DNA from: Arthrobacter crusticola
GTDB lineage: Bacteria > Actinomycetota > Actinomycetes > Actinomycetales > Micrococcaceae
NCBI RefSeq assembly: GCF_004357995.1
Contig: NZ_SMTK01000003.1
Location: forward strand, 682,001 to 746,000
Direction of reading: 5' to 3'
Length of the DNA stretch: 64,000 nucleotides
Shown: positions 1-64,000 of the stretch, one piece after another
How positions within the stretch are numbered: the first letter of the stretch is position 1
Layout of the letters: every line of letters starts with the position of its first letter
Made by a program: the position numbers and the translations under genes
The notes under the pieces: generated by a model
The model's database searches: none
The model's input: the letters and a program-made list of their open reading frames with translations, nothing else
Told to the model about the DNA's origin: nothing

Positions 1-2
1 TC

Positions 3-776
3 GCAGACTTCCTTCCGCACGAGCACCTGCTGCCCCTGGTGGACGTGATGATCACCAACGGCGGATACGGCGGAACCCAGCGCGCGCTGGCAGAGGGCCT
101 GCCGGTGATCGTCGCGGGGGACCGCGAGGACAAGCCTGAGGTGGCGGCCCGGGTGGCCTGGGCCGGCGTGGGGATCAACCTGCGCACCGGCTCGCCGTCG
201 CCTCGGGCGGTCCGCAAGGCCGTCCGGCAGGTCCTGTCCGACACCTCCTACCGGGAAGCGGCAGGACGGCTGGCCTCGGAGTACGCGCGGTATGACGCCC
301 TGCCAATGATCGCCCGCGAACTCGAGACCACCCAGGCCGGGCCTCCCCGGGGCCGCGGCCCGTCGGGCCCGGGCCGGAAGGGGCTGGCCCTTGTCTCAGC
401 AGCGCAGCTGGTCCTTGGCGTCGCAGGACTGCGCCGGGCGTTGAGGAAACGCACGGCCTACGACATAGGATTTCTCCGTGGCTCATCGGACACCATCGAG
501 CGTGACCAGTGGTTAACGGGTACCAACCTCTCGGCGCCCGGTGGAATGCTCGTGCTCCAAGCGGCCTGCATCGCGGCCCTGCTCCGTGGGCCCAGCCGCC
601 GTGTGGCCAGGACCCTCGGCGTCCTTGGAGCCATCATGACCGGCCGGTACCCCGCGGAGCGGTCGGTCCGGGCCAGCTGGCGGCGGCCCGACGACGCAGT
701 GGCACCCCTGACGGCGGCGGCGGCACTGCTTGCGGCGCTCATGGCGGCCCTGGGGTTCCGGGCCGCCGGGAGGTAG
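3..776 (+). CDS. UGT/MGT-type glycosyltransferase, C-terminal part (truncated by window edge)
   Basis: The frame is open from base 3, so the 5' end lies outside the window. The first ~90 residues are the C-terminal nucleotide-sugar-binding half of a GT-B glycosyltransferase of the UDP-glucuronosyl/macrolide transferase type: ADFLPHEHLLPLVD followed by NGGYGGTQRALAEGLPVIV, the conserved donor-binding segment. After a Pro/Gly/Arg-rich linker there is an unusual ~130-residue tail with three hydrophobic stretches, which I do not recognise and which probably anchors the enzyme or forms a small membrane module. An ABC exporter gene follows 27 nt downstream, so the pair may make and export a glycosylated compound (inference). 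The acceptor is unknown. Confidence 0.8.
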   Translation, partial: ADFLPHEHLLPLVDVMITNGGYGGTQRALAEGLPVIVAGDREDKPEVAARVAWAGVGINLRTGSPSPRAVRKAVRQVLSDTSYREAAGRLASEYARYDALPMIARELETTQAGPPRGRGPSGPGRKGLALVSAAQLVLGVAGLRRALRKRTAYDIGFLRGSSDTIERDQWLTGTNLSAPGGMLVLQAACIAALLRGPSRRVARTLGVLGAIMTGRYPAERSVRASWRRPDDAVAPLTAAAALLAALMAALGFRAAGR

Positions 777-803
777 CCCCGGCCGGCGGCGGGTGCGCGC
801 GTC

Positions 804-2621
804 GTGGTTGAGCGCTCCGCTTCCCGCCTGCCCCTGATTCCGTACGCCCGCGCCGTCGGGCGGATCCTTGCCCTGAGCGCCAAAGCCTCCCCGGGCGCCG
901 TCGCCATGAAGGTCCTCGGGTCCCTGATCGGGGCGGTGCTGCCGCTGGTCACTACCTACTTCGCGGCGCTCACGACGACGGCGCTCGCCGAGGCGTACGC
1001 GGGAGACCCCGACGCGGGCGGGCGCGCCGTCGTCTACGTGGTGGTGACCGCGGCACTGGGCCTGTTCTGGGGTGCCTTCACCAGCGTCGACCGGTACATC
1101 CAGCAGGTGCTCAGTTTCCGGGTGGGCGCCATCGTGGGCGACTCGATGTACCAGAGGTTCCTGGCGCTGGAGTTCTGGCGCTACGACGACAAGGAAACCG
1201 TGGACCTCTACGACAGGGCGCGGCGGTTCTCCGACTCCTACCCGCGGGTGCTGGACCGCATCGCGGCGATCTTCACCCAGCTGGTGTCGGTGGTGCTCGC
1301 CATCGGTGCCCTGCTGCTGGTGAGCTGGTGGGTGGCGCTGATCGTGCTGGTCGCCATCGTGCCGAGCGTGTACCTGCAGTTCCGCCTCTCCCGGGAACAA
1401 ATGGCGCACTGGAACACGCAGGTCGATTCCCGCCGGCAGCGGCGCATGATCGAAACGAACATCATGCGCCCGCAGTACATCGCCGAGATCCGCCTCTACG
1501 GGGTGGTGGAGTACCTCATGCTGCTTCGCTCCCGGCTGCGGGAGGCCGACGAGCTGCGCCGGCTCGACTTCCAGCGCCGCTACATTCCCAAGCAGCTGCT
1601 CGCCGACGCCCTGCAGTACGGCGCGGAGGTGATCGCGCTGCTGTGGGTGGTCGGTCAGATCATCGCCCGGGCCCAGCCGGTGGGCCAGTTCCTCTACATC
1701 CAGCAGATCGTCAGCCGCGCCCTGGGCACCGCGAACGACCTGGTAAGTTCGCTGAGCTCCATCGACGAGGACCTGTCCAATCTCAAGGACTACGAGCAGT
1801 TCATGAAGCTGCCCGTCCCCGAGGCCACCGGTGAGCCCCTGTCCGGTCCGCCCTCGCGGATCGACCTGAAGGACATCCGCTTCACCTACGCCGGCAGCGA
1901 CCTGGAGGTGCTCAAGGGGATCTCCCTGAGCATCGAGCGTGGGCGGCACATCGCCATCGTGGGCGAAAACGGCGCGGGAAAGTCGACCCTCATCCGGATC
2001 CTGGCCGGGCTCTACCGTCCGAGTTCCGGCGCGGTCCTGCTCGACGGGCGCGATCTGGGCACGGTCGGCACGCCCTCGTGGCACCGCTACCTCGCGGTGA
2101 TGTCGCAGGACTTCCTGAAGTACGAGTTCGCGACGGCGGGAAACAACATCTACTTCGGCGACGTCGCCTCGCCCCGGGAGGAGGAGCGGATCGAACGCGC
2201 GGCCGCCGACGCGGAGGCCGCGGACTTCATCCGCCGGCTTCCGAACGGCTTCGAGAACCACGTGAGCAACTGGATGGAGGACCCCCGGGGGCGCAAGGGC
2301 AGCGGGCTCTCGGGCGGGCAGTGGCAGCGGCTGGCCATGGCCCGCAACTTCTACCGGGACGCACCCTTCATCGTGATGGACGAACCCACCTCGGCCATCG
2401 ACGCGCTGGCCGAGCACCGCATCTTCACCCGGCTCTTCGATGACCGTTCACGGACCATCGTCGCCATCAGCCACCGGCTCGCCACGATCGAGAAGGCCGA
2501 TGTGGTCTACATGCTCGAGGACGGGCGGGTGGTGGAGTCCGGCACGCACCGCGAGCTCGTGGAGCTGCGCGGCCGCTACTACCGGATGTTCGAAAGCCAG
2601 CTGCAGCCCACCGGGCCGTAG
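804..2621 (+). CDS. ABC exporter, fused permease and ATPase (homodimeric type)
   Basis: A 605-residue half-transporter: an N-terminal membrane domain (helices within residues ~15-320) then a nucleotide-binding domain. Walker A is GENGAGKST starting at residue 387, the signature is LSGGQWQR near residue 501, Walker B is FIVMDEPTSAID, and the H-loop is ISHRLATI. All catalytic motifs are intact, so a homodimer should be active. The GTG start at 804 is 27 nt after the glycosyltransferase stop and the two genes are probably co-transcribed. The substrate cannot be read from the sequence; lipid, peptide or glycosylated metabolite export are all possible. Confidence 0.88.
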   Translation: MVERSASRLPLIPYARAVGRILALSAKASPGAVAMKVLGSLIGAVLPLVTTYFAALTTTALAEAYAGDPDAGGRAVVYVVVTAALGLFWGAFTSVDRYIQQVLSFRVGAIVGDSMYQRFLALEFWRYDDKETVDLYDRARRFSDSYPRVLDRIAAIFTQLVSVVLAIGALLLVSWWVALIVLVAIVPSVYLQFRLSREQMAHWNTQVDSRRQRRMIETNIMRPQYIAEIRLYGVVEYLMLLRSRLREADELRRLDFQRRYIPKQLLADALQYGAEVIALLWVVGQIIARAQPVGQFLYIQQIVSRALGTANDLVSSLSSIDEDLSNLKDYEQFMKLPVPEATGEPLSGPPSRIDLKDIRFTYAGSDLEVLKGISLSIERGRHIAIVGENGAGKSTLIRILAGLYRPSSGAVLLDGRDLGTVGTPSWHRYLAVMSQDFLKYEFATAGNNIYFGDVASPREEERIERAAADAEAADFIRRLPNGFENHVSNWMEDPRGRKGSGLSGGQWQRLAMARNFYRDAPFIVMDEPTSAIDALAEHRIFTRLFDDRSRTIVAISHRLATIEKADVVYMLEDGRVVESGTHRELVELRGRYYRMFESQLQPTGP

Positions 2622-2643
2622 GGCCGGGCCAGGTGGGGCCGCA

Positions 2644-3498
2644 TCAGTGGGTGACCGCGTGCCCGGCGGGGCGCACCGGAAGGATCTCCGCCCGGATCAG
2701 CGACCGGTCGTAGGCGACCCGGCCCTCGTTCTCGAGGATCAGCTCCTCAAAGACCTCCAGTCCGGTCCGCTTGTCCCGTTCGATCCGGTACACCTTGTTG
2801 TGCCGGTACACCTCGTTCCCGGCCTCATAGAAGTAGGCGTCGCGTTCGCGGATGTGGAACTTCATCGGCAGCTCCCGGTCTGCCCGCAGCTCGCCGCTGA
2901 GGTACTCCTCGGACGTCCAGGTCCGGAACTGGAAGGTGTAGGGCGTCCGGTTTTCGACCTGGTAGTCGAGGTAGTTGAAGGCGATCGAGGTGCCGGTGCC
3001 CCAGGGGATCTGGCGGTTGTAGTCCGGGAACAGGTCAAGTCCGTTGTGGTGGTGGTGCTCGACGACGGTGAGCGGGCTGTGAAGGACCATCCAGTGGAGC
3101 AGGTTGGTGAACTGGCACATGCCCCCGCCGATGCCACGGGTGGGTTTGCCGTTGCTGATGGTCAGCCCCTCCTTGTAGCCCTCCTTCACCGAACACCGGC
3201 CGGCGAGGCTCCAAAAGGAAAAGCGCTCGCCGGGGGCGATGACAATCCCGTCGATTTTCGGGGCCGTTAGGCCCAGGCTGACCGCCTTATTGTCCTGGAG
3301 TTCGGTCTCCACGTTCCCCAGCCGGCGCCGGATCAGCGAGTTGTGCTTATAGACAGTGACGGGCAGCGACACCGTCGAACGGGTGGAGGTGATCTCCGCC
3401 CTCTGCCGGAAATTCCGCAGATGCCGGAGGAAAATCATCCTCTCCATGGCGATCCGGTAGGTCAACGGCGATATTTCGCCGAACAGTTTCCTTGCCAC
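2644..3498 (-). CDS. VanW-family protein
   Basis: A 284-residue protein with the VanW core: APGERFSFWSLAGRCS, then GIGGGMCQFTNLLHWM, a VVEHHHHNGLDLFPDYNR segment and TSIAFNYLDYQVENRT. VanW proteins were named from accessory genes of vancomycin-resistance clusters, but their biochemical role is not established and most are not linked to resistance. There is no obvious signal peptide or membrane helix. The gene is convergent with the ABC exporter, with only 22 nt between the stop codons. No van ligase or VanR/VanS partner is present here, so glycopeptide resistance should not be inferred. Confidence 0.85.
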   Translation of the reverse strand: MARKLFGEISPLTYRIAMERMIFLRHLRNFRQRAEITSTRSTVSLPVTVYKHNSLIRRRLGNVETELQDNKAVSLGLTAPKIDGIVIAPGERFSFWSLAGRCSVKEGYKEGLTISNGKPTRGIGGGMCQFTNLLHWMVLHSPLTVVEHHHHNGLDLFPDYNRQIPWGTGTSIAFNYLDYQVENRTPYTFQFRTWTSEEYLSGELRADRELPMKFHIRERDAYFYEAGNEVYRHNKVYRIERDKRTGLEVFEELILENEGRVAYDRSLIRAEILPVRPAGHAVTH

Positions 3499-3661
3499 TT
3501 ATTTCCCCCAATTGAACTAAATTCAACCGAAGTGTACCCACGGGCAGCGAAATTTCCGTATCGACAGGGTGCCGTTCAACGGGGCGCCGGGACCCGTCAG
3601 AAATGCCGGGGTTCGGCAGGCGTATGCAACCCCGGCCGTCGAGCCCGTCCGGTTAACTGCC

Positions 3662-3701
3662 GATCCCCGGCCCCGCACCGGGAGGCGCGGAACCGGGGAT
3701 C
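3662..3701 (-). terminator. Candidate RNase J terminator hairpin
   Basis: A perfect 9-bp stem (GATCCCCGG at 3662-3670, CCGGGGATC at 3693-3701) with a 22-nt loop lies 41 nt after the RNase J stop. There is no U-tract, as is common in actinobacteria. The rest of 3499-3741 shows no gene. Confidence 0.5.
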
Positions 3702-3741
3702 AGTGCTTGCCGTAAACCGTTGCTGACCGGGGACGGTGCGG

Positions 3742-5439
3742 CTACGCGTCGACGACGATCGCGGTGATCACCGGGGTGCGGTTGTAGAAGCGCCGCATCC
3801 AGTTCGCGGTGGCGCGCTCGATGACGGCCTCCGGATCCAGGGTGCGTGCCCCGCGCCCGCCCTGCCGGCCGGAGGGCCCGTCGGCGAGGGCCTTCTCGAC
3901 CGCGGTGCCCGCCTTGTCGAGGTCGGCCGGGTCGCACGAGAAGCCCTGGATGAAGAACTCCGGCGGTTCGGTCATGGTGCCGGTCTCGGCGTCGATGATG
4001 GCCAGGACCGTCACCGAGCCTTCCTCAGCGAGGCGGCGCCGCTCGCGCAGCGTCTCCTCGGTGATGCCTCCGACGCTCGCGCCGTCGACGAACACGAGCC
4101 CGGCGGGCACCTTGCCCGAGACGGTGGCGCGTCCGCGGTGCAGGTCGACGGTGACGCCGTCCTGGGCGATGATCACATTGCGGGGCTCCACGCCCGTCGC
4201 GACGGCGATCTCGGAGTTGGAGCGCAGGTGGCGCCATTCGCCGTGCACGGGCATGACGTTGCGGGGCTTGACGATGTTGTAGCAGTAGGCGAGCTCGCCG
4301 GCGCTGGCGTGGCCGGAGACGTGCACCTTGGCGTTGCCCTTGTGCACCACGTTGGCGCCGATCTCGGTCAGGGCGTTGATGATGCCGTAGATGGCATTCT
4401 CGTTGCCCGGGATGAGCGAGCTGGCCAGCAGGACGGTGTCGCCCTCGCTGATCTTGATGGCGTGGTCGTTGTTGGCCATCCGGGACAGGGCCGCCAGCGG
4501 CTCGCCCTGGGAACCGGTGCAGATCAGCACGACCTTGTGGTCGTCGCTGCGCTCGAGCTTCTTGAAGTCGACGAGCAGGCCCTGCGGAATCTTGAGGTAG
4601 CCCAGGTCCGCGGCGATGGTCATGTTGCGGACCATCGAGCGGCCCACGAAGGCCACCTTGCGGCGGTGCTGGTGGGCGGTGTCGATGATCTGCTGGATGC
4701 GGTGGATGTGGCTGGCGAAGCTCGAGACGATGATGCGGCGCGGTGCGGTGCGGAACACGGCGTCGATCGCGGGGGCGAGGTCCTTCTCCGAGGTGGTGAA
4801 GCCCGGCACATCGGCGTTGGTGGAGTCGGTGAGGAACAGGTCCACGCCCTCGGCGCCCAGACGGGCGAAGGCGCCGAGGTCGGTGATGCGGCGGTCAAGC
4901 GGGAACTGGTCCATCTTGAAGTCGCCGGTGTGCAGCACCATGCCGGCGGCGGTACGGATGGCGACGGCGAGGCTGTCGGGGATCGAGTGGTTCACGGCGA
5001 CGAACTCGAGGTCGAACCCGCCCATTGTGCGGCGGTCGCCTTCCTTGACCTGGACGGTCTTGGGGGTGATGCGGTGCTCCTTGAGCTTGGCCTCGATGAA
5101 GGCCAGGGTCAGCTGGGAGCCGACGAGGGGGATGTCGGCGCGCTCGCGCAGCAGGTACGGAACGCCGCCGATGTGGTCCTCGTGCCCGTGGGTGAGGACA
5201 ACGGCGACGACATCGTTGATGCGTTCGCGGATGTAGGAGAAGTCGGGCAGGATCACGTTGACGCCGGGCTGGTGGTCCTCAGGGAACAGGACGCCGCAGT
5301 CAACGATCAGCAGCTTCCCGCCGAATTCGAAGACGGTCATGTTTCTGCCGATTTCACCGATTCCGCCCAGGGCCACGATGCGCATTGCGCCCTTGGCGAG
5401 TGTCGGGGGAGTTTTCAGTGCGGCGGGTGTTTTATTCAC
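3742..5439 (-). CDS. rnj: Ribonuclease J
   Basis: A metallo-beta-lactamase/beta-CASP ribonuclease with 5'-exo and endonuclease activity, acting in rRNA maturation and mRNA decay. The opening IVALGGIGEIGRNM leads to the zinc motif HGHEDH at residues 84-89. A second metal-ligand region (HTGDFKMDQ), the FLTDSTNA segment, GSQGEP and the C-terminal HVSGHA and PVHGEWRH motifs are all present. I place the start at the GTG at 5439, giving 565 residues, because the family begins just before this point; the longer reading frame adds an unconserved 41 residues. A dapA gene, the common neighbour, is not present. Confidence 0.93.
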   Translation of the reverse strand: MNKTPAALKTPPTLAKGAMRIVALGGIGEIGRNMTVFEFGGKLLIVDCGVLFPEDHQPGVNVILPDFSYIRERINDVVAVVLTHGHEDHIGGVPYLLRERADIPLVGSQLTLAFIEAKLKEHRITPKTVQVKEGDRRTMGGFDLEFVAVNHSIPDSLAVAIRTAAGMVLHTGDFKMDQFPLDRRITDLGAFARLGAEGVDLFLTDSTNADVPGFTTSEKDLAPAIDAVFRTAPRRIIVSSFASHIHRIQQIIDTAHQHRRKVAFVGRSMVRNMTIAADLGYLKIPQGLLVDFKKLERSDDHKVVLICTGSQGEPLAALSRMANNDHAIKISEGDTVLLASSLIPGNENAIYGIINALTEIGANVVHKGNAKVHVSGHASAGELAYCYNIVKPRNVMPVHGEWRHLRSNSEIAVATGVEPRNVIIAQDGVTVDLHRGRATVSGKVPAGLVFVDGASVGGITEETLRERRRLAEEGSVTVLAIIDAETGTMTEPPEFFIQGFSCDPADLDKAGTAVEKALADGPSGRQGGRGARTLDPEAVIERATANWMRRFYNRTPVITAIVVDA

Positions 5440-5821
5440 GAATTGGTATTCTCTCGTCGATGTCGCGGCGGGCGGGCCGCCGCGTGGAATGGTCGTGCTC
5501 GAAGGGTGATGCTCTAAAAATAAATCCGCGCAGTCCGCGGGGACCGTCCGGTGCTGTTCCACCGGGTGGAACGGTGTGAACCTCCGGGGCCCGGTGGCTG
5601 CGCCGGGTCGAATGGCCGAGGGAAACCGCCCGCTTCGTTGCGGTGCGGGGTGCCGGCGCCCGCAGTTCTGCTGCCCGGCCGGTGTTTTCCAACAGTGTTC
5701 CTTTGTGCAACTCTATTCCGTGCGGGGGTAAGAGGGTTAATTGGGTCGGCCCGGCGGGGGCGCGGCAGCGGGCCGGAAGCTCGCGGATATCCCCTGATGA
5801 GGGCGCCGTGCGGGGCTGGGA
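5440..5821. other. Intergenic region between divergent rnj and guaB3
   Basis: About 380 bp with no credible gene. It holds a palindrome GTTCCACC-G-GGTGGAAC at 5556-5572, an operator-like dyad. On the minus strand there is an A/T-rich stretch at about 5511-5522 containing TATTTT, which could be the rnj -10 element with a ~75-nt leader. No riboswitch was recognised. Confidence 0.4.
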
Positions 5822-5827
5822 TAACCT
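5822..5827 (+). promoter_or_regulatory. -10 hexamer TAACCT, leaderless-type start of guaB3
   Basis: TAACCT fits the actinobacterial TANNNT -10 consensus and ends 6 nt before the GTG at 5834, so the transcript should begin at the start codon. No Shine-Dalgarno is visible. Confidence 0.5.
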
Positions 5828-5833
5828 AGAGCA

Positions 5834-6973
5834 GTGACTTACGAGATTGAAATTGGCCGGGCCAAGCGTGGACGCAGGGCGTACTCCCTCGACGATGTCG
5901 CCGTGGTGCCCTCCCGGCGCACCCGCGACCCACTCGATGTGTCCGTGAGCTGGCAGATCGACGCCTACCAGTTCGAGATGCCCGTCATCGCGGCCCCCAT
6001 GGATTCGGTGATGTCGCCGACGACCGCGATCGCCCTGGGCCGGCTCGGCGGGCTCGGCGTGCTCAACCTCGAGGGTCTGTGGACCCGCTACGAGGACCCG
6101 CAGCCGGTGCTCGATGAAATCGCCGGGCTCAGCACCGAGAACTTCAGCCCGGCCGCGACCGCGCGCCTGCAGGAAATCTATGCGGCGCCCATCCAGGCCG
6201 ACCTCATCACGAGCCGGCTGGCCGAGATCCGCGAGGCCGGGGTGACCGTCGCCGGGTCGCTGACCCCCCAGCGCACCCAGCAGTTCTACAAGACCGTCCT
6301 CGCCGCCGGCGTCGACATCTTCGTCATCCGCGGCACCACCGTCTCGGCCGAGCACGTGTCGAAGAACGAGGAACCGCTGAACCTCAAGCAGTTCATCTAC
6401 GAGCTCGACGTCCCGGTGATCGTCGGCGGCGCCGCCGGCTACACCCCGGCCCTGCACCTGATGCGCACCGGCGCCGCCGGGGTCCTCGTGGGCTTCGGGG
6501 GAGGGGCGACGACGACGACCCGGCGGGCCCTCGGCATCCACTCCCCGCTCGCCTCGGCCATCTCCGATGTGGCCGCGGCCCGCCGGGACTACATGGACGA
6601 ATCCGGCGGACGCTACGTGCATGTCATCGCCGACGGCGGCATGGGCGCCAGCGGCGACATCGTTAAGGCCATCGCCATGGGCGCCGACGCCGTCATGCTC
6701 GGCTCGGCCCTGGCCCGCGCCGAGGAGGCACCGGGGAAGGGCTGGCACTGGGGCCAGGAAGCCCACCACGCCGAGCTTCCCCGCGGCGACCGGTTCAACC
6801 TTGGAACCGTCGGCCCGCTGAAGGAAGTGCTGTGGGGCCCCTCCCACCACACCAACGGCACCTCGAACCTGATCGGGGCGCTGCGCCGGGCCATGGCGAC
6901 CACGGGATACTCGGATCTCAAGGAGTTCCAGCGGGTGGAGGTCGTCCTTTCGCCCTATGTTTCGAACGATTGA
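5834..6973 (+). CDS. guaB3: GuaB3-family IMP dehydrogenase-related protein
   Basis: A 379-residue (beta/alpha)8-barrel protein of the IMPDH/GMP reductase superfamily. The start EIEIGRAKRGRRAYSLDDVA and the PSRRTRDPLDVSVSWQID segment match the GuaB3 group, which lacks CBS domains and is shorter than true GuaB. Phosphate-binding glycines occur in VLVGFGGGAT and IADGGMGASGD. GuaB3 of actinobacteria is conserved, but its exact reaction is less settled than that of GuaB2. The GTG start lies 6 nt after a TANNNT hexamer. guaA lies 45 kb away. Confidence 0.9.
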   Translation: MTYEIEIGRAKRGRRAYSLDDVAVVPSRRTRDPLDVSVSWQIDAYQFEMPVIAAPMDSVMSPTTAIALGRLGGLGVLNLEGLWTRYEDPQPVLDEIAGLSTENFSPAATARLQEIYAAPIQADLITSRLAEIREAGVTVAGSLTPQRTQQFYKTVLAAGVDIFVIRGTTVSAEHVSKNEEPLNLKQFIYELDVPVIVGGAAGYTPALHLMRTGAAGVLVGFGGGATTTTRRALGIHSPLASAISDVAAARRDYMDESGGRYVHVIADGGMGASGDIVKAIAMGADAVMLGSALARAEEAPGKGWHWGQEAHHAELPRGDRFNLGTVGPLKEVLWGPSHHTNGTSNLIGALRRAMATTGYSDLKEFQRVEVVLSPYVSND

Positions 6974-7042
6974 GTGCGCTCCGGGCGGTTGAGTGCCTAA
7001 AGTTGGGGTACGCAGAACTCAACGTTCCGGAGGGTTACGGCC

Positions 7043-8767
7043 ATGGCAGCAGGCGCACTCAGTCCCCAGTACCGCAGCGAGGCGCTTGAGGCGCTGAAGG
7101 CCACCAGCCGGCCGGGCGGAGAACTCGACATCCTGATCGTCGGCGGCGGGGTGGTGGGTGTCGGCTCGGCCCTCGACGCGGTGACGCGCGGACTGACCAC
7201 CGGAATCGTCGAGGCCCGCGACTGGGCCTCGGGGACGTCCTCGCGGTCCTCGAAGCTGATCCACGGCGGCCTGCGCTACCTTGAGATGCTCGATTTCGCC
7301 CTGGTGCAGGAGGCGCTGAAGGAACGCGGGCTGCTGATCCAGCGGATCGCCCCGCACCTGGTGAAGCCGGTGCCGTTCCTCTATCCGCTGGGCAAGCGCT
7401 TCGTCGAACGCCCCTACGTCGGGGCCGGCATCGCCCTCTACGACGCCCTGAGCATCGGCGGCGGGCACTCCCGCGGGGTGCCGTTCCACAAGCACCTCAG
7501 CCGGCGCGGCACGCTGCGCGCGGCGCCCAGCCTGAAGAAAGACGCGATGGTCGGCTCCATCCGCTACTACGACGCGCAGGTCGACGACGCCCGGTACGTG
7601 GTGAACATGATCCGCACCGCCGTGCACTACGGGACGCACGCGGCCAACCGGGTCACCGTGGTGAACTTCCTGCGCGAGGGCGAGCGGGTGGTCGGCGCCC
7701 AGGTCAAGGACCAGGAGACCGGGGAGGAATTCAGCATCCGCGCCAAGCAGGTGGTCAACGCCACCGGCGTCTGGACCGACGAGACCCAGGCCATGGTCAC
7801 CGACCGCGGCCAGCTGAAGGTCCGGGCCTCCAAGGGCATCCACCTCGTGGTGCCGCGCGACCGGTTCCAGTCCACCGTGGGCCTGATCCTGCGCACCGAG
7901 AAGTCGGTCCTGTTCGTCATCCCGTGGGGACGCCACTGGATCATCGGCACCACCGACACCAAGTGGGACCTCGATAAGGCCCACCCGGCGGCGTCGTCGC
8001 AGGACATCGACTACATCCTCGAGCACGTGAACAGGGTGCTGAACCGCCCGCTGACCCGCGAGGATGTCGAGGGTGTCTACGCCGGGCTCCGCCCGTTGCT
8101 GGCCGGCGAGAGCGACTCCACGGCGAAGCTCTCCCGCGAGCACATCGTCGCCCACCCGGTGCCCGGGCTCGTCGTCGTCGCCGGCGGCAAGTGGACCACC
8201 TACCGGGTGATGGCCAAGGACGCCGTCGACGAGGCCTCGCGCGCCCTCGACGAGCGCGTTCCCGAAAGCTGCACGGACTCCGTTCCCCTGCTTGGCGCCG
8301 AGGGGTACAAGGCCGCGTGGAACATGCGGGCGAGGATGGCCGAGGCCGCGGGGATCCATGTGGCCCGGGTGGAGCACCTGCTCCAGCGCTACGGCACCCA
8401 GGCCGACTCCGTCCTTGAGCTGATCAAGTCCGACCCCGCGCTGGGCGAGCCGCTGCCAGGCGCCGACGATTACCTCGCCGCCGAGGCGGTCTTCGCCGTC
8501 ACCCACGAGGGGGCGCGCCACATCGAAGACATCCTCACCCGCCGCACCCGGATCTCCATCGAGTCCTGGGACCGCGGCGTGTCCGCGGCGCCGGTCGTCG
8601 CCGAGCTGATGGGCCCGCTTCTGGGCTGGAGCGAGCAGCAGGTCAACCGCGAGGTGAAGCACTACCTCGCCCGCGTCCAGGCGGAGCGGCTCAGCCAGGA
8701 ACAGCCCGACGACGAGTCGGCGGACAGCGCCCGCATGGGTGCTGAGGACATCGTCCCGGTAAGCTAG
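7043..8767 (+). CDS. glpD: Aerobic glycerol-3-phosphate dehydrogenase (FAD)
   Basis: Oxidises sn-glycerol 3-phosphate to dihydroxyacetone phosphate at the membrane, passing electrons to the quinone pool. The FAD-binding Rossmann motif is ILIVGGGVVGVG near residue 33, followed by the family signature SGTSSRSSKLIHGGLRYLEM. WIIGTTDTKWD and the GLRPLL segment are also typical. The 574-residue length is normal for GlpD including the C-terminal helical domain. The ATG at 7043 has a strong GGAGGG ribosome-binding site. No glpF or glpK is adjacent. Confidence 0.94.
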   Translation: MAAGALSPQYRSEALEALKATSRPGGELDILIVGGGVVGVGSALDAVTRGLTTGIVEARDWASGTSSRSSKLIHGGLRYLEMLDFALVQEALKERGLLIQRIAPHLVKPVPFLYPLGKRFVERPYVGAGIALYDALSIGGGHSRGVPFHKHLSRRGTLRAAPSLKKDAMVGSIRYYDAQVDDARYVVNMIRTAVHYGTHAANRVTVVNFLREGERVVGAQVKDQETGEEFSIRAKQVVNATGVWTDETQAMVTDRGQLKVRASKGIHLVVPRDRFQSTVGLILRTEKSVLFVIPWGRHWIIGTTDTKWDLDKAHPAASSQDIDYILEHVNRVLNRPLTREDVEGVYAGLRPLLAGESDSTAKLSREHIVAHPVPGLVVVAGGKWTTYRVMAKDAVDEASRALDERVPESCTDSVPLLGAEGYKAAWNMRARMAEAAGIHVARVEHLLQRYGTQADSVLELIKSDPALGEPLPGADDYLAAEAVFAVTHEGARHIEDILTRRTRISIESWDRGVSAAPVVAELMGPLLGWSEQQVNREVKHYLARVQAERLSQEQPDDESADSARMGAEDIVPVS

Positions 8768-8836
8768 GGAGCGGCCGCGGCCGTGGTACGGACACCGCAG
8801 GGCATCGGCGGCCGCGGGCACGATGAGAGGCACAAA

Positions 8837-9328
8837 TTGAGTGAGCTGTCCCTGGAGCTGCACGAGGCCGGGCTGACAACGCCGGACCTGGTGATCCTCG
8901 AAATGGAGGCGGAGTCCAAGGAGGACGCCAGCGCACAGCTGGCCGCCCGCATGCACGCCGCGGGCAGGATCACGGACCTCGACGCGTTCCTTGAGCAGGT
9001 CAACTCCCGGGAGCATCAGATGGCCACCGGGCTGCCCGGCGGGGTCGGCCTGCCGCACGCGCGCAGCGAGTATGTCTGCCAGACCTCCATCGGGGTCGGC
9101 GTCACCAAGTACGGGCACAGCCTCGACTTCGGTGCGGTCGACGGCCCCGCAACCCTGGTGCTGCTCATCGCGACCCCCGCCTCGTCCTTCTCCGAGCATC
9201 TGGAGGTGCTCGCCACCATCGCGCGGAGCCTGTTCAAGGAAAACTTCCGGGACTCCCTGCGGCGGGCCCACGACGCCGAGGTCATCGCGGAGCTGATCAA
9301 CTCCTCGCTGGTGTTCTTCGACCACTGA
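8837..9328 (+). CDS. PTS fructose/mannitol-type EIIA domain protein
   Basis: A free-standing EIIA of the fructose/mannitol (PTS-EIIA type 2) fold. The phosphorylation-site motif is GLPHARS with His74, reached after the conserved EQVNSREHQMATGLPGGVG segment. I chose the TTG at 8837 (163 residues) because GAGAGG lies 8 nt upstream and the extension from 8783 is not conserved. No EIIB, EIIC, EI or HPr gene is nearby, so this may be an orphan EIIA delivering phosphate to a distant permease or acting in regulation. Confidence 0.88.
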   Translation: MSELSLELHEAGLTTPDLVILEMEAESKEDASAQLAARMHAAGRITDLDAFLEQVNSREHQMATGLPGGVGLPHARSEYVCQTSIGVGVTKYGHSLDFGAVDGPATLVLLIATPASSFSEHLEVLATIARSLFKENFRDSLRRAHDAEVIAELINSSLVFFDH

Positions 9329-9331
9329 GGG

Positions 9332-9351
9332 CGCCGGGCCACGCCCCGGCG
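9332..9351. terminator. Bidirectional hairpin between convergent EIIA and ABC genes
   Basis: A 7-bp GC stem CGCCGGG/CCCGGCG with a 6-nt loop sits directly after the EIIA stop, between convergent genes. No U-tract follows. Confidence 0.45.
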
Positions 9352-9385
9352 TCGTCCCGCCCGGGCGCCGGGCACGCCACGCCTG

Positions 9386-11176
9386 CTACTCGGTGCGCCA
9401 GGAGCGCCACAGCGAGGCGTAGGCGCCGTCCAGGGCCAGCAGTTCTTCATGGGAGCCGAGTTCGGTGATGTTGCCGTCCTCGACCACCGCCACCCGGTCG
9501 GCGTCGTGGGCGGTGTGCAGGCGGTGGGCGATGGCGATCACCGTCCGGCCCTCGAGGACGACGCTGAGCGAACGCTCGAGGTCCCGCGCGGACTGCGGGT
9601 CGATGAGCGAGGTGGCCTCGTCGAGGACGAGGGTGTGCGGGTCGGCCAGGATCAGCCGGGCCAGGGCCAGCTCCTGCGCCTGGGCCGGGGTCAGTTCGTG
9701 GGCGCCGGAGCCGACTTCGGTGTCGATTCCCCCCGGCAGGCCGGCGGCCCAGGACAGCGCGCCCACCGACTCCAGCGCGCCGGCAATCTCCGTTTCGGAG
9801 GCATCGGCGCGCCCCAGCCGCACATTGTCGGCGACCGAGCCGACAAACACGTGGTGCTCCTGGGTGACCAGGGCGACCTCGCGGCGCAGGTCGTCGAGGG
9901 GGCGGTCCACCAGCGGCACCCCGCCGACGGTGACCGACCCTGAGGTGGGCGGGTGGATTCCGGCGATCAGGCGGCCCAGCGTCGACTTGCCGGCCCCCGA
10001 GGGTCCGACAACCGCAAGGCGTTCCCCGCGCCGCAGGGTCAGGTCCACGCCGTGGAGCACATTGTGGCCGGGCCGGTAGGCGTAGGTGGCCCCGGAGACG
10101 CGGATGTCCTCATTCGCCGGTGTTTCGTCCGTCGCCGTGCGGTCCGGCGGCACCTCCTTCACCCCGATGATCCGGGCCAGCGACGCGGCCCCGACCTGGA
10201 TCTCGTCGGTCCACATGATCAGCAGGTCGACGGGATCGATGAGGCGCACGGCCAGCAGGGCCACCGCGGCAACGGCCCCGGGGGTCACGACGCCGAGCGA
10301 GGCCAGCCAACCGCCCCACACCAGAACCCCGGCGACGGGCAGCCAGAACGCGATGTCCGCCGCGGGGAAGAGGACGCTGCGCAGCCAGAGCGTGTAGCGC
10401 TCGGCGCGGTAGCTGTCCGCCAGGGCCGCGTCGATGGTGGCCCGGCGCGCGCCGCCCAGGCCCAGCGCGTCCACGGTCCGCGCCCCCTCGATGGTTTCGG
10501 TCACGGCGCCGTTGATCACCGCGTAGGTCTCGCGTTCCCTCTGGTACCCGGCCGAGGAGCGGGCCAGGTACCACCGCGTCACCGGGTAGAGCAGGGGAAG
10601 GCCCGTCAGCAGGGCCACCGACAGCAGCGGAGAGGCGGCGACGGCGGCCGCCAGTGTCAGCACGATGGTCACCACCGACACCACGACCTGCGGCACCCCG
10701 AACCGCACCGTGTGGGAGACGGCGTCGATGTCGTTGGTGGTACGTGCCACCAGATCGCCGGTGCCGGCCTTCTCCACCGTCGACAGCGGCAGCGCGGTGA
10801 CCTGCTCCAGAAAGTCCTCCCGCAGCCGGGCAAAGACACGTTCACCGAACACCATGCCGGACCGCACGGCAGACCGACGCAGGAGGGACTGCAGGAGCAG
10901 GGAAGCGAGCATCGCCAGAGAGACCCAGGTGACGAATTCCCGGGTGGTGCCGGCGAGGACGGCGTCCACGACGACGCCCAGCAGCAGCGGACCGGCGAGC
11001 CCGGCCACGGCCGAGCCCACGTACAGGGCCACCACGGCCGCCAGGCCACGGCGGTGGTGGCGGATCAGGCGGGCTGCCTCGGCGCGCACGGCACGTGCAC
11101 CGGCCACCGGGAGGCGGTCCGGTTCCCCGCCGCGCTGCCCGGCGTCCGGGCCGGTGCGGGTTGCTGTATCACTCAC
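9386..11176 (-). CDS. ABC exporter half B (intact Walker A, degenerate signature)
   Basis: A 596-residue permease-ATPase fusion. Its ATPase has a canonical Walker A (GPSGAGKST), Q-loop (VALVTQEHH), Walker B (HTLVLDEATSLID) and H-loop (IAIAHRLHT). The signature, normally LSGGQ, reads LTPAQ. It overlaps the upstream exporter gene by 8 nt and the defects of the two are complementary, so together they should form a heterodimer with one competent ATP site, made of this Walker A and the partner's signature. Known heterodimeric exporters such as TmrAB and TM287/288 share this asymmetry. Substrate unknown. Confidence 0.88.
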   Translation of the reverse strand: MSDTATRTGPDAGQRGGEPDRLPVAGARAVRAEAARLIRHHRRGLAAVVALYVGSAVAGLAGPLLLGVVVDAVLAGTTREFVTWVSLAMLASLLLQSLLRRSAVRSGMVFGERVFARLREDFLEQVTALPLSTVEKAGTGDLVARTTNDIDAVSHTVRFGVPQVVVSVVTIVLTLAAAVAASPLLSVALLTGLPLLYPVTRWYLARSSAGYQRERETYAVINGAVTETIEGARTVDALGLGGARRATIDAALADSYRAERYTLWLRSVLFPAADIAFWLPVAGVLVWGGWLASLGVVTPGAVAAVALLAVRLIDPVDLLIMWTDEIQVGAASLARIIGVKEVPPDRTATDETPANEDIRVSGATYAYRPGHNVLHGVDLTLRRGERLAVVGPSGAGKSTLGRLIAGIHPPTSGSVTVGGVPLVDRPLDDLRREVALVTQEHHVFVGSVADNVRLGRADASETEIAGALESVGALSWAAGLPGGIDTEVGSGAHELTPAQAQELALARLILADPHTLVLDEATSLIDPQSARDLERSLSVVLEGRTVIAIAHRLHTAHDADRVAVVEDGNITELGSHEELLALDGAYASLWRSWRTE

Positions 11177-12890
11177 TGCGGATCACAACATTTCGATAGG
11201 TCGGATTGCCTGCCATCAGGTCGCGGTGCGTGCCGGCCGCGCTGACCCTGCCGTCCTCGAGGAGTGCCACCGAATCCACGATGCCCAGGAGCAGGGGACT
11301 CGCGGTCACCACCAGCGTGGTGAGGCCGGGGCGGGCCCGCTCCCCGCGGAGGCCGCCGGCGATCCGGGACTCGGTGTGGGCATCGACGGCGCTCGTCGGC
11401 TCGATGAGGATAAGGATCTCCGCGCGGGTGAGCAGCGCCCGGGCGAGCACGATGCGCTGGCGCTGGCCGCCGGAGAACCCGCGGCCGCGCTCGGTCACTG
11501 CGGTGTCGAGGCCGTCCTCCACCCCGTCCAGAATGTCCAGGGCGCTGGCGGCCCGCAGGGCGTCGAGGATGGTGGCGTCGTCATGGCGTTGCTGCGGGTC
11601 AAGCTGGGACCGCAGGGACCCGGTGAAGAGCTGCGGCGCGGCCTCGCTCACGACGATGCGGCGGCGGGTTTCCGCCAGCGCCACCGCGCCCAGGCCCACC
11701 CCGCCCCAGCGGACACCGTCCGCGCCGGCCGCGGCGTCGTCGAAGCGTCCGAGCCGGGCGGCGACGGCAGCGGCGCCGCCGGAATCCGCGGAGACCAGTG
11801 CAGTGATCCGGCCCGGCTCGAGGGCCAGCCCGCTCGCGGTGTCCAGCAGGGCGGCTCCGGGCGCCGGCGGCCGCACGCGCGCGGGAGCGTCGGAGACCGA
11901 GGGTTCCACCCGCAGTACGGCGATGATCTTCCGGGCCCCCACCTGGGCGCGGATGGTCCGCGACACTGCGTCGGCCGCGGTGCGGATCGGTGTTACGAGG
12001 AACACCGAGAAACCGTAGAGCGCCACGAGTTCACCGGGGGAGATGGTGCGCTCGAGGACCAGGCCGGCGCCGACCCAGGTGAATACCACGCTGAAGGCAC
12101 CGGCGATGAACACCTGGGACGCCTCGAGGTCGGCGAGGGAACGGGCGACACGGATGCCCGAATCCCGGGTCGCCGCGGACCGGGCGCGGTAACGGCGGAC
12201 GAAGATGTGCTCGCCGCCGATGCCGCGCAGCACCCGCAGCCCGGCGACCGTGTCGGCCCCGACCGCCGTCATCTTCCCCGAGTCGGCCCGCTGCTCACGC
12301 TGGCGGGCCTGCAGCGGGCGCACCACGAACAGCAGCAGGGCGCAGCACGCCGGCACGCCCGCGAGCACCAGGAGGCCCAGCTCGGGGGAGGTGTCGAAGA
12401 TCAGGACACTGACCACGAGCCAGGCCGCGAACGCGCCGGCCAAGCGGGCCGAGACATCGAAGATCTCCCCGAGCCGGAAGGTGTCCGACGCGGCGGTCGA
12501 GACCACCTCGCCGGTGGAAAGGGTGTTCGGCAGGGCCTCACCGGTGCGGGTGACGTGGTGTCCGACCAGCTGGACCGAACGGAAGGAGGCCTGCAGCCAG
12601 TTGCTGACGGCGATCCGGTGCCCGAAGGTGTCGGCCGCGGCCTGCACCACCATCAGGCCCAAAAGGATCAGCACCTCAACCGCGAGGGCGCGGCCGTTCC
12701 CGGCCAGGATGCCGCGGTCCACGGCCCGGCCGAGGAAGAAGGGCATAAGGGCCTGCGCCACCATCCACACCGCGCCCAGCAGGGCGCCGGCCGCCAGCGT
12801 CGCCTTCTGCTTCGAGGCAAGCCACACCAGGAACCGGGTGGGGGAGCGGAGGTCCGGAGGGCCGGAATGGGGGTAGGGAAAGGAGCGCAC
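11169..12890 (-). CDS. ABC exporter half A (degenerate Walker A/B, intact signature)
   Basis: A 573-residue permease-ATPase fusion, first gene of the pair. The P-loop region reads ALVSADSGGAAAVAARL and lacks the GKS/T core. The Q-loop Gln is lost (IVVSEAAP), Walker B is ILILIEPTSAVD with Asp replaced, and the H-loop His is replaced in VVTASPLLL. The signature FSGGQRQR is intact. It therefore cannot hydrolyse ATP alone but can complete the site whose Walker A comes from half B. It is divergent from the sigma-factor gene across ~300 bp. Confidence 0.87.
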   Translation of the reverse strand: MRSFPYPHSGPPDLRSPTRFLVWLASKQKATLAAGALLGAVWMVAQALMPFFLGRAVDRGILAGNGRALAVEVLILLGLMVVQAAADTFGHRIAVSNWLQASFRSVQLVGHHVTRTGEALPNTLSTGEVVSTAASDTFRLGEIFDVSARLAGAFAAWLVVSVLIFDTSPELGLLVLAGVPACCALLLFVVRPLQARQREQRADSGKMTAVGADTVAGLRVLRGIGGEHIFVRRYRARSAATRDSGIRVARSLADLEASQVFIAGAFSVVFTWVGAGLVLERTISPGELVALYGFSVFLVTPIRTAADAVSRTIRAQVGARKIIAVLRVEPSVSDAPARVRPPAPGAALLDTASGLALEPGRITALVSADSGGAAAVAARLGRFDDAAAGADGVRWGGVGLGAVALAETRRRIVVSEAAPQLFTGSLRSQLDPQQRHDDATILDALRAASALDILDGVEDGLDTAVTERGRGFSGGQRQRIVLARALLTRAEILILIEPTSAVDAHTESRIAGGLRGERARPGLTTLVVTASPLLLGIVDSVALLEDGRVSAAGTHRDLMAGNPTYRNVVIRSE

Positions 12891-13197
12891 GAACAGTCAT
12901 CCTAGACCGGTTTCCACCCCATTGATAGGGGTTTCCCAATCGCTTCGGCGGGGGCGGAAACGGGTGCCCTTATCCCACCCTTCGGTGATGCTCTGGATAT
13001 CCGCAGGATCGGCGCAGTATTTCAGTAGGAATTCCACGCTGTTTTTGCACCTCGCTATTTCGGCCCTGTGCGGAGTCTTACTGTTGGAAAACCGGGAAAT
13101 TCACCGGCCAACGCCTCCAGGGAACCGGAGTCCGGTCGGCGGAAATCCACAGCCACCGGCGCGGATTGCAAATCGTGTTTATGAGGGGATGTCCGAG
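12891..13197. other. Intergenic region between the ABC pair and the sigma gene
   Basis: About 307 bp with no credible gene. The ribosome-binding site GAGGGG of the sigma gene is at 13183-13188. A small inverted repeat ACCCC-N7-GGGGT occurs near 12916-12932. I could not find a convincing sigma-A or sigma-28 promoter in it. Confidence 0.4.
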
Positions 13198-14019
13198 TTG
13201 AACCGTGAAGAACGCAACAAGATGATTGTGGAGAATCTTCCGCTGGTTGGATATCTTGTCTCGGAAATCTGCGCACGGTCCCCGCACCTCTCTCGCGAGG
13301 ACCTCGCCGGCGCCGGCGCCCTCGCGCTCGTCTCCGCCGCCCAGTCCTTCGACCCCTCCTACGGCGTGAAGTTCGGCACCTTCGCCCGGCGGCGCATCCT
13401 GGGCGCCTTCGCCGATGACATGCGGGCCTCCGACTGGGCCAGCCGGGACACCCGCCGGCGGATCAAGGAGACCCTCGCGGTGTCCGAACTGCTCACCGGG
13501 GCACTGCAGCGCAACCCCACAGTCAGCGAGATCGCCGAGGTGCTGGGCGTGGGACGCGACGCGGTCGCCGCGACCCTGGCCGATGCCTCACGCACCGTCT
13601 CGACCCTTGACGAGAACGCGCCGGAGTCGCTCACCGCCGTCATGGCCACCCCCGAGGAATCCCTGCTGGTCTCCGAGCAGGCCCAGTATCTGCGGGCCGC
13701 GGTGCAGGCCCTGCCCGACAAGATGCGCTACATCATCGAGCAGACCTACTTCGAGGACCGCCCGGTCAAGGACCTTGCCGAGGAGTTCGGGTCCACCCAC
13801 TCGGCGGTGTCCCAGCAGCGGGCCGAGGCCATCCGGCTGCTGCGCGACGGGATGGCTGCGGTGTATTCCGACACCGACGGCGCCGCACCCGCGCCGGAGT
13901 CGCGCGTCGCCCCTGCCCGGCGCACCGCCTATCTCACGTCCCTTGCGGCACGGACCCGGGGCGGCTCCACCCTGAGTGGTTCCGTCCGGCCGGCCGCCAT
14001 GGCGCCCGTTTCCGCCTGA
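13198..14019 (+). CDS. fliA: FliA/WhiG-type RNA polymerase sigma factor (sigma-28 family)
   Basis: A sigma-70 family factor of the flagellar type. Region 2 includes LAGAGALALVSAAQSFDP and KFGTFARRRILGAFADDMR; region 3 includes NPTVSEIAEVLGVGRDAV; region 4 is LPDKMRYIIEQTYFEDR through STHSAVSQQRAEAIRLLR. A ~50-residue tail after region 4 is unusual. GAGGGG at 13183-13188 is 9 nt from the TTG at 13198 but abuts the ATG at 13189, so TTG is preferred (273 residues). It converges on csrA at the end of the flagellar block. Five promoter-like T(T/A)AC-N15-GCCGA sites in the cluster are its likely targets. No FlgM anti-sigma gene is visible. Confidence 0.88.
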   Translation: MNREERNKMIVENLPLVGYLVSEICARSPHLSREDLAGAGALALVSAAQSFDPSYGVKFGTFARRRILGAFADDMRASDWASRDTRRRIKETLAVSELLTGALQRNPTVSEIAEVLGVGRDAVAATLADASRTVSTLDENAPESLTAVMATPEESLLVSEQAQYLRAAVQALPDKMRYIIEQTYFEDRPVKDLAEEFGSTHSAVSQQRAEAIRLLRDGMAAVYSDTDGAAPAPESRVAPARRTAYLTSLAARTRGGSTLSGSVRPAAMAPVSA

Positions 14020-14023
14020 GGTT

Positions 14024-14060
14024 CCGGCGCACGCCGGGACGCCCCGGAGCCTAAGGCTCC
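14024..14060. terminator. Double hairpin between convergent fliA and csrA
   Basis: Two stems in tandem: CCGGCG-CA-CGCCGG at 14024-14037 and GGAGCC-TAA-GGCTCC at 14046-14060. They occupy the gap between convergent stops and should work in both directions. Confidence 0.6.
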
Positions 14061-14066
14061 AGAAGT

Positions 14067-14333
14067 CTAGGAGCTGGTGTCCTGCTCGGCGTCCGGCTCG
14101 GGATCCCTGCGGCCCAGCAGCGCCTTGAGCTGCGATTCGGCATCCGCGTCTGAGACATTGGCCGAAAGATTCGCTTCGATCACGGCCTGGAGAATCTCGC
14201 CGCGCTGGATTTTAACGCCCCGCGGCGCCTCGATCCCGATCTTGATGCCATCACCGCGCGATTCGAGAATGGTAATGACGATATCCTCGCCGATATGAAT
14301 CTTCTCGTTGAATTTCCGCGTTAGTACCAGCAC
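14067..14333 (-). CDS. csrA: CsrA translational regulator
   Basis: An 88-residue RNA-binding CsrA. The first strand MLVLTRKFNEKIHIGEDI and the IGIEAPRGVKIQRGEI segment (the GXXAPxxVxIxR RNA-binding core) are well conserved; the family is usually 60-75 residues, so the tail after ~70 is extra. CsrA binds GGA motifs in hairpin loops and blocks translation. In Bacillus it represses flagellin and is antagonised by FliW. Here csrA is the last gene of the flagellar block, 9 nt after the flhF-like gene, fliW is at 45.7 kb, and the fliC leader has a matching hairpin. Confidence 0.93.
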   Translation of the reverse strand: MLVLTRKFNEKIHIGEDIVITILESRGDGIKIGIEAPRGVKIQRGEILQAVIEANLSANVSDADAESQLKALLGRRDPEPDAEQDTSS

Positions 14334-14342
14334 AGTGAAAGC

Positions 14343-15299
14343 CTATCTTTGAATCCGCGTCGGAGGGTAAACAACGGCCTGGCGGGTGGAGGGAGACGGG
14401 CCCGCGGGCCGCGCAGGAACTTCCGGGGCGACATCCACCCAGCTGACCGGAAAGCGCAGCGCCTGGACCGTTTCGGGGGTGGCGGTGTCCCGGCGGGAGA
14501 AGGCCGCAACGGCGTCGGGCTCGGCAACGGCCTCGACGGCCTCGACCCACGCCACCGTGTCCCCGTGCTTGCGGGTGGCATCGACGGCCAGCCACAGCTG
14601 GTCGAACCCCATCAGGGCCAGCGCCGGCAGGTGGACAAAGGCCTCCGAGGGGTACCCCAGCCCGAACGCGACGACCACCGGCGCCCCGGCGATCACCCCG
14701 GCGGCCCTCGCCTCGGTGGCCGCGCGCCGGTCCGCCACGTGGGCCAGCCCCTCGACCCGCAGCGCGCCGGCTGTCAGCAGCGCCGCCGGAGCCGCCGGTG
14801 ACAGCAGGAGCCGCCCGGCCTCGAGGGCATCGCGGCCGGGACCGGCGACGACGATGAGGTCGCCCGGGCCGTCCAGGGGCCGCGGTGGCCGGTCAGCGCC
14901 CGCGGCGGCGGTGGCACCCGTGGCACCGGCAGGGCCGGCGCCGGGGGCACCTGCGGAGGGGTCGACGGCGGACTCAAGGTCCTTCAGAAAGGAGGAGAAC
15001 TCCCCGGATTCCGTTGACACCGGCACCGAGTTGAGGGCCGCCTCGGCGGTGTCCGCGTCCGCCAGCAGGGCGGCGATGCCGGTGCGCTTGACCACCGGAA
15101 GGGGATCAGTCGACGGGGCGGCGGCGTCGGGCAGCTCGACCGTGACCTCGTAGTGGTGCCGGGCCAGGAATCCGCCCAGTCCGCCCACCGTGACGGCCTC
15201 AGCCCGCACAATGACGGCCTCGGGCCCGTACTCGGCCCGGACCTGCCGGCGGAGCGCCTCGATGGACGGGCCGCTAAGGTGAAACCGGTTCAGCGCCAC
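14343..15299 (-). CDS. flhF: FlhF-like protein lacking the GTPase P-loop
   Basis: A 318-residue protein in the position of flhF, overlapping flhA by 26 nt. The N-terminus resembles the FlhF basic N-domain (RRQVRAEYGPEAVIVRAE and FLARHHYEVTVELPD). A Gly/Ala/Pro linker covers residues ~120-150. The segment where the G1 P-loop should be reads DLIVVAGPGRDALEAGRLL, with no GKT/S. FLARHH and the later FDQLWLAVDATRKHGDT segment keep the SRP-type fold signature. It is probably a pseudo-GTPase that keeps a structural role in flagellar placement or export; no FlhG partner is visible. Assignment rests on position plus partial similarity. Confidence 0.7.
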   Translation of the reverse strand: MALNRFHLSGPSIEALRRQVRAEYGPEAVIVRAEAVTVGGLGGFLARHHYEVTVELPDAAAPSTDPLPVVKRTGIAALLADADTAEAALNSVPVSTESGEFSSFLKDLESAVDPSAGAPGAGPAGATGATAAAGADRPPRPLDGPGDLIVVAGPGRDALEAGRLLLSPAAPAALLTAGALRVEGLAHVADRRAATEARAAGVIAGAPVVVAFGLGYPSEAFVHLPALALMGFDQLWLAVDATRKHGDTVAWVEAVEAVAEPDAVAAFSRRDTATPETVQALRFPVSWVDVAPEVPARPAGPSPSTRQAVVYPPTRIQR

Positions 15300-17322
15300 G
15301 GACCACTCCTATCGTCTCGATGGGCACGTTGGCCGCCTGGGCCTCCTGATAGGACAATACCGGCAGTCCCCCCACCCGGGCGGAGACCAGCCGGCGCACC
15401 GCGGGACGGATCAGCGGCGCGCAGACCAGGACGGGCTCGTGTCCCTGGTGTCCTGCCGCCGCCACGGTGGCGTGGAGGGAGGCAAGGACCGCCTCGATGC
15501 GGTTGGCGTCGAGGAGGATCTGGCTGCCGCCTTCGGCGGGGCGCAGGCCCTCGAGCATCGACTGTTCGAGGCCCGGCTCGATCATCACCACGCTCAGCTG
15601 GCCGCCGCTGAGATGGCGCACCGCCAGCGCCGGCCCCAGGGCGCGCCGGGCCGCCTCGATGAGTCCCTCGGGATCCGTGGAGACCTTGGCCCGAAGGGTG
15701 AGCGCCTCGAAGATGCGCGGCAGGTCGTTGATGGGAACATGCTCCTCGAGCAGGCCCTGCAGGACCCGCTGGACCTCGGCGAGGGAGAGCAGCCCGGGGA
15801 CCAGTTCGTCAACCGCCGAGGGGCTTGCCTCCTTGACGCTTTCGGTGAGGAGCCGGACGTCCTCGCGGGTCAGCAGGCGCGCCGCATTGGCCGTGACGAT
15901 CGAGGAAAGGTGGGTGATGAGCACCGACACCCGGTCGATGACTGTCGCCCCGGTCATCTGGGCGCTGTGCGCCATGCCGGCCGGCACCCATTTGCCCGGC
16001 AGCCCGAACACCGGTTCCATGGTCGCGGTCCCGGGCAGGGCGTCGAGCGCATCGCCCAGGGCCAGGACCTTTCCTGCCGGGGCTTCCCCGCGGCCGGCCT
16101 CCACCCCGCCGATGCGGATGGCGTAGGTTCCCGGCGGCAGGTCGATGCTGTCGCGGGCGTTGACCGGCGGCAGGACGAAGCCGAGGTCCATGCCGATCTT
16201 CTGGCGCAGGCTGCGGACCCGGGCCAGGAGGTCGTCCGAGGCGCCGGTGACGGTGTCCACCAGGTCCGCCGCAAGCAGGATTTCCAGGGGCTGGACGCGG
16301 AGTCTGCGGATGAGTTCCTCGGGTGACTCCGCGGCCGGCTCGACGGCGGCCGCGGCCTCCCGCTGGGCCGCGGCGGCGGCGGCGGTCTCGGTGGCCTTGA
16401 TCTTCCGTGAGGCGAAGATCAGCGCGCCGCCAATGAGTAGGAACGGCAGTTTCGGCATGCCCGGGATCAGGGCCAGGGCCACGGCCGCGGTGCCGGCGAT
16501 CAGCAGGGCGTTGCGGGACTGGGCGACCTGGTTCGAGGCGGTGGTGCCCATGTCGGCCTCGGCGTTGGAGCGGGTCACGATCATGCCCGTGGCCACCGCC
16601 ATCAGCAGCGCCGGGATCTGGGTCACCAGTCCGTCGCCGATGGTGAGGATGGCGTAGGTGCGCAGGGCCTCAGCGGCGGGCATGCCGTGCATGGCCATGC
16701 CGATGGCCACCCCGCCCACCAGGTTGATGATCAGGATCACGATGCCGGCGATCGCATCGCCCTTCACGAACTTCGAGGCCCCATCCATGGCTCCGTAGAA
16801 GTCGGCCTCGGCGGAGACCTCGGCCCGGCGCTCCTTGGCCTGTTCGTCGGTGACCAGGCCGGCGTTGAGGTCGGCGTCGATGGCCATCTGCTTGCCCGGC
16901 ATCGCGTCGAGGGTGAAGCGCGCGCCGACCTCCGCGACCCGCTCGGCGCCCTTGGTGACGACGAGGAACTGGATGACCACGAGGATCAGGAAGATCACGC
17001 TGCCGATGATGATGTTCCCGCCCACGGTGACCTGCCCGAACGCCTCGATGATCTTCCCGGCGTGGGCCTCCCCGAGGATCAGCCGGGTCGAGGCGACGTT
17101 CAGTCCGAGGCGGAACAGCGTGGCCACCAGCAGCAGCGAGGGGAACACCGAGAAGTCGAGGGGCTTCTGGACGAACATCGAGGTCAGCAGCACCACCAGC
17201 GCCAGCAGGATGTTCGCGGCGATCAGGAAGTCGAGCAGGCCGGCCGGCACGGGCACGATGAGCAGCATGATGATGCCGACCACGCCGATCGGCACCGCGA
17301 GGCGGGCGAGCCTGGAATTCAT
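15274..17322 (-). CDS. flhA: Flagellar export apparatus protein FlhA
   Basis: The 682-residue central gate protein of the flagellar type III export machine. The N-terminal half has about eight membrane helices (for example IMLLIVPVPAGLLDFLIAA) and the FHIPEP-type core GARFTLDAMPGKQMAIDADL. The cytoplasmic half holds the ring-forming domains that dock FliS, FliT and FlgN with their cargo. The start is 63 nt after the flhB stop; no promoter was seen in that gap. Confidence 0.95.
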   Translation of the reverse strand: MNSRLARLAVPIGVVGIIMLLIVPVPAGLLDFLIAANILLALVVLLTSMFVQKPLDFSVFPSLLLVATLFRLGLNVASTRLILGEAHAGKIIEAFGQVTVGGNIIIGSVIFLILVVIQFLVVTKGAERVAEVGARFTLDAMPGKQMAIDADLNAGLVTDEQAKERRAEVSAEADFYGAMDGASKFVKGDAIAGIVILIINLVGGVAIGMAMHGMPAAEALRTYAILTIGDGLVTQIPALLMAVATGMIVTRSNAEADMGTTASNQVAQSRNALLIAGTAAVALALIPGMPKLPFLLIGGALIFASRKIKATETAAAAAAQREAAAAVEPAAESPEELIRRLRVQPLEILLAADLVDTVTGASDDLLARVRSLRQKIGMDLGFVLPPVNARDSIDLPPGTYAIRIGGVEAGRGEAPAGKVLALGDALDALPGTATMEPVFGLPGKWVPAGMAHSAQMTGATVIDRVSVLITHLSSIVTANAARLLTREDVRLLTESVKEASPSAVDELVPGLLSLAEVQRVLQGLLEEHVPINDLPRIFEALTLRAKVSTDPEGLIEAARRALGPALAVRHLSGGQLSVVMIEPGLEQSMLEGLRPAEGGSQILLDANRIEAVLASLHATVAAAGHQGHEPVLVCAPLIRPAVRRLVSARVGGLPVLSYQEAQAANVPIETIGVVRGAEPVSP

Positions 17323-17385
17323 GGGGCGCTCCTTCGGGGGAGGACTCGGGACAGGACTTGGGGGAAGTGGTGGGTGGCGGGGGTC

Positions 17386-18483
17386 TCAGTCAAGGAAGGA
17401 CCCCTTCCGGAAGGCCCGGTGGATGCCGGCCGCGCTGCCGCGCTGCTTCAGCCGCAGGACGAAGGCGAGGACCCCGGCGACGGCGGCGTAGAACTCGGCT
17501 GGGATCTCCTGGCCCAGTTCGCAGGCCCCGTGCAGGGCCCGGGCCAGCGGGATGTCCTGGACCAGCGGGACCTTTTCCTGTTCGGCCTTCTCGCGGATCT
17601 TCAGGGCCACCGGGCCGGCCCCCTTGGCGACGACCCGCGGTGCGGAGACCCCGGCCTCGTACTTGAGGGCCACGGCGACGTGGGTGGGGTTGACCAGGAC
17701 GACGTCCGCCCCACCGACGGCGGCGATCATGCGGTTCCGGGACAGGGCCATCTGCCGGGCGCGCCGCTGGGACTTGATCAGGGGATCGCCGTCGGTGCTC
17801 TTGTTCTCGTCCTTGACCTCCTTGCGGGTCATCCGGGTCTTCTTCCGGTTCCGCCGGCCCACCACGAAGACGTCGGCGACGGCGAGCACCACCCCGGCCA
17901 GGACGGCGAAGCGCAGCAGCGCGGCGACGCCCCCGCCGGTGGCCGAGAGCAGGGCGGCCACCGACAACCCGCCGGCGCTCAGCAGGGTGGGCATGAGCCC
18001 CTGGACCACCCAGTACAGCACCGTTCCGAGGACGGCGGTCTTCAGCAGCGCCTTCACCCCGTTCCACAGGGCCTGCATGCCGAAGGTGTTCTTGACCCCG
18101 GTGACCAGGTTGAACTGCTCGAACTTCCCGCGGAACTTCTTGAACTGGATCCCGCCCTGGCCGGCCGCCCCGGCCAGGACCGCTCCCACCACGGCAAGCA
18201 GCATGGGGAGCAGCGTGCCGGCGATCGAGGCCAGGGCCTCGCCGAGCACGCCCAGGGCGATGCCGGGTTCCGGCGCCGCGGCGATGGTGCGGACGCTGAA
18301 GAGCTGGTCGGCGGCGGCGTCGGCCCCGCGGGAAATGGTCGAGGGAAGCATCACCGCGGCCGCGCCGATGCCCAGCCACGCGGTCAGGTCGGAGGACTTG
18401 GACAGCTGGCCCTTCTCGCGGACCTCCTTCATCCGCTTTTCGGTGGCCTGTTCGGTCCGTTCCTGGGAGGAATCGTCGGCCAT
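17386..18483 (-). CDS. flhB: Flagellar export switch protein FlhB
   Basis: A 365-residue protein with four membrane helices and a cytoplasmic domain carrying the autocleavage motif NPTH (VVLVNPTHVAVALKYE). Cleavage between Asn and Pro switches the export gate from rod/hook to filament substrates, together with FliK. The N-terminus SSQERTEQATEKRMKEVREK is typical. It starts immediately after the fliR stop. Confidence 0.95.
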   Translation of the reverse strand: MADDSSQERTEQATEKRMKEVREKGQLSKSSDLTAWLGIGAAAVMLPSTISRGADAAADQLFSVRTIAAAPEPGIALGVLGEALASIAGTLLPMLLAVVGAVLAGAAGQGGIQFKKFRGKFEQFNLVTGVKNTFGMQALWNGVKALLKTAVLGTVLYWVVQGLMPTLLSAGGLSVAALLSATGGGVAALLRFAVLAGVVLAVADVFVVGRRNRKKTRMTRKEVKDENKSTDGDPLIKSQRRARQMALSRNRMIAAVGGADVVLVNPTHVAVALKYEAGVSAPRVVAKGAGPVALKIREKAEQEKVPLVQDIPLARALHGACELGQEIPAEFYAAVAGVLAFVLRLKQRGSAAGIHRAFRKGSFLD

Positions 18484-19242
18484 CTATCCCACACCTCCCA
18501 GCAGTGCCAGGGCCTCCTGGGTGAGAGCGGACACGACCCGCGGCAGGGCGAGCATGACGACGGAGCCCAGGGCGAGGGCCAGCAGGATCTTCAGCGGGAA
18601 CCCGAGGGCGAACGCGTTGAGGGCCGGGGCGACCCGGTTGAGCAGGCCCAGGCCGACGTCGGAGAGGAAGAACACGACGAGCAGCGGGCCGGCGATCTGG
18701 ACGGCGGCCAGGAACATACCGGTGACCGCGGTGATGATTGCCGCCACCGGGTCGGCGAGGAAGACTCCGCCGCCCAGCGGGATGGCGGTGAAGCTGCGGA
18801 TCAGCCCGCCGAGGATCAGCTGGTAGGCGTCGGAGGAGAACATCAGGGCCAGCGCGGTCATCTGGAACAGCCGGGTGAACTGGGCGCCGTTGATCAGCGA
18901 ATGCGGGTCGAAGGCCTGGGCCATCTGGAATCCGCTCATCAGGTCGATCAGGCCACCGGCGGACTGGATCGCGGCGAAGACCAGGTAAACGAGGAAGCCC
19001 ATGAGCACCCCGGCGCCGATCTCCAGCACGAGTGCACCGAAGAATGCCGCCGTGCCGCGTTCGGTGTAGCCGGGGGTGACGGCGGGGGAGACAGCCAGGG
19101 CCAGGCCGAGCGCCAGCATCACCTTGATGCGCGCCGGAAACGCGGTGTAGGAAAACGGCGGGGCGATGACTAGGAACGACACCATGCGCACGCCGGCGAG
19201 CATCACCGGTTCAAGCCAGCCGAGGTTCAGGCCCAGTTCCAC
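18484..19242 (-). CDS. fliR: Flagellar export protein FliR
   Basis: A 252-residue membrane protein of the FliPQR export gate, with six predicted helices and the conserved SGFQMAQAFDP segment. It abuts fliQ and flhB with no gap, so translation is probably coupled. Confidence 0.93.
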   Translation of the reverse strand: MELGLNLGWLEPVMLAGVRMVSFLVIAPPFSYTAFPARIKVMLALGLALAVSPAVTPGYTERGTAAFFGALVLEIGAGVLMGFLVYLVFAAIQSAGGLIDLMSGFQMAQAFDPHSLINGAQFTRLFQMTALALMFSSDAYQLILGGLIRSFTAIPLGGGVFLADPVAAIITAVTGMFLAAVQIAGPLLVVFFLSDVGLGLLNRVAPALNAFALGFPLKILLALALGSVVMLALPRVVSALTQEALALLGGVG

Positions 19243-19518
19243 TCAGCCTCCCTCGAGCAATGAGGGGATCTTGTCGAACAGGGCGTGGGTGAAGGACACC
19301 ATCTCGGAGATCATCCAGTGTCCTGAGATCAGCAGGACGACGCCCACGGCGGCGGCCTTGGGGACGAAGGAAAGGGTGACTTCCTGGATCTGGGTGATCG
19401 ACTGCAGCAGGGAGATCCCGAACCCCACGGCGAGCGCGGTGATCAGGACCGGCGCGGCAAGCTTGGCGGAGACCCACAGGCCTTGGAGGCCGATGTCGAG
19501 GACGGCATTTGTATCCAT
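19243..19518 (-). CDS. fliQ: Flagellar export protein FliQ
   Basis: A 91-residue protein with two membrane helices (APVLITALAVGFGISLLQS and AAAVGVVLLISGHWMISEM). The QSITQIQEVTLSFVPK loop between them is the family signature. It forms part of the FliPQR gate. Gap to fliP is 3 nt. Confidence 0.94.
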   Translation of the reverse strand: MDTNAVLDIGLQGLWVSAKLAAPVLITALAVGFGISLLQSITQIQEVTLSFVPKAAAVGVVLLISGHWMISEMVSFTHALFDKIPSLLEGG

Positions 19519-19521
19519 GGC

Positions 19522-20478
19522 TCAGGCGTAGCTTCGGATGAGTGCGGTGACGATCAGGCCCCAGCCGTCAACGAGGATGAACAGCAGGATCTTGAACGGA
19601 AGGGAGATGATCACCGGGGGCAGCATCATCATGCCCATCGACATCAACGCCGAGGACACGACGAGGTCGATGACCAGGAAGGGGATGAAGATGACGAAGC
19701 CGATGATGAACGCGGCCCGCAGTTCGGAGATCATGAACGCCGGAATCAGGGTGGTCAGCGGCACATCCTCGGGGGTGGCCGGGTTGTCCATCCCGGCGGC
19801 CCGGGTCATCAGGGCGATGTCCTCCTCGCGGGTGAACTGCAGCATCCACTGCTGGATCGGGCCGGCGGCCTCGGTGTAGGCCTCCTGGAAGGTGAAGTCG
19901 CCGTCGAGGTAGGGCTGCACGGCGCCGCTGTTGATGTCCCCCAGCACCGGGCCCATGATGAAGAACGACAGGAACAGCGCCAGGCCGGCGATGACCTGGT
20001 TAGGCGGGATCGAGGGCAACGACAGGGCGTTGCGCGTCATCACCAGCACCACGAAGATCTTCGTGAACGAACTCATCATCAGCAGCAGGGACGGCGCGAC
20101 GGTGAGCAGCGTGATGCCCAGCAGCGTCACCACAGCCGAGGATGGGGTGCCGTTGGGGCCGTTGATCACCACCGACCCGTCGCCGTCCGGCGCGGCAGGA
20201 TCGGTGGGCGGGGCCGGAGGCGCCGGGTCCACCGGTGCTGGAGGGTTCAGCGGATCAGGGGAGGCCGGCGCGGGGGCCCCGGGGTTCGGCTGCAACGGGC
20301 CCGGATCGGCCGGGGCCGGCGGGGCGGGAACCACGGGGGCGGGAACGGGCGGCTGCGGCGGGGGAAACTGGACGGCGGAGGCGGCCGGCGCCTGCAGGAG
20401 CAGCAGGAGAACCCCCGCGGCGAAGGCCAGCAGGGCAAGGCGGAAGCGGAGTGCGGCACGGCGCGGCGGCAGGCACAT
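19522..20478 (-). CDS. fliP: Flagellar export protein FliP with long Pro-rich N-terminal insert
   Basis: A 318-residue pore protein of the flagellar export gate. The conserved core (LLTVAPSLLLMMSSFTKI, ALFLSFFIMGP, ISELRAAFIIGF, LPFKILLFILVDGW) is normal. Between the N-terminal signal-like helix (RLALLAFAAGVLLLLLQAP) and the core lie about 70 residues very rich in Pro and Ala (roughly 36-105), not usual in FliP. The ATG at 20478 overlaps the fliO stop as TGATG, which fixes the start. Confidence 0.94.
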   Translation of the reverse strand: MCLPPRRAALRFRLALLAFAAGVLLLLLQAPAASAVQFPPPQPPVPAPVVPAPPAPADPGPLQPNPGAPAPASPDPLNPPAPVDPAPPAPPTDPAAPDGDGSVVINGPNGTPSSAVVTLLGITLLTVAPSLLLMMSSFTKIFVVLVMTRNALSLPSIPPNQVIAGLALFLSFFIMGPVLGDINSGAVQPYLDGDFTFQEAYTEAAGPIQQWMLQFTREEDIALMTRAAGMDNPATPEDVPLTTLIPAFMISELRAAFIIGFVIFIPFLVIDLVVSSALMSMGMMMLPPVIISLPFKILLFILVDGWGLIVTALIRSYA

Positions 20479-20885
20479 CACCCCTTCGGCCCGCCGAGGC
20501 CGGCGGAGAGGACCTGCTTCAGCGCCGCCGGCGACAGGATGGACCCGGTGGGCGCCGCCGAGCGGTGCTTGCCGGCGGTGGCCTGGTGCAGGACGCGCGA
20601 AAACGCCTCGGCGCCCTGCCCTGCGGTCTCCGGGGCAGGGGCCTCCGAGGTGGACAGCACGGTGACCGACTGCTCGGTGACGCCGAGCAGGAGGCGCTGG
20701 CCTGCGGTCTCGACGACCACGACGGAGGCCTTGGAGCCGACGCCCTGGCGGGCGAGGACCGTCAGCAGCTTCTCCCCGGTCGCCGCGCCGGCCGTGCGCC
20801 GGGCGTACCGGTGCGCGAGCACAAGGACGGCGAGCACGGCGCCTAGGGCGAGCAGCACCCTCAGGATGAGGATGAGTGAATCCAT
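20478..20885 (-). CDS. fliO: Flagellar biosynthesis protein FliO
   Basis: A 135-residue bitopic protein: one N-terminal helix (LILILRVLLALGAVLAVLVL) then a small cytoplasmic domain with VGSKASVVVVETAGQRLLLGVTEQ split as expected for FliO. FliO helps assemble FliP. Its place between fliN and fliP and the TGATG junction with fliP support the call. Confidence 0.85.
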   Translation of the reverse strand: MDSLILILRVLLALGAVLAVLVLAHRYARRTAGAATGEKLLTVLARQGVGSKASVVVVETAGQRLLLGVTEQSVTVLSTSEAPAPETAGQGAEAFSRVLHQATAGKHRSAAPTGSILSPAALKQVLSAGLGGPKG

Positions 20886-20887
20886 CG

Positions 20888-21595
20888 TCAGTTAACGCCC
20901 TCTGCCACGTCGAGGATCTTGGTGATGCGCACAGCGAAGTCCTGGTCCACCACGACGACCTCGCCGTGGGCAATCAGCCGCCCGTTGAGCAGGACATCCG
21001 CGGGGGCGCCGGCCGACCGGTCAAGCTCAACCACGCCGCCGGGCTCGAGGTTGAGCACGTCGCGCACCGACATCCGGGTCCGCCCGATCTCCACGGTCAG
21101 GGCCATCTCCACACTGTTGATGCGGCCGAGCTTGCCGACAACCGACTCCCCGGAGACCGGGGTGGGGTTGAGCGTTCCGTACTCGCGGACCCGGATGGCG
21201 AACCATCCCGCCGTCCCGCCGCCGGAGGCCAGTTCGAACACCGTCGTCTCCGGGTCGGCGAACAGGGCCGACGCGTCCTCGATCCGGGCCTCGCCGAGCA
21301 CTCCTCCGCCGAGCACCGCGGCCGCCGCCTCGAGGGCGGGGCGCAGCACGTCCTTGAAGGACACAAGCGGGGTGTCGGTGCCGGCAGCAGCAACGAGGGA
21401 CCCGGTGCCCTCGAGCACGACGGCGAGGTCCGCCGAGCGGGTCCCGACGTAGGCAGCGGTCACCGCGCCGGCCGCGCGGGCGGCCGCGGCGGCGTGGTCC
21501 GGGGCGGGAACCGCGCTGACCGGAGCTGCCGAGGGAAGCAGCCCGACCAGCGCCTCGGCGGCGGAGTCCTTGAGGGTGGCAACGGAAACGGTCAT
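20888..21595 (-). CDS. fliN: Flagellar motor switch protein FliN
   Basis: A 235-residue protein. The C-terminal ~75 residues form the SpoA/FliN domain (VEMALTVEIGRTRMSVRDVL, ADVLLNGRLIAHGEVVVVDQ, VRITKIL). The N-terminal ~150 residues are Ala-rich and resemble the CheC/FliY-type middle domain seen in Gram-positive FliN/FliY, although no CheC phosphatase motif is evident to me. It overlaps fliM by 4 nt. Confidence 0.92.
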   Translation of the reverse strand: MTVSVATLKDSAAEALVGLLPSAAPVSAVPAPDHAAAAARAAGAVTAAYVGTRSADLAVVLEGTGSLVAAAGTDTPLVSFKDVLRPALEAAAAVLGGGVLGEARIEDASALFADPETTVFELASGGGTAGWFAIRVREYGTLNPTPVSGESVVGKLGRINSVEMALTVEIGRTRMSVRDVLNLEPGGVVELDRSAGAPADVLLNGRLIAHGEVVVVDQDFAVRITKILDVAEGVN

Positions 21596-22497
21596 GCTGG
21601 GTTCTCCTCGGTATCGACGATCTGGGCCGCCAGGCGGGCGCCGTTCCGGCCAAGGCCGGCCCGGGCGATGCGCTGTCCGGCGATGCGGACCTCAAGGGGC
21701 CGCCGTTCGGGATGGTTCAGGGGAATCAGGTCTCCCACCGCGAGGCGGAGGATGGCCTCGGGCCTCACGGTCACCGGCATCAGGCCCACCGACACCTCGA
21801 CGGGGACCCACGCCATCTGCTGGCGCAGCAGCTCCGCGGCGTTCTCCGGGGACGTCGTCGGGTTTGTCGCCCCGAGCTGCGGCAGGACGGTTTCGGCCGG
21901 CAGGGCCACGGTCCCCTCGGCGGTGTTCTCCCCAACCCGGAGGGTGAAGGTGGCGACCACCATCAGGTCCGACGGCGCGGCGGCCTGGGCGAATTGGGCG
22001 TTGTATTGGATGGAGTTGAAACTCAGCGCCATGGGCAGCAGGGAGCCGAAGGAGTAGCGCAGGTCCTCAAGGGCGTCCTCCATCAGCCGTTTCACGAGAG
22101 CCTGTTCGATCTGGGTGAACTTCCGGCCCGGCGCGGGCTGGCTGCCGTTGCCGCCGAGCATGCGCCCCACCCAGGCCAGGGCCGAGGAGGTCGGGAACTG
22201 GATGACGGCCTGCGACTCGTAGTCCTCGAGCCGGCACAGCACCATGGCGGTGGTCGAGGGGAGGGATGCGGCGTATTCGTCGTAGGTCTGCATGAGGACC
22301 TGGTGGGTGGTGACCTGCGCCTTGACGCGGACCTTCGCCGTCAGCTGAGTGCCCCACTGCCGGGCGAAGGTCTCGAAGGCCACTTCGAGGGCGCGGCTGT
22401 GCTCGCGGGCGAGCGTCGTGGGCCGGCGGAAGTCGTATACCTCGACCGTGCGTGCGGGCTCGGGCAGGAGGGTTTCCTGAACGTTGGAGGGGGTCAC
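21592..22497 (-). CDS. fliM: Flagellar motor switch protein FliM
   Basis: A C-ring protein of about 301 residues. The middle domain has LPSTTAMVLCRLEDYESQAVI split by conserved loops and LGRNGARLAAQI at the end belongs to the SpoA domain. The usual N-terminal CheY-binding segment is reduced to NVQETLLPE. Two in-frame GTG codons are possible, 22506 and 22497. I prefer 22497 because a sigma-28-like -10 ends at 22506 and the other GTG would lie inside the promoter. There is no Shine-Dalgarno at either. Confidence 0.88.
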   Translation of the reverse strand: MTPSNVQETLLPEPARTVEVYDFRRPTTLAREHSRALEVAFETFARQWGTQLTAKVRVKAQVTTHQVLMQTYDEYAASLPSTTAMVLCRLEDYESQAVIQFPTSSALAWVGRMLGGNGSQPAPGRKFTQIEQALVKRLMEDALEDLRYSFGSLLPMALSFNSIQYNAQFAQAAAPSDLMVVATFTLRVGENTAEGTVALPAETVLPQLGATNPTTSPENAAELLRQQMAWVPVEVSVGLMPVTVRPEAILRLAVGDLIPLNHPERRPLEVRIAGQRIARAGLGRNGARLAAQIVDTEENPA

Positions 22498-22505
22498 GAT
22501 AATCA

Positions 22506-22532
22506 CTATCGGCGGTCAGACCCGGCCCGTAA
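22506..22532 (-). promoter_or_regulatory. Sigma-28-like promoter before fliM
   Basis: Reading the minus strand: TTAC (22529-22532), 15-nt spacer, GCCGATAG (22506-22513). The -10 ends 8 nt before the GTG at 22497, so the transcript may be leaderless. It occupies the 60-nt gap where fliL often sits in other genomes. Confidence 0.6.
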
Positions 22533-22565
22533 GCCGTTGGCCCCCCGCATCGGGCTGCCGCTCCG

Positions 22566-23369
22566 TCAGGGGCGCTGTTCGACCACTTCCGGGATCAGGG
22601 ACCGGACGCTCTCCGGCTGGTCGGAGAGCACGACGATGTCGACCCGGCGGTTGAGCTTCAGGTCCGCCTCGGTGCGGCCCTCGTTCAGGGGCCGGGACTC
22701 GCCGTAGCCGCTGGCCTCCATGCGGGTGCTCTCGACCCCGCCCTGCTCGACCAGGTGCCGGACGACATTGACCGCCCGCGCCGTCGACAGTTCCCAGTCG
22801 AGCACGTAGCGGTCGTCCGGGAGCTTGGCGGTGTGGCCCTCGACGGTGACCTCCCGCGTCGTCGACCGCAGTTCCGGCGCCGTCGCGTCGAGCACGAGCT
22901 GCGCGGCCGCTGTCAGTTCCGCGCGGTCGGGGTTGAAGAAGGTCTCCGAGCTGACCATGCGGACGGTGAGGCCGCGTTCGTCGAGGGTGAATCGGACGGT
23001 GTCCTCAAGGCCCTCCTTCGTCAGGGCGGCCGTAATGCGCTCCTTGATGGCCTCGAGGTCGTCCACCTCCTGGATGGCGAGTTCGAGGTCAGTGAGGTCC
23101 TCGCCCTCCTCCTCGGCCAGCTCCGGAGGCAGGACGATGCCCTCGGCGGTGTCGACCTTGCCCACGTTCTCCACGCCGAAACCCGTGGCCAGGGAGTTCT
23201 TGAGTTTCTCAAACTTCGCCACGTCCACCGAGGACATGGCGAACAGGACGATGAAAAGGCACATCAGCACGGTGACCATGTCGGCGTAGGACACGGCCCA
23301 GCGTTCGTCGGCGTGGAACTCCTCAAGCTGGCTCGCGCGGTAGCCGCGGCGCGGGCCCCTGCGGCTCAC
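22566..23369 (-). CDS. motB: Flagellar stator protein MotB
   Basis: A 267-residue stator subunit. Asp30 in WAVSYADMVTVLM is the proton-carrying residue in the single membrane helix. The C-terminal OmpA-like peptidoglycan-binding domain includes VTVEGHTAKLP and ASGYGESRPL. It overlaps motA by 4 nt. The Asp points to a proton-driven rather than sodium-selective motor, but helix details would decide. Confidence 0.94.
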   Translation of the reverse strand: MSRRGPRRGYRASQLEEFHADERWAVSYADMVTVLMCLFIVLFAMSSVDVAKFEKLKNSLATGFGVENVGKVDTAEGIVLPPELAEEEGEDLTDLELAIQEVDDLEAIKERITAALTKEGLEDTVRFTLDERGLTVRMVSSETFFNPDRAELTAAAQLVLDATAPELRSTTREVTVEGHTAKLPDDRYVLDWELSTARAVNVVRHLVEQGGVESTRMEASGYGESRPLNEGRTEADLKLNRRVDIVVLSDQPESVRSLIPEVVEQRP

Positions 23370-24172
23370 GCGGCCGCCTCAAGGTCGGAAGCGGTGGGGG
23401 GTGCTTCCTTCCGCTTCCCGCCCCGCTTATGGGGAGGGATCATGGCGGTGAGCCGTTCGCCGAGGAGGATGGGCTGGGCCCCTTCCTGCACGGCGAGCAG
23501 TCCCTCCATCTGGAGGTTCATCTGTTCGAGTTCGAGTTCGGAGAGCCGGGCGAGGCGCGCACCGATCGGCAGCCAGATGAAGTTGGCCGAGAGCAGGCCC
23601 CACAGGGTCGCCACGAACGCCGCGGCGATCATGTGCCCGAGTTCCTCGGGGTTGGAGAGGTTCTCAAGGACGTGGGTCAGCGACACGACCGTGCCGACGA
23701 TCCCGACGGTCGGGGCGTACCCGCCGAGGCTGTTGTAGAACTTGGAGACGGCGTGGTTCGCCTTCCGGCGGGTGCTGATTTCGTCCTCGAGCAGGATGCG
23801 CAGATCCTCGCCGTCGGTGCCGTCGGCGATGTTCTGCAGCCCGTTCTTCATGAACGGATCGTCGGTTTCGGCCGCCTCGGCCTCAAGGGCCAACAGTCCG
23901 TCGGCGCGGGCCTTCTCCGCGAACCGGATGATCTGGTCCACGCTGTCCTGCGGCGAGTCGGTCCGGCCGCGGAACGCCTTGGGCAGGGACTTCACCGCCT
24001 GGAGAACGTCCTTAATGGTCGAGCTGGCGATGCCGATGGCGATGGTGGCGCCGAGCACCAGGATCATCGGGGCGGGCAGCAGCAGGGAGCTGACGTGCGC
24101 GCCCTCCATGAAGATCATGGCGTAGAGGGAGCCGAACGCGAGGAGGAGACCGATCAGGGTTGCGGGATCCAT
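23366..24172 (-). CDS. motA: Flagellar stator protein MotA
   Basis: A 268-residue stator subunit with four membrane helices. PTVGIVGTVVSLTHVLENL and the GHMIAAAFVATLWGLLSANF segment are the conserved MotA helices 3 and 4. The start at 24172 (MDPATLIG) is chosen over the upstream ATG because it matches the family and lies 4 nt after the flbD stop. Confidence 0.94.
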   Translation of the reverse strand: MDPATLIGLLLAFGSLYAMIFMEGAHVSSLLLPAPMILVLGATIAIGIASSTIKDVLQAVKSLPKAFRGRTDSPQDSVDQIIRFAEKARADGLLALEAEAAETDDPFMKNGLQNIADGTDGEDLRILLEDEISTRRKANHAVSKFYNSLGGYAPTVGIVGTVVSLTHVLENLSNPEELGHMIAAAFVATLWGLLSANFIWLPIGARLARLSELELEQMNLQMEGLLAVQEGAQPILLGERLTAMIPPHKRGGKRKEAPPTASDLEAAA

Positions 24173-24176
24173 GGCG

Positions 24177-24530
24177 CTACTTTCTGGGGCGCTGGCCGGC
24201 GGGACCGGGCAGGACGTCGTGCGGGTGGACAATGCTCAGGTGCGTCGGCTCGCGCCCGCTCTCGGCGCGGGCCTCCGTGACGGTTCCCGGCCCGGTGACG
24301 CTTCCCGCGGCGTCGCCGGCGTCGGCACCAGGCAGCCGGTGGGCGTAGGTGAGGACCCGCGCGCGGAATTCGACGACGAGTGTGATCACCTCATCGAGGG
24401 ACTCGGTGACGATGTGCCGCATCCCGTTGACCATGACGAGGGTGGTGTCCGGGCTGGCATGGATGCGCTCCACGAGATCGGGGTTGATGCCGAACCGGTC
24501 GGTGCCGTTCAGCCGGGTCAGGACAATCAT
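24177..24530 (-). CDS. flbD: FlbD-family flagellar protein with C-terminal extension
   Basis: The first ~65 residues are FlbD: MIVLTRLNGTDRFGINPDLV, ERIHASPDTTLVMVNG, then VTESLDEVITLVVEFR. FlbD proteins are usually 60-80 residues and have no settled biochemical role. This one has 117, the extra ~50 being Gly/Thr/Glu-rich and apparently disordered. First gene of flbD-motA-motB, 54 nt after a sigma-28-like promoter. Confidence 0.88.
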   Translation of the reverse strand: MIVLTRLNGTDRFGINPDLVERIHASPDTTLVMVNGMRHIVTESLDEVITLVVEFRARVLTYAHRLPGADAGDAAGSVTGPGTVTEARAESGREPTHLSIVHPHDVLPGPAGQRPRK

Positions 24531-24584
24531 GGGTTCCGTTCCGCGTTCTCGTGTCGGCGGCCCGGTCGGGCTGCTCCTTTGTAA

Positions 24585-24611
24585 CAGTCGGCAGTTCGGC
24601 GCGGTTCGTTA
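24585..24611 (-). promoter_or_regulatory. Sigma-28-like promoter before flbD-motA-motB
   Basis: Minus strand: TAAC (24608-24611), 15-nt spacer, GCCGACTG (24585-24592). This differs from the fliC promoter only by C for T in the -10. It lies in the gap where foreign-looking genes have entered the flagellar block. Confidence 0.55.
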
Positions 24612-24749
24612 GGAGCCGCTGCCCGGGGCCCACCCGCCGAGACGGCACATAACCACGCTTTCCCGACCCCGAAGGGTGGTGACCTGCAATCTCGGCGGGG
24701 CGGCTCTCGTCCCTCGGCCCCAGCTGACAATCAACTGCTGCTCGTAGGC

Positions 24750-24911
24750 CTAGGACCGGGCAAGAACCGGAACGAGCTGGTCAAGGACCGGGACGGCAAA
24801 CCGAATAAACAGGATGGTGCCTGATACCAGCAGTCCCAGGACGATGCTGATGCCGATCAGGATGAAGGAAAAGTTTTCGGACTTCGCAAGCCGGAACAAG
24901 GGGCTCTTCAT
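24750..24911 (-). CDS. 53-residue single-helix membrane peptide, hypothetical
   Basis: A small reading frame begins ATG at 24911 and stops TAG at 24750. The protein starts MKSPLFRLAKSENFSF and continues with a long hydrophobic segment (ILIGISIVLGLLVSGTILF), ending in RFAVPVLDQLVPVLARS. It lies 12 nt after the stop of the DUF1624/DUF418 gene with AAGGAC as a plausible ribosome-binding site, so the two are probably co-expressed. I recognise no family. A basic N-terminus suggests the tail is extracellular; a role as accessory subunit of the neighbouring membrane protein is inference. Confidence 0.6.
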   Translation of the reverse strand: MKSPLFRLAKSENFSFILIGISIVLGLLVSGTILFIRFAVPVLDQLVPVLARS

Positions 24912-24923
24912 GGTCGGGTGTCC

Positions 24924-26093
24924 TTATGATCCGAGGGTGCGGGCACGCCGGGATGCAGAGGCGACGATGCCCTCCAACGGACCGTGCCTGCGGGTGTGCC
25001 GCCAGGCCAGGGCAAACACGGCCGCCCCGCAGATTTGAGTGATGACCAAGGCAACGGGATCCTCCTCGAGGAACCCCGTGGCGAGAACCAGGAGGTGGGC
25101 GGAGTAAAGCGTCAGCGTCATGCTGCCAAGTGCCGCAAGTGGAATCAGGATGCGCGCGGCAACCCTGGCCAGGAGCAGGAACGCCGCCAGGACAGCCGTT
25201 GCCGTGCCGATGGTATTGAGCTTTTCCAGGACTGTGTTGGAGTGCCCCGTGGCGAGCGCCTGCCACCAAAGAGAATCCGTTGGAACGTAATCTTCGGGCC
25301 CCCAGGTGATGATTTCGTCGATCGCTTCTGCATCGAGGTCCGAGGAGGCATCCTGAAGCCGGCTCAACCCTCCCCACGGACCCAACAGCAGGGCCGACAG
25401 CAGCCAGGAAACGGCGGCCAGAACCAGTCCGGCAGCCGCAAGCCTGATCTGGACGAGCCGGGAGTGCAGGTCCAGGCGCCCGATCGCCAACCCGGCGCAG
25501 ATGTACGCAAGGTACAGCACGGCCGGGTAATCCCCGGTCAGGAGCAGCTGGGTGATGACAACGCCCGGTTCGGCAAGGAGGTCTGTGAGCGTAGGGTTGA
25601 AGCCCGGTTCCGGAAGGGAGTCGCGCAGGCCCTGGGCGAGAACGGGCGCCGTTAAGGCCAGTCCCGCTGCGATTGCGGCAAGAGCCCGCGCCCCCAGGCC
25701 CAGCAGGGGAATGGCGAGAAAGAACATGACGCCGTAGTAGGCGAGGATGATGGCTGGTGGGGTGTCAACATAGGCGATAGTCAGCCCCAGCAGGGTGATC
25801 AGGGCCGCACGCACTGCGACGCCGGCGCGCGCCGACCTGAGGGGCCTGCCGTTGAGCGGTTCCCTTCCGCCGCTGCTGAAGGTCAGCGCCACCCCGGCCA
25901 GCAGGGCGAACTGGGCTGCCGAATGCCCTGAAAAGACTGTCCACAACAGGGTCGGGTTACCCTCGTCGTCCTCGAGTGGAAGGGTGTGGATGACCATCAA
26001 TCCAATGAGGGCGAGACCGCGCGCGGCATCAATCCCGGTCAGGCGGGATCCCGTCGTCGAGGAAGCATCCCTCGATGAAACGGTAGTGAACAT
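24924..26093 (-). CDS. DUF1624/DUF418-type polytopic membrane protein (acyltransferase-like)
   Basis: A 389-residue protein with about ten membrane helices. RLTGIDAARGLALIGLMVIH is the start signature of the heparan-alpha-glucosaminide N-acetyltransferase (DUF1624) fold, and LGSMTLTLYSAHLLVL with the following GPLEGIV near the end fits DUF418. The family probably transfers acyl groups to cell-surface sugars, but substrates are mostly unknown. It is divergent from the two-component system across ~200 bp, which suggests a regulatory link. By eye its GC content is lower than that of flanking flagellar genes. Confidence 0.8.
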   Translation of the reverse strand: MFTTVSSRDASSTTGSRLTGIDAARGLALIGLMVIHTLPLEDDEGNPTLLWTVFSGHSAAQFALLAGVALTFSSGGREPLNGRPLRSARAGVAVRAALITLLGLTIAYVDTPPAIILAYYGVMFFLAIPLLGLGARALAAIAAGLALTAPVLAQGLRDSLPEPGFNPTLTDLLAEPGVVITQLLLTGDYPAVLYLAYICAGLAIGRLDLHSRLVQIRLAAAGLVLAAVSWLLSALLLGPWGGLSRLQDASSDLDAEAIDEIITWGPEDYVPTDSLWWQALATGHSNTVLEKLNTIGTATAVLAAFLLLARVAARILIPLAALGSMTLTLYSAHLLVLATGFLEEDPVALVITQICGAAVFALAWRHTRRHGPLEGIVASASRRARTLGS

Positions 26094-26321
26094 GTATTTC
26101 CCCTAACCAAGCTGACAAGCCACGACCCTGGGGATCCTCGGGGCGGAACCTGCATCTGATTCCAGTAGAAGGGCGTCGTGTATGCCGCTCTTATCGAATC
26201 CCTGTGAGTTTGCTGGGAATCGAGGGGCACCGGGGTGCCGTGCGGTGGATGCTGCCACTAGACCCGAAGGTGCGGGGAGCACCAGAATGACTTCATGAGC
26301 GCGGGAGGGTCGGCGAACTTC

Positions 26322-27065
26322 ATGGCGGATCTACCGCCGCTGCGCCATCCGGACGGTTCCTCAGTGCGGGCCTTGGTGGTCGACGACGAGCCGGCGCTGT
26401 CCGAGGCGGTCGGCATGGGGCTGAGCATGGTTGGTTGGGAAGTCGCCGTTGCAGGGGACGGTCCCTCGGCGGTGCGGGAGGCGCGGCGGTTCCGCCCGGA
26501 CGTCCTGGTTCTCGACGTGATGCTCCCCGGCTTCGACGGCGTTGAGGTGCTCACTGAGATCCGGGCATCGGCGCCGTCAGTACCTGCGCTTTTCCTCACG
26601 GCGAAAGGCGGTTTGGAGGACCGCATCACCGGCCTCGCCGCCGGAGGCGATGACTATGTCTCAAAGCCCTTCAGCCTCGAGGAAGTCGTGCTCCGCCTGC
26701 ATCGGCTGGTCCTGCGCTCGGGACTCACTGCCGTGCGCAGCACGGAGCTGGTGGTCGGTGATCTGGCCCTGAACTTAGATACACGCGAAGTCAGCAGGGG
26801 AGGGCAGGACGTTGAGCTTACAGCGACGCAGTTCGACCTGCTGCGTTTCCTGATGGAGAATTCACGGCGGGTCCTCAGCAAGGCCCAGATACTCGAGGGC
26901 GTCTGGGACCACGCCTTCGATGGTCAGTCGACGGTTGTCGGGCTGTATATCTCCTACCTCCGGAAAAAGATCGACCAGGGCCGCGCACCAATGATCCATA
27001 CCGTCAGGGGAGCCGGATACGTCCTCAAACCGGCGGAGGAACTCAATGGCAGCCAGCGCCGGTGA
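26322..27065 (+). CDS. OmpR/PhoB-family response regulator
   Basis: A receiver domain (VVDDEPALSE; phosphoacceptor Asp65 in VLVLDVMLPG; Lys in YVSKPF) followed by a winged-helix DNA-binding domain (LTATQFDLLRFLMEN, STVVGLYISYLRKKID, HTVRGAGYVLKP). I prefer the ATG at 26322 (MADLPPL, with GGGAGGG upstream) to the ATG at 26295, which adds nine residues. It overlaps its kinase gene by 20 nt. The target is unknown; the divergent DUF1624/DUF418 operon is the obvious candidate. Confidence 0.92.
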   Translation: MADLPPLRHPDGSSVRALVVDDEPALSEAVGMGLSMVGWEVAVAGDGPSAVREARRFRPDVLVLDVMLPGFDGVEVLTEIRASAPSVPALFLTAKGGLEDRITGLAAGGDDYVSKPFSLEEVVLRLHRLVLRSGLTAVRSTELVVGDLALNLDTREVSRGGQDVELTATQFDLLRFLMENSRRVLSKAQILEGVWDHAFDGQSTVVGLYISYLRKKIDQGRAPMIHTVRGAGYVLKPAEELNGSQRR

Positions 27066-28557
27066 AGCGAGCACCTCCATCAGAGGCAGATTCGACCGCC
27101 GATGGCCATTCTCCGCCTGGAAGCTGCGCACGAAGCTGCTGGTCGTCACGCTGGCGCTCCTCGCGGCCATCTGCGCTGCCGTGACCGGGCTGAGCTACGC
27201 CGTGATGGAGGTGGTGCTCACCCAACAACTCGACGGCCGCCTGCAGGAAGCATCGAACCGCACCCTGGAGCTCGGGGATCCTGCGCCGTTGGCGGATGCC
27301 GAGCAGACCGCTGCTTCGACAGGTTTCCCCGCGCAGGTGACCGAAACCCTCAGCGCGCTCAAGTGCGACGGTGAGGTGGTCCGCTCCGGCCTGTTCACGG
27401 CCGACGGTGAGCATACCCACCTGTCTCCCTCCGACGTTCAGACCCTCAACGATCTTCCGGAGCTGAGCCCGCCGGTGGAGCGATCGCTATCGATCGGAGA
27501 GTACCGTCTCATGGCCGTTCAGGAGGAGGACGAGGACGGGGATGGGGAGCCCGACATCCTCATCACCGGCCTGGCCACCGAGGCAAAGGACACCACCCTG
27601 GATGCGCTCGGCGGCACCATGGCGACCATCTCCCTGGCAGGTCTTGCCGCCACCGGGATCACCGCGAGAAAGGTCATCCGCCGCACGCTCCGGCCGCTGA
27701 ACGATCTGTCGGAGGTGGCGACCGCTGTCTCGGAGATGCCGCTGAACCAGGGCGAGGTGGCGCTGGCGGCCCGTGCTGCCCCGGGGTCGCCTCGCACCGA
27801 GGTCGGCAGCGTGGGGAATGCGTTCAACAAGATGCTCGACAACGTCGCCTACGCCCTCAACGCCCGCCAGCGCAGCGAAACCCAGGTGCGGCAGTTCGTC
27901 GCCGATGCGAGCCATGAACTGCGTACACCGCTTGCCGCCATCCGCTCCCACGCGGAACTCATACGCCTGGCGGGGCTGCTTAATCCCCAGAGCGAGGCTT
28001 CACTGCGCCGGGTCGAATCAGAATCCGCAAGGATGAGCACGCTGGTTGAGGACCTGCTGCTCCTGGCACGGCTCGATGAGGGCCACGCCGGACCGCAGGA
28101 GAGCGTCGACCTGACGGAGCTAGCGGTTGAAGCGGTCAGCGACATGCGGGTAGCCGCGAGAGGGCACCAGTGGAGTGTCCACCTACCCGGGGAGCCAGTC
28201 CTTGTGGACGGCAACAAGAACCAGCTGCGTCAGGTCCTGCTGAATCTGCTCTCCAATGCGCACAAGCACACGGGGCCTGGAACCACCATTGTGACGAGCT
28301 TGACCCCTGGGCCCACCGAGGCGACCCTCACGGTGACCGATGATGGGCCGGGCATCGATCCGGGCTTCATCGATAAGATGTTCGCCCGGTTCACGCGCGC
28401 CGACGAGGCCCGAACAGGTGGACAGGGGACATCAGGGCTGGGCCTGTCGATCGTTGAAGCCATCGTGGCCGCACATCACGGCTCCATCGACGTGCGCAGC
28501 GAGCCCGGCAACACCACCTTCACCGTCCGATTCCCGGCTGCCGCCCACCATGGATAG
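27046..28557 (+). CDS. Sensor histidine kinase (partner of the response regulator)
   Basis: A 503-residue membrane kinase. Helix 1 is near residues 26-50 (KLLVVTLALLAAICAAVTGL), followed by an extracytoplasmic sensor of ~135 residues containing an acidic stretch (EEDEDGDGEPD), then helix 2 and a HAMP domain. The HisKA box is ADASHELRTP with His290; the ATPase has NLLSNAHKHT, DDGPGID and GLGLSIVEAIVAAHHG. The acidic sensor stretch might bind cations (inference). Confidence 0.92.
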   Translation: MAASAGEASTSIRGRFDRRWPFSAWKLRTKLLVVTLALLAAICAAVTGLSYAVMEVVLTQQLDGRLQEASNRTLELGDPAPLADAEQTAASTGFPAQVTETLSALKCDGEVVRSGLFTADGEHTHLSPSDVQTLNDLPELSPPVERSLSIGEYRLMAVQEEDEDGDGEPDILITGLATEAKDTTLDALGGTMATISLAGLAATGITARKVIRRTLRPLNDLSEVATAVSEMPLNQGEVALAARAAPGSPRTEVGSVGNAFNKMLDNVAYALNARQRSETQVRQFVADASHELRTPLAAIRSHAELIRLAGLLNPQSEASLRRVESESARMSTLVEDLLLLARLDEGHAGPQESVDLTELAVEAVSDMRVAARGHQWSVHLPGEPVLVDGNKNQLRQVLLNLLSNAHKHTGPGTTIVTSLTPGPTEATLTVTDDGPGIDPGFIDKMFARFTRADEARTGGQGTSGLGLSIVEAIVAAHHGSIDVRSEPGNTTFTVRFPAAAHHG

Positions 28558-28668
28558 GACCGTCCAAGCACATCGTTGATCCCACGGGATAAGACCCTCG
28601 AAGGGGGTCCTGATCGGGGCGGTTGCTGAGCTCCCCGCGGTTTCCCGGAATTATCAGTGCACAAGGCG

Positions 28669-28700
28669 AATTGGCGCCGGACTGGTGTCCGGCGCCAATT
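28669..28700. terminator. Strong bidirectional hairpin between kinase gene and flgE
   Basis: A perfect 14-bp stem (AATTGGCGCCGGAC at 28669-28682, its complement at 28687-28700) with a TGGT loop lies between convergent genes. It ends in AATT, giving short A/T flanks on each side. It marks the edge of the inserted segment. The rest of 28558-28785 shows no gene. Confidence 0.7.
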
Positions 28701-28785
28701 TCATCGATCCTGAACGGCCCATAGGCGAAGCTTCGCGCCACGCGGAGGGCGGGCGACGCGTCGTTGTGCCGGTTCTTCCGAAGAT

Positions 28786-29958
28786 TTACCGCTTGAGGTT
28801 CGTCAGTTCCTGAAGGACCTCGTCCGAGGTGGTGATGACACGCGCGTTGGACTGGAAACCACGCTGGGCCACGATGAGGTTGGTGAACTCCTGCGACAGG
28901 TCCACATTGGACATCTCGAGGAAGCCGCTGGCGAGGGTGCCGAATCCGGGCGAACCGGCGGTGCCGAGCGTGGGGTTGCCGGAATTGGCGGTGGCCCGGA
29001 AGGTGGATCCTCCGGCCTTTTCCAACCCGCCGGGGTTGGTGAAGGTGGCCAGGGCGATCTGGCCGATGACGATCCGGCTGCCGTTGCTGAACGCGCCGGT
29101 GATGCTTCCGTCCTTGCCCAGGGCGAAGGACTCGAGGGTGCCCGCGGCCCGGCCGTCCTGCGCCGAGACCTTCACCGTGCTCAGGCCCGCAAAGCCGGTC
29201 ACGCCGGTGAGGTCGACGTCGACACCGCCGACGGTCAGCGCGCCGCCTCCGGTGAGCTTGCCGTCGGTGAAGGTGAGGGCGGTGGTGCCCGTGGCGGCGC
29301 CGTCGGCGCCGTTGACGTTCCAGCCGCCGGCGGTCCGGGTGAAGGTCAGGGACAGGGTGCGCACATTGCCCGAGGCGTCGTAGACCTTGACGTCGCGCAC
29401 CAGGGAGGACCCGACGGCGGACTCGGCCGGCAGGTTCCCGTCGATGGTCGCGCTGGTGGTGGCCACGGCCGGGGCGGTGTTCTGGCCCAGGACGATGTTG
29501 TCGACGGCTCCACCCTTCTGCACGACGCCGTTGACGGCCGGCCAGCCCTGGAGGAACGCGCCGTCGGGAGTGACCAGGCGGCCGCGCTCGTCGAAGTCGG
29601 CGTCGAACGAACCGGCCCGGCTGTAGACCTGCTGGCCACCGGAGTTCAGGACGAAGAAGCCGTCGCCGGAGATCATCAGGTCCGTCGCCTTGCCCGTGGC
29701 CTGGGCGGAGCCCTGGGCGAAGTTGGTCGAGATTCCGGCGACCTGCACGCCCAGGCCGATCTGGGCCGGGTTGGTGCCGCCGCGGGTGTCGTCACCGCCG
29801 CCGGCCGCCTGCTGCAGCTGCGAGAGGGTGTCCTGGAACTGCACGGAGGAGGACTTGAACCCGTTGGTGTTGACGTTGGCGATGTTGTTGCCGGTGACAT
29901 CGAGCATCGTCTGGTGGGAACGCATGCCGGAGATGCCGGAGAAGAGTGAGCGGAGCAT
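28786..29958 (-). CDS. flgE: Flagellar hook protein FlgE
   Basis: A 390-residue hook protein. The N-terminal rod-type motif (LFSGISGMRSHQTMLDVTGN, then IANVNTNGFKSS) and the C-terminal DLSQEFTNLIVAQRGFQSNA with ITTSDEVLQELTNLKR are the coiled-coil D0 segments. The central region is Gly/Thr/Ala-rich. A GGAAGGA site precedes the ATG. It is the last gene of the flgB transcript before the inserted segment. Confidence 0.94.
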   Translation of the reverse strand: MLRSLFSGISGMRSHQTMLDVTGNNIANVNTNGFKSSSVQFQDTLSQLQQAAGGGDDTRGGTNPAQIGLGVQVAGISTNFAQGSAQATGKATDLMISGDGFFVLNSGGQQVYSRAGSFDADFDERGRLVTPDGAFLQGWPAVNGVVQKGGAVDNIVLGQNTAPAVATTSATIDGNLPAESAVGSSLVRDVKVYDASGNVRTLSLTFTRTAGGWNVNGADGAATGTTALTFTDGKLTGGGALTVGGVDVDLTGVTGFAGLSTVKVSAQDGRAAGTLESFALGKDGSITGAFSNGSRIVIGQIALATFTNPGGLEKAGGSTFRATANSGNPTLGTAGSPGFGTLASGFLEMSNVDLSQEFTNLIVAQRGFQSNARVITTSDEVLQELTNLKR

Positions 29959-29999
29959 TGTGCTTCCTTCCGAGAGGGGTGGAGTGCGGGTGGATGGTG

Positions 30000-30413
30000 C
30001 TAGGAGACGATGCCGGAGATCTGGTCGAGGGGGACCGTCGCGTCGCCGACCTTGACGCGGGGAACGGCGCCTTCGAAGGACACCGAGGACGCGGTGCCGG
30101 TGGCTACCGTGCCGTCGTCCTTGGCGTAACTGACCTTCTTGCCGATGAGGGCGGCAGCGGCCGCTCTCATCTGCAGCCCGAAGGCCTCCTCGCCCTGGGC
30201 GGAGAGTTCGGTGAGCCGCTCCATCATGGCCAGCTGCGTCGTCTGGCCGATCATGGCGTTGGTGTCCATGGGTGAACCGGGGTCCTGGTGCTGCAGCTGC
30301 GTGACGAGCAGGGTCATGAAGACCTTGCTGTCCATCTGCTGCTGCGGCGCGCGGGACGGCGCCGTGGCGTACATCCCGCCCGGGGCCGGCGCTGCTACTG
30401 GATCGATGGGCAC
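30000..30413 (-). CDS. flgD: Flagellar hook capping protein FlgD
   Basis: A 137-residue hook scaffold. DSKVFMTLLVTQLQHQDPGSPMD is split by the conserved core: FMTLLVTQLQHQDP, then FSLLVTQL-type residues and LGMERLTELS-like AMMERLTELSAQGEE. It ends soon after the KKVSYAKDDG strand, so it is the short form without the full FnIII-type domain. Confidence 0.9.
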   Translation of the reverse strand: MPIDPVAAPAPGGMYATAPSRAPQQQMDSKVFMTLLVTQLQHQDPGSPMDTNAMIGQTTQLAMMERLTELSAQGEEAFGLQMRAAAAALIGKKVSYAKDDGTVATGTASSVSFEGAVPRVKVGDATVPLDQISGIVS

Positions 30414-30427
30414 TGGATCTCCATTTC

Positions 30428-32140
30428 TCAGGCCATCACATTCAGTGAAGGCGCGTCGTCGGAAAGGCGTGGGCGGCGGTCGGGCTGCGGGGCGTCGTCG
30501 TCCCGGCCGGCAGGGGACCGGCCCGGGTGCTGCTGGGCGGGACCGCGCCGCGATCCCTCCGCCCCCGGCTCGCCGGGCTGGTGGCGGGAGGACAGGTCGA
30601 GGCTGGCGTTGAGGCCGGAGCCGGCCAGGTCCCGCTTGAGTTCCGCGAGCACCGCCTTGAGGGCGTCCCTGCCTCCATCGGTGGGAGCGAAGAGTTCGAC
30701 CCGGACACTGCTGTCCGCACCGATGAGGGCGCGGACCGTCACCGGGCCGAGGTCCTCTGGGGTGACCTTCAGCACCAGAACGTGCTCGCCCGGGGTCTTG
30801 CCCGCCAGGGCTGTCACCGGCCGGGACAGCTGGGCGGCGAGGGCGGCCGGCGGTGGGGCGGGAGCGGCAGCGTTTCCGGTGCCCGGTACGGCCGGTGCAG
30901 CGGCCGGCATCGGGAGGACACCGGCGGGAGGCTGAAGGCCGGGGAGGGGCCCCTGGGGGTGCGGTACCGGCCCTGCGGGGGCGGCGGGTGCCGGGGCACC
31001 GGGTGCCGGTGCCGCCGTGGCGGGTGCGCCGGTCGCGGCGGCTGCGGTGTCGGTACCGGCTGGGCCGGGGTGGAACGCCGCACCGGCGGAGGCCGGTGCG
31101 GCGGGATCGATAGGCACGGCGGCGCCGGCCGTCGAGACCGGCTGCGGGCCCGCGCCCGGGACCGGCACGGGGGGACCGGACGGCTGAACCGCGGGTGCAC
31201 CGGAGCCGGCGCCCGGTCCTGCCACGGCAGCGGAGGACGCCGTGGCCGGTCCCTCCCCGGGCAGCGCGGGTGCTGCTGCCGGTGTCGGGATTACGGGCAC
31301 TGCGGCCGATCCGGCAGCGGCGGGTGCGGAGGAGGCTGCCGCGGCCGGGCCGGAGGAGGATCCGGCCGCGGCCGTCGTGCCGGAACCGGGCAGAATTTCT
31401 GTGGGCGTCCCGCGGTGGGCGGAGGGCGAAGGGTCCCCTCCGGTCCTCCCGCCGGTGGGCGGGCCCTCCGTGCCGCGGAGCGGGGCGGCGGCTGACGGCA
31501 GGGTGGTGCCGGTGCCGGTGCCGGTGCTGGTATCGGTGCCGGTACTTCCGGTGGCCGTGGTCCCGGCCGGATCGGCACCACCAGAGGTGACGAGGCCCGG
31601 TGTGCCGGGCCCGACGCCGGCCGGAACCGTGCCGGCTGGATGGGCGGCGGCAGCTACTGTGCCGGCAACACCTGCGGTCGCGGCGGTGTCCGGTGCTGTG
31701 TGCCCGCAGGCGCCGTCGGCGGGTTTGGCGTCGCTGGCAGGTCCGCCAGTAGGTCCGTCGGCCGGCGTGGTGCCGGCGACCCCGCCGGGCGTCTGCGGGC
31801 CCGCGCCGGGTCCGCCGACGCCGGAGACAGACGCCTCACCGGGCGTAGCGCCGGTGGAGCCGGTGCGGGGATCGGCAGGTGTCGGAAAGTCGGCAGGGCG
31901 GCGCGCCCCGGCAGGATCCGGACGTCCGGCACTGCGGTCGGCCGCGCCGCGGTCGGTCCGGGGATGGGCAGGCTCGGCGGGGCCGGCGGCGGAGCCGGGG
32001 CGCCTGGACGGCCCCGCCAGCGCCTCACCGAGGGCCGAGGCGAAGCCGGCACCCGACCCGCCTCCCGTCCGGACCGCGGGGATCGGCGCCGGCGCGGATG
32101 CCGTCGCCGTCCCGCGCAGGCCCAGCGCGGTGCCGCTCAT
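30428..32140 (-). CDS. fliK: Flagellar hook-length control protein FliK
   Basis: A 570-residue protein, mostly low-complexity Ala/Pro/Gly/Thr, as expected for the disordered ruler. The conserved C-terminal domain (residues ~450-540) reads VLVLKVTPEDLGPVTVRAL and SVRVELFAPTDGGRDALKAV, which contacts FlhB to switch substrates. Overlaps the NlpC/P60 gene by 4 nt; flgD follows after 14 nt. The base composition creates long false frames on the other strand. Confidence 0.9.
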   Translation of the reverse strand: MSGTALGLRGTATASAPAPIPAVRTGGGSGAGFASALGEALAGPSRRPGSAAGPAEPAHPRTDRGAADRSAGRPDPAGARRPADFPTPADPRTGSTGATPGEASVSGVGGPGAGPQTPGGVAGTTPADGPTGGPASDAKPADGACGHTAPDTAATAGVAGTVAAAAHPAGTVPAGVGPGTPGLVTSGGADPAGTTATGSTGTDTSTGTGTGTTLPSAAAPLRGTEGPPTGGRTGGDPSPSAHRGTPTEILPGSGTTAAAGSSSGPAAAASSAPAAAGSAAVPVIPTPAAAPALPGEGPATASSAAVAGPGAGSGAPAVQPSGPPVPVPGAGPQPVSTAGAAVPIDPAAPASAGAAFHPGPAGTDTAAAATGAPATAAPAPGAPAPAAPAGPVPHPQGPLPGLQPPAGVLPMPAAAPAVPGTGNAAAPAPPPAALAAQLSRPVTALAGKTPGEHVLVLKVTPEDLGPVTVRALIGADSSVRVELFAPTDGGRDALKAVLAELKRDLAGSGLNASLDLSSRHQPGEPGAEGSRRGPAQQHPGRSPAGRDDDAPQPDRRPRLSDDAPSLNVMA

Positions 32141-32811
32141 CGTGCGGCTCCCGCGGAGGCCGCGCCGAAGGAGGAGCCGGCGGGCAGGATGCGCCGGATG
32201 GCCGTGACGTTCGAATCGTTCTCCCAGGCGTCCCGGATCTGAATGGTTGAGCCGGGCTGCGGAGCGTCGACAGCCTTGCCGTTGCCCAGGTAGATCGACA
32301 CGTGCCCGGTGTTGAAGGTGAACAGCAGGTCTCCGGGGCGCGCCTCGGCCATTGAGGCCACGGGTGTGCCCTGGTTGACCTGGTCCCAGGTGGTGCGGGG
32401 CAGCTCGTAGCCGAGGTCCCGGAAGACGTGCTGCACAAAGCTCGAGCAGTCGAGGCCGGCCGCCGGGTCGTTGCCGCCCCAGATGTAGGGCAGGCCGAGG
32501 TATTTCCGCGCTGCGGCCTCCACCGGGGACGCGGACCCGCCTTCGCTGCCTCCCGCGGCCGGGGCCGCGGGCCCGGCGAGGCCGGGCACGGCGGGGACCG
32601 CGGGCGCAGTGCCACCGGCGGTTACCCCGGCGCTCGAGAGCGCTTCGGCGAACATTGAGGCATTGGCCGCCGCCTCGGCGGCCGCCGCGGGGGAGACCTT
32701 CCCTGCCCGGCCCGGGGCCTCGGCGGAGGCCGGGGCCCCCATTGAGGAGTTGAGGGTACCGAGAGTGCCCTGGATCTGCTGGATCCTCTCAAGGGCGGTG
32801 GCCATGCTCAT
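32137..32811 (-). CDS. NlpC/P60 peptidoglycan hydrolase in the flagellar operon
   Basis: A 224-residue protein with an Ala-rich N-terminal half and a C-terminal NlpC/P60 (C40) domain. Cys122 lies in GLDCSSFVQ and His170 in NTGHVSIYLG. The third polar residue, usually His in an IHAP-type motif, reads VDAP with Asp182. There is no signal peptide: the N-terminus is MSMATALERIQQIQGTLGT. Placed between fliJ and fliK with 4-nt overlaps on both sides, it is probably exported by the flagellar apparatus to open peptidoglycan for the rod, the task of FlgJ in proteobacteria (inference). Confidence 0.87.
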   Translation of the reverse strand: MSMATALERIQQIQGTLGTLNSSMGAPASAEAPGRAGKVSPAAAAEAAANASMFAEALSSAGVTAGGTAPAVPAVPGLAGPAAPAAGGSEGGSASPVEAAARKYLGLPYIWGGNDPAAGLDCSSFVQHVFRDLGYELPRTTWDQVNQGTPVASMAEARPGDLLFTFNTGHVSIYLGNGKAVDAPQPGSTIQIRDAWENDSNVTAIRRILPAGSSFGAASAGAAR

Positions 32812-33239
32812 CGCCCGGCACCCCGCGCCGCATGCCGGGCCGACGAGGTGAGCTCATCGAGGAACAGCTGCTCGGCGCGCAGATCGGCCGCGGCCTCGCG
32901 CACCGTGTGCTTCGCCTCGAGTTTCTCCAGCCCGATTGAGCGGGCCCGGGCCGTGGAAAACGCGGCCTGTGCCTGCTCGGCCGATTCCCGGCGGGTGCGC
33001 TCGAGGGCCTCGAGATCCGCGAGCAGGGTGCGCGCTGCGGCGCGGGATGCGGCGATCGCCGCGAGGGTCTCGGGGCCCGTGGGCTCCGACCCGGTGGTCT
33101 CCAGGTCGGTGCGCGCCTTCGACTGACGGTCGGCGGTCTCGGCGACCCGCGCGTTCGCTGCGGCGAGGTCGCCGGCGGCCTCATCCTGTTCGAGCTGGCG
33201 CAGGCGGAGCAGCCCGGCGAGCCGGAAGGTCTGGGTCAT
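32808..33239 (-). CDS. fliJ: Flagellar export chaperone/stalk protein FliJ
   Basis: A 143-residue, almost wholly coiled-coil protein (FRLAGLLRLRQLEQDEAAGD through RTRRESAEQAQAAFSTARAR). FliJ is the stalk inside the FliI ATPase ring. The family is poorly conserved, so position between fliI and the hydrolase and the 4-nt overlaps carry much of the weight. Confidence 0.82.
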   Translation of the reverse strand: MTQTFRLAGLLRLRQLEQDEAAGDLAAANARVAETADRQSKARTDLETTGSEPTGPETLAAIAASRAAARTLLADLEALERTRRESAEQAQAAFSTARARSIGLEKLEAKHTVREAAADLRAEQLFLDELTSSARHAARGAGR

Positions 33240-34570
33240 TGGATACCTCCGAGGGATTGGGCGAGGAGGGCGAGCCGGTTCCAGGCATCCGCGGTCGGCG
33301 TCTGGTCGTCCATGCCCTGCTGAAGGAAGGCGTTGATCTGGTCTTCGTGCGCCAGCGCCGCGTCGACGAGCGGGTTGGAGCCGCTGCGGTAGGCGCCGAC
33401 GTCGATCAGGTCCTGGGCCTGGCGCCGGGCGGCGAGGACCTTCCGCAGGGTCAGGGCGAGGCTGCTGTATTGCTTCGGATTGACCTTCGAGGCGACGCGG
33501 GAGATCGACCCGAGGACATCGATCGAGGGGAAGTGCCCGGCCACGGCCAGCCGGCGGTCGAGGACGAGATGGCCGTCGAGGATGGAGCGCGCGGCGTCGG
33601 CGATCGGTTCGTTGTGGTCGTCTCCGTCCACCAGCACCGTGTACATCCCGGTGACCGAGCCCGAGGTGTCAGTGCCGGCGCGTTCGAGCAGCCGGGAGAG
33701 CACCGAGAAGGTGGACGGCGGGTAGCCGCGGGTGGCGGGAGGCTCCCCGACGGACAGGCCGATCTCGCGCTGGGCCATGGCCACCCGGGTCAGGGAATCC
33801 ATCAGCAGGACGACGTCGGCGCCGCGGTCGCGGAAGGACTCGGCGATGCGGGTGGCGGTGAACGCCGCCCGCAGGCGCATCAGGGCGGGTTCGTCCGAGG
33901 TCGCGACGACGACGATGGAGCGGGCCAGGCCCTCGGCGCCCAGGTCGTCCTCAAGGAATTCACGTACCTCCCGGCCGCGCTCGCCGACGAGAGCGATCAC
34001 CGAGACCTCTGCGTCGGTGCCGCGGGCAATCATCGAGAGCAGCGAGGACTTGCCGACGCCGGAGCCGGCGAACAGGCCCATCCGCTGGCCCTTGCCGATG
34101 GTGGTCAGGGTGTCGACCGCGCGCACGCCCGTGGCGAGCACATCGGTGATCCGGGCCCGTCCCATGGCGCTGGGCGATTCCTTGTCGAGCGCCACGAAGC
34201 CGTCGGCGTCCACCGGGCCCCGGCCGTCGATGGGCCGGCCCAGCCCGTCGAGCACCCGGCCGAAGAGCCCGGCGCCGGTGGGAACCAGGACGGCAGCCGT
34301 GGCGGCGCGCACGGGCAGGCCGGTGCCGAGGCCACTGACCGGGGCGAGCGGCATGCAGCGCAGCCGGGGCCCCTCGGCGGCGACGACCTCGGTGATGACC
34401 TCCCGGCCGCTGTCGCCGACGGTCAGCAGGTCCCCGACGGCACCGGCCAGTCCCGACACCTCGAGGCCGAGGCCGACGACGGAGGTGACGGTGCCGACCT
34501 GTTCCGGGGCACCCACCCGCACGGCGGTGGCGAAGCGTCCGGGGTGCGGCCGCCACGCCGTCGTACTCAC
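33236..34570 (-). CDS. fliI: Flagellar export ATPase FliI
   Basis: A 444-residue ATPase related to F1 beta. Walker A is GLFAGSGVGKSSLL, Walker B is VVLLMDSLTRVAMAQREIGL without the central residues altered, and YPPSTFSVLSRLLERAG is the family signature. It powers loading of flagellar export substrates. The GTG at 34570 overlaps the fliH stop by 4 nt; the longer frame runs into fliH and is not used. Confidence 0.94.
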   Translation of the reverse strand: MSTTAWRPHPGRFATAVRVGAPEQVGTVTSVVGLGLEVSGLAGAVGDLLTVGDSGREVITEVVAAEGPRLRCMPLAPVSGLGTGLPVRAATAAVLVPTGAGLFGRVLDGLGRPIDGRGPVDADGFVALDKESPSAMGRARITDVLATGVRAVDTLTTIGKGQRMGLFAGSGVGKSSLLSMIARGTDAEVSVIALVGERGREVREFLEDDLGAEGLARSIVVVATSDEPALMRLRAAFTATRIAESFRDRGADVVLLMDSLTRVAMAQREIGLSVGEPPATRGYPPSTFSVLSRLLERAGTDTSGSVTGMYTVLVDGDDHNEPIADAARSILDGHLVLDRRLAVAGHFPSIDVLGSISRVASKVNPKQYSSLALTLRKVLAARRQAQDLIDVGAYRSGSNPLVDAALAHEDQINAFLQQGMDDQTPTADAWNRLALLAQSLGGIQ

Positions 34571-35175
34571 GCCCCACCGCCGGCGAGGGCGGCGCGGACC
34601 CGGGCCACCGCGGAACCGATGCGCGCGTCGAGGAACCCGTCGGCGTATTCGGCCACGGCGTCCCCGGCGGCCAAAGCGGGGTCGGCGATCAGCTGCACCT
34701 CCGGCGGGCACACTCCGGCCGCGGTCAGCCGCGCCAGGTCGCCCGGGTGAAGCCGCACCGTATGGACGGCGAAGGGCAGGGGAGCGTTCAGCGCCCGGGC
34801 CACGATGGACCGGGTGGAGTTCCCGCCGTCGGCCAGTTCGTAGCCGATCACCGCTTCGGCCAGCTCAAACGCCGCAGCCGTGATCGCGTCCTCGACGGAG
34901 TCGATCACCGGAACGGAGGCGGCGGTGAGCGCGGAGGCGGCCGAGCGCAGCACCCCGAGGGCAGCTTCGATGCGCACGGCCGCCGCACGGGCCGCCGCGA
35001 GCCGTTCCTCCTCTGCCCGCTCCGCCACGGCGGCGGCATGGGCCGCAGCCTCCCGCAGGCCGGCGGCGTAACCCGCGGCGTGGCCGCGGACGCGGCTTTC
35101 GGCCTCAAGGCGTTCGCGCTCGGGATCGCGCAGCGAAGGGTAGGCGATGGGGGAGAACGCTTCCTCAGTAGACAA
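34567..35175 (-). CDS. fliH: Flagellar export ATPase regulator FliH
   Basis: A 202-residue protein with a long Ala/Glu-rich helix (residues ~25-75, including EEERLAAARAAAVRIEAA) and a C-terminal V-type ATPase E-subunit-like domain (VRLHPGDLARL, ALAAGDAVAEYADGFLDARI). It binds FliI and docks it at the C-ring. The TTG start at 35175 gives an 11-nt overlap with fliG. Confidence 0.85.
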   Translation of the reverse strand: MSTEEAFSPIAYPSLRDPERERLEAESRVRGHAAGYAAGLREAAAHAAAVAERAEEERLAAARAAAVRIEAALGVLRSAASALTAASVPVIDSVEDAITAAAFELAEAVIGYELADGGNSTRSIVARALNAPLPFAVHTVRLHPGDLARLTAAGVCPPEVQLIADPALAAGDAVAEYADGFLDARIGSAVARVRAALAGGGA

Positions 35176-36184
35176 GGTCGTCCTCCTCGCCGCGGCGCAC
35201 GGTGATGGAGCCCTCCGCCTCGAGGGCGCGGATGGCGCGCACAATGTCGGCGCGGGCCTCCTCGACCTGGGAGGCGCGCACCGGCCCGGTGGCGTTCATC
35301 TCGGCCTGGAGCATTTCCTTGTTGCGCTCGGACACGTTCTTTTGGATGGTCTCGACGACGGCGGCGGGGGCCCCGCGCATTGCCACGGCGAGCAGGGCCG
35401 GATCGATGCCGCGCAGGATGGCCTGGATGTCGCGGCGTTCGAGCTTGACGATGTCGGCGAAGGTGAGCATCCGCGAGCGCACCTCCTCGGCCAGTTCCGG
35501 GTCGCGCTCCTCGAGTTCCTGGAGCAGGGCCTTTTCGATCGCGACGTCGGAGCGGTTGATGATGTCCACGAGGGGCTGGATGCCGCCGACGGCCTCGAAA
35601 GACTTCCGCGGCGCGAGGATCGCACCGGCCCGCAGCTTGAGGATGTCGGCCACGATCGTGAGCGCCTCCGGGGACGCCGCGCCCATGGTGGCAAGGCACT
35701 GGGCGACGTCCGCGCGCTGGGACTCGCCCAGGCCCGCCAGCACCGCGGAGGCCGTATCGGGCCGGAGGTGGGCGAGCACGAGGGCGATGGTCTGGGGGAG
35801 TTCGCCGTCGAGGATGCCGAGCAGCTGGCCGGGTTCGGCGTTGGCGAGGAACTCGAAGGACTTCCCGGCCATGGTGGAGGCCATCCGGGTCATCAGCCCG
35901 GCGGCCTTCTCCTGCCCGAAGGACGCCTGGAGCAGGCCGGCGGCGAAGTCCCGCCCGCCCCGGGCGGGCCGCTTGCCCTGGACTGTCACCTCGTGGAAGT
36001 CGATGATGACCTTCTCGGCGGTGTCCGGGTTCACCGAGCGCAGCTTCACGATCTCGGAGGCCACGTCCTCGGCCTCGGCTTCCGTGAAGTGCTGCATCAC
36101 CTGCACCGCCCGCTCCTGGGACATCTGCATCAGGATGACGGCGGCCTTCTGGATCCCGGTGAGGTCGATATCCGTTTCGTTCAT
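35165..36184 (-). CDS. fliG: Flagellar motor switch protein FliG
   Basis: A 339-residue rotor protein. DLTGIQKAAVILMQMSQERA begins the N domain that holds FliF; GELPQTIALVLAHLRPD is the middle-domain signature close to the EHPQT-type motif; FADIVKLERRDIQAILRGID and the charged helix before NVSERNKEMLQAEMNATGPV make torque with MotA. It overlaps fliF by 4 nt. Confidence 0.95.
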   Translation of the reverse strand: MNETDIDLTGIQKAAVILMQMSQERAVQVMQHFTEAEAEDVASEIVKLRSVNPDTAEKVIIDFHEVTVQGKRPARGGRDFAAGLLQASFGQEKAAGLMTRMASTMAGKSFEFLANAEPGQLLGILDGELPQTIALVLAHLRPDTASAVLAGLGESQRADVAQCLATMGAASPEALTIVADILKLRAGAILAPRKSFEAVGGIQPLVDIINRSDVAIEKALLQELEERDPELAEEVRSRMLTFADIVKLERRDIQAILRGIDPALLAVAMRGAPAAVVETIQKNVSERNKEMLQAEMNATGPVRASQVEEARADIVRAIRALEAEGSITVRRGEEDDLVY

Positions 36185-37788
36185 ACCGGGACCTTTTCGT
36201 CCATCAGGTCACGCAGGTAGTCGGCGGTCTTCTTCGGGTCGCGGGCGGCGAGGGATTCGATCTCGTTGCGGGCCCGTTCGGCCGCGGCCGGTTCCACCGG
36301 CGCGGCCGGGGCCGGCGGCAGCACCACGCCGATCGACGACGTCGTGGGCGCCGGCTCGATCGGGGTGACGGCGGGCAGGTCGAGCTCGAACGGCGCCGCA
36401 AGCGGCCGCTCGCCCAGGTCGATCAGCTCACGGCGCTGGCGACGGTTCCGCACGGCGAAGACGATCACGAGAATGAGCACCAGCAGTACGGCCCCGATGG
36501 CGTAGAACCCGGTGCGCAGCAGCTCGGCGTTCCGGGCCTCCTTCTCGGCGGCCTTTGCCTCGGCCAGGGCGGCGGCGGCCTCGTCGGCTCCGGCGGTGTT
36601 GAACGGCAGGACCTCGACGGCGACGGCGTCCCCGCGCTCGGCGTCGATGCCGGCGGCGGTGTTCACCAGCCCGGTCAGGGCGGCCAGGTCCAGGCCGCGG
36701 GCGGCCTCGGCGTCGAGGGCCACCGAGACGGTCTGCCGGTTAAGCGAGCCGGCGGGGATCGCCGTCGTCTCGGTCGTCTTGTTGAGCGCGTTGTTGCGGG
36801 TGCTGGTTTCGGAGTCGAACGTGCCGTCGCCGTTGCCGCCGTCGGGCACGGCGATATTGTCCGGGCCGAGCACGCCCGCTCCGCCGCCGCCGGTCCCGGT
36901 ATACGTCTCGGTGGTCGTGGACTCGTTCAGCGCCGGGGCGTCCTCGGGGGTGGTGAAGGTTTCCTCGAGCCGTTCCCCGGACTCATTGTTCATGTCCGCG
37001 GCGACGGCCACCGTCGCGTTGCCCGGGCCGAGGACCCGGTCGAGCATGGCCTGGACGGCGCCGGAGACGCGCTGTTCGTAGTTGGAGGCCTGCTTGTCGG
37101 AGGAGCCGGTGGCGCCGACGCCCACGGCGGACAGGACGGTGCCGCGCGAGTCGATGACGGCCACATTCTTGGCCTGCATCCCCTCGAGGGAAGCCGAGGT
37201 CAGGTGCACGATGGCCTGCACCTGGTCGTCGCTGAGTTCGGCGGCGCTGCGGGTCTCGACGAACACGGAGGCGGTGGGGTCGGCCTTTTCCTTGGTGAAC
37301 ACCGTGGCCTCGGGAATGGCGAGCTGCACGGAGGCGGTCTTAACGCCCTCCATCGTCTCGATGGTGGCGGCAAGTTCCCCTTCGAGGGCCCGCTTGTAGG
37401 TGACGGACTGCTGGAACTCGGAGGAGGTCACGCCCATGTCGTCGAGCAGGGAGTAGCCGCCGGTCGATTCGGAGGGAAGCCCCGCGGAGGCGGCCTTCAG
37501 CCGCTGGTCGTAGACGTTCGCCTCGGGCACGAGGATGGTGGAGCCCCCGCTGGTGATTTCGTAGGGCACCCCGTCGGTGCGCAGCTGCTCCACGATGATG
37601 CTCGCGTCCTCCGCCTGGAGCCCCGAGAACAGGGGAGTGTAGGCGGGCTTGGTGAGCCAGGAGGTGAGCAGGACGGAGCCGAGGACGAGGACGGCCACAC
37701 CGAGCAGGGCCAGGGTCTTCTGGGCCAGGGAGAATTCTTTGACCGTCCCGGCCACGCGCGACATCGAGGCCGGCAGGAGCGAGGCCAT
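36181..37788 (-). CDS. fliF: Flagellar MS-ring protein FliF
   Basis: A 535-residue ring protein with membrane helices near both ends (TLALLGVAVLVLGSVLLTSW and FYAIGAVLLVLILVIVFAV). PLFSGLQAEDASIIVEQLR and VPYEITSGGSTILVPEANVY form the ring-building motifs. The C-terminal tail (AARDPKKTADYLRDLMDEK) binds FliG. It overlaps fliE by one nt (TGATG). Confidence 0.95.
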   Translation of the reverse strand: MASLLPASMSRVAGTVKEFSLAQKTLALLGVAVLVLGSVLLTSWLTKPAYTPLFSGLQAEDASIIVEQLRTDGVPYEITSGGSTILVPEANVYDQRLKAASAGLPSESTGGYSLLDDMGVTSSEFQQSVTYKRALEGELAATIETMEGVKTASVQLAIPEATVFTKEKADPTASVFVETRSAAELSDDQVQAIVHLTSASLEGMQAKNVAVIDSRGTVLSAVGVGATGSSDKQASNYEQRVSGAVQAMLDRVLGPGNATVAVAADMNNESGERLEETFTTPEDAPALNESTTTETYTGTGGGGAGVLGPDNIAVPDGGNGDGTFDSETSTRNNALNKTTETTAIPAGSLNRQTVSVALDAEAARGLDLAALTGLVNTAAGIDAERGDAVAVEVLPFNTAGADEAAAALAEAKAAEKEARNAELLRTGFYAIGAVLLVLILVIVFAVRNRRQRRELIDLGERPLAAPFELDLPAVTPIEPAPTTSSIGVVLPPAPAAPVEPAAAERARNEIESLAARDPKKTADYLRDLMDEKVPV

Positions 37789-38093
37789 CAGGCCTGCATC
37801 CGCATGATCTCGTTGAACGCGTCGACGCCCTTGTTGCGGACGGCGGCGACGAGCTCAAGGGACACCGCGGCCCGCGTCGAGGCGATGGTGGCGTCGTGGA
37901 TGTCGTCGAGGTTCCCGCTGGCGGCCTTCAGCGACAGGGTGTCGGACGCGCCCGAGAGGGCCTGCACGTTGTCGACGGCGGCGGTCAGGGCCGAGGCGAA
38001 GGCCGACCCGTCGGTCGAGGGGACCGGGGCGGTGGCGGGCACGTAGCCCGTGGCGGTGATCGCCTGGACGGGGGTCAGCGGTGCGGGGGCCAT
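37788..38093 (-). CDS. fliE: Flagellar hook-basal body protein FliE
   Basis: A 101-residue proximal rod/MS-ring adaptor. The C-terminal half (DTLSLKAASGNLDDIHDATI, RAAVSLELVAAVRNKGVDAF, NEIMRMQA) is typical. It overlaps both flgC and fliF by one nt. Confidence 0.92.
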   Translation of the reverse strand: MAPAPLTPVQAITATGYVPATAPVPSTDGSAFASALTAAVDNVQALSGASDTLSLKAASGNLDDIHDATIASTRAAVSLELVAAVRNKGVDAFNEIMRMQA

Positions 38094-38485
38094 CAGGACC
38101 TTCCAATCTGCAGTGCGGCTTCGTAGGTGGTTTTGGCGCGGTCGACGACGGCGGCGTTGGCCTCGTAGCCTCGCTGGGCCATGATGAGCATCGACATCTG
38201 TTCGCCCATGTCGATGTCGGGGTACCGGACGTAGCCGTCCTCATCGGCCAGGGGGTGGTCGGGTTCGTGGACCATCCGCCCCTCGGCGTCACCCCACTCC
38301 GCCCCGCTGACGTACACCCCGCCGACGCCGGCGCCTTCCTGCGCGACGATGTAGCGGGCCTGGAAGGCGGCACCGTCGGTGCTGGTGGCCGTGTTGATGT
38401 TGGCGAGGTTGTCCGACACGGCGTCGAGCCACTTGCGGTGCACGCTGAGGGAGGTCCCGGCGATGCCGATCGCGTCGAAGGTCAT
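38093..38485 (-). CDS. flgC: Flagellar rod protein FlgC
   Basis: A 130-residue proximal rod protein. The N-terminus FDAIGIAGTSLSVHRKWLDA with DNLANINTA and the C-terminus PDIDMGEQMSMLIMAQRGYE with TYEAALQIGRS are the rod-family ends. The start at 38485 overlaps the flgB stop by one nt. Confidence 0.94.
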   Translation of the reverse strand: MTFDAIGIAGTSLSVHRKWLDAVSDNLANINTATSTDGAAFQARYIVAQEGAGVGGVYVSGAEWGDAEGRMVHEPDHPLADEDGYVRYPDIDMGEQMSMLIMAQRGYEANAAVVDRAKTTYEAALQIGRS

Positions 38486-38826
38486 CAGTTGGTCCTCATC
38501 GCCGTGCGGACATTGTTGAACGTTCCTTCGACGGCGCGTGCCGCAAACTGGTAGCGCAGCACCGTGTCGATATTCGAGAGGGTTTCGGTATCGAGGTTCA
38601 CGTTGTTCCCGTTCAGCTTCGTCGGCTCCAGGGACCGCTGCATCTCGCTCTGGGCGGCGCCGCTGCCGGCGCGCACGGAGGCGGTCAGGGCCTCTTCGAA
38701 CTTGACGCGGCGGGCGGTGTAGCCGGGGGTGTTCACATTGGCGATGTTGCTGGCGATGGCCTTTTGGCGCAGCGCCAGCCCGTCGAGCGCACTGTGAAGT
38801 CCCAGGGAGGTGATGGATTCGAACAC
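38485..38826 (-). CDS. flgB: Flagellar rod protein FlgB
   Basis: A 113-residue proximal rod protein, first gene of the long flgB-flgE transcript. SLGLHSALDGLALRQKAIAS then NIANVNTPGYTARRVKFEEA are diagnostic. The GTG at 38826 follows AAGGCAGG. A two-hairpin leader and a sigma-28-like promoter lie upstream. Confidence 0.94.
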   Translation of the reverse strand: MFESITSLGLHSALDGLALRQKAIASNIANVNTPGYTARRVKFEEALTASVRAGSGAAQSEMQRSLEPTKLNGNNVNLDTETLSNIDTVLRYQFAARAVEGTFNNVRTAMRTN

Positions 38827-38851
38827 GGCGGCCTGCCTTGAGGTGGAGGTG

Positions 38852-38894
38852 CAGGCCGATCGGCGGCCTGGAGGGTGAGCAACGGCTGCTCACC
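38852..38894 (-). promoter_or_regulatory. Two leader hairpins upstream of flgB
   Basis: The ~67-nt leader predicted from the promoter at 38900-38926 holds two perfect stems: TGCTCACC pairing with GGTGAGCA (38874-38894, 5-nt loop) and a 7-bp stem CAGGCCG/CGGCCTG (38852-38870, 5-nt loop). The first begins at the predicted 5' end and may stabilise the mRNA. No GGA in the loops, so not CsrA sites. Confidence 0.5.
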
Positions 38895-38899
38895 AATAC

Positions 38900-38926
38900 C
38901 TATCGGCATCCACTCGGGGTTGGTAA
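38900..38926 (-). promoter_or_regulatory. Sigma-28-like promoter before flgB
   Basis: Minus strand: TTAC (38923-38926), 15-nt spacer, GCCGATAG (38900-38907). It would drive the whole flgB-fliK-flgD-flgE transcript. The -35 and -10 are identical to those before fliM. Confidence 0.62.
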
Positions 38927-39027
38927 GGAAACCCCCGAAAGAACTCGGGTTCCGCCCGGGCACGACGCAGCCGCACCCGGAACCCTGACGCTGGACGGTG
39001 CCGCCGGTCCCTGACACCCTTGGAAAC

Positions 39028-39336
39028 GTGGCAACCGAGGACGACGTGCGGCGCAAATGCCTTTCCCTGCCGGGAGTCACCGAACGGTCGAGCTGGAACC
39101 AGCCGGCCTGGTTCGCGCGCACCCTGATCGCCCGGATGTGGGCCGAGGGCGTGCTGACGGTGAAGACGCAGGAACGCGACGCGCTGCTCGCGGCCGATCC
39201 GGACACGTACTACATCACGCCGCATCACCGGCGTTCGCCCGAACTGGTCCTGGTCCGTCTCGCCCGGGTTGACGTCCCGGAACTGGAGGAGCTGCTCGAG
39301 GAGTCCTACCGGATCGGAGGAGGCAGTCGCTCCTGA
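39028..39336 (+). CDS. MmcQ/YjbR-family protein
   Basis: A 102-residue protein of the YjbR fold: RRKCLSLPGVTERSSWNQPA, then FARTLIARMWAEGVLTVKTQ and TYYITPHH at the C-terminal half. YjbR proteins have a DNA-binding-like double-wing fold but no firm function. The GTG at 39028 fits the family start. It lies on the plus strand between flgB and fliT, an unrelated gene inside the flagellar block. 39337-39536 shows no gene. Confidence 0.82.
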   Translation: MATEDDVRRKCLSLPGVTERSSWNQPAWFARTLIARMWAEGVLTVKTQERDALLAADPDTYYITPHHRRSPELVLVRLARVDVPELEELLEESYRIGGGSRS

Positions 39337-39536
39337 TCAGCTGCCGGCGCCGTCGTGCGGGCCTGCCTCCGCCGCTCCCGACCCGGACCGCTCCCGGCGT
39401 CCGCGGCACCGAAAAGCGGCGTCGGGACCCGAAAGCGACATCCGGGCCGGATATTTCGGCCGTCGCCGTCGTTTCGTGGTCCACTGGTCGCTTTCAGCCG
39501 TGCCGGTCGCATCGGGGCGCGCGGGGGGAGGGGGGC

Positions 39537-39875
39537 TCAGCCCGTGACGTCGAGGCTGCCCGTCCTGGCCAGATCGGCTGAGGCCGACTCGACGGCCCCG
39601 AGGTGGCGGGCCACCGTGGCCCGGGCCTGACCCAGTGCGGACAGGGCGGCCAGCTGGGCCTCGTTCACGCGGCGGGCATGTTCGCGGAGGTCGGCGGGCA
39701 TCGGGCCCAGGCCCTGCGGCGGTTCCCAGGCTGCGATGGCGGGAGCGGGAAGCTGCGGGTCGGACGCGGCGCGCTGGGCTTCGAAAACGACGTCCTCGAG
39801 CTGGGCCAGCGCCGCGGTCCAGCCTGCTCGCCCCAGGGCGCCGGCCCCCTCGGCTCCCGCAGCGTCAGGCCACAC
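39537..39875 (-). CDS. fliT: Probable FliT-type flagellar chaperone
   Basis: A 112-residue Ala-rich helical protein directly after fliS. The GTG at 39875 overlaps the fliS stop by 11 nt. Size and the fliD-fliS-fliT order match FliT, the FliD chaperone, but sequence similarity is weak: WTAALAQLEDVVFEAQRAAS then LREHARRVNEAQLAALSALG are the main helices. The call rests on position and shape. Confidence 0.6.
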   Translation of the reverse strand: MWPDAAGAEGAGALGRAGWTAALAQLEDVVFEAQRAASDPQLPAPAIAAWEPPQGLGPMPADLREHARRVNEAQLAALSALGQARATVARHLGAVESASADLARTGSLDVTG

Positions 39876-40299
39876 CCAGGCTCCCGGCGGATCGGGCCGG
39901 ATCCCAGGAGTTCTGGGCAGGCAGGGAAGCGGAAGCCTCGTGCCAGGCCTCACGCAGCGGCTCAAGCAGGGCGATGCACTCCCGGGTGGCCTTGATGTCG
40001 CGGTGCATGTTGGCCGCCATCAGCGCGTTCGACACGTAGGTGTAGAGCCCGAAAAGGTTCTCCGCTCCGTCCCACGCGTCCTTCTTCAGGGACGAGGACA
40101 GTTCGGCGATGATCTCCTGCGCGTGGAGAAGCTGCGCCGACGCGGCCTGCCAGTTCTCGGCCGCCTGCGCCTGCTCGGCACGGGCCAAGTCGAGCAGAAG
40201 CCGGTCGTAGAGCATGGTGAGCAGCCGTGCCGGTGTCGCGGAGAGGACCGATTCCCGCAGGTACTTCCGGCGTTGGTCGGTGGAGGTGTTCATCATCAT
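39865..40299 (-). CDS. fliS: Flagellin export chaperone FliS
   Basis: A 144-residue four-helix chaperone. YLRESVLSATPARLLTMLYD and RLLLDLARAEQA are the family core, and LFGLYTYVSNALMAANMHRD is the second conserved helix. It keeps flagellin unfolded before export and, in Bacillus, helps release FliW from flagellin. It overlaps fliD by 4 nt. Confidence 0.93.
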   Translation of the reverse strand: MMMNTSTDQRRKYLRESVLSATPARLLTMLYDRLLLDLARAEQAQAAENWQAASAQLLHAQEIIAELSSSLKKDAWDGAENLFGLYTYVSNALMAANMHRDIKATRECIALLEPLREAWHEASASLPAQNSWDPARSAGSLGVA

Positions 40300-41624
40300 T
40301 TCTTTCCGTCACTTCCCTGGGTCGACAGCGAGGCGAGCTGGGCAGTGAGCCAGCTGGACTGGCTGTTCATCGACTGCATGGCCACCTCAAGGGCGACATA
40401 GGTGCTCTTCAGACGGGCCTCGCGGGAGGCCAGCCGGATATCCCAGGCCGCGACCTGGTCGTTGAGACCGCGGACCTGACCCTCGCCGCTGGTGATCTTG
40501 GCCGCAATCATCCCCCCGTATTTATCCGAGGCGGTCTTCCCTGCCGCTTCGAGGCGCGAGCCGATGGTGCGCACCGCTGCGTCTACCGCCGCCGGATCCT
40601 TCGCCAGGGCGGCCTTGAACTTCGCGGGGTCGAACTCCATGGTGCCGTTCTTGGTGATGCTGATGCCGTATTCCGACGGCGAAACGCCGCCGATCGGGGC
40701 CGACGCCGCCGTAAGCAGGCTCTGACCGATGGTCCGAACCGTGCTGTCGGTGGTGAACACCCCGAGGGTGGTGACCGGCTTTCCGTTTGCGTCCGCCGTC
40801 GTCGAGGTCTTCTGCTTGCTCGTGATGTAGGCGAGCACATCGTTGAGGCCCTTAACCAGGGCCTCGGCCTTGGCCGCGATGCCGTCGGCGTCCTGGGCCA
40901 CACTGATGGTGACGGGGGTAGCCGAGACCGCCGCAACGGTGACGGAGAGCCCGGTCTGAAGGTTCGCGAACGTGTTGGTCCCCGAGGTGACCGGCTGTTC
41001 CGCGGCGGTTCCCTTCCACAGGGTGATCTGCGCGTCCTGGGCCGACTGGATCTGGGTGAAGGTTCCCGCGGTCCCGGAGAGGGTGAAGGCCCCGGCCGCG
41101 CCGGTGGCCTTGGAGGTCAGCTGGAGACGGTAGTTGCCGTCACCGGTGGAGACCTTGGTGGCGCTGACGTTGGCGGTGGAGGCATTGACGGCCTTGACGA
41201 CGTCGTCGAGGCTCGTCGACGCAGCGGTGACGGTAACGGCGGTGCCGTTGGCGCCGGTGATGGTCAGGGAGGTGTCGGGCCACTGGGTGAGGGGCGCCGA
41301 GACCGAGCTCTGCTTAGTGGCGAGCCGGTCGATCGTGAAGTCTACGGAACCGGCGGCGGCGCCGGCGCCGGCGGTGGCCGTTGCCGCGGTGGAGGAGGAG
41401 TTGGCGGTGAATAAGGCCAGGGCGCCCGGTTTCGCGGCGGCCGTCGACAGCGCGGTCAGATTGGTGATCCCGGTGTTGAGCGCCTTCAGGGCGTCGACGG
41501 TGGCCTGGGCGCGCACCGATTTGTTGTAGAGGATGTTCTGCGGGATGCGTTCGATGTCCATCATGGCCTTGATAAGCGCTGTCGTATCAAGGTTGCTGGC
41601 AAGTCCGTCCAGTGAAATTCCCAC
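40296..41624 (-). CDS. fliD: Flagellar filament cap protein FliD
   Basis: A 442-residue cap (HAP2). GISLDGLASNLDTTALIKAM and MDIERIPQNILYNK form the N-terminal domain; the C-terminal coiled coil is LNDQVAAWDIRLASREARLK with LEVAMQSMNSQSSWLTAQLA. It lies 124 nt after fliC, past a hairpin, and heads fliD-fliS-fliT. Confidence 0.93.
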   Translation of the reverse strand: MGISLDGLASNLDTTALIKAMMDIERIPQNILYNKSVRAQATVDALKALNTGITNLTALSTAAAKPGALALFTANSSSTAATATAGAGAAAGSVDFTIDRLATKQSSVSAPLTQWPDTSLTITGANGTAVTVTAASTSLDDVVKAVNASTANVSATKVSTGDGNYRLQLTSKATGAAGAFTLSGTAGTFTQIQSAQDAQITLWKGTAAEQPVTSGTNTFANLQTGLSVTVAAVSATPVTISVAQDADGIAAKAEALVKGLNDVLAYITSKQKTSTTADANGKPVTTLGVFTTDSTVRTIGQSLLTAASAPIGGVSPSEYGISITKNGTMEFDPAKFKAALAKDPAAVDAAVRTIGSRLEAAGKTASDKYGGMIAAKITSGEGQVRGLNDQVAAWDIRLASREARLKSTYVALEVAMQSMNSQSSWLTAQLASLSTQGSDGKK

Positions 41625-41669
41625 GCGGGTGGCTCCTCAAAGCGTCGGTTGGTGATGGCGGTGGAAACG

Positions 41670-41731
41670 GGAACCGCCGGCGGCGGCACAGGCGGGCTGG
41701 GATGCCCCGCCCGGCTGCCACCGGCGGTTCC
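41670..41731 (-). terminator. fliC terminator/attenuator hairpin
   Basis: An 11-bp stem (GGAACCGCCGG at 41670-41680 with CCGGCGGTTCC at 41721-41731) encloses a second GGCGGG/CCCGCC stem. It lies 17 nt after the fliC stop and would let fliC be expressed above fliD. Confidence 0.6.
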
Positions 41732-41748
41732 GTTATGAAGCAGCCGGT

Positions 41749-42612
41749 TTAGCCGAGGAGCTTCAGGACGCTCTGGGTGGACTGGTTCGCCTGGGCGAGC
41801 ATCGAAACGCCGGCCTGGGAGAGGATGTTGGCCTTGGTGAACTTGACCATCTCCTCCGCCATGTCGGTGTCGCGGATGCGGGATTCGGCGGCGGCCAGGT
41901 TCTCCTTGGAGACCGCGAGGGACTTGCCCGCGGACTCGAGGCGGTTCTGGGAAGCACCCAGCTCCGAACGCTGTGCAGAGACGGCGGCGATCGCAACGTC
42001 CAGTGCGGCGACCGTGGTCGTCGCGCCGGCCGAGGTGGCGACATTGAAGCCGGTTGCTCCGGTGACGCTGGAGAAGACCGGTCCGCCGCCGTTGATGCTG
42101 GCGTTGGCGTCGCCGAGGTTCACCGAGATGGTGTTGTCGGCGGCACCGTCGGCGCCAACCTGCAGGCTGATGACACCGGCGGTTCCGGCGGTACCGTCGA
42201 GGAGCTTGATGCCGTTGAAGTTGGTGGACGAGGTGATGCGGGCAAGTTCCTCACCGAGGGCATCGGCTTCGGTCTTGATCGCGGTGCGCGACTGGGCGTT
42301 GTTCGAGTCGTTGCCGCCCTGGACAGCCAGGTCGCGCATACGGTGCAGGATCGAGTGGACCTCGGTCAGTGCGCCTTCAGCGGTCTGGATGACGGAGATG
42401 CCGTCCTGGGCGTTGCGCTGGGCAACTCCGAGGCCCGAGACCTGCGAGCGCAGGCCCTCGGAGATGGACAGGCCGGCAGCGTCGTCGGCAGCACGGTTGA
42501 TGCGAAGGCCGCTGGAGAGCTTCTCCAGGGACTTGCTCAGGTCGTTCTGCGTGTTGGACAGGGCGCGGAAAGCGTTGTTCGCCGCGGTGTTGGTATTGAT
42601 CTGCATACCCAT
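41749..42612 (-). CDS. fliC: Flagellin
   Basis: A 287-residue flagellin with short variable centre. The N-terminal D0/D1 region (QINTNTAANNAFRALSNTQN, LEKLSSGLRINRAADDAAG) and the C-terminal end (MVKFTKANILSQAGVSMLAQ, ANQSTQSVLKLLG) are canonical. Only one flagellin gene is present in the window. The strong GGAGGA ribosome-binding site, the upstream GGA-loop hairpin and the sigma-28-like promoter all point to tight late-class control. Confidence 0.96.
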   Translation of the reverse strand: MGMQINTNTAANNAFRALSNTQNDLSKSLEKLSSGLRINRAADDAAGLSISEGLRSQVSGLGVAQRNAQDGISVIQTAEGALTEVHSILHRMRDLAVQGGNDSNNAQSRTAIKTEADALGEELARITSSTNFNGIKLLDGTAGTAGVISLQVGADGAADNTISVNLGDANASINGGGPVFSSVTGATGFNVATSAGATTTVAALDVAIAAVSAQRSELGASQNRLESAGKSLAVSKENLAAAESRIRDTDMAEEMVKFTKANILSQAGVSMLAQANQSTQSVLKLLG

Positions 42613-42618
42613 GATCTA

Positions 42619-42662
42619 TTCCTCCATGAATTGTTGTGTAGCGTCGGGCCCATCCTTGGGCC
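42619..42662 (-). promoter_or_regulatory. Candidate CsrA-binding leader of fliC
   Basis: On the minus strand the leader holds a hairpin GGCCC-AAGGAT-GGGCC (42647-42662) with GGA in its loop; the core CAAGGATG matches the CsrA consensus CARGGAUG. About 22 nt downstream is GGAGGA (42620-42625), the ribosome-binding site, a second GGA site. Paired upstream-hairpin and Shine-Dalgarno sites are the layout known for the Bacillus hag leader. Confidence 0.6.
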
Positions 42663-42674
42663 TTACGCAGAGAA

Positions 42675-42701
42675 CAATCGGCGGCTCCGGCGGCGGCGTT
42701 A
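42675..42701 (-). promoter_or_regulatory. Sigma-28-like promoter of fliC
   Basis: Minus strand: TAAC (42698-42701), 15-nt spacer, GCCGATTG (42675-42682), against the sigma-28 consensus TAAA-N15-GCCGATAA. The predicted start near 42668 leaves a ~56-nt leader. Confidence 0.65.
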
Positions 42702-42755
42702 GCAGAATGCGAAAGTTTTTTTCGAAGTCCCCGGGCCGGGCCCGACGGCGGCGGC

Positions 42756-42803
42756 GCACCTTACATCGGCCGGCATCCCGCCGATGGTTTCTACGTAAGG
42801 TGC
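42756..42803 (+). promoter_or_regulatory. flgN-flgK-flgL promoter inside a nested dyad
   Basis: TTAC (42761-42764), 15-nt spacer and GCCGATGG (42780-42787) form a sigma-28-like promoter on the plus strand. It overlaps a perfect 9-bp inverted repeat (GCACCTTAC at 42756-42764, GTAAGGTGC at 42795-42803) with an inner ATCGGC/GCCGAT pair. The dyad lies between divergent fliC and flgN and could be an operator. Confidence 0.5.
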
Positions 42804-42851
42804 GGCAGCAGGAAGCGACCGCTGAGCCAATCTAGGAGAGTCTTAGGCACT

Positions 42852-43334
42852 ATGGGAATCCAGGAGCTATCAGCCCAGCTCTGGCATGAGCGTGAACTGC
42901 TTGAACTTCTGATGTTCAAGCTCGAGGAGGAGCAACTCCTGCTCACGGCCGGGAAGACGCGCTGGCTGCAGCATGCAACCCGCGAGGTCGAGGGCGCCGT
43001 CGCCCTGCTGCGGGCCAGCGGCCTGGCCCGCGACGTCGAGGTGCTCAACGTCGCGGCCGAGTGGGGTGCCGGAGAGAACGCCACGCTGCGCGAACTGGTG
43101 CAGCACGCGCCCGAAGGCCCCTGGGCGGACATCCTCTCGCGGCACCTGCAGGTGATGACGGAGCAGACCGAACGCATTAAGGAACTCCGGGACGCCAACG
43201 CCCAGTTCCTCCGCACCGCGGCCCGGTCCACCCAGGAGGCCCTGGCCGGACACCGTGCGGAGGCCGGCACCTACGATGCCCGCGGCATGACCGCCGGTGT
43301 CGACACGTCACGGCTGATCGACACGAGGGTATGA
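42852..43334 (+). CDS. flgN: Flagellar export chaperone FlgN
   Basis: A 160-residue helical protein: ELSAQLWHERELLELLMFKL is the FlgN start and TEQTERIKELRDANAQFLRT its second helix. FlgN is the chaperone of FlgK and FlgL, which follow it. An AGGAGAG site precedes the ATG. Confidence 0.88.
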   Translation: MGIQELSAQLWHERELLELLMFKLEEEQLLLTAGKTRWLQHATREVEGAVALLRASGLARDVEVLNVAAEWGAGENATLRELVQHAPEGPWADILSRHLQVMTEQTERIKELRDANAQFLRTAARSTQEALAGHRAEAGTYDARGMTAGVDTSRLIDTRV

Positions 43335-43344
43335 GGGAGGCGTC

Positions 43345-44772
43345 ATGGGCAGCACATTCGGAGCACTGAACACCGCGCTGAGCGGACTGAACGCCGCACG
43401 CCAGGGCTCGGCCGTGACCGGCCAGAACATCGCCAACGCCGCCACGGAGGGATACACCCGCCAGCGGGTCTCCACCTCGCCGATGGGCCCGGTCGCACGC
43501 GTCGGGCTCTTTTCCTCGGGCGTGACGCCGGGCCAGGGCGTGCAGGTCGACGGCATCCGGCGCCTGGGCGACATCTTCCTCGATGCCAGGGTCCGGGCAA
43601 CCTCCGCCGACGCCGGGTTCTCCGGTGCGCGGGTCAAGGCGCTCGACGGGCTCGAAGGGATCCTGCAGGAGCCCGGCAAGAACGGCACCTCCGCGGCGCT
43701 GCAGAAGTTCTGGACGTCGTGGCAGGACGTGGCCAACAACGCCGGGGCGCCGGCGCCGTCCGGGGTCCTCCTCGAGGAGGCCGGCGCCCTGGCGGCCAAG
43801 CTCGCCCACGGGTACACCCAGATCGAGGCGCAGTTCTCCGCCGACCGGCGCCAGCTGGACCTGCTCACCTCCGAGGTCAACGCCGCCGCCGTCCAGGTGG
43901 CCGAACTCAATGCGGGCATCCGGTCCGCCCTGAACGCCGGCGCCTCAGCGAACGAGCTGATCGACAAGCGCAACCTGCTCACCGCGGACATCGCCTCGCT
44001 CGTCGGCGGCACCGTCCGCCCGCTTGGCGACGGTACGGTCGAGGTGCTGGTGGGAGGGAACGTGCTCGTCTCGGGCGACTCCGCCAACGCCCTGCAGGTC
44101 AGCGGAGGGTACCGGCTCGAGGACGCCACCGCCTCCCCGGTCCGGCTCGAGTGGGCCCACCGGCCCGGCAGCGCCGTCCCGCTCGACGGCGGCAGGATCG
44201 GCGGGATGGTCTCGACGCTCGCCCCGGCCAACGGCAAGGCGGCCGGCGGCGACCTCGCCGAGGCCGCTGCCGCGTACGACGCCTTCGCGGTGCGGCTCGC
44301 CGGTTCGGTCAACGCCGTGCACCGCGGAGGAGAGACCGCCGACGGCCGCACCGGCCTCGACTTCTTCCGGTTCGATCCGGCGCTGCCGGCGGCCAAGGGG
44401 CTGCGGGTCGCGGCGGCCTCCGCCGCGGACCTCGCGACAGGCAGGCCCGGCGCCGGCGGGAAGGACGGCTCGAACGCGGACGCCATCTCGCAGATCCGCC
44501 ATGCCGCCGACTCCCCGGACCGGCTGTGGAGCGGCTTCGTCACGGCGCTGGCCGTCACTGCGCGCGCCGACAACCAGCGGGAGGATCTGGCCGGGGTGGC
44601 CGCCGCATCGGCGCTCAGCCTTCAGCTGTCCCAGTCCTCGGTCGACATCGATGAGGAGAGCGTCAGCCTGCTCACCTACCAGCACGCCTACCAGGCGTCC
44701 TCGCGGGTGATGACGGCCATCGACGAGATGCTCGACGTGCTCATCAACCGCACCGGATTAGTAGGAAGGTAA
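43345..44772 (+). CDS. flgK: Flagellar hook-associated protein 1 FlgK
   Basis: A 475-residue hook-filament junction protein. TFGALNTALSGLNAARQGSA, then NIANAATEGYTRQRV are the N-terminal rod-type motif; SVDIDEESVSLLTYQHAYQA is the C-terminal signature. A GGGAGG site precedes the ATG. Confidence 0.95.
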   Translation: MGSTFGALNTALSGLNAARQGSAVTGQNIANAATEGYTRQRVSTSPMGPVARVGLFSSGVTPGQGVQVDGIRRLGDIFLDARVRATSADAGFSGARVKALDGLEGILQEPGKNGTSAALQKFWTSWQDVANNAGAPAPSGVLLEEAGALAAKLAHGYTQIEAQFSADRRQLDLLTSEVNAAAVQVAELNAGIRSALNAGASANELIDKRNLLTADIASLVGGTVRPLGDGTVEVLVGGNVLVSGDSANALQVSGGYRLEDATASPVRLEWAHRPGSAVPLDGGRIGGMVSTLAPANGKAAGGDLAEAAAAYDAFAVRLAGSVNAVHRGGETADGRTGLDFFRFDPALPAAKGLRVAAASAADLATGRPGAGGKDGSNADAISQIRHAADSPDRLWSGFVTALAVTARADNQREDLAGVAAASALSLQLSQSSVDIDEESVSLLTYQHAYQASSRVMTAIDEMLDVLINRTGLVGR

Positions 44773-44775
44773 CCA

Positions 44776-45660
44776 ATGCTCAGCCGCGTCACCAACACCA
44801 CCATGACGAACACCGCCCAACGCAACCTGCAGACCAGCATGATGCGCCGGGCCGAGGCCCAGGAACACGCAATGACCCTGAAGCGGATCAGCAGGCCCTC
44901 CCAGGACCCCATGGCCGCGGCGGATTCGCTGCGGGTCAAGGCGGACCAGCAGTCGGCCGCCCAGTACACCCGGAACATCGACAACGGCAAGGGCTGGCTG
45001 ACGGCCCTCGACTCCGCCCTGTCCAACACCAGCAAACTGATGACGCGGGTGCGCGAGCTGACCATCCAGGGCGGCAACGAGACCCTGTCCCCGGCGGCGC
45101 GCAACGCGATCGCCGTCGAAGTCGAGGGACTGAAGCGGGACCTGCTCGGGCAGGCCAACACCAGATTCCTCGGGCGCAGCGTCTTTGCGGGCAACTCCGA
45201 TGCTGAGGCCGCATTCACCGGCACCCCGCCGGTGTTCACCGGAGCCCCCGGCAGCACCGTCGAGCGCCGGGTCGGTGACGGGCAGACCATCCGGGTCGAC
45301 GCCGACGGCGCTGCCGTGTTCGGCAACGGGCCCGGCTCGGTCTTCGACCTGCTCGACGGAATCGCAGCGGACCTCCGCGCCGGCATCAGCACCTCCGCCC
45401 GCCTCGGCGCCGTCGACGCCCAGTTCAACCGGGTGTCGGCCGGGCAGGCCGAGATCGGGGCGCGGCATTCGCGCCTGCTGAACGCGGAGGACACCAACAA
45501 GATCCAGGTGGCGGCGCTCGAGGAGCAGCGCGCGGGCATTGAGGACCTCGACCTGGCCGAGATGCTCACCAACCTCAAGATCCAGGACCTGAGCTACCAG
45601 GGCGCCCTGAGCGTCACCTCGAAGGTGCTCTCGCCGACCCTCCTGGACTTCCTCCGATGA
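44776..45660 (+). CDS. flgL: Flagellar hook-associated protein 3 FlgL
   Basis: A 294-residue flagellin-like junction protein. LKRISRPSQDPMAAADSLRV and LMTRVRELTIQGGNETLS are typical of FlgL, and DLDLAEMLTNLKIQDLSYQG closes it. It starts 3 nt after flgK and overlaps fliW by 4 nt. Confidence 0.94.
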   Translation: MLSRVTNTTMTNTAQRNLQTSMMRRAEAQEHAMTLKRISRPSQDPMAAADSLRVKADQQSAAQYTRNIDNGKGWLTALDSALSNTSKLMTRVRELTIQGGNETLSPAARNAIAVEVEGLKRDLLGQANTRFLGRSVFAGNSDAEAAFTGTPPVFTGAPGSTVERRVGDGQTIRVDADGAAVFGNGPGSVFDLLDGIAADLRAGISTSARLGAVDAQFNRVSAGQAEIGARHSRLLNAEDTNKIQVAALEEQRAGIEDLDLAEMLTNLKIQDLSYQGALSVTSKVLSPTLLDFLR

Positions 45661-46031
45661 GCGCTGCCGTGAGCTTCACCGCTCCTCCGCCGGGTTTCGA
45701 ACCCCACGTCGAGTTCACCCTCGCCGCCATCGACGGCGCCGACGGGCTGTATTCGCTGACAGCGGCCGCCGACCGCGGGCTGCGTGTCTTCGTTGTGGAT
45801 CCGGCGATCTACCTGCCGGAGTATCTTCCCCGGTTCTCGGCCGAACTGCTCGAGGCCATCGGTCTCGGCTCTGCGCAGGACCCCCAGGTGCTTGTGGTGG
45901 CCCGCCCCGGCGGGGAAGCCACAACGGTCAACCTCCTGGCGCCGGTGCTGCTCAACCCCGAGACGGGGCAGGGCTCCCAGGTGATCCTCAGCGACCAGCA
46001 CTGGCCGGTCCAGGCCGAACTGCGCGCCTGA
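45657..46031 (+). CDS. fliW: Flagellar assembly factor FliW
   Basis: A 124-residue beta-barrel protein. PPPGFEPHVEFTLAAIDGAD, then FVVDPAIYLPEYLPRFSAEL, a TTVNLLAPVLLNPETGQGSQ strand and VILSD are the FliW motifs. FliW binds flagellin and CsrA; free FliW frees fliC mRNA from CsrA. It is the last gene of flgN-flgK-flgL-fliW, and csrA lies at the other end of the locus. Confidence 0.92.
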   Translation: MSAAVSFTAPPPGFEPHVEFTLAAIDGADGLYSLTAAADRGLRVFVVDPAIYLPEYLPRFSAELLEAIGLGSAQDPQVLVVARPGGEATTVNLLAPVLLNPETGQGSQVILSDQHWPVQAELRA

Positions 46032-46057
46032 CTCACGCGCCGCGGCCCTCCGCGGGT

Positions 46058-46082
46058 GAGGGCCCGCCGCCCGGAGGCCCTC
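46058..46082. terminator. Bidirectional hairpin after fliW
   Basis: GAGGGCC (46058-46064) pairs with GGCCCTC (46076-46082) across an 11-nt loop, between convergent stops. A second imperfect stem (CCGCGG-N4-CCGCGG) lies just before it at about 46041-46056. Confidence 0.5.
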
Positions 46083-46581
46083 AGGGGCGGAACACGATCC
46101 GCACCCGCGGGTCGGCGGGCGGGCCGCTGATGAAGGCGTCGACGGGAACCGGATCGAGGATCTCGCGGAAGCCCTCGGCGTCGGCCTCGGGGGCGAGCGC
46201 GCCCGCCACGGGTTCCTGGCGGCGCACCGTACCGGAGCGTGCCGGGCCGGAGCGGGCGGTGCTGCCGAAGGTGGCGACGCCCACCGGCTGGGAGATCAGC
46301 GCCGGGATGTTGGCGGTGAAGCGGTCAAGGACGTAGGTTCCGGTCCGGCTCTCGCCGGTGCGCGGGTCCGTGTACTCGACCCGGACCGGCACGCGGATGT
46401 TGTTCCGGTCGCGGTCGAAGTGGGTCTGCGGGCGCACCGCGACCACCCGGCCCGGGGCGCGGGACCCCTTCCGCCACGGAGCCGCTTCCTGCTGCGGGCG
46501 GGGCCTGCGCAGCAGCAGGGCCGTCCCCCCGGTGAGCAGGGCGAGGCCGACGGCGGCGGTAAGGGGAATCCAGATTTCCAC
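46081..46581 (-). CDS. DUF3592-like membrane-anchored protein
   Basis: A 166-residue protein with one N-terminal helix (WIPLTAAVGLALLTGGTALL) then a soluble part containing PGRVVAVRPQTHFDRD and VPVRVEYTDPRTGESRTGTY, which resembles DUF3592 domains. The function is not known. The GTG start follows a TANNNT hexamer by 6 nt. It is outside the flagellar operon and convergent with it. Confidence 0.65.
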   Translation of the reverse strand: MEIWIPLTAAVGLALLTGGTALLLRRPRPQQEAAPWRKGSRAPGRVVAVRPQTHFDRDRNNIRVPVRVEYTDPRTGESRTGTYVLDRFTANIPALISQPVGVATFGSTARSGPARSGTVRRQEPVAGALAPEADAEGFREILDPVPVDAFISGPPADPRVRIVFRP

Positions 46582-46587
46582 CCGGCC

Positions 46588-46593
46588 ATCCTA
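46588..46593 (-). promoter_or_regulatory. -10 hexamer TAGGAT, leaderless-type start
   Basis: On the minus strand TAGGAT ends 6 nt before the GTG at 46581, the same layout as guaB3, guaA, galU, SURF1 and the SepX-like gene. No Shine-Dalgarno. Confidence 0.45.
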
Positions 46594-46694
46594 AACCGGC
46601 CGGACGGCAGGTTTGCCCATTCCGCATTGCGGGGCGGCGCCGCCGGCCGCACACTGTAAGGGTCCTGAAGCACACCAGAGATGGGGAGCCGCAC

Positions 46695-47147
46695 ATGGCC
46701 AGCAAAGTCTTCATCAACCTTCCGGTCAGCGACGTGGAGAGGTCCAAGGCCTTCTACACCTCCCTGGGCTGGACCCTGAACCCGGCCTTCAGCGACGAGA
46801 AGGCCGGATCGCTCGAGGTCAGCGACAGCATCTACGTGATGATCCTCAGCCACGAGCACTACCGGCAGTTCACCGACAAGCAGATCGCCGACACCTCGGC
46901 GACATCGGGGGTCATCAACGCCCTCAGCGTCGACGACCCCGAGGAGGTCGATGCCTTCCTCGACCGGGCCCTGGCCGCCGGCGCCGTCGAGGGCAAACCG
47001 CAGGATTACGGCTTCATGCGCACGCGGACCTTCAGTGACCCGGACGGTCATGCGTGGGAGGTCTTCTGGATGGACCCGATCGCCTCGTCGGGTGATTGGG
47101 AGGCCGTGCAGGAGAAGTACCCGCAGGCCCCTCCGGTCCCGTCCTGA
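46695..47147 (+). CDS. VOC-family (glyoxalase/bleomycin resistance fold) protein
   Basis: A 150-residue VOC-superfamily protein with two beta-alpha-beta-beta-beta modules. KVFINLPVSDVERSKAFYTS and the closing TFSDPDGHAWEVFWMDP are typical of the PhnB-like group. The DPDGH motif carries a usual metal-ligand position, but substrate is unknown. A GGGGAG site precedes the ATG. Confidence 0.88.
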   Translation: MASKVFINLPVSDVERSKAFYTSLGWTLNPAFSDEKAGSLEVSDSIYVMILSHEHYRQFTDKQIADTSATSGVINALSVDDPEEVDAFLDRALAAGAVEGKPQDYGFMRTRTFSDPDGHAWEVFWMDPIASSGDWEAVQEKYPQAPPVPS

Positions 47148-47638
47148 GACCCGCCCGCCGGGCCGGCCGCCCGTACACCGGCCGTGCGGCGCACCGCAGG
47201 CCGGACCTGCTGCTGCTGGTGGTGCTTGGAGGTTCGCTGGGCACCCTTGCCCGTTACGGCCTCGACCTGCTCCTGCCCGCGCCCGGCGGGCTTCCCCTTG
47301 CCACCTTCCTCATCAACGTCTCGGGGGCGTTCCTGCTCGGCTGGCTGCTTGAGCGCCTGGCCGCGGCCGGTCCCGACGCCGGCCGGCTCCGGGCGGCGCG
47401 GCTGACCGCCGGCACCGGGTTCCTCGGCGGCTTCACCACCTACAGTGCGCTCACCGTCGAGGCCGTGCTGCTGCTCGACGCCGGGCGCGCGGCACCGGCC
47501 CTGCTCTACCTCGCCGCGACGCTCCTGCTCGGCGCCGCCGCGGCCGCCTGCGGTGCCGCCGCGGCGGGGGCGTCGGCCCGGCGGCGCCCGGACGGCGTGC
47601 GGCTGCCAGCCGGACCGGGGCCGGGGGATGTTCCGTGA
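47096..47638 (+). CDS. crcB: Fluoride channel Fluc/CrcB, first subunit
   Basis: Four predicted helices. VVLGGSLGTLARYGLDLLLP opens the family core, FLINVSGAFLLGWLLERL carries the conserved Asn, and GTGFLGGFTTYSALTVEA is the break-and-Phe-box segment. The start is uncertain: the TTG at 47096 overlaps the VOC gene by 52 nt, while a GTG at 47219 would give a family-length protein but has no ribosome-binding site. Fluc channels are dual-topology dimers; here two genes are present in tandem, so a heterodimer is likely. Confidence 0.85.
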   Translation: MGGRAGEVPAGPSGPVLRPARRAGRPYTGRAAHRRPDLLLLVVLGGSLGTLARYGLDLLLPAPGGLPLATFLINVSGAFLLGWLLERLAAAGPDAGRLRAARLTAGTGFLGGFTTYSALTVEAVLLLDAGRAAPALLYLAATLLLGAAAAACGAAAAGASARRRPDGVRLPAGPGPGDVP

Positions 47639-48006
47639 CCGGTGCCGTAGTCGCCCTCGCTGCCGCCGGAGGCCTCGGCGCCGGAGCCCGGTTCGTCCTC
47701 GACGGGATGATCTCCTCCCGGGTGCGCTCGGGGTTCCCGCTCGGCACGGTCCTGATCAATATCTCCGGATCGTTCCTGCTGGGACTGCTCGCCGGGTTTG
47801 CCGCGTCTGCCGCCCTCGACCGGTCCTTCGTCCTCATCGCCGGCACGGGGTTCCTCGGGGGCTATACGACCTTTAGCACCGCGAGCGTCGACACCGTCCG
47901 TCTCCTGAAGGCCGGACGGCGGGGGCTGGCTCTGCTCTCGGGCCTTGGAACCCTGGCCGGCGCCCTGGGCGCTGCCGCCGCCGGCTTCGCGCTCGCTGCC
48001 GCCTGA
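47635..48006 (+). CDS. crcB: Fluoride channel Fluc/CrcB, second subunit
   Basis: A 123-residue channel subunit with GGLGAGARFVLDGMISSRV, TVLINISGSFLLGLLAGF and GTGFLGGYTTFSTASVDTVR. It overlaps the first crcB gene by 4 nt. The pair should be inserted in opposite orientations and expel fluoride. No fluoride riboswitch was seen upstream of the pair. Confidence 0.92.
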   Translation: MTGAVVALAAAGGLGAGARFVLDGMISSRVRSGFPLGTVLINISGSFLLGLLAGFAASAALDRSFVLIAGTGFLGGYTTFSTASVDTVRLLKAGRRGLALLSGLGTLAGALGAAAAGFALAAA

Positions 48007-48069
48007 CCGGCCCGGGATGTCCGCCCCGGTGCGGGTCGCCGGCGCGGAGAGGCTCCTTGCATGCAATAG

Positions 48070-48085
48070 GTGAAGTGTGCTTCAC
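48070..48085. promoter_or_regulatory. Palindrome upstream of the Mn riboswitch
   Basis: GTGAAG-TGTG-CTTCAC, flanked by AATAG and CTATT that nearly extend the symmetry. It lies ~10 nt before the riboswitch, in promoter range of terC. It may be an operator for a metal-responsive repressor; that is a guess. Confidence 0.35.
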
Positions 48086-48095
48086 TATTTAGACG

Positions 48096-48190
48096 CGGAG
48101 GGGAGTATCCCCCAATGTCCCGTCGTCAGTCCGGCCGCCCCTGAGCGGCTCGGCGGGACAGGCTCGATCAGGAGCCGGGAAAGACCTCCA
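48096..48190 (+). ncRNA. yybP-ykoY manganese riboswitch
   Basis: The conserved elements of this class are present: P1 pairing GGAGG (48097-48101) with CCTCC (48185-48189), the GGGGAGTA 5' motif, CGTCGTCA in the middle and AAAGACCTCC at the 3' end. Inner stems include GCCGGGA/GGGACAGGCTC-region helices. The class binds Mn2+ and commonly controls TerC/Alx-type exporters, and terC starts 33 nt after it. The spacing to GGAAAGG before the ATG suggests translational control. Confidence 0.82.
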
Positions 48191-48223
48191 GTTGGATGAA
48201 CCTGACTGGAAAGGTAATACCCC

Positions 48224-49276
48224 ATGACTGTTCCCTTCTGGGCCTGGCTGGCAGTGATCGGCGTGATCCTCGCCATGCTTGCCATCGACCTGTTCGCCCA
48301 CCGCCGCGCCCACGTGATCGGCGTCCGCGAGGCCGCGCTCTGGTCCGCCGTCTGGATTGCCTTCGGAGTCGCCTTCGGAGCGCTCATCTGGCAGGTGTAT
48401 GGAGCCGAGTTCGGGCAGCAGTACTTCGCCGGATACCTCATCGAGAAGTCCCTCGCCGTCGACAACGTCTTTGTCTGGGCCATCATCTTCAGCTACTTCG
48501 CCGTTCCCCGCGAATACCAGCACCGGGTGCTGTTCCTCGGCGTCGTGGGCGCCCTGGTCTTCCGCGGCATTTTCATCGCCGCCGGCTCGGCCATCATCGC
48601 GTCCGCCGGCTGGGTGCTCTACCTGTTCGCGGCGTTCCTGCTCTACACGGGCTACCGGATGATCCGCCAGCGCAACGAGCACATGGAGCCTGAGAAGTCG
48701 CGCGCCCTCAAGCTGTTCCGCCGCTTTGTCCCGATGACCGATGCGTTCCACGGCCAGCGCCTGCTCGTCCGGAGGAACGGCGTCCTTCTCGCCACCCCGC
48801 TGCTGGCGGTGCTCGTCCTCGTCGAGGTCACTGACATCATCTTTGCGGTCGACTCCATCCCGGCGATCTTCGCCGTCACCGACGAGGTGTTCCTCGTCTT
48901 CACCGCCAACGCCTTCGCCATCCTCGGCCTGCGGGCCATGTACTTCCTGCTCGCCGACCTGATGCACCGCTTCATCTACCTCAAGGTGGGCCTGGCGCTG
49001 GTGCTGATCTGGGTGGGCATCAAGATGCTCCTGAAGATCGACATCTTCTACATCCCCACCCCGATTTCACTCGCCGTGGTCGTGGCCATCCTGGCGGTGT
49101 CCATCGGTGCCAGCCTGCTTGCCACCCGAGGACAGGCCCGACAGCCGCTCGCCGCGCCGGTGAACCCTCCGTTCCGGATCGCCGATCCGGCCGAGACGGC
49201 CGAACTGGACCCGCTGTGGCGCCGTCCGGTACCCGCCGGAAAGGGAACGGGGCGTGACGACGGTTCGACCCTCTAG
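48224..49276 (+). CDS. TerC/Alx-family membrane protein (probable Mn2+ exporter)
   Basis: A 350-residue TerC-fold protein with about nine helices. EKSLAVDNVFVWAIIFSYFA and VEVTDIIFAVDSIPAIFAVT hold the two acidic metal-binding motifs, which are conserved. Members export manganese, and some were named for tellurite resistance. The riboswitch upstream supports Mn2+. The soluble C-terminal tail overlaps the next gene by 23 nt. Confidence 0.92.
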   Translation: MTVPFWAWLAVIGVILAMLAIDLFAHRRAHVIGVREAALWSAVWIAFGVAFGALIWQVYGAEFGQQYFAGYLIEKSLAVDNVFVWAIIFSYFAVPREYQHRVLFLGVVGALVFRGIFIAAGSAIIASAGWVLYLFAAFLLYTGYRMIRQRNEHMEPEKSRALKLFRRFVPMTDAFHGQRLLVRRNGVLLATPLLAVLVLVEVTDIIFAVDSIPAIFAVTDEVFLVFTANAFAILGLRAMYFLLADLMHRFIYLKVGLALVLIWVGIKMLLKIDIFYIPTPISLAVVVAILAVSIGASLLATRGQARQPLAAPVNPPFRIADPAETAELDPLWRRPVPAGKGTGRDDGSTL

Positions 49277-49691
49277 CGGAGGGCCGGACGCCGATCCGGC
49301 CCCAGGCATGGGAACCCCGCCGGTGCACACCTCCCGGCGGGGTTCCCCGGCGTCGCCGCCATGGACCTTCCTGACCCACCACGGCCACGTGCTGCTGGCC
49401 GTGGCCGAAGATCCCGACATGCGGGTCGCCGACCTCGCGGACCTCGTCGGAATCAGCCCCCGCGCCGCCCTGTCGATCCTCAAGGACCTCGAGACCGCCG
49501 GATACCTTCGCCGGATCCGGGTGGGGCGGCGCACCCACTACGTCATCGAGCCGCACCGGCACTTCCGGCACCCCGCCGCGGCCGGCCACGAGATCGACGA
49601 ACTTATCGCTCTGTTCACAGGGCACGCCCCGGCCCCCGGCGGTGCTCCCGCCGCCGCGCCGTCCGACCCGGGCGCCGTCCGCCCCCATTAG
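49254..49691 (+). CDS. Winged-helix (MarR/ArsR-like) transcriptional regulator
   Basis: A 145-residue protein with an HTH core: FLTHHGHVLLAVAEDPDM, RVADLADLVGISPRAALSIL as recognition region, and GYLRRIRVGRRTHYVIEPH as wing. The N-terminal ~35 residues and C-terminal ~25 look disordered. A GTG at 49254 overlaps terC; an ATG at 49308 is an alternative. Coupling to terC suggests a link to metal homeostasis, but no metal-binding Cys cluster is seen. Confidence 0.75.
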   Translation: MTTVRPSSGGPDADPAPGMGTPPVHTSRRGSPASPPWTFLTHHGHVLLAVAEDPDMRVADLADLVGISPRAALSILKDLETAGYLRRIRVGRRTHYVIEPHRHFRHPAAAGHEIDELIALFTGHAPAPGGAPAAAPSDPGAVRPH

Positions 49692-49712
49692 TTTTTCTAC
49701 AGGGGTGCGAAG

Positions 49713-49718
49713 TACCTT
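49713..49718 (+). promoter_or_regulatory. -10 hexamer TACCTT, leaderless-type start of SURF1
   Basis: TACCTT ends 6 nt before the GTG at 49725; no Shine-Dalgarno is visible between them. Confidence 0.5.
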
Positions 49719-49724
49719 TAATGG

Positions 49725-50702
49725 GTGCTGAAGACCGCGCTCAAGCCCCGCTGGATCCTGACGCTGATCCTGGTGATGGCCCTTGCCGCGGTCTTTGTCC
49801 TGCTCAGCCAGTGGCAGTTCTCCAACTCCCGGCAGCAGGGGCCCGAGGCTCCGGCCGCCACCGAGACAATCCGCCCGCTGACCGGCGTGATCGACCCCGG
49901 GTCACCCCTGACGGGAACGGCCGCCGACCAGATGGTCTCAGCCGAGGGGCAATTCCTGCCCGGTACCCGACTGCTGGTCCGTGAGCGGCTCCAGTACGGG
50001 CGCGAGGGGCTGTGGCTGATCTCGGCGTTCGCCATCGACGCCGCCCCAGGCTCCACCGGGGGAGCCGGCAGCGACGCGCAGGAACCGGTGGTCATCCCCG
50101 TGGTGCACGGGTGGGTGCCCGACGCCGACGCCGCCGCGCGCGTGCCCGAACTCACCGGCCCGGCCGCACTTACCGGGCGCCTCCTGCCCGCCGAGGGCCC
50201 GGTGGCCGCCGACCCCGTAGAGGGCCAGGTGGCCGCCCTGGCCACCGCCGAACTCGTCAATGTGTGGGACCGTCCCTCCTATGCGGCGTTCATCGCGTCC
50301 GCCGCAATCACCGTTGACGGAGAGGCCGCCCCCGCGCCGGCGCCGCTGGAAGCCGTGGAGGTGGCGCCCCAGCCGCAGGAGCGGCCGGTCAACTGGCTCA
50401 ACATTTTCTACGCCGTCGAATGGGTCGTCTTCGCCGGCTTTGCCTTCTTCCTCTGGTGGCGGCTTGTCGCCGACGATCACCGGCGGAGCCTCGAGGACGA
50501 CGAGGACGACGAGGACGACGAGGGCCAGGACGGCGGGCCCGCAGCGGCCGGCACCCCGGTCGGCCCCGGCAGCACGCGGCATGAGCCCGCCCATGACACA
50601 GCTTCGGACCGACCGGCCGCCGCGGCCCCCGCCGAAGCACACGACGACGGCGCCGCCCGCCCCGGCGCCACCCACCCAACGGAAGCAGGAACACGTGAAT
50701 AA
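49725..50702 (+). CDS. SURF1-family cytochrome oxidase assembly protein
   Basis: A 325-residue SURF1 with one helix at each end (WILTLILVMALAAVFVLLSQ and FYAVEWVVFAGFAFFLWWRL). WQFSNSRQQG, VVIPVVHGWVP and VNWLNIFYAVEW are family motifs. SURF1 assists heme insertion into cytochrome aa3. The C-terminal ~75 residues, rich in Asp/Glu then Ala/Pro, are an actinobacterial-style tail. It overlaps the DUF3817 gene by 8 nt. Confidence 0.9.
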   Translation: MLKTALKPRWILTLILVMALAAVFVLLSQWQFSNSRQQGPEAPAATETIRPLTGVIDPGSPLTGTAADQMVSAEGQFLPGTRLLVRERLQYGREGLWLISAFAIDAAPGSTGGAGSDAQEPVVIPVVHGWVPDADAAARVPELTGPAALTGRLLPAEGPVAADPVEGQVAALATAELVNVWDRPSYAAFIASAAITVDGEAAPAPAPLEAVEVAPQPQERPVNWLNIFYAVEWVVFAGFAFFLWWRLVADDHRRSLEDDEDDEDDEGQDGGPAAAGTPVGPGSTRHEPAHDTASDRPAAAAPAEAHDDGAARPGATHPTEAGTRE

Positions 50703-51156
50703 GCAAGGCACCTCCCCGAAGCCGGCCGCGAAACGGAGGTTCGGGGGGACCCACGCCCAGATCCGCTCGGCCCTCAGCTTCTACAAGCTGCTCGCCTACG
50801 CCACCGGCGTCATGCTGCTGCTTGTCGTCGTCGAAATGGTGGCCAAGTACGGGTTTAATGCCGAAATCGTCGCCGGCGGCGGGGCGGGCCTGCAGTTCCT
50901 GTCCGAGGCGGAGGCCGACGCCTCGGGCGGCTTTAACCTTTCCAAGGCGGTGCTGATCGTCCACGGCTGGCTCTACGTGGTGTACCTCATCGCCGACTTC
51001 CGGCTGTGGCAGTTCCTGCGCTGGCCGTTCTCGCGCTTCCTGCTGATCGCACTCGGCGGGGTGGTGCCGCTGCTGTCTTTCATCGTTGAACGGCGCGTCC
51101 ACCGCGAGGCCGAGGCGGACCTCGCCGCCCACCCCGAAGCGGCCCCCCGCTACTGA
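50695..51156 (+). CDS. DUF3817 membrane protein
   Basis: A 153-residue protein with three helices: FYKLLAYATGVMLLLVVVEM, LIVHGWLYVVYLIADFRLW split by a conserved His/Gly and FSRFLLIALGGVVPLLSFIV. The function of DUF3817 is not known, but the gene often follows SURF1 and precedes guaA in actinobacteria. The GTG at 50695 follows GGAAGCAGGA. Confidence 0.88.
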   Translation: MNKQGTSPKPAAKRRFGGTHAQIRSALSFYKLLAYATGVMLLLVVVEMVAKYGFNAEIVAGGGAGLQFLSEAEADASGGFNLSKAVLIVHGWLYVVYLIADFRLWQFLRWPFSRFLLIALGGVVPLLSFIVERRVHREAEADLAAHPEAAPRY

Positions 51157-51267
51157 CCAGCCGGCGCCCGCGCGGGCACAGCTGCCAGCCCGTCCCGTTC
51201 CAGCCACCGGGTCCCCGGCCCTCCGGGGGCCGGGGGTCCCAATGTGCGGGGCGCACCCCGCCGCGAC

Positions 51268-51273
51268 TATTGT
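51268..51273 (+). promoter_or_regulatory. -10 hexamer TATTGT, leaderless-type start of guaA
   Basis: TATTGT ends 6 nt before the GTG at 51280, and no Shine-Dalgarno precedes that codon. Confidence 0.5.
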
Positions 51274-51279
51274 TAATGC

Positions 51280-52866
51280 GTGACTACACCTCCCCCCAGT
51301 CCCGAACACCGCCCGGTCCTCGTCGTCGATTACGGCGCCCAGTACGCCCAGCTGATCGCCCGGCGCGTCCGGGAGGCGGATGTGTACTCGGAGATCGTGC
51401 CCTCGAGCCTTAGCACCGAGCAGATCCTGGCCAAGAACCCGGTGGCGATCATCCTTTCGGGCGGCCCGGCAAGCGTGTACGCCGAAGGCGCCCCCAAGGT
51501 GGAGGCAGACCTGTTCGAGGCCGGTGTCCCGGTCCTGGGCATCTGCTACGGGTTCCAGGCCATGGCCGCGGCCCTCGGCGGCACCGTCGCGAAGACGGGA
51601 CTGCGCGAGTACGGGTCCACCGATGTCACCGCCGACGGGGAATCCCGCTCGATCCTCAGCGGCACCCCGGAGAACCAGAACGCGTGGATGAGCCACGGCG
51701 ACAGCGTCCAGGAGGCCCCGGCCGGGTTCGAGGTGCTCGCCAGCACCGCCGGCGCACCGGTGGCGGCCTTCGCCCATGAGGAGAAGAGCCTGTACGGGGT
51801 GCAGTGGCACCCCGAGGTGAAGCATTCCCGGTACGGCCAGCGGGTCCTCGAAAACTTCCTCTTCGAGGGTGCCGGCCTCCGACCCAACTGGACCACCGGG
51901 GACATCCTCGAGGAGCAGGTCGAGCGGATCCGTGCCCAGGTCGGGGACGCCCGCGTCATCTGCGGCCTCTCCGGCGGTGTTGATTCCGCCGTCGCCGCGG
52001 CGCTCGTGCAGCGCGCGGTGGGTGACCAGCTCACCTGCGTCTTCGTTGACCACGGGCTGCTGCGCGAAGGCGAGGCCGAACAGGTCGAACGCGACTTCGT
52101 TGCCGCGACCGGCGTCAAGCTCTACGTCGCCAACGAGCAGGAGCGCTTCCTGAAGGCGCTCGAAGGGGTTTCCGACCCCGAGACCAAGCGCAAGATCATC
52201 GGACGCGAGTTCATCCGCGCCTTCGAGGAAGCCGAGCGGGCCATCATCGCCGAGGCCGAGGCCCACGGCGAGAAGATCCGCTTCCTCGTCCAGGGAACCC
52301 TCTACCCCGACGTGGTCGAGTCCGGCGGCGGCGAGGGCGCGGCGAACATTAAGAGCCACCACAACGTCGGCGGGCTTCCCGAGGACCTCCAGTTCGAACT
52401 GGTGGAGCCGCTGCGCACCCTCTTCAAGGACGAGGTCCGCGCCGTCGGAGCTCAGCTGGGGCTGCCCGCCGAGATCGTCGGACGCCAGCCTTTCCCCGGC
52501 CCGGGGCTGGGCATCCGCATCGTCGGTGAAGTGACGCATGAACGCCTCGAGCTGCTGCGCAAGGCCGACGCCATCGCCCGCGCCGAACTGACCGCCGCGG
52601 GGCTGGACAACGAGGTGTGGCAGATGCCGGTGGTCCTGCTGGCCGATGTGCGCAGCGTGGGCGTGCAGGGCGACGGCCGCACCTACGGGCACCCGATCGT
52701 GCTGCGCCCGGTCTCCAGCGAGGATGCGATGACCGCGGACTGGTCCCGCCTGCCGTACGACCTGCTGGCCCGGATCTCAAACCGGATCACCAATGAGGTG
52801 GAGGGCGTCAACCGGGTGGTCCTCGACGTGACCAGCAAGCCGCCGGGAACCATCGAGTGGGAGTAG
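51280..52866 (+). CDS. guaA: GMP synthase (glutamine-hydrolysing)
   Basis: A 528-residue enzyme making GMP from XMP, ATP and glutamine. The class-I glutaminase domain has catalytic Cys89 in GICYGFQAM and His in VQWHPEV. The PP-loop of the synthetase domain is [14 protein letters not shown], and the C-terminal XMP-binding domain ends in [13 protein letters not shown]. Length is typical. Confidence 0.97.
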
Positions 52867-52948
52867 CCCCCGGCCGCTGACGGTTCCCCGGCCAGCGGAT
52901 TTCGCCGTGCGCCGCGTTGCTATGCGGCCGCTTCGGATTCATTTCGGA

Positions 52949-52954
52949 TAGCTT
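52949..52954 (+). promoter_or_regulatory. -10 hexamer TAGCTT before the helicase-like gene
   Basis: TAGCTT ends 7 nt before the ATG at 52962. A GGAAGA lies between but is too close to the start to act as a normal ribosome-binding site. Confidence 0.42.
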
Positions 52955-52961
52955 GGAAGAT

Positions 52962-55900
52962 ATGCCAATCTGGTCAAGATCAGCGCGTGACGATGCAGGG
53001 AAGAGGACAGCCGTGCCAGAGCAGGACTCCGGGGATTCGGCTGAGGATTTCCTCCTGCCCTGGCTGGATCAGCTCGGTCCACAGGTCTCCGGGGACACGC
53101 TCCTGCATTTCCGGCCCTCCGCCGGCACCAGTATCGACCTGACCCACGCACACCCCTCCGGGCTGGCCCAGCTCCTGGCCGGACGCCGGACCCGGCTCTC
53201 GACCCTGCTGCGCGACCCGGTGCAGTACAACGCGGCGAAGTCGGCGGCCCGTGCCCTGCGGGCCAAGATCTTTGAACTGGGCACCGAACGCGGCATCGAC
53301 GTCGGCCACCTCGCGGCCGGGACCGCGTCCTGGCGCACCGTCGACGACGCCGGCCGGTCGGAGACGCTCAACGCCCCGGTGCTGCTGACCGGAATGTCGC
53401 TCACCGTCCACCCCTCCCAGGACGACTACGAACTGCAGCTGACCGAGCAGGCACGCCTCAACCCGGCACTGGTGCGCCACTTCGGCGACATCCAGGGCAT
53501 CCACCTCGACACCGAGGCGCTGCCCCGGCTCGCCTACGGCACCGCCCGGTTCGATCCGCACCCGGTGCTCGACCGCCTGCGCCACCTCACCGACGGGGTC
53601 CGCGGGATCTCCGTTGAGCACCGCCTGCTCGTCTCCACCTTCGCCGACCTCGCCGACATCGTCGAGGACGAGGCCATCCAGCCCGACCACCCCGTGCTCT
53701 CCGCCCTGCTGTCGGCCGCCCGCGACGGGGCCTACGAGGTGACCGAACCCGACGCCGGGTTCAGCCCGATCGACGAGCGCGACCCGGCCGATGAACTGCT
53801 GATCCTCGACGCCGACGCCGCCCAGCAGGGCGTCCTTGACCTGATCGGCGCCGGGCATTCGGTGGCGGTCGCCACGCCGCCGGGCACCGGGCAGACCCAG
53901 ACGGCCCTCAACGCCGCCGCACTGCTGGCCGGACAGGGCCGGAGCGTCCTCGTCAGCGCCGAGCGCCGCGGAACCCTCAACGAGTTCGTACAGGACCTCG
54001 AAGCGCTCAACCTCGGCTCGCTCGTACTTCAGCTCAACGGCCAGGTCGACCCGCAGCAGCTCAAGGACAGCGTGATCCGGGCGATCGTGCGCAACGAGAA
54101 GGCCGCCGCGCCGTCGGTGGAGACCCTTCACGCAACGCTCGTGGGGCACCGGCACAAACTCCTCGAGCACGTGCGGTCCCTCCACAATGTCCGCAGCCGC
54201 TGGAACTGCTCGCCGTACCAGGCCATGCAGTCCCTCGCTGCGCTCACCGCGCTCGATCCGGCACCCTCGACCACGGTGCGCCTGAAGCGCAGCGTGCTCG
54301 ACAACATCGCCGACCGCGCCGAGCTGGCCACCCGGCTGCGGCGCGCGGCGGAGCTTGGCAGCTTCAGCAAGGCCTCGACCGAGAGCCCCTGGTTCGGGGC
54401 GCAGCTGCTCAACCGCAAGGAGACCGAGCACGCCCACGGCCTGGCCTCCGACCTCTCCCGCGACATTCCGCTGCTGCGCGCCAAGGTGCTGCGCGTCGCC
54501 GAACACTCCCACATCACCCTGGGCAGGACCTTCCGGGAGTGGGGGGAGCAGCTCGAACTGCTCGTGGCGGTCCGCGCCAGCCTCGACAAGTTCACCCCCG
54601 ATATCTTCGACCGTCCGGTGACCGACCTCATCTCGGCCACCGCCCCCTCCTCGTGGCGGCGCGAGCGTGCCATCGAGATGAGCTCGATGACCCGCTCACG
54701 GCTGCGGCGCGTCGCCAAGGAATACGTGCGTCCCGGGGTGCACATCGCCGACCTCCACTCCTCCCTGGTCGACGTCCAGGACCAGCGCACGCTGTGGACG
54801 CGGTACGCCAAGACCGAACGCCACCCCTCGGTGCCGACCGGCCTGGCCGAGATCAACACCTTCTACAAGGGCGTCCAGGGCCGGCTCGAGGAACTCAGCC
54901 GCATCCTCCGTGCCGCCCAGGGCACCCCGGATCTGCCCTCGTGCGAGCTCGACGACCTCGAGAAGCGGCTCGCGGCCCTCGCCGGGGACCGGGAAACCCT
55001 CGAGGCGCTACCGGAGCGCACCCTGCTGCTCGACGAGATGAGGGAGCACGGGCTCGGCGAACTGCTCGAGGACCTTGCGGCGCGCGAAGTGTCCGAAGAC
55101 CGGGTCGCCGACGAGCTCGAACTGGCCTGGTGGCAGTCGGCCCTCGAAGCCATGATCAGCGGGGACGACTACCTCGCCATGTCCGACGGCGCCAGCCTGC
55201 GCCGTCTGGAGGCCGAGTTCCGGCTCGCCGATACGGCCCACGTCTCCTCCGGGGCGGCCCGCCTGCGGTGGCGCCTGGCCGAGCGGTGGAACACGGCGAT
55301 CGCCGCGCACCCCGCGGACGCGGAGCGGCTGCGCACCCACCTGCGGGAGGACACCCTCACGCTCGAATCGTTCAGCGCGCTGCACCCCGACCTCACGACG
55401 GCGCTGCTCCCCGTATGGGCCGTCAGCCCCCTGATGGCGCCGATGATCCTGCCGGGCGGCGCGGCCTTCGACTCCCTGCTGCTGCTCGACGGGGAATCGG
55501 TATCGCTGCAGAGCGCCGTCCCGGTGATCGCACGCGCACGCCAGACCGCCGTCTTCGGCGACACCCGGCTGGCCGGGCCGACGCGATTCAGCATCGAAAT
55601 CCAGTCGCCCGAGCGCCCGCGCGCCGAGACCGACCCGCTGCCCAGCGCCTACGAGGAGCTGCGCGCCGTCCTGCCGGAGCGCTCCCTGACCGTGGTCTAC
55701 CGGGGAGTGGACCGCGCGCTGGGCAGCTACCTCAGCGCCACCTTCTACGAGGACCGCCTCACGCGGCTGCCGCAGGCCTCCGAGGTCTCCGGCGCCGGGC
55801 GCGGTCTGGTCGTCGAATACCTCCCCGACGGCACCGGCATGCCCAGTTCGGACCACGAGGGTGTCGAGAGCGTCTCGGCGGAGGTGAACCGGGTGGTCGA

Positions 55901-56912
55901 CCTCGTCTTCGAGCACATCCGGCACCGGCCCAGCTTCTCCCTGGCCGTCGTCACCGCCAGCCCCCGGCACGCCGCCCGGGTGGGCGAGGCGATCCGCCTG
56001 CAGATGGCGAACTTCCCGTGGGCGAACGATTTCTTTGCCCCCGGCCGGGAGTCCTTCCGGGTGGTCCCCGTTGACCGCGCCGCGGGTCTGGTCCGCGACG
56101 ACGTCATCTTCTCGCTCGGATTCGGGCGGACACCGCACGGACGGGCGCTCCACTCCTTCGGCCCGCTGTCCGGCCCGGACGGCCGCCGGAAGTTCGTGAT
56201 GGCCATGACGCGTGCCCGCCGCAGGCTGCACGTGCTCTCCTGCTTCCAGCCGGCGGACCTCGACCCCGAGCGGCTGACCGGCGGAGCGGCCGACTTCTAC
56301 GAGCTGCTCCGCAGCGAACTCGCACCTTCCAGCGCTCCGGCCAAGAAGGAGGCCCCGGACAACGCGGATCCGCTGGTCGCCGACCTCGTCGAGCGGCTGC
56401 GGGCCCGCGGTGCCGAAATTAAGGACTCCTACGACGGCGTCCTCGACATCGTGGCCACCCGCCCTCCGGCGGCGGCGGCGCCCGAGCGCGACTACCCGGT
56501 GGCGCCCCTGGCGATCGAGTCGGACGGCACCGCCCGCTACGGTGCCATGACCGTGCGCGAGCGGAGCCGGCTCCGGCCCCAGCAGCTGGAACGCATGGGC
56601 TGGCGGTACATGCCGCTGTGGACCATCGAGGTGTTCACCGACCCGGAGGGCTGCGCCGAACGGGCGGCCCGGGAGCTTGGTCTGGACCTGCTCGAAGCGA
56701 ACGAACCGCCCCGGACCCGAAGGGACGCACTGCGGATGAAGAAGAACGAAACCGACGAGGGCCGCGCCCCACGGCCGGCTGCCGCGGCGCCGGCTGCGGA
56801 GGAACCGGTGCTGCCCAAGACCGCGGCCGAGGACGATCCCCGCGCCTGGGGTGACTCCCAAAGCGACAGCGACGAGTGGCTCAAGGAACAGCGACCGCCG
56901 CACTGGAGCTGA
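52962..56912 (+). CDS. SF1 helicase-like ATPase fold with C-terminal Vsr/MTES_1575-type nuclease domain
   Basis: A 1316-residue protein. The helicase-like part has motif I as ATPPGTGQTQTA, with Gln311 in place of the Walker A Lys. Motif VI-like FVMAMTRARRRLHVLS lies near residue 1085. A long helical region (residues ~390-780) separates the two RecA halves. The last ~150 residues include GVLDIVATRPP, LAIESDGTARYGAMTVRERS and LERMGWRYMPLWTIEVFTDP, which resemble the Vsr/MTES_1575 endonuclease fold. The ATG at 52962 is chosen; the frame extends 15 codons further upstream. The role is unknown: DNA repair or defence are both possible. Confidence 0.75.
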   Translation: MPIWSRSARDDAGKRTAVPEQDSGDSAEDFLLPWLDQLGPQVSGDTLLHFRPSAGTSIDLTHAHPSGLAQLLAGRRTRLSTLLRDPVQYNAAKSAARALRAKIFELGTERGIDVGHLAAGTASWRTVDDAGRSETLNAPVLLTGMSLTVHPSQDDYELQLTEQARLNPALVRHFGDIQGIHLDTEALPRLAYGTARFDPHPVLDRLRHLTDGVRGISVEHRLLVSTFADLADIVEDEAIQPDHPVLSALLSAARDGAYEVTEPDAGFSPIDERDPADELLILDADAAQQGVLDLIGAGHSVAVATPPGTGQTQTALNAAALLAGQGRSVLVSAERRGTLNEFVQDLEALNLGSLVLQLNGQVDPQQLKDSVIRAIVRNEKAAAPSVETLHATLVGHRHKLLEHVRSLHNVRSRWNCSPYQAMQSLAALTALDPAPSTTVRLKRSVLDNIADRAELATRLRRAAELGSFSKASTESPWFGAQLLNRKETEHAHGLASDLSRDIPLLRAKVLRVAEHSHITLGRTFREWGEQLELLVAVRASLDKFTPDIFDRPVTDLISATAPSSWRRERAIEMSSMTRSRLRRVAKEYVRPGVHIADLHSSLVDVQDQRTLWTRYAKTERHPSVPTGLAEINTFYKGVQGRLEELSRILRAAQGTPDLPSCELDDLEKRLAALAGDRETLEALPERTLLLDEMREHGLGELLEDLAAREVSEDRVADELELAWWQSALEAMISGDDYLAMSDGASLRRLEAEFRLADTAHVSSGAARLRWRLAERWNTAIAAHPADAERLRTHLREDTLTLESFSALHPDLTTALLPVWAVSPLMAPMILPGGAAFDSLLLLDGESVSLQSAVPVIARARQTAVFGDTRLAGPTRFSIEIQSPERPRAETDPLPSAYEELRAVLPERSLTVVYRGVDRALGSYLSATFYEDRLTRLPQASEVSGAGRGLVVEYLPDGTGMPSSDHEGVESVSAEVNRVVDLVFEHIRHRPSFSLAVVTASPRHAARVGEAIRLQMANFPWANDFFAPGRESFRVVPVDRAAGLVRDDVIFSLGFGRTPHGRALHSFGPLSGPDGRRKFVMAMTRARRRLHVLSCFQPADLDPERLTGGAADFYELLRSELAPSSAPAKKEAPDNADPLVADLVERLRARGAEIKDSYDGVLDIVATRPPAAAAPERDYPVAPLAIESDGTARYGAMTVRERSRLRPQQLERMGWRYMPLWTIEVFTDPEGCAERAARELGLDLLEANEPPRTRRDALRMKKNETDEGRAPRPAAAAPAAEEPVLPKTAAEDDPRAWGDSQSDSDEWLKEQRPPHWS

Positions 56913-56927
56913 CCCGCACGGGAGGTA

Positions 56928-56965
56928 GGCCGGCACGCCGGCCCCGGCACGCCGGAGTTTCCGGC
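56928..56965. terminator. Tandem hairpins after the helicase-like gene
   Basis: Two stems, GGCCGGC-AC-GCCGGCC (56928-56943) and GCCGGA-GTT-TCCGGC (56951-56965), lie between convergent genes. Confidence 0.55.
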
Positions 56966-57044
56966 GCATCGGGTTTGCTCGACGCCTGTGCTGGACACGC
57001 AGGCCCCGGCACAACGGAGCCGCCCGGGCGCCGGCCCGTCTGAC

Positions 57045-57725
57045 TCAGCGTCCGGCCGTGAGGACCAGGTGGACCTGACCCGCAGTCGAGGATCCGGCAA
57101 GGGCGGCGGCATCCCCGGCGGAGGCGGCCACGACCACCAGCCCCGCCTCGGCCGGGGAGGCGGACCACGCCGACGACGAATCCTCCCCAGGCGGTGAGGT
57201 CCACAGCACCGCGAGGTTCCGGGCGATCACATCGGAGGCGGCGGCCGTCTCGTAGCCGTTGCCCGTGCTCACCACGACGTCGACCCGCTGGCCCGCTGCC
57301 ACGAGCCGGACGGTGGAGGGATCGGCCGGGCGCAGTGGCACCGCGACGGTGCCGGGCGCGGTGCCGGTGAGCAGCCCGGGGCCGACGAGCCGGGTGTCGG
57401 TGACGACGTCTCCGCGCCGCAGGGGCGCCGCGAGCCGCTGGCCGAGAAGGCCCTTCAGGTGCGCCTGTGCCCCCGGCGGGACGGCAGCGGACGGAAGGGT
57501 CAGGGTCTCAACGTCCGCTGCAGCCAGGACGGTGCCCGCCGCGAGGTCCGAGGCCGCGGCGAGGACCGGGGCACCGGGTTCGCCGCGGGGCAGGAACGCC
57601 TCGACGCAGGTGCCGGCCGCCGCGCACAGGAGCACCGCGGCCAGCAGCCGGCGGTGCCGAAGGAGGGCCCTGCGCATCCGGGGGAGGCGAAGGGCTTCGC
57701 CCGGCCGGTGCTGCGTCGAAAACAT
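57045..57725 (-). CDS. SAF-domain protein (CpaB/RcpC-like)
   Basis: A 226-residue protein with one N-terminal helix (LLAAVLLCAAAGTCVEAFL) and a SAF domain (VLAAASDLAAGTVLAAADVE, AAPLRRGDVVTDTRLVGPGL) of the kind found in Flp pilus assembly protein CpaB. The RcpC-type distal region (RPADPSTVRLVAAGQRVDVV) is present. No tad/flp genes are nearby, so a role in pili is uncertain. The ATG at 57725 follows TAGGGT by 7 nt. Confidence 0.82.
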   Translation of the reverse strand: MFSTQHRPGEALRLPRMRRALLRHRRLLAAVLLCAAAGTCVEAFLPRGEPGAPVLAAASDLAAGTVLAAADVETLTLPSAAVPPGAQAHLKGLLGQRLAAPLRRGDVVTDTRLVGPGLLTGTAPGTVAVPLRPADPSTVRLVAAGQRVDVVVSTGNGYETAAASDVIARNLAVLWTSPPGEDSSSAWSASPAEAGLVVVAASAGDAAALAGSSTAGQVHLVLTAGR

Positions 57726-57732
57726 GAAGACC

Positions 57733-57738
57733 ACCCTA
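57733..57738 (-). promoter_or_regulatory. -10 hexamer TAGGGT before the SAF gene
   Basis: On the minus strand TAGGGT ends 7 nt before the ATG at 57725, supporting that start over longer readings. Confidence 0.4.
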
Positions 57739-57804
57739 GGGGCGGCGGCATGTGCCGCCGGCCCCGGGTGGTCTATGTGGAAAAGCCCGGGATCGGCCCC
57801 GTGG

Positions 57805-58116
57805 TCAGGAAGCGGCCTTGCCCGCCGCGGGCGCGGCGGCGGTTGTTCCCGAGTCGGCCTTCTTGGCCGGTGCCTTTGCCGCGGCCGGCTTCGCATCGGA
57901 AGCGGCCGGCGTCGCCGTCAGGTCGGCGGAGGAGCGGGTGTCGCGGGAATCATTGCGGTAGAACCCGGAGCCCTTGAAGACGACGCCCACGCTGTTGAAC
58001 TTCTTGCGCAGCACGCCCGAGCAGACGGGGCATACGGTGAGCGATTCGTCGGAAAAAGCCTGCTGGATGTCGAAGGCATGGCCGCAATCCTTGCAGGCGT
58101 ACGCATAGGTAGGCAA
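57805..58116 (-). CDS. FmdB-family zinc-ribbon protein
   Basis: A 103-residue protein. The N-terminal zinc ribbon MPTYAYACKDCGHAFDIQQA with CPVCSG supplies four Cys ligands, followed by VGVVFKGSGFYRND, the FmdB signature. The C-terminal half is Ala/Lys/Pro-rich and disordered. The TTG start follows GGAGAG. FmdB proteins may be regulators; the function is not settled. Confidence 0.9.
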   Translation of the reverse strand: MPTYAYACKDCGHAFDIQQAFSDESLTVCPVCSGVLRKKFNSVGVVFKGSGFYRNDSRDTRSSADLTATPAASDAKPAAAKAPAKKADSGTTAAAPAAGKAAS

Positions 58117-58194
58117 AGGTCTCTCCTGGAATTCAAATTCTCGTGGGGCGCCCCGCCGAGGCTGATTGGCACTCTAGGGCGGCGAGTGCTAAGT

Positions 58195-58839
58195 CTACAC
58201 CGGTGCCGGGGGTGCCCCGAATCCGTGATATGCGCCCGGGGTGAACACGCCGTGCAGCGGCACGTCGTGGAGCTCGACCGGGAAGCTGCCGCCGGCGACG
58301 AACTCATCGGGGTAGACCATGCCCGCTGTGGGCACCGTGGGGCGCTCGATCGAGAGTTCGGCGAGGAACCGGTCGTAGTAGCCCCCGCCCTGGCCGAGCC
58401 GATAGCCCGCGGCGTCAACGGCGAGGCCCGGCACCAGGACCAGGTCGAGGGCGGCCAGCTGACCCAGGGGAGTACGGGTCCCTTCCGGTTCCAGCACCGG
58501 TGCGCGGGGCGACTTCACCAGCGGCACACCCGGCCACCACCTGCACCAGGAGAGCCGGTAACCGGGCTCGCAGATGGGCACGATCACCGTGTGGCCCAGG
58601 CTGGTCAAGGCATGCAGCAGCTCCTCGGTCGCCGGCTCCGGTGGTACACCCAGGTAGGCCGCAATCACGAGGTCCTCCTCCGTGCGGTTCCCGCCGGTCA
58701 GCCGAGGCAGCTCCTCCAGTACCGTCTCGGCGAGCCGCCGCGACAAGGCCTCCCGGGCCTCCGGATCCCGGGTCCGGCGCCTGGCGCGCAGGTCGGCTCT
58801 CGCCTGGATTTTAGAGGGTACCGCCGGGTCGATATTCAT
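58195..58839 (-). CDS. 5-formyltetrahydrofolate cyclo-ligase
   Basis: A 214-residue enzyme that converts 5-formyl-THF to 5,10-methenyl-THF with ATP. The key motif is RLGQGGGYYDRFLAEL, with LDLVLVPGLAVDAAGYRL before it. The ATG at 58839 is preferred to an upstream start that would overlap galU. It is divergent from galU across 55 bp. Confidence 0.93.
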   Translation of the reverse strand: MNIDPAVPSKIQARADLRARRRTRDPEAREALSRRLAETVLEELPRLTGGNRTEEDLVIAAYLGVPPEPATEELLHALTSLGHTVIVPICEPGYRLSWCRWWPGVPLVKSPRAPVLEPEGTRTPLGQLAALDLVLVPGLAVDAAGYRLGQGGGYYDRFLAELSIERPTVPTAGMVYPDEFVAGGSFPVELHDVPLHGVFTPGAYHGFGAPPAPV

Positions 58840-58882
58840 GCACCTATTGTGCACAGCTCCCGGAATGGTCCTGCGCGTTATG

Positions 58883-58888
58883 TAGTGT
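58883..58888 (+). promoter_or_regulatory. -10 hexamer TAGTGT, leaderless-type start of galU
   Basis: TAGTGT ends 6 nt before the ATG at 58895. The 55-bp gap to the divergent gene leaves no room for a long leader. Confidence 0.5.
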
Positions 58889-58894
58889 GGTCCC

Positions 58895-59797
58895 ATGACT
58901 TTGCGACCAAAAGTGAACAAGGCCGTCATTCCCGCCGCCGGCCTGGGAACCCGCTTCCTGCCGGCAACCAAGGCGATGCCCAAGGAAATGCTTCCGGTGG
59001 TGGACAAGCCCGCCATTCAGTACGTTGTGCAGGAGGCAGTCGACGCCGGGCTCCATGACGTCCTGATGATCACCGGGCGTAACAAGCGGGCGCTGGAGGA
59101 CCACTTCGATCGGGTCCCCTTCATTGAGCAGACCCTCCTTGAGAAGGGCGACCTGGAGAAGCTCGCGGCGGTCCGCCTGCCCTCGGAGCTCTGCGACATC
59201 CACTACCTGCGCCAGGGCGATCCGAAGGGCCTCGGGCACGCGGTCCTGCGCGCCAAGCAGCATGTGGGCAGTGAGCCGTTCGCGGTGCTGCTCGGTGACG
59301 ACCTGATCGATGAGCGCGACCCCCTGCTCGAGACCATGATCGAGATCCAGCAGAAGACCGGGGGGTCCGTGATTGCCCTGATCGAGGTCGATCCGGCGCA
59401 GATCAGCTCCTACGGCGCCGCGGACATTTCCGCCATCGAGGGCGAGGACTACGTCCGCGTGAACAAGCTCGTCGAGAAGCCGCCGGTGGAGGAGGCGCCC
59501 TCGAACCTCGCCGTCATCGGCCGGTATGTGCTCCACCCCCGCGTCTTCGACGTCCTTGAGACGACCGAGCCCGGCCGCGGCGGGGAAATCCAGCTGACGG
59601 ATGCGCTGCAGACCCTCGCCGCGTCCGACGGCGAGGGCTCCGGGGTCTACGGGGTTGTCTTCCGCGGCCGCCGGTACGACACCGGGGACAAGCTGAGCTA
59701 CCTCAAGGCCGTGGTCACCCTGGCCGCCGAGCGCGACGATCTTGGCCCGGACCTGCGCGTCTGGCTGAAAAACTTCAGCCAGGACATGACGGGCTAG
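58895..59797 (+). CDS. galU: UTP-glucose-1-phosphate uridylyltransferase
   Basis: A 300-residue nucleotidyltransferase that makes UDP-glucose. PAAGLGTRFLPATKAMPKEM is the nucleotide-binding signature, VDKPAIQYVVQEAVDAG and AVLLGDDLIDE follow, and VEKPPVEEAPSNLAVIGRYV is also typical. UDP-glucose feeds glycan and lipid synthesis, including possibly the glycosyltransferase at the left edge. Confidence 0.96.
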   Translation: MTLRPKVNKAVIPAAGLGTRFLPATKAMPKEMLPVVDKPAIQYVVQEAVDAGLHDVLMITGRNKRALEDHFDRVPFIEQTLLEKGDLEKLAAVRLPSELCDIHYLRQGDPKGLGHAVLRAKQHVGSEPFAVLLGDDLIDERDPLLETMIEIQQKTGGSVIALIEVDPAQISSYGAADISAIEGEDYVRVNKLVEKPPVEEAPSNLAVIGRYVLHPRVFDVLETTEPGRGGEIQLTDALQTLAASDGEGSGVYGVVFRGRRYDTGDKLSYLKAVVTLAAERDDLGPDLRVWLKNFSQDMTG

Positions 59798-59804
59798 CCC
59801 TTCC

Positions 59805-60431
59805 GTGTGGACGGAACGCGGCTGGCCGGTCTCCCTCAGCAGCGGGGATCTGACCCTCAGGCCCATCCGACACGCGGACCGGCGCGAGTGGACGGCCGTG
59901 CGGCGGCGCAATGCCACCTGGCTTGCGCCCTGGGAGGCGACCAATCCGGATCCGGGAGGCTACCTGCCGGACTACCACGAGATGGTCCGGGGGCTCAAGC
60001 GGCAGGCCCGTGCAGGCACGGGGCTTCCATTCGTCATCACCGAGCGCGCCGATGAGGGCGGCCGGGCGCCGCTGGTTGGCCAGCTGACGGTCTCAAGCAT
60101 CATCTGGGGATCAGCAATGACGGCCACCCTGGGCTACTGGGTCGATTCCCGTCGGGCAGGCCGGGGGATCGCCCCGACGGCGGTCGCGCTCGCCACCGAT
60201 TACTGCTTCAGCACGCTGGGCCTGCACCGGATGGAGATTAACATCCGGCCCGAGAACAGGGCCAGCCTGCGCGTTGTGGAGAAGCTGGGCTTCCGGGACG
60301 AAGGACTGCGTCCCCGATACCTCCATATCGCCGGACAGTGGGCCGATCACCGAAGCTTCGCCCTCACCGTCGAGGAGGTGCCGGAGGGGCTGCTTGAGCC
60401 GTGGCTGGCCCGGCAGCGGGCCGGTGGATAG
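59805..60431 (+). CDS. rimJ: GNAT-family N-acetyltransferase (RimJ-like)
   Basis: A 208-residue acetyltransferase. GDLTLRPIRHADRREWTAVR is the RimJ start, GYWVDSRRAGRGIAPTAVAL the acetyl-CoA-binding loop (motif RxGRG-like), and INIRPENRASLRVVEKLGF the family C-terminal motif. The substrate may be a ribosomal protein N-terminus, as for RimJ, but this is inferred. The GTG lies 7 nt after the galU stop. Confidence 0.88.
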   Translation: MWTERGWPVSLSSGDLTLRPIRHADRREWTAVRRRNATWLAPWEATNPDPGGYLPDYHEMVRGLKRQARAGTGLPFVITERADEGGRAPLVGQLTVSSIIWGSAMTATLGYWVDSRRAGRGIAPTAVALATDYCFSTLGLHRMEINIRPENRASLRVVEKLGFRDEGLRPRYLHIAGQWADHRSFALTVEEVPEGLLEPWLARQRAGG

Positions 60432-60527
60432 GGCAGCGCCCGGTACGGTCTGCGGCCAGTTCATCGAACGCCGCGGTGGGCTCCGACACACCCGCCCCGA
60501 ATGCGCCGCAGAGGCCCCTGCTTCTCC

Positions 60528-60533
60528 TACGTT
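60528..60533 (+). promoter_or_regulatory. -10 hexamer TACGTT, leaderless-type start of the SepX-like gene
   Basis: TACGTT ends 6 nt before the GTG at 60540; there is no Shine-Dalgarno. Confidence 0.5.
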
Positions 60534-60539
60534 TAGAAC

Positions 60540-61529
60540 GTGGACTTCTCCCTAAACAGCTCGGTGGTACTGGCGGCAATCGTCGGTCTCTGGCTGGTGT
60601 GGGTGGTCCCGTTTTTCCTCCGCCGGAGCGGCCCCGTGCCGACCCCGGCGGCGGCATCCACACCGACTGCAGGGGAACATCCTCCCCGGGGGAGCATCAT
60701 GGAGACAACGGCCACCGCCGCCGCCGCCGGCGAATCCACAGGGCGGACCGGTTCGACAGCCGTTCCCGCCCCCCGGCCCGCCTTTAAGATCCGCCGCGGG
60801 CGGGCAACGGTGGCCCTGGTCGGCGCCGCAGCACTCCCGGCGGCCCTCGTGACGCTGGTCCTCGCAATCGTTTCCGTCGTGTCCTTCTGGTGGCCCGTTG
60901 CCGCCGCCCTCGTCGTCGCCGGGGCCGTCGCCACGCTCCGCTCCCTGGCGCTACGCGACCGGCGGGCCCGAGTGGATGCCGCCTTCGCCGCCGCCATGTC
61001 CTCCCGCCCGCTCCACCAGGCGCCGCCCTCGACCGGTGACGCAGCCCTGCCGGGCAACGCCGCACCGGAAGCCGGTGGCGAACCCGCCCGGGTCCGCCCG
61101 ACCGCGGTGTTCGACGCCGAGAAGCCCGCCGGTGGCATTGAGGCGGCCTCCGGTGCCGCCGGGGCGTCTGCTGGAACCCGTGAGGCACCCGCGGCCCGCC
61201 TGACCGCGGCCGACCTCGAGGCGGCCGCCCTGGCCGTCGCCGCAGCGGGCGCGCCGGACGCCGACGCACCCGCGGCAGCGACGCAGGCTCCGGTGCCCGG
61301 CACCGCCCCGTGGGCGCCGGTCGAGGTGCCCCTGCCCACCTACGTCGCAGCCGAAAAGGCGCAGCGGTCCGCGCCTGCCCCGCTCGAACTGCCCGCCGAG
61401 CCGAAGCCGACCGTCCGAACCCCGATCAAGAACTCGGCCGCCAAGGCGGCTCCGAAGGAAACGGCGGCGCCGGCTCCGGCCGGGACCCGCCTCAACCTCG
61501 ACGACGTCCTCCAGCGCCGCCGCGCCTGA
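60540..61529 (+). CDS. SepX-like membrane protein
   Basis: A 329-residue protein with an N-terminal helix (SSVVLAAIVGLWLVWVVPFF) and a central helical pair (VALVGAAALPAALVTLVLAI and FWWPVAAALVVAGAVATLRS), the rest Ala/Pro-rich. The topology and its place after galU and rimJ match the SepX family, which in Streptomyces binds the moeA-type Glp at cell division. No glp/moeA gene lies between here, and similarity outside the first 30 residues is weak, so the assignment is tentative. Confidence 0.65.
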   Translation: MDFSLNSSVVLAAIVGLWLVWVVPFFLRRSGPVPTPAAASTPTAGEHPPRGSIMETTATAAAAGESTGRTGSTAVPAPRPAFKIRRGRATVALVGAAALPAALVTLVLAIVSVVSFWWPVAAALVVAGAVATLRSLALRDRRARVDAAFAAAMSSRPLHQAPPSTGDAALPGNAAPEAGGEPARVRPTAVFDAEKPAGGIEAASGAAGASAGTREAPAARLTAADLEAAALAVAAAGAPDADAPAAATQAPVPGTAPWAPVEVPLPTYVAAEKAQRSAPAPLELPAEPKPTVRTPIKNSAAKAAPKETAAPAPAGTRLNLDDVLQRRRA

Positions 61530-61611
61530 CCGTTCCCGCGGCCGGTTCTGGGCGGCCCGGCGTCGTGCTGGTACGTGCCCGGCGGCCCGTCCGCGCCGTC
61601 CGTGCACGCGG

Positions 61612-62481
61612 CTACGGCCTGGGCAGCACCGAGGTTGTCATCGTGAGCACGGGCGTGCCGTCCACCTCCTCCAAGGCGAGGGACGCCCGCACGCTGGATA
61701 ATCCGGCGAGCGATTCGGGGTGGGTGCCGCCGCAGGGGATGTGCACGGAGCCCTCGGGCAGGTCGCACTCCCAGTACCGGCGGTCCGTGAGCCGCTCCCC
61801 ATCGCGGGCGATCCGGATGGCCCCACCTGATGCCACCCATCCGGAGAGGGTTTGGTTCAAGGCGGTTTCGGCCGACGCCGGATCGAATCCCTCGATGATG
61901 AAGCCCTTGCGCCGCAGGGAGCGTCCCAGCCGGTAGACGTCCACCGAGCCGTACTCGGTGATCGTGGAGGTCTCGATCGCCACCGCATCAAAGTTCGCCG
62001 TGCCGAGGGCGTCGGCCGGGATCTCCTTCTTCCACCGGTCGGCCAGCGCCTGGTTCAGCGCGAGCGAGGCGAGATGGCACCCGGTGTGCCCGGCCGAGAG
62101 GGCCTGCCGGTGCGCCCCGTCCACCCGCACCACAGCGCGCTCACCTTCTGCGGGAGGCGGTCCCTGAATCAGGTGCGCCACCACGAAGGCCCAGCCCTCC
62201 GTGCCCTTCCGCACGGGGATATCCCCTCCGAGGAACAGCTCCTTGCCGTCCGTGGCGCCGACCACGCAGTCCGTGATGGGCAGGCTGGACCCGCCCACCT
62301 CCAGGACCGCCCGGTCCGCACCCTGGTCGGGCCACGCCGCGTCGACGGGGTGGCAGGCCGTCGCGTCGAGCAGCACGGCAACGGACCCGTCGGCCCGCTC
62401 CTCGACGTGGAGGACGGTGGATTCCGAGGTCAGGGCCCCGGCGGGGTAGCTGACGGCCGTGTCGGAGGATGGCAGGCTCAT
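61612..62481 (-). CDS. AlaX-type alanyl-tRNA editing/metal-dependent hydrolase
   Basis: A 289-residue protein of the threonyl/alanyl-tRNA synthetase second additional domain family. HTGCH in LSAGHTGCHLASLALN and CGGTH in VHIPCGGTHPESLAGL supply the HxxxH and CxxxH zinc ligands. AlaX proteins deacylate Ser or Gly mischarged on tRNA-Ala. The N-terminal ~120 residues form the beta-barrel of the longer AlaX-M/L type. AAGGAA precedes the ATG at 62481. Confidence 0.85.
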   Translation of the reverse strand: MSLPSSDTAVSYPAGALTSESTVLHVEERADGSVAVLLDATACHPVDAAWPDQGADRAVLEVGGSSLPITDCVVGATDGKELFLGGDIPVRKGTEGWAFVVAHLIQGPPPAEGERAVVRVDGAHRQALSAGHTGCHLASLALNQALADRWKKEIPADALGTANFDAVAIETSTITEYGSVDVYRLGRSLRRKGFIIEGFDPASAETALNQTLSGWVASGGAIRIARDGERLTDRRYWECDLPEGSVHIPCGGTHPESLAGLSSVRASLALEEVDGTPVLTMTTSVLPRP

Positions 62482-62604
62482 TGGTTCCTTCGAAGGTGGT
62501 AGTGGATGGGGAGGTGGTAGCGGTTGCGGAGGTCGGAGTGGATGTGGAGATCGTGGTGGTCTCGGGGCGGTCAACCCGGCGGGTGGGTCCGCAGGGGATG
62601 GGTA

Positions 62605-62626
62605 CGGTGCGGCCGCGGCCGCACCG
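62605..62626. repeat. Perfect 22-bp palindrome in the lrp-alaX gap
   Basis: A gapless GC-only palindrome (arms 62605-62615 and 62616-62626) lies 19 nt after the Lrp-type stop. It may terminate that gene or be a restriction-like dyad. The remaining gap 62482-62604 is G-rich without a gene. Confidence 0.5.
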
Positions 62627-62644
62627 CCGGTGGCCCGACGGGGC

Positions 62645-63136
62645 TCAGGCGCCGCCGGACGCGTCGGTGAGCCTCTGCAGGAGCGGCTCGGTCCGGTAGG
62701 GGATGTGCTCGTGCAGGGCCAGCACCGTCTCGGTGCGGATGACGCCCTTGATTCGCAGGATTGAGCGGAGACCCGACTGGAGGTGGTGGGTGTCCGTGGC
62801 CGCGACCCTGCACCAGACGTCGCCGCGGCCGGAGATTTCGTGGACCTCAAGGACCTGGCTGAGCTTGCGCAGCGCCGCAATGACCCCGTCGAGTTCGCGG
62901 TGGGACACCTCAATGGTCACGAAGGCCACCACATCGTAGCCAAGGGCCTCGAGGTCAAGCTCGCGCCCGCTGGCCCGCAGGGTGCCGGCCCGCAGGAGCC
63001 GCCGGATCCGGCTCTGCGCCGTATTGCGGGCAATGCCGAGGGTTTCGCTGAGGTCGCTGATCTGCGCCCGCGGGTCCCGGACCAGTTCAAGCAACAGCCG
63101 CAGGTCCAGGGCATCAAGTTTGCTCACGAAGCTCAC
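62645..63136 (-). CDS. Lrp/AsnC-family transcriptional regulator
   Basis: A 163-residue regulator. The HTH is LDLRLLLELVRDPRAQISDL with SETLGIARNTAQSRIRRLLR, followed by a RAM effector domain (VVAFVTIEVSHRELDGVIAA and GRGDVWCRVAATDTHHLQSG). Such proteins sense amino acids. It is divergent from the MFS gene, its probable target. Only four of the usual conserved Gly positions in RAM are evident. Confidence 0.92.
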   Translation of the reverse strand: MSFVSKLDALDLRLLLELVRDPRAQISDLSETLGIARNTAQSRIRRLLRAGTLRASGRELDLEALGYDVVAFVTIEVSHRELDGVIAALRKLSQVLEVHEISGRGDVWCRVAATDTHHLQSGLRSILRIKGVIRTETVLALHEHIPYRTEPLLQRLTDASGGA

Positions 63137-63142
63137 TTCCCA

Positions 63143-63182
63143 TCAACTTGGGCCGTCCGTGTTGCGGCTTTTGCTCAACTTG
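63143..63182. promoter_or_regulatory. Direct repeats TCAACTTG in the lrp-MFS gap
   Basis: TCAACTTG occurs at 63143-63150 and 63175-63182, 32 nt apart start to start, about three helical turns. The position between a divergent Lrp regulator and transporter suggests regulator binding on one DNA face. Confidence 0.4.
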
Positions 63183-63279
63183 CCCGGCCGGACTGTCTCT
63201 AAAGTTTCAAGATAGCCCATTGTGGAGACTGCCGCGCCACCGGGTGCCGCACGGGTTTGGGAAAAGGAACGGGAAGTAC

Positions 63280-64000
63280 ATGAGTGTCCTGCGCGAGCTG
63301 CGCATGCAGCAGCCATCCGCCGCGGCGCGCTGGAGCTGGGACGCCTCGCTCGCTGCGCGGCTGGTCCTGGCGGTCACCGTCATCTCCACCCTGCTGATCG
63401 GCGCCAACCTCGCCACCCCGCTCTATCCGCTGATCTCCGCGAACCTGGGCCTCACCTCCTTCGACGTCACGATGGCGTTCTCCGCCTACGTCCTCACGCT
63501 GGTGGCCGGGCTGCTGCTGGTCGGCCACTGGTCCGACCACATCGGCCGGCGGGCGGCCCTCGTCCTCGCGGTCCTGGTCGGGCTGCTGGGAGCCGCGGTC
63601 TTCGCCGGCGCGTCCTCGCTGGGCGGACTGGTCCTGGGGCGGTCCCTGCAGGGGGCTGCGGTCGCCCTTGCCACCGGCGCCAGCTCGGCCGCGCTGCGCG
63701 ACCTGCTGCCGCACCGCCCCGAGTGGGCCTCGCGCTTCACGCTGCTCGCCTCCGCCGGGGGAGTGGCGGCCGGTCCGGTGATCGGCGGGGCGCTGTCCCT
63801 GCTGCCGGATCCCACCCGGACACCGTTCCTCGTCTATACGGCGGTGCTGACGGTGCTGCTCCTGCCGCTCCTGGTCCTCCGCGCCCGCCCGGCCATCCAG
63901 CCGGCAGCCGCCGCACGCCCCCTCACCGCCCTGCGTCCGCGCCGTCCCACCGTTTCGCGTGCCGCCCGCAACTCCTTTTGGATGGCCGCCGCCGTCGGCT
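63280..64000 (+). CDS. MFS transporter, N-terminal part (truncated by window end)
   Basis: The frame stays open to the window end. From the ATG at 63280 (AAAAGGAACGGGAAG upstream) the protein has at least six hydrophobic segments, including VLAVTVISTLLIGANLATPL. GHWSDHIGRRAAL between helices 2 and 3 is MFS motif A, of the drug/proton antiporter kind. Divergent from the Lrp regulator, it may export an amino acid or a drug; substrate unknown. Confidence 0.88.
   Translation, partial: MSVLRELRMQQPSAAARWSWDASLAARLVLAVTVISTLLIGANLATPLYPLISANLGLTSFDVTMAFSAYVLTLVAGLLLVGHWSDHIGRRAALVLAVLVGLLGAAVFAGASSLGGLVLGRSLQGAAVALATGASSAALRDLLPHRPEWASRFTLLASAGGVAAGPVIGGALSLLPDPTRTPFLVYTAVLTVLLLPLLVLRARPAIQPAAAARPLTALRPRRPTVSRAARNSFWMAAAVG

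Follow-up and report, generated by a model that had tools for sequence, protein, structure and literature searches.

A probable variant sigma-28-like promoter class before five flagellar operons of Arthrobacter crusticola and an accompanying change in the sigma recognition helix

Analysis of the flagellar locus of Arthrobacter crusticola, together with the equivalent loci of related actinobacteria, indicates that five bipartite sites very probably serve as promoters for the flagellar sigma factor whose gene lies at 13.2 kb of the window (the whole 64,000-nucleotide stretch that was analyzed). With high confidence, we assign these sites to FliA and propose that, in the clade to which this bacterium belongs, the -35 code changed to CTWAC alongside the recognition helix of the sigma factor. 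The suggestion of an earlier note that the locus forms one sigma-28-like regulon under this sigma factor is thereby supported as the best explanation, with FliA dependence inferred from sequence. We further lean, with more reserve, toward the view that the promoter code of a regulon spanning the whole organelle has changed in nature, whereby CTCA(G/A) gave way to CTWAC via replacement of a helix Arg by Ala and of Glu/Gln by His, the flagellar promoters (five here) moving along and sister lineages keeping intermediates.

Five sites before the flagellar operons

The sequence contains five matches to T(A/T)AC-N15-GCCGA(T/C)NG with the coordinates and strands given in the earlier note (Table 1), and exactly 15 nt separate the -35 tetramer from the -10 8-mer in 5/5. 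All five stand before flagellar operons, with gene names that agree with Pfam; fliH of the flgB operon is named solely by its position and the gene order of relatives. All the -10 elements are near GCCGATAA. At the -35 element, all five sites have TWAC and none has TAAA (0/5) or the CTCA of Actinoplanes-type promoters (0/5), and we class them as a variant that would work like a sigma-28 promoter.

Table 1. Predicted promoters, operons and sigma factor gene of the flagellar locus (window coordinates)
Feature	Position	Strand	Sequence	Basis
FliA-type sigma factor gene	13189..14019	+		Pfam, NCBIfam, PDB sequence match
-35 recognition helix codons, residues 203-211	13795..13821	+	THSAVSQQR	alignments
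fliM fliN fliP fliQ fliR flhB flhA, ORF with weak FlhF match, csrA	14067..22497	-		Pfam/NCBIfam; co-transcription predicted
Probable fliM start	22495..22497	-	GTG	8 nt after -10 element; spacing and open frame kept in relatives
Putative fliM operon promoter	22506..22532	-	CTTAC-N15-GCCGATAG	pattern, relatives-only matrix; equivalent in 19/20 relatives' stretches
flbD motA motB	22566..24530	-		Pfam; co-transcription predicted
Putative flbD-motA-motB promoter	24585..24611	-	CTAAC-N15-GCCGACTG	pattern, relatives-only matrix; kept in relatives
flgB flgC fliE fliF fliG (fliH) fliI fliJ NlpC/P60 fliK flgD flgE	28786..38826	-		Pfam/NCBIfam; co-transcription predicted
Putative flgB operon promoter	38900..38926	-	CTTAC-N15-GCCGATAG	pattern, relatives-only matrix; equivalents in relatives
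fliC fliD fliS	39865..42612	-		Pfam, matrix scan
Putative fliC promoter	42675..42701	-	CTAAC-N15-GCCGATTG	pattern, relatives-only matrix; equivalents in relatives
Putative flgN-flgK-flgL-fliW promoter	42761..42787	+	CTTAC-N15-GCCGATGG	pattern, relatives-only matrix; equivalents in relatives
flgN flgK flgL fliW	42852..46031	+		Pfam; co-transcription predicted

Over the whole genome (3.67 Mb), the exact pattern has 8 matches, 5 of which are the flagellar sites, compared to 3 for a reversed control pattern; two of the remaining three (L001 and L002) lie within long GC3-biased frames and the third (L003), by the same rule, does not. With a C added in front and the -10 element relaxed (CTWAC-N15-GNCGAYNR), 6 matches were obtained, including the same five, against 5 for the reversed control, the places of which are unlisted. 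Allowing one mismatch yields 205 matches vs 165 for the control, and therefore no large hidden regulon is visible. All three scans speak against a regulon scattered over the genome, and this possibility was rejected. The enrichment before chemotaxis genes that the earlier note suggested seeking has no target among chemoreceptor genes: a profile search for PF00015 (methyl-accepting chemotaxis protein), the one chemotaxis family covered, found none in the genome; a chemoreceptor branch of the regulon was rejected on the same grounds. The window yielded nothing when scanned for Rfam families and tRNA genes.

In 100 dinucleotide-shuffled windows, the pattern matched 0.03 times on average and at least five times in 0/100. 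The pattern, however, had been derived from these very sites, which is why the genome scans above and a matrix built from relatives only served as independent controls. This matrix scores the five sites at 26.6, 25.3, 24.8, 24.0 and 19.4 bits, that is, ranks 1-5 in the window, with the next-best score at 10.8 bits. The best score per shuffled window (50 mononucleotide shuffles) had a mean of 10.4 and a maximum of 17.6 bits, so that the flgN site, at 19.4 bits, stands out least of the five. The origin of the pattern and the small one-mismatch excess in the genome could be taken to mean that the earlier note had picked chance matches; given the ranking by the independent matrix and the dozens of genomes in which homologous sites stand ahead of these genes, we rejected this explanation, the probability of which we consider negligible.

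Indeed, equivalent sites precede fliC, flgN, flgB, flbD and fliM of the relatives. Among 78 loci around the relatives' fliC, 120/124 strict matches lie before flgN (45), fliC (38) or flgB (37). The stretches searched for the fliM site come from 20 fetched of 24 genomes with FliM, and a flbD site scoring >11 bits is present in 19/19 stretches that hold flbD, of 20 fetched (in L274, it reads CTTAA at the standard spacing). No flgB site scoring >11 bits was found in two genomes of the same genus (L280 and L281).

Conservation also bears on the fliM start. Both the window and 18/20 relatives have a GTG followed by an open frame 8 nt after the fliM -10 element. The start in the ORF list, a GTG at 22506, is overlapped by the -10 element of the site; it is the GTG at 22497 that is conserved as a start. 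Because the promoter lies 8 nt before this conserved GTG, the fliM mRNA is probably leaderless.

The five operons would encompass all flagellar genes of the locus save the sigma gene, provided that fliD and fliS are reached by read-through from fliC; fliD has no site of its own among the best window scores of the relatives-only matrix. The presence of both early (fliF, fliG, fliM, flhA) and late (fliC, flgK) genes behind the sites suggests that one sigma factor drives them together here, so that the entire organelle would probably be switched on at once, as one tier.

The sigma factor at 13.2 kb

The protein encoded at 13.2 kb, which the earlier note had assigned to the sigma-28/WhiG family, is of the FliA type: FliA_WhiG (TIGR02479) is its best NCBIfam model, although its score of 118.5 bits falls short of the curated cut-off of 189.6, and E. 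coli FliA is its best match among solved structures (6pmi, E 1e-19). The Pfam domains Sigma70_r2 (35 bits, cut-off 24) and Sigma70_r4 (39.7 bits, cut-off 24.1) both pass their thresholds, and sigma region 3 scores 21.6 bits with a cut-off of 25.3. The protein falls among actinobacterial FliA in a tree that contained no other sigma family. The gene likely starts with the ATG at 13189, the listed frame opening at 12922. At the position of the recognition-helix Arg of E. coli (R220), occupied by Arg in 6pmi, 1rp3 and 6pfj, the window protein has Ala at residue 206.

It could be argued that the sites are read by a different sigma factor or serve as a paired operator, since this FliA is linked to them by sequence comparison. 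Moreover, no such site was seen before the sigma gene, so that autoregulation of fliA through such a site was rejected, and the gene lies away from the flgN-fliC gap, its place in most relatives. However, besides this FliA a protein search of the genome yields one relative, 29% identical, with the helix TQMQVSRKL, which we take to be SigB-like; furthermore, the motif retains the sigma-28 -10 element and spacing, and the -35 class tracks the FliA helix class across genomes. A different reader accordingly appears most improbable, and we retain the 13.2-kb FliA in this role: region 4 would read the CTWAC -35 element and region 2 the GCCGATAG-like -10 element, 15 nt apart.

Covariation of the -35 element and the recognition helix

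In the clade of Microbacteriaceae, Micrococcaceae and Terrabacter, the -35 element is CTWAC, whereas most sites of the remaining sampled actinobacteria have CTCA(G/A); the sigma factors of the clade have Ala in place of the Arg of other FliA and, two residues earlier, mostly His in place of Glu/Gln. The 132 FliA helices read divide into 63 with Arg and 69 with Ala, the script seeking A or R only, with no tree row rejected and 51 rows viewed by eye. The FliA-match genomes comprise 40 fetched of 53, and a further set contributes 37 regions from 36 genomes, of 103. HSA and HAA helices are counted together as the alanine class, and for L075 and L071 the helices used are those of L116 and L112, which belong to the same genomes.

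De novo motif finding, run separately per helix group with no motif supplied, recovered CT(A.83/T.17)AC-GCCGATAG in the alanine group (164 upstreams) and, in the same register, CTCA(G/A)-GCCGA(T/A) in the arginine group (81 upstreams). At a fixed distance from each GCCGA, CTAAC/CTTAC occupies the -35 position in 122/163 cases in the alanine group, and CTCAG/CTCAA in 45/85 in the arginine group. A site model that is flat at -35 positions 2 and 4 and demands T and A at positions 1 and 3 called 296 sites in 118 genomes, window excluded (164/172 upstreams in the alanine group and 132/150 in the arginine group). Position 2 is A or T in 164/164 sites with an alanine helix and C in 122/132 with an arginine helix; position 4 is C in 161/161 sites with His at E. 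coli position 218 and G or A in 86/88 with Glu/Asp.

Within the alanine group, position 4 is C in 163/164 sites and the spacer is 15 nt in 159/164; the exact -10 element GCCGATAG occurs in 99/164, the last base being mostly G, not A. The distinct -35 element remarked on in the earlier note is a feature of the whole clade, paralleled by the change in the sigma factor, and lineages with drifted -10 elements (GCCGAGAG, GCCGACAG, CGCGATAG) retain TWAC. The 8/172 alanine-group upstreams without a site called by this model belong to fliC and flgB of L043, flgB of L079, flgN of L112, L186 and L224, and fliC and flgN of L192; by eye, TTAC-N15-CGCGATAG is seen at L186 and TTAC-N16-CGCGATAG at L192 flgN, with no such reading for the others.

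When 85 upstreams from new genomes were scored with the de novo matrices, 54 exceeded 8; among these, 13/13 with an alanine helix (3 helices read by eye) were of the CTWAC class and 37/41 with an arginine helix were of the CTCA class; the 31 that scored below 8 (2 alanine, 29 arginine) are uninformative. CTWAC-N15-GCCGATAG occurs in 15/394 genomes of the class, namely 7/9 with an alanine helix read (in one, G360, on a contig other than that of the flagellar locus) and 8/385 others. The alanine group is one clade in the tree, which brings the association near to a single evolutionary event. These counts refer to genomes and sites, not independent events; no two of the loci compared share >30% of sampled 40-mers.

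This single origin is compatible with the view that the sites are FliA promoters in which the -35 changed by drift at a weakly read element, the helix change being unrelated. So are the mixed -35 elements of sister lineages in which Arg is unchanged and the contact of sigma-28 with the -35 element, the weakest among the sigma factors compared in PMC10216364. Drift would not, however, predict near-invariance at the free -35 positions alongside a -10 element that is exact in only 99/164 sites. H204 likewise speaks against drift: in a column comparison in which the groups were set by residue 206, with separation there complete by construction (L080 and L192 left out), the sole other column that fully separates the groups is H204, within the recognition helix. 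We therefore regard drift as possible but rather unlikely, and prefer a -35 change linked to the helix.

Such a link would not follow a one-residue rule. A or T at position 2 occurs in 9/132 arginine-group sites, those of L229, L230, L231, L240, L241 and L255, and the rule that Arg to Ala makes the new -35 element is rejected by these cases. The arginine-helix sisters L229, L231 and L255 have TTAT, TAAC, TAAT or TAAA, and some sites of L230, L240 and L241 read TTAA; hence, Arg to Ala was not needed for the first step. Likewise, Gln in family f56 goes with TCAA or TCAG at 5/6 called sites and with TCAT at one, which means that a Glu-to-Gln change is not enough by itself to set position 4. Sister lineages also show intermediate states, with a Gln-Ser-Arg helix and CTCAT, CTTAT or CTAAC. 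Compared to sigma-28 elsewhere, the clade code has, on the preferred reading, passed from TAAA or CTCA(G/A) to CTWAC together with a helix change from xSRVSQ to HSAVSQ. Helix residues may be the cause; against this, sigma region 2 changed too, on the same long branch.

Comparison with known flagellar promoters

Searches for sigma-28 promoters that use TAAA / GCCGATAA, as in PMC8325347, would fit poorly in these actinobacteria. Among the titles and abstract openings listed from the open-licence literature, we recognized no flagellar promoter consensus for this clade; one may exist in print. Should the new helix account for the new -35 element, an entire regulon would have moved along with its sigma factor, intermediate lineages being still alive, and the order of the steps, promoter or protein first, would therefore be testable.

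With the classical sigma-28/WhiG promoter (TAAA-N15-GCCGATAA), which PMC8325347 treats as a well-established flagellar consensus, the sites share the bipartite structure, the 15-nt spacer, the GCCGAT -10 element and the location before flagellar operons. They differ from it in having CTWAC instead of TAAA and mostly G rather than A as the last -10 base, and the window sigma factor lacks the recognition-helix Arg. TAAA-type sites do precede flagellin in several Firmicutes loci. Compared to E. coli FliA (6pmi/6pmj), the best sequence match among solved structures, with residues 16-222 of the window protein aligned, E218-S-R220-VSQ-L224 (chain-position numbering) is replaced by H-S-A-VSQ-Q. The E. 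coli flagellar scheme is tiered, unlike the control suggested here, where no FlgM was found by profile. In Actinoplanes missouriensis, Jang et al. (J Bacteriol, 2016) reportedly described flagellar promoters of the form CTCA-N15-17-GCCGAA, a single type serving every flagellar gene. The architecture is the same, and the CTCA(G/A) class recovered de novo from other actinobacteria agrees with that consensus, whereas the window and its clade have A/T at the second base of the -35 element and C at the fourth.

Conserved probable promoters across the flagellar locus

The window covers positions 682001-746000 of its contig. The genome to which it belongs comprises 3.67 Mb in 15 contigs, and the flagellar locus, as delineated by Pfam, spans 14 to 46 kb of the window, whose G+C content is 70%. 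The five sites T(A/T)AC-N15-GCCGA(T/C)NG that an earlier note had read before fliC, flgN, flgB, flbD and fliM as sigma-28-like promoters, possibly of one regulon, are located as claimed, each with a 15-nt spacer; shuffling the window would leave 0.03 matches by chance. The interpretation is supported, and is extended here. These five account for most of the eight strict matches in the whole genome and of the six obtained with C before TWAC (W, A or T) and a looser -10 (reversed control, five), while one-mismatch matches number 205 vs 165 for the control. Thus, the regulon that can be read by pattern is essentially the flagellar locus of the window. Moreover, with a matrix built from relatives only, the five sites outscore everything else in the window.

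In 78 loci around the flagellins of relatives, which take in Firmicutes and other outgroups, 120 of 124 strict matches precede flgN, fliC or flgB; of the rest, one precedes fliD (with fliC elsewhere), one is close to fliS in a locus from Firmicutes, and the remaining two are at no assigned gene. Of the motility stretches taken from 20 relatives, 19 contain flbD, each with a site scoring above 11 bits before this gene; such a site also precedes fliM in 19 of the 20. Two genomes of the same genus possess the fliC, flgN, flbD and fliM sites, and no flgB site above 11 bits was seen in them. The flagellins closest to that of the window, at about 70% identity, come from Leifsonia, Paeniglutamicibacter and other Microbacteriaceae and Micrococcaceae, a comparison from which records of the nearest genomes are possibly absent.

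The GTG of the long fliM frame lies exactly 8 nt past NCCGATAG in the window, as it does in 18 of 20 relatives, and the N-terminus mostly resembles VTVQE...YDFRR; the exceptions are L275, which lacks the site, and L276, where the frame closes after nine codons. Given that the gap between -10 and start point is usually 6-8 nt, the fliM transcript would start at the GTG itself or 1-2 bases before it; this conserved arrangement probably makes the mRNA leaderless.

The csrA gene adjoins the sigma factor gene in the window and is also near it in L112 and L116, two loci of relatives; most relatives within the clade have fliA between flgN and fliC. In some relatives (e.g., stretches L264, L267 and L272), flgE is directly beside flbD. 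Many relatives have a homologue of the NlpC/P60 hydrolase gene after fliJ or fliI.

Positions of features in the window
Feature	Position	Context	Basis
Sigma factor gene	12922-14019	conserved part from 13189	Pfam
fliM start GTG (probable)	22497 (22495-22506 region)	8 nt after promoter -10	
Membrane acyltransferase-like gene and response regulator/histidine kinase pair	24924-28557	between flgE and flbD	Pfam
NlpC/P60 hydrolase gene	32137-32811	within flagellar cluster, between fliK and fliJ	Pfam
Dyad (possible operator)	42755-42804	encloses flgN promoter	

The -35 element and the sigma factor helix

When relatives are sorted by the FliA residue aligned to window residue 206, the -35 of the alanine-helix group is CTWAC, whereas arginine-helix actinobacteria (including Nocardioides, Geodermatophilus, and families such as f2, f3, f5, f20, f24, f34 and f36) have CTCA(G/A)-N15-GCCGA(T/A) in the same register, as both de novo motif finding and readings taken at a set distance from GCCGA show. 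At 296 called sites from 118 genomes, bases 2 and 4 of the -35 track helix class: the second is A/T in 164/164 alanine-helix sites vs C in 122/132 arginine-helix sites, and the fourth is C in 163/164 vs G or A in 108/132. Upstream regions without a called site number 8 of 172 and 18 of 150, respectively. Among genomes outside the matrix training, 54 of 85 upstream regions score above 8, and of these the alanine-helix regions belong to the CTWAC class in 13/13 cases and the arginine-helix regions to the CTCA class in 37/41. TWAC is retained even where the -10 is altered, to GCCGAGAG or GCCGACAG in family f9 and to CGCGATAG (read by eye) in L186 and L192. The five sites of the window are very probably sigma-28 promoters of a new, variant type.

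Among the 132 FliA helices examined, the residue aligned to 206 is Ala in 69 and Arg in 63. The alanine rows form a single, fully supported clade on a long branch (0.63), beside which stand f8 lineages with Gln-Ser-Arg helices (fork 97/79). Between 31 alanine and 62 arginine proteins, which column 206 separates by definition, the only further fully separating column is 204, which belongs to the same helix and lies two residues before it. Several columns of region 2 nearly separate the two sets.

The -35 elements of the nearest arginine-helix sisters are CTCAT (L226), CTTAT and CTAAA (L229), TTCAT and CTAAA (L255), and CTAAC, CTAAT and CTTAT (L231), the CTAAA sites being weak and called at a 14-nt spacer. 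Hence, the -35 seems to have started shifting before the arginine was lost. Family f56 combines a Gln helix with TCAA or TCAG at 5/6 sites, and in Terrabacter, Ser replaces His, with TTAT at 1/3 sites. The association between helix and -35 is strong, and both helix residues, or others changed on the same branch, may be responsible for it. The f8 genomes L229, L231 and L255, with an arginine helix and mixed TTAT, TAAC, TAAT and TAAA, possibly represent an intermediate state.

Regulation and comparison with known systems

Profile searches of the genome yielded no match to FlgM (PF04316), a diverged form of which could escape the profile, nor to a chemoreceptor (PF00015), the large flagellar locus notwithstanding. 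A perfect 10-bp dyad, CGCACCTTAC / GTAAGGTGCG, with arms 30 nt apart, surrounds the flgN promoter and is possibly an operator.

With respect to known systems, the window sigma factor has H204 and A206 in its helix (THSAVSQQR) where E. coli FliA has E218 and R220 (chain-position numbering). The placement of early and late genes behind the same promoter type suggests single-tier control, similar to that of the flagellar genes of Actinoplanes.
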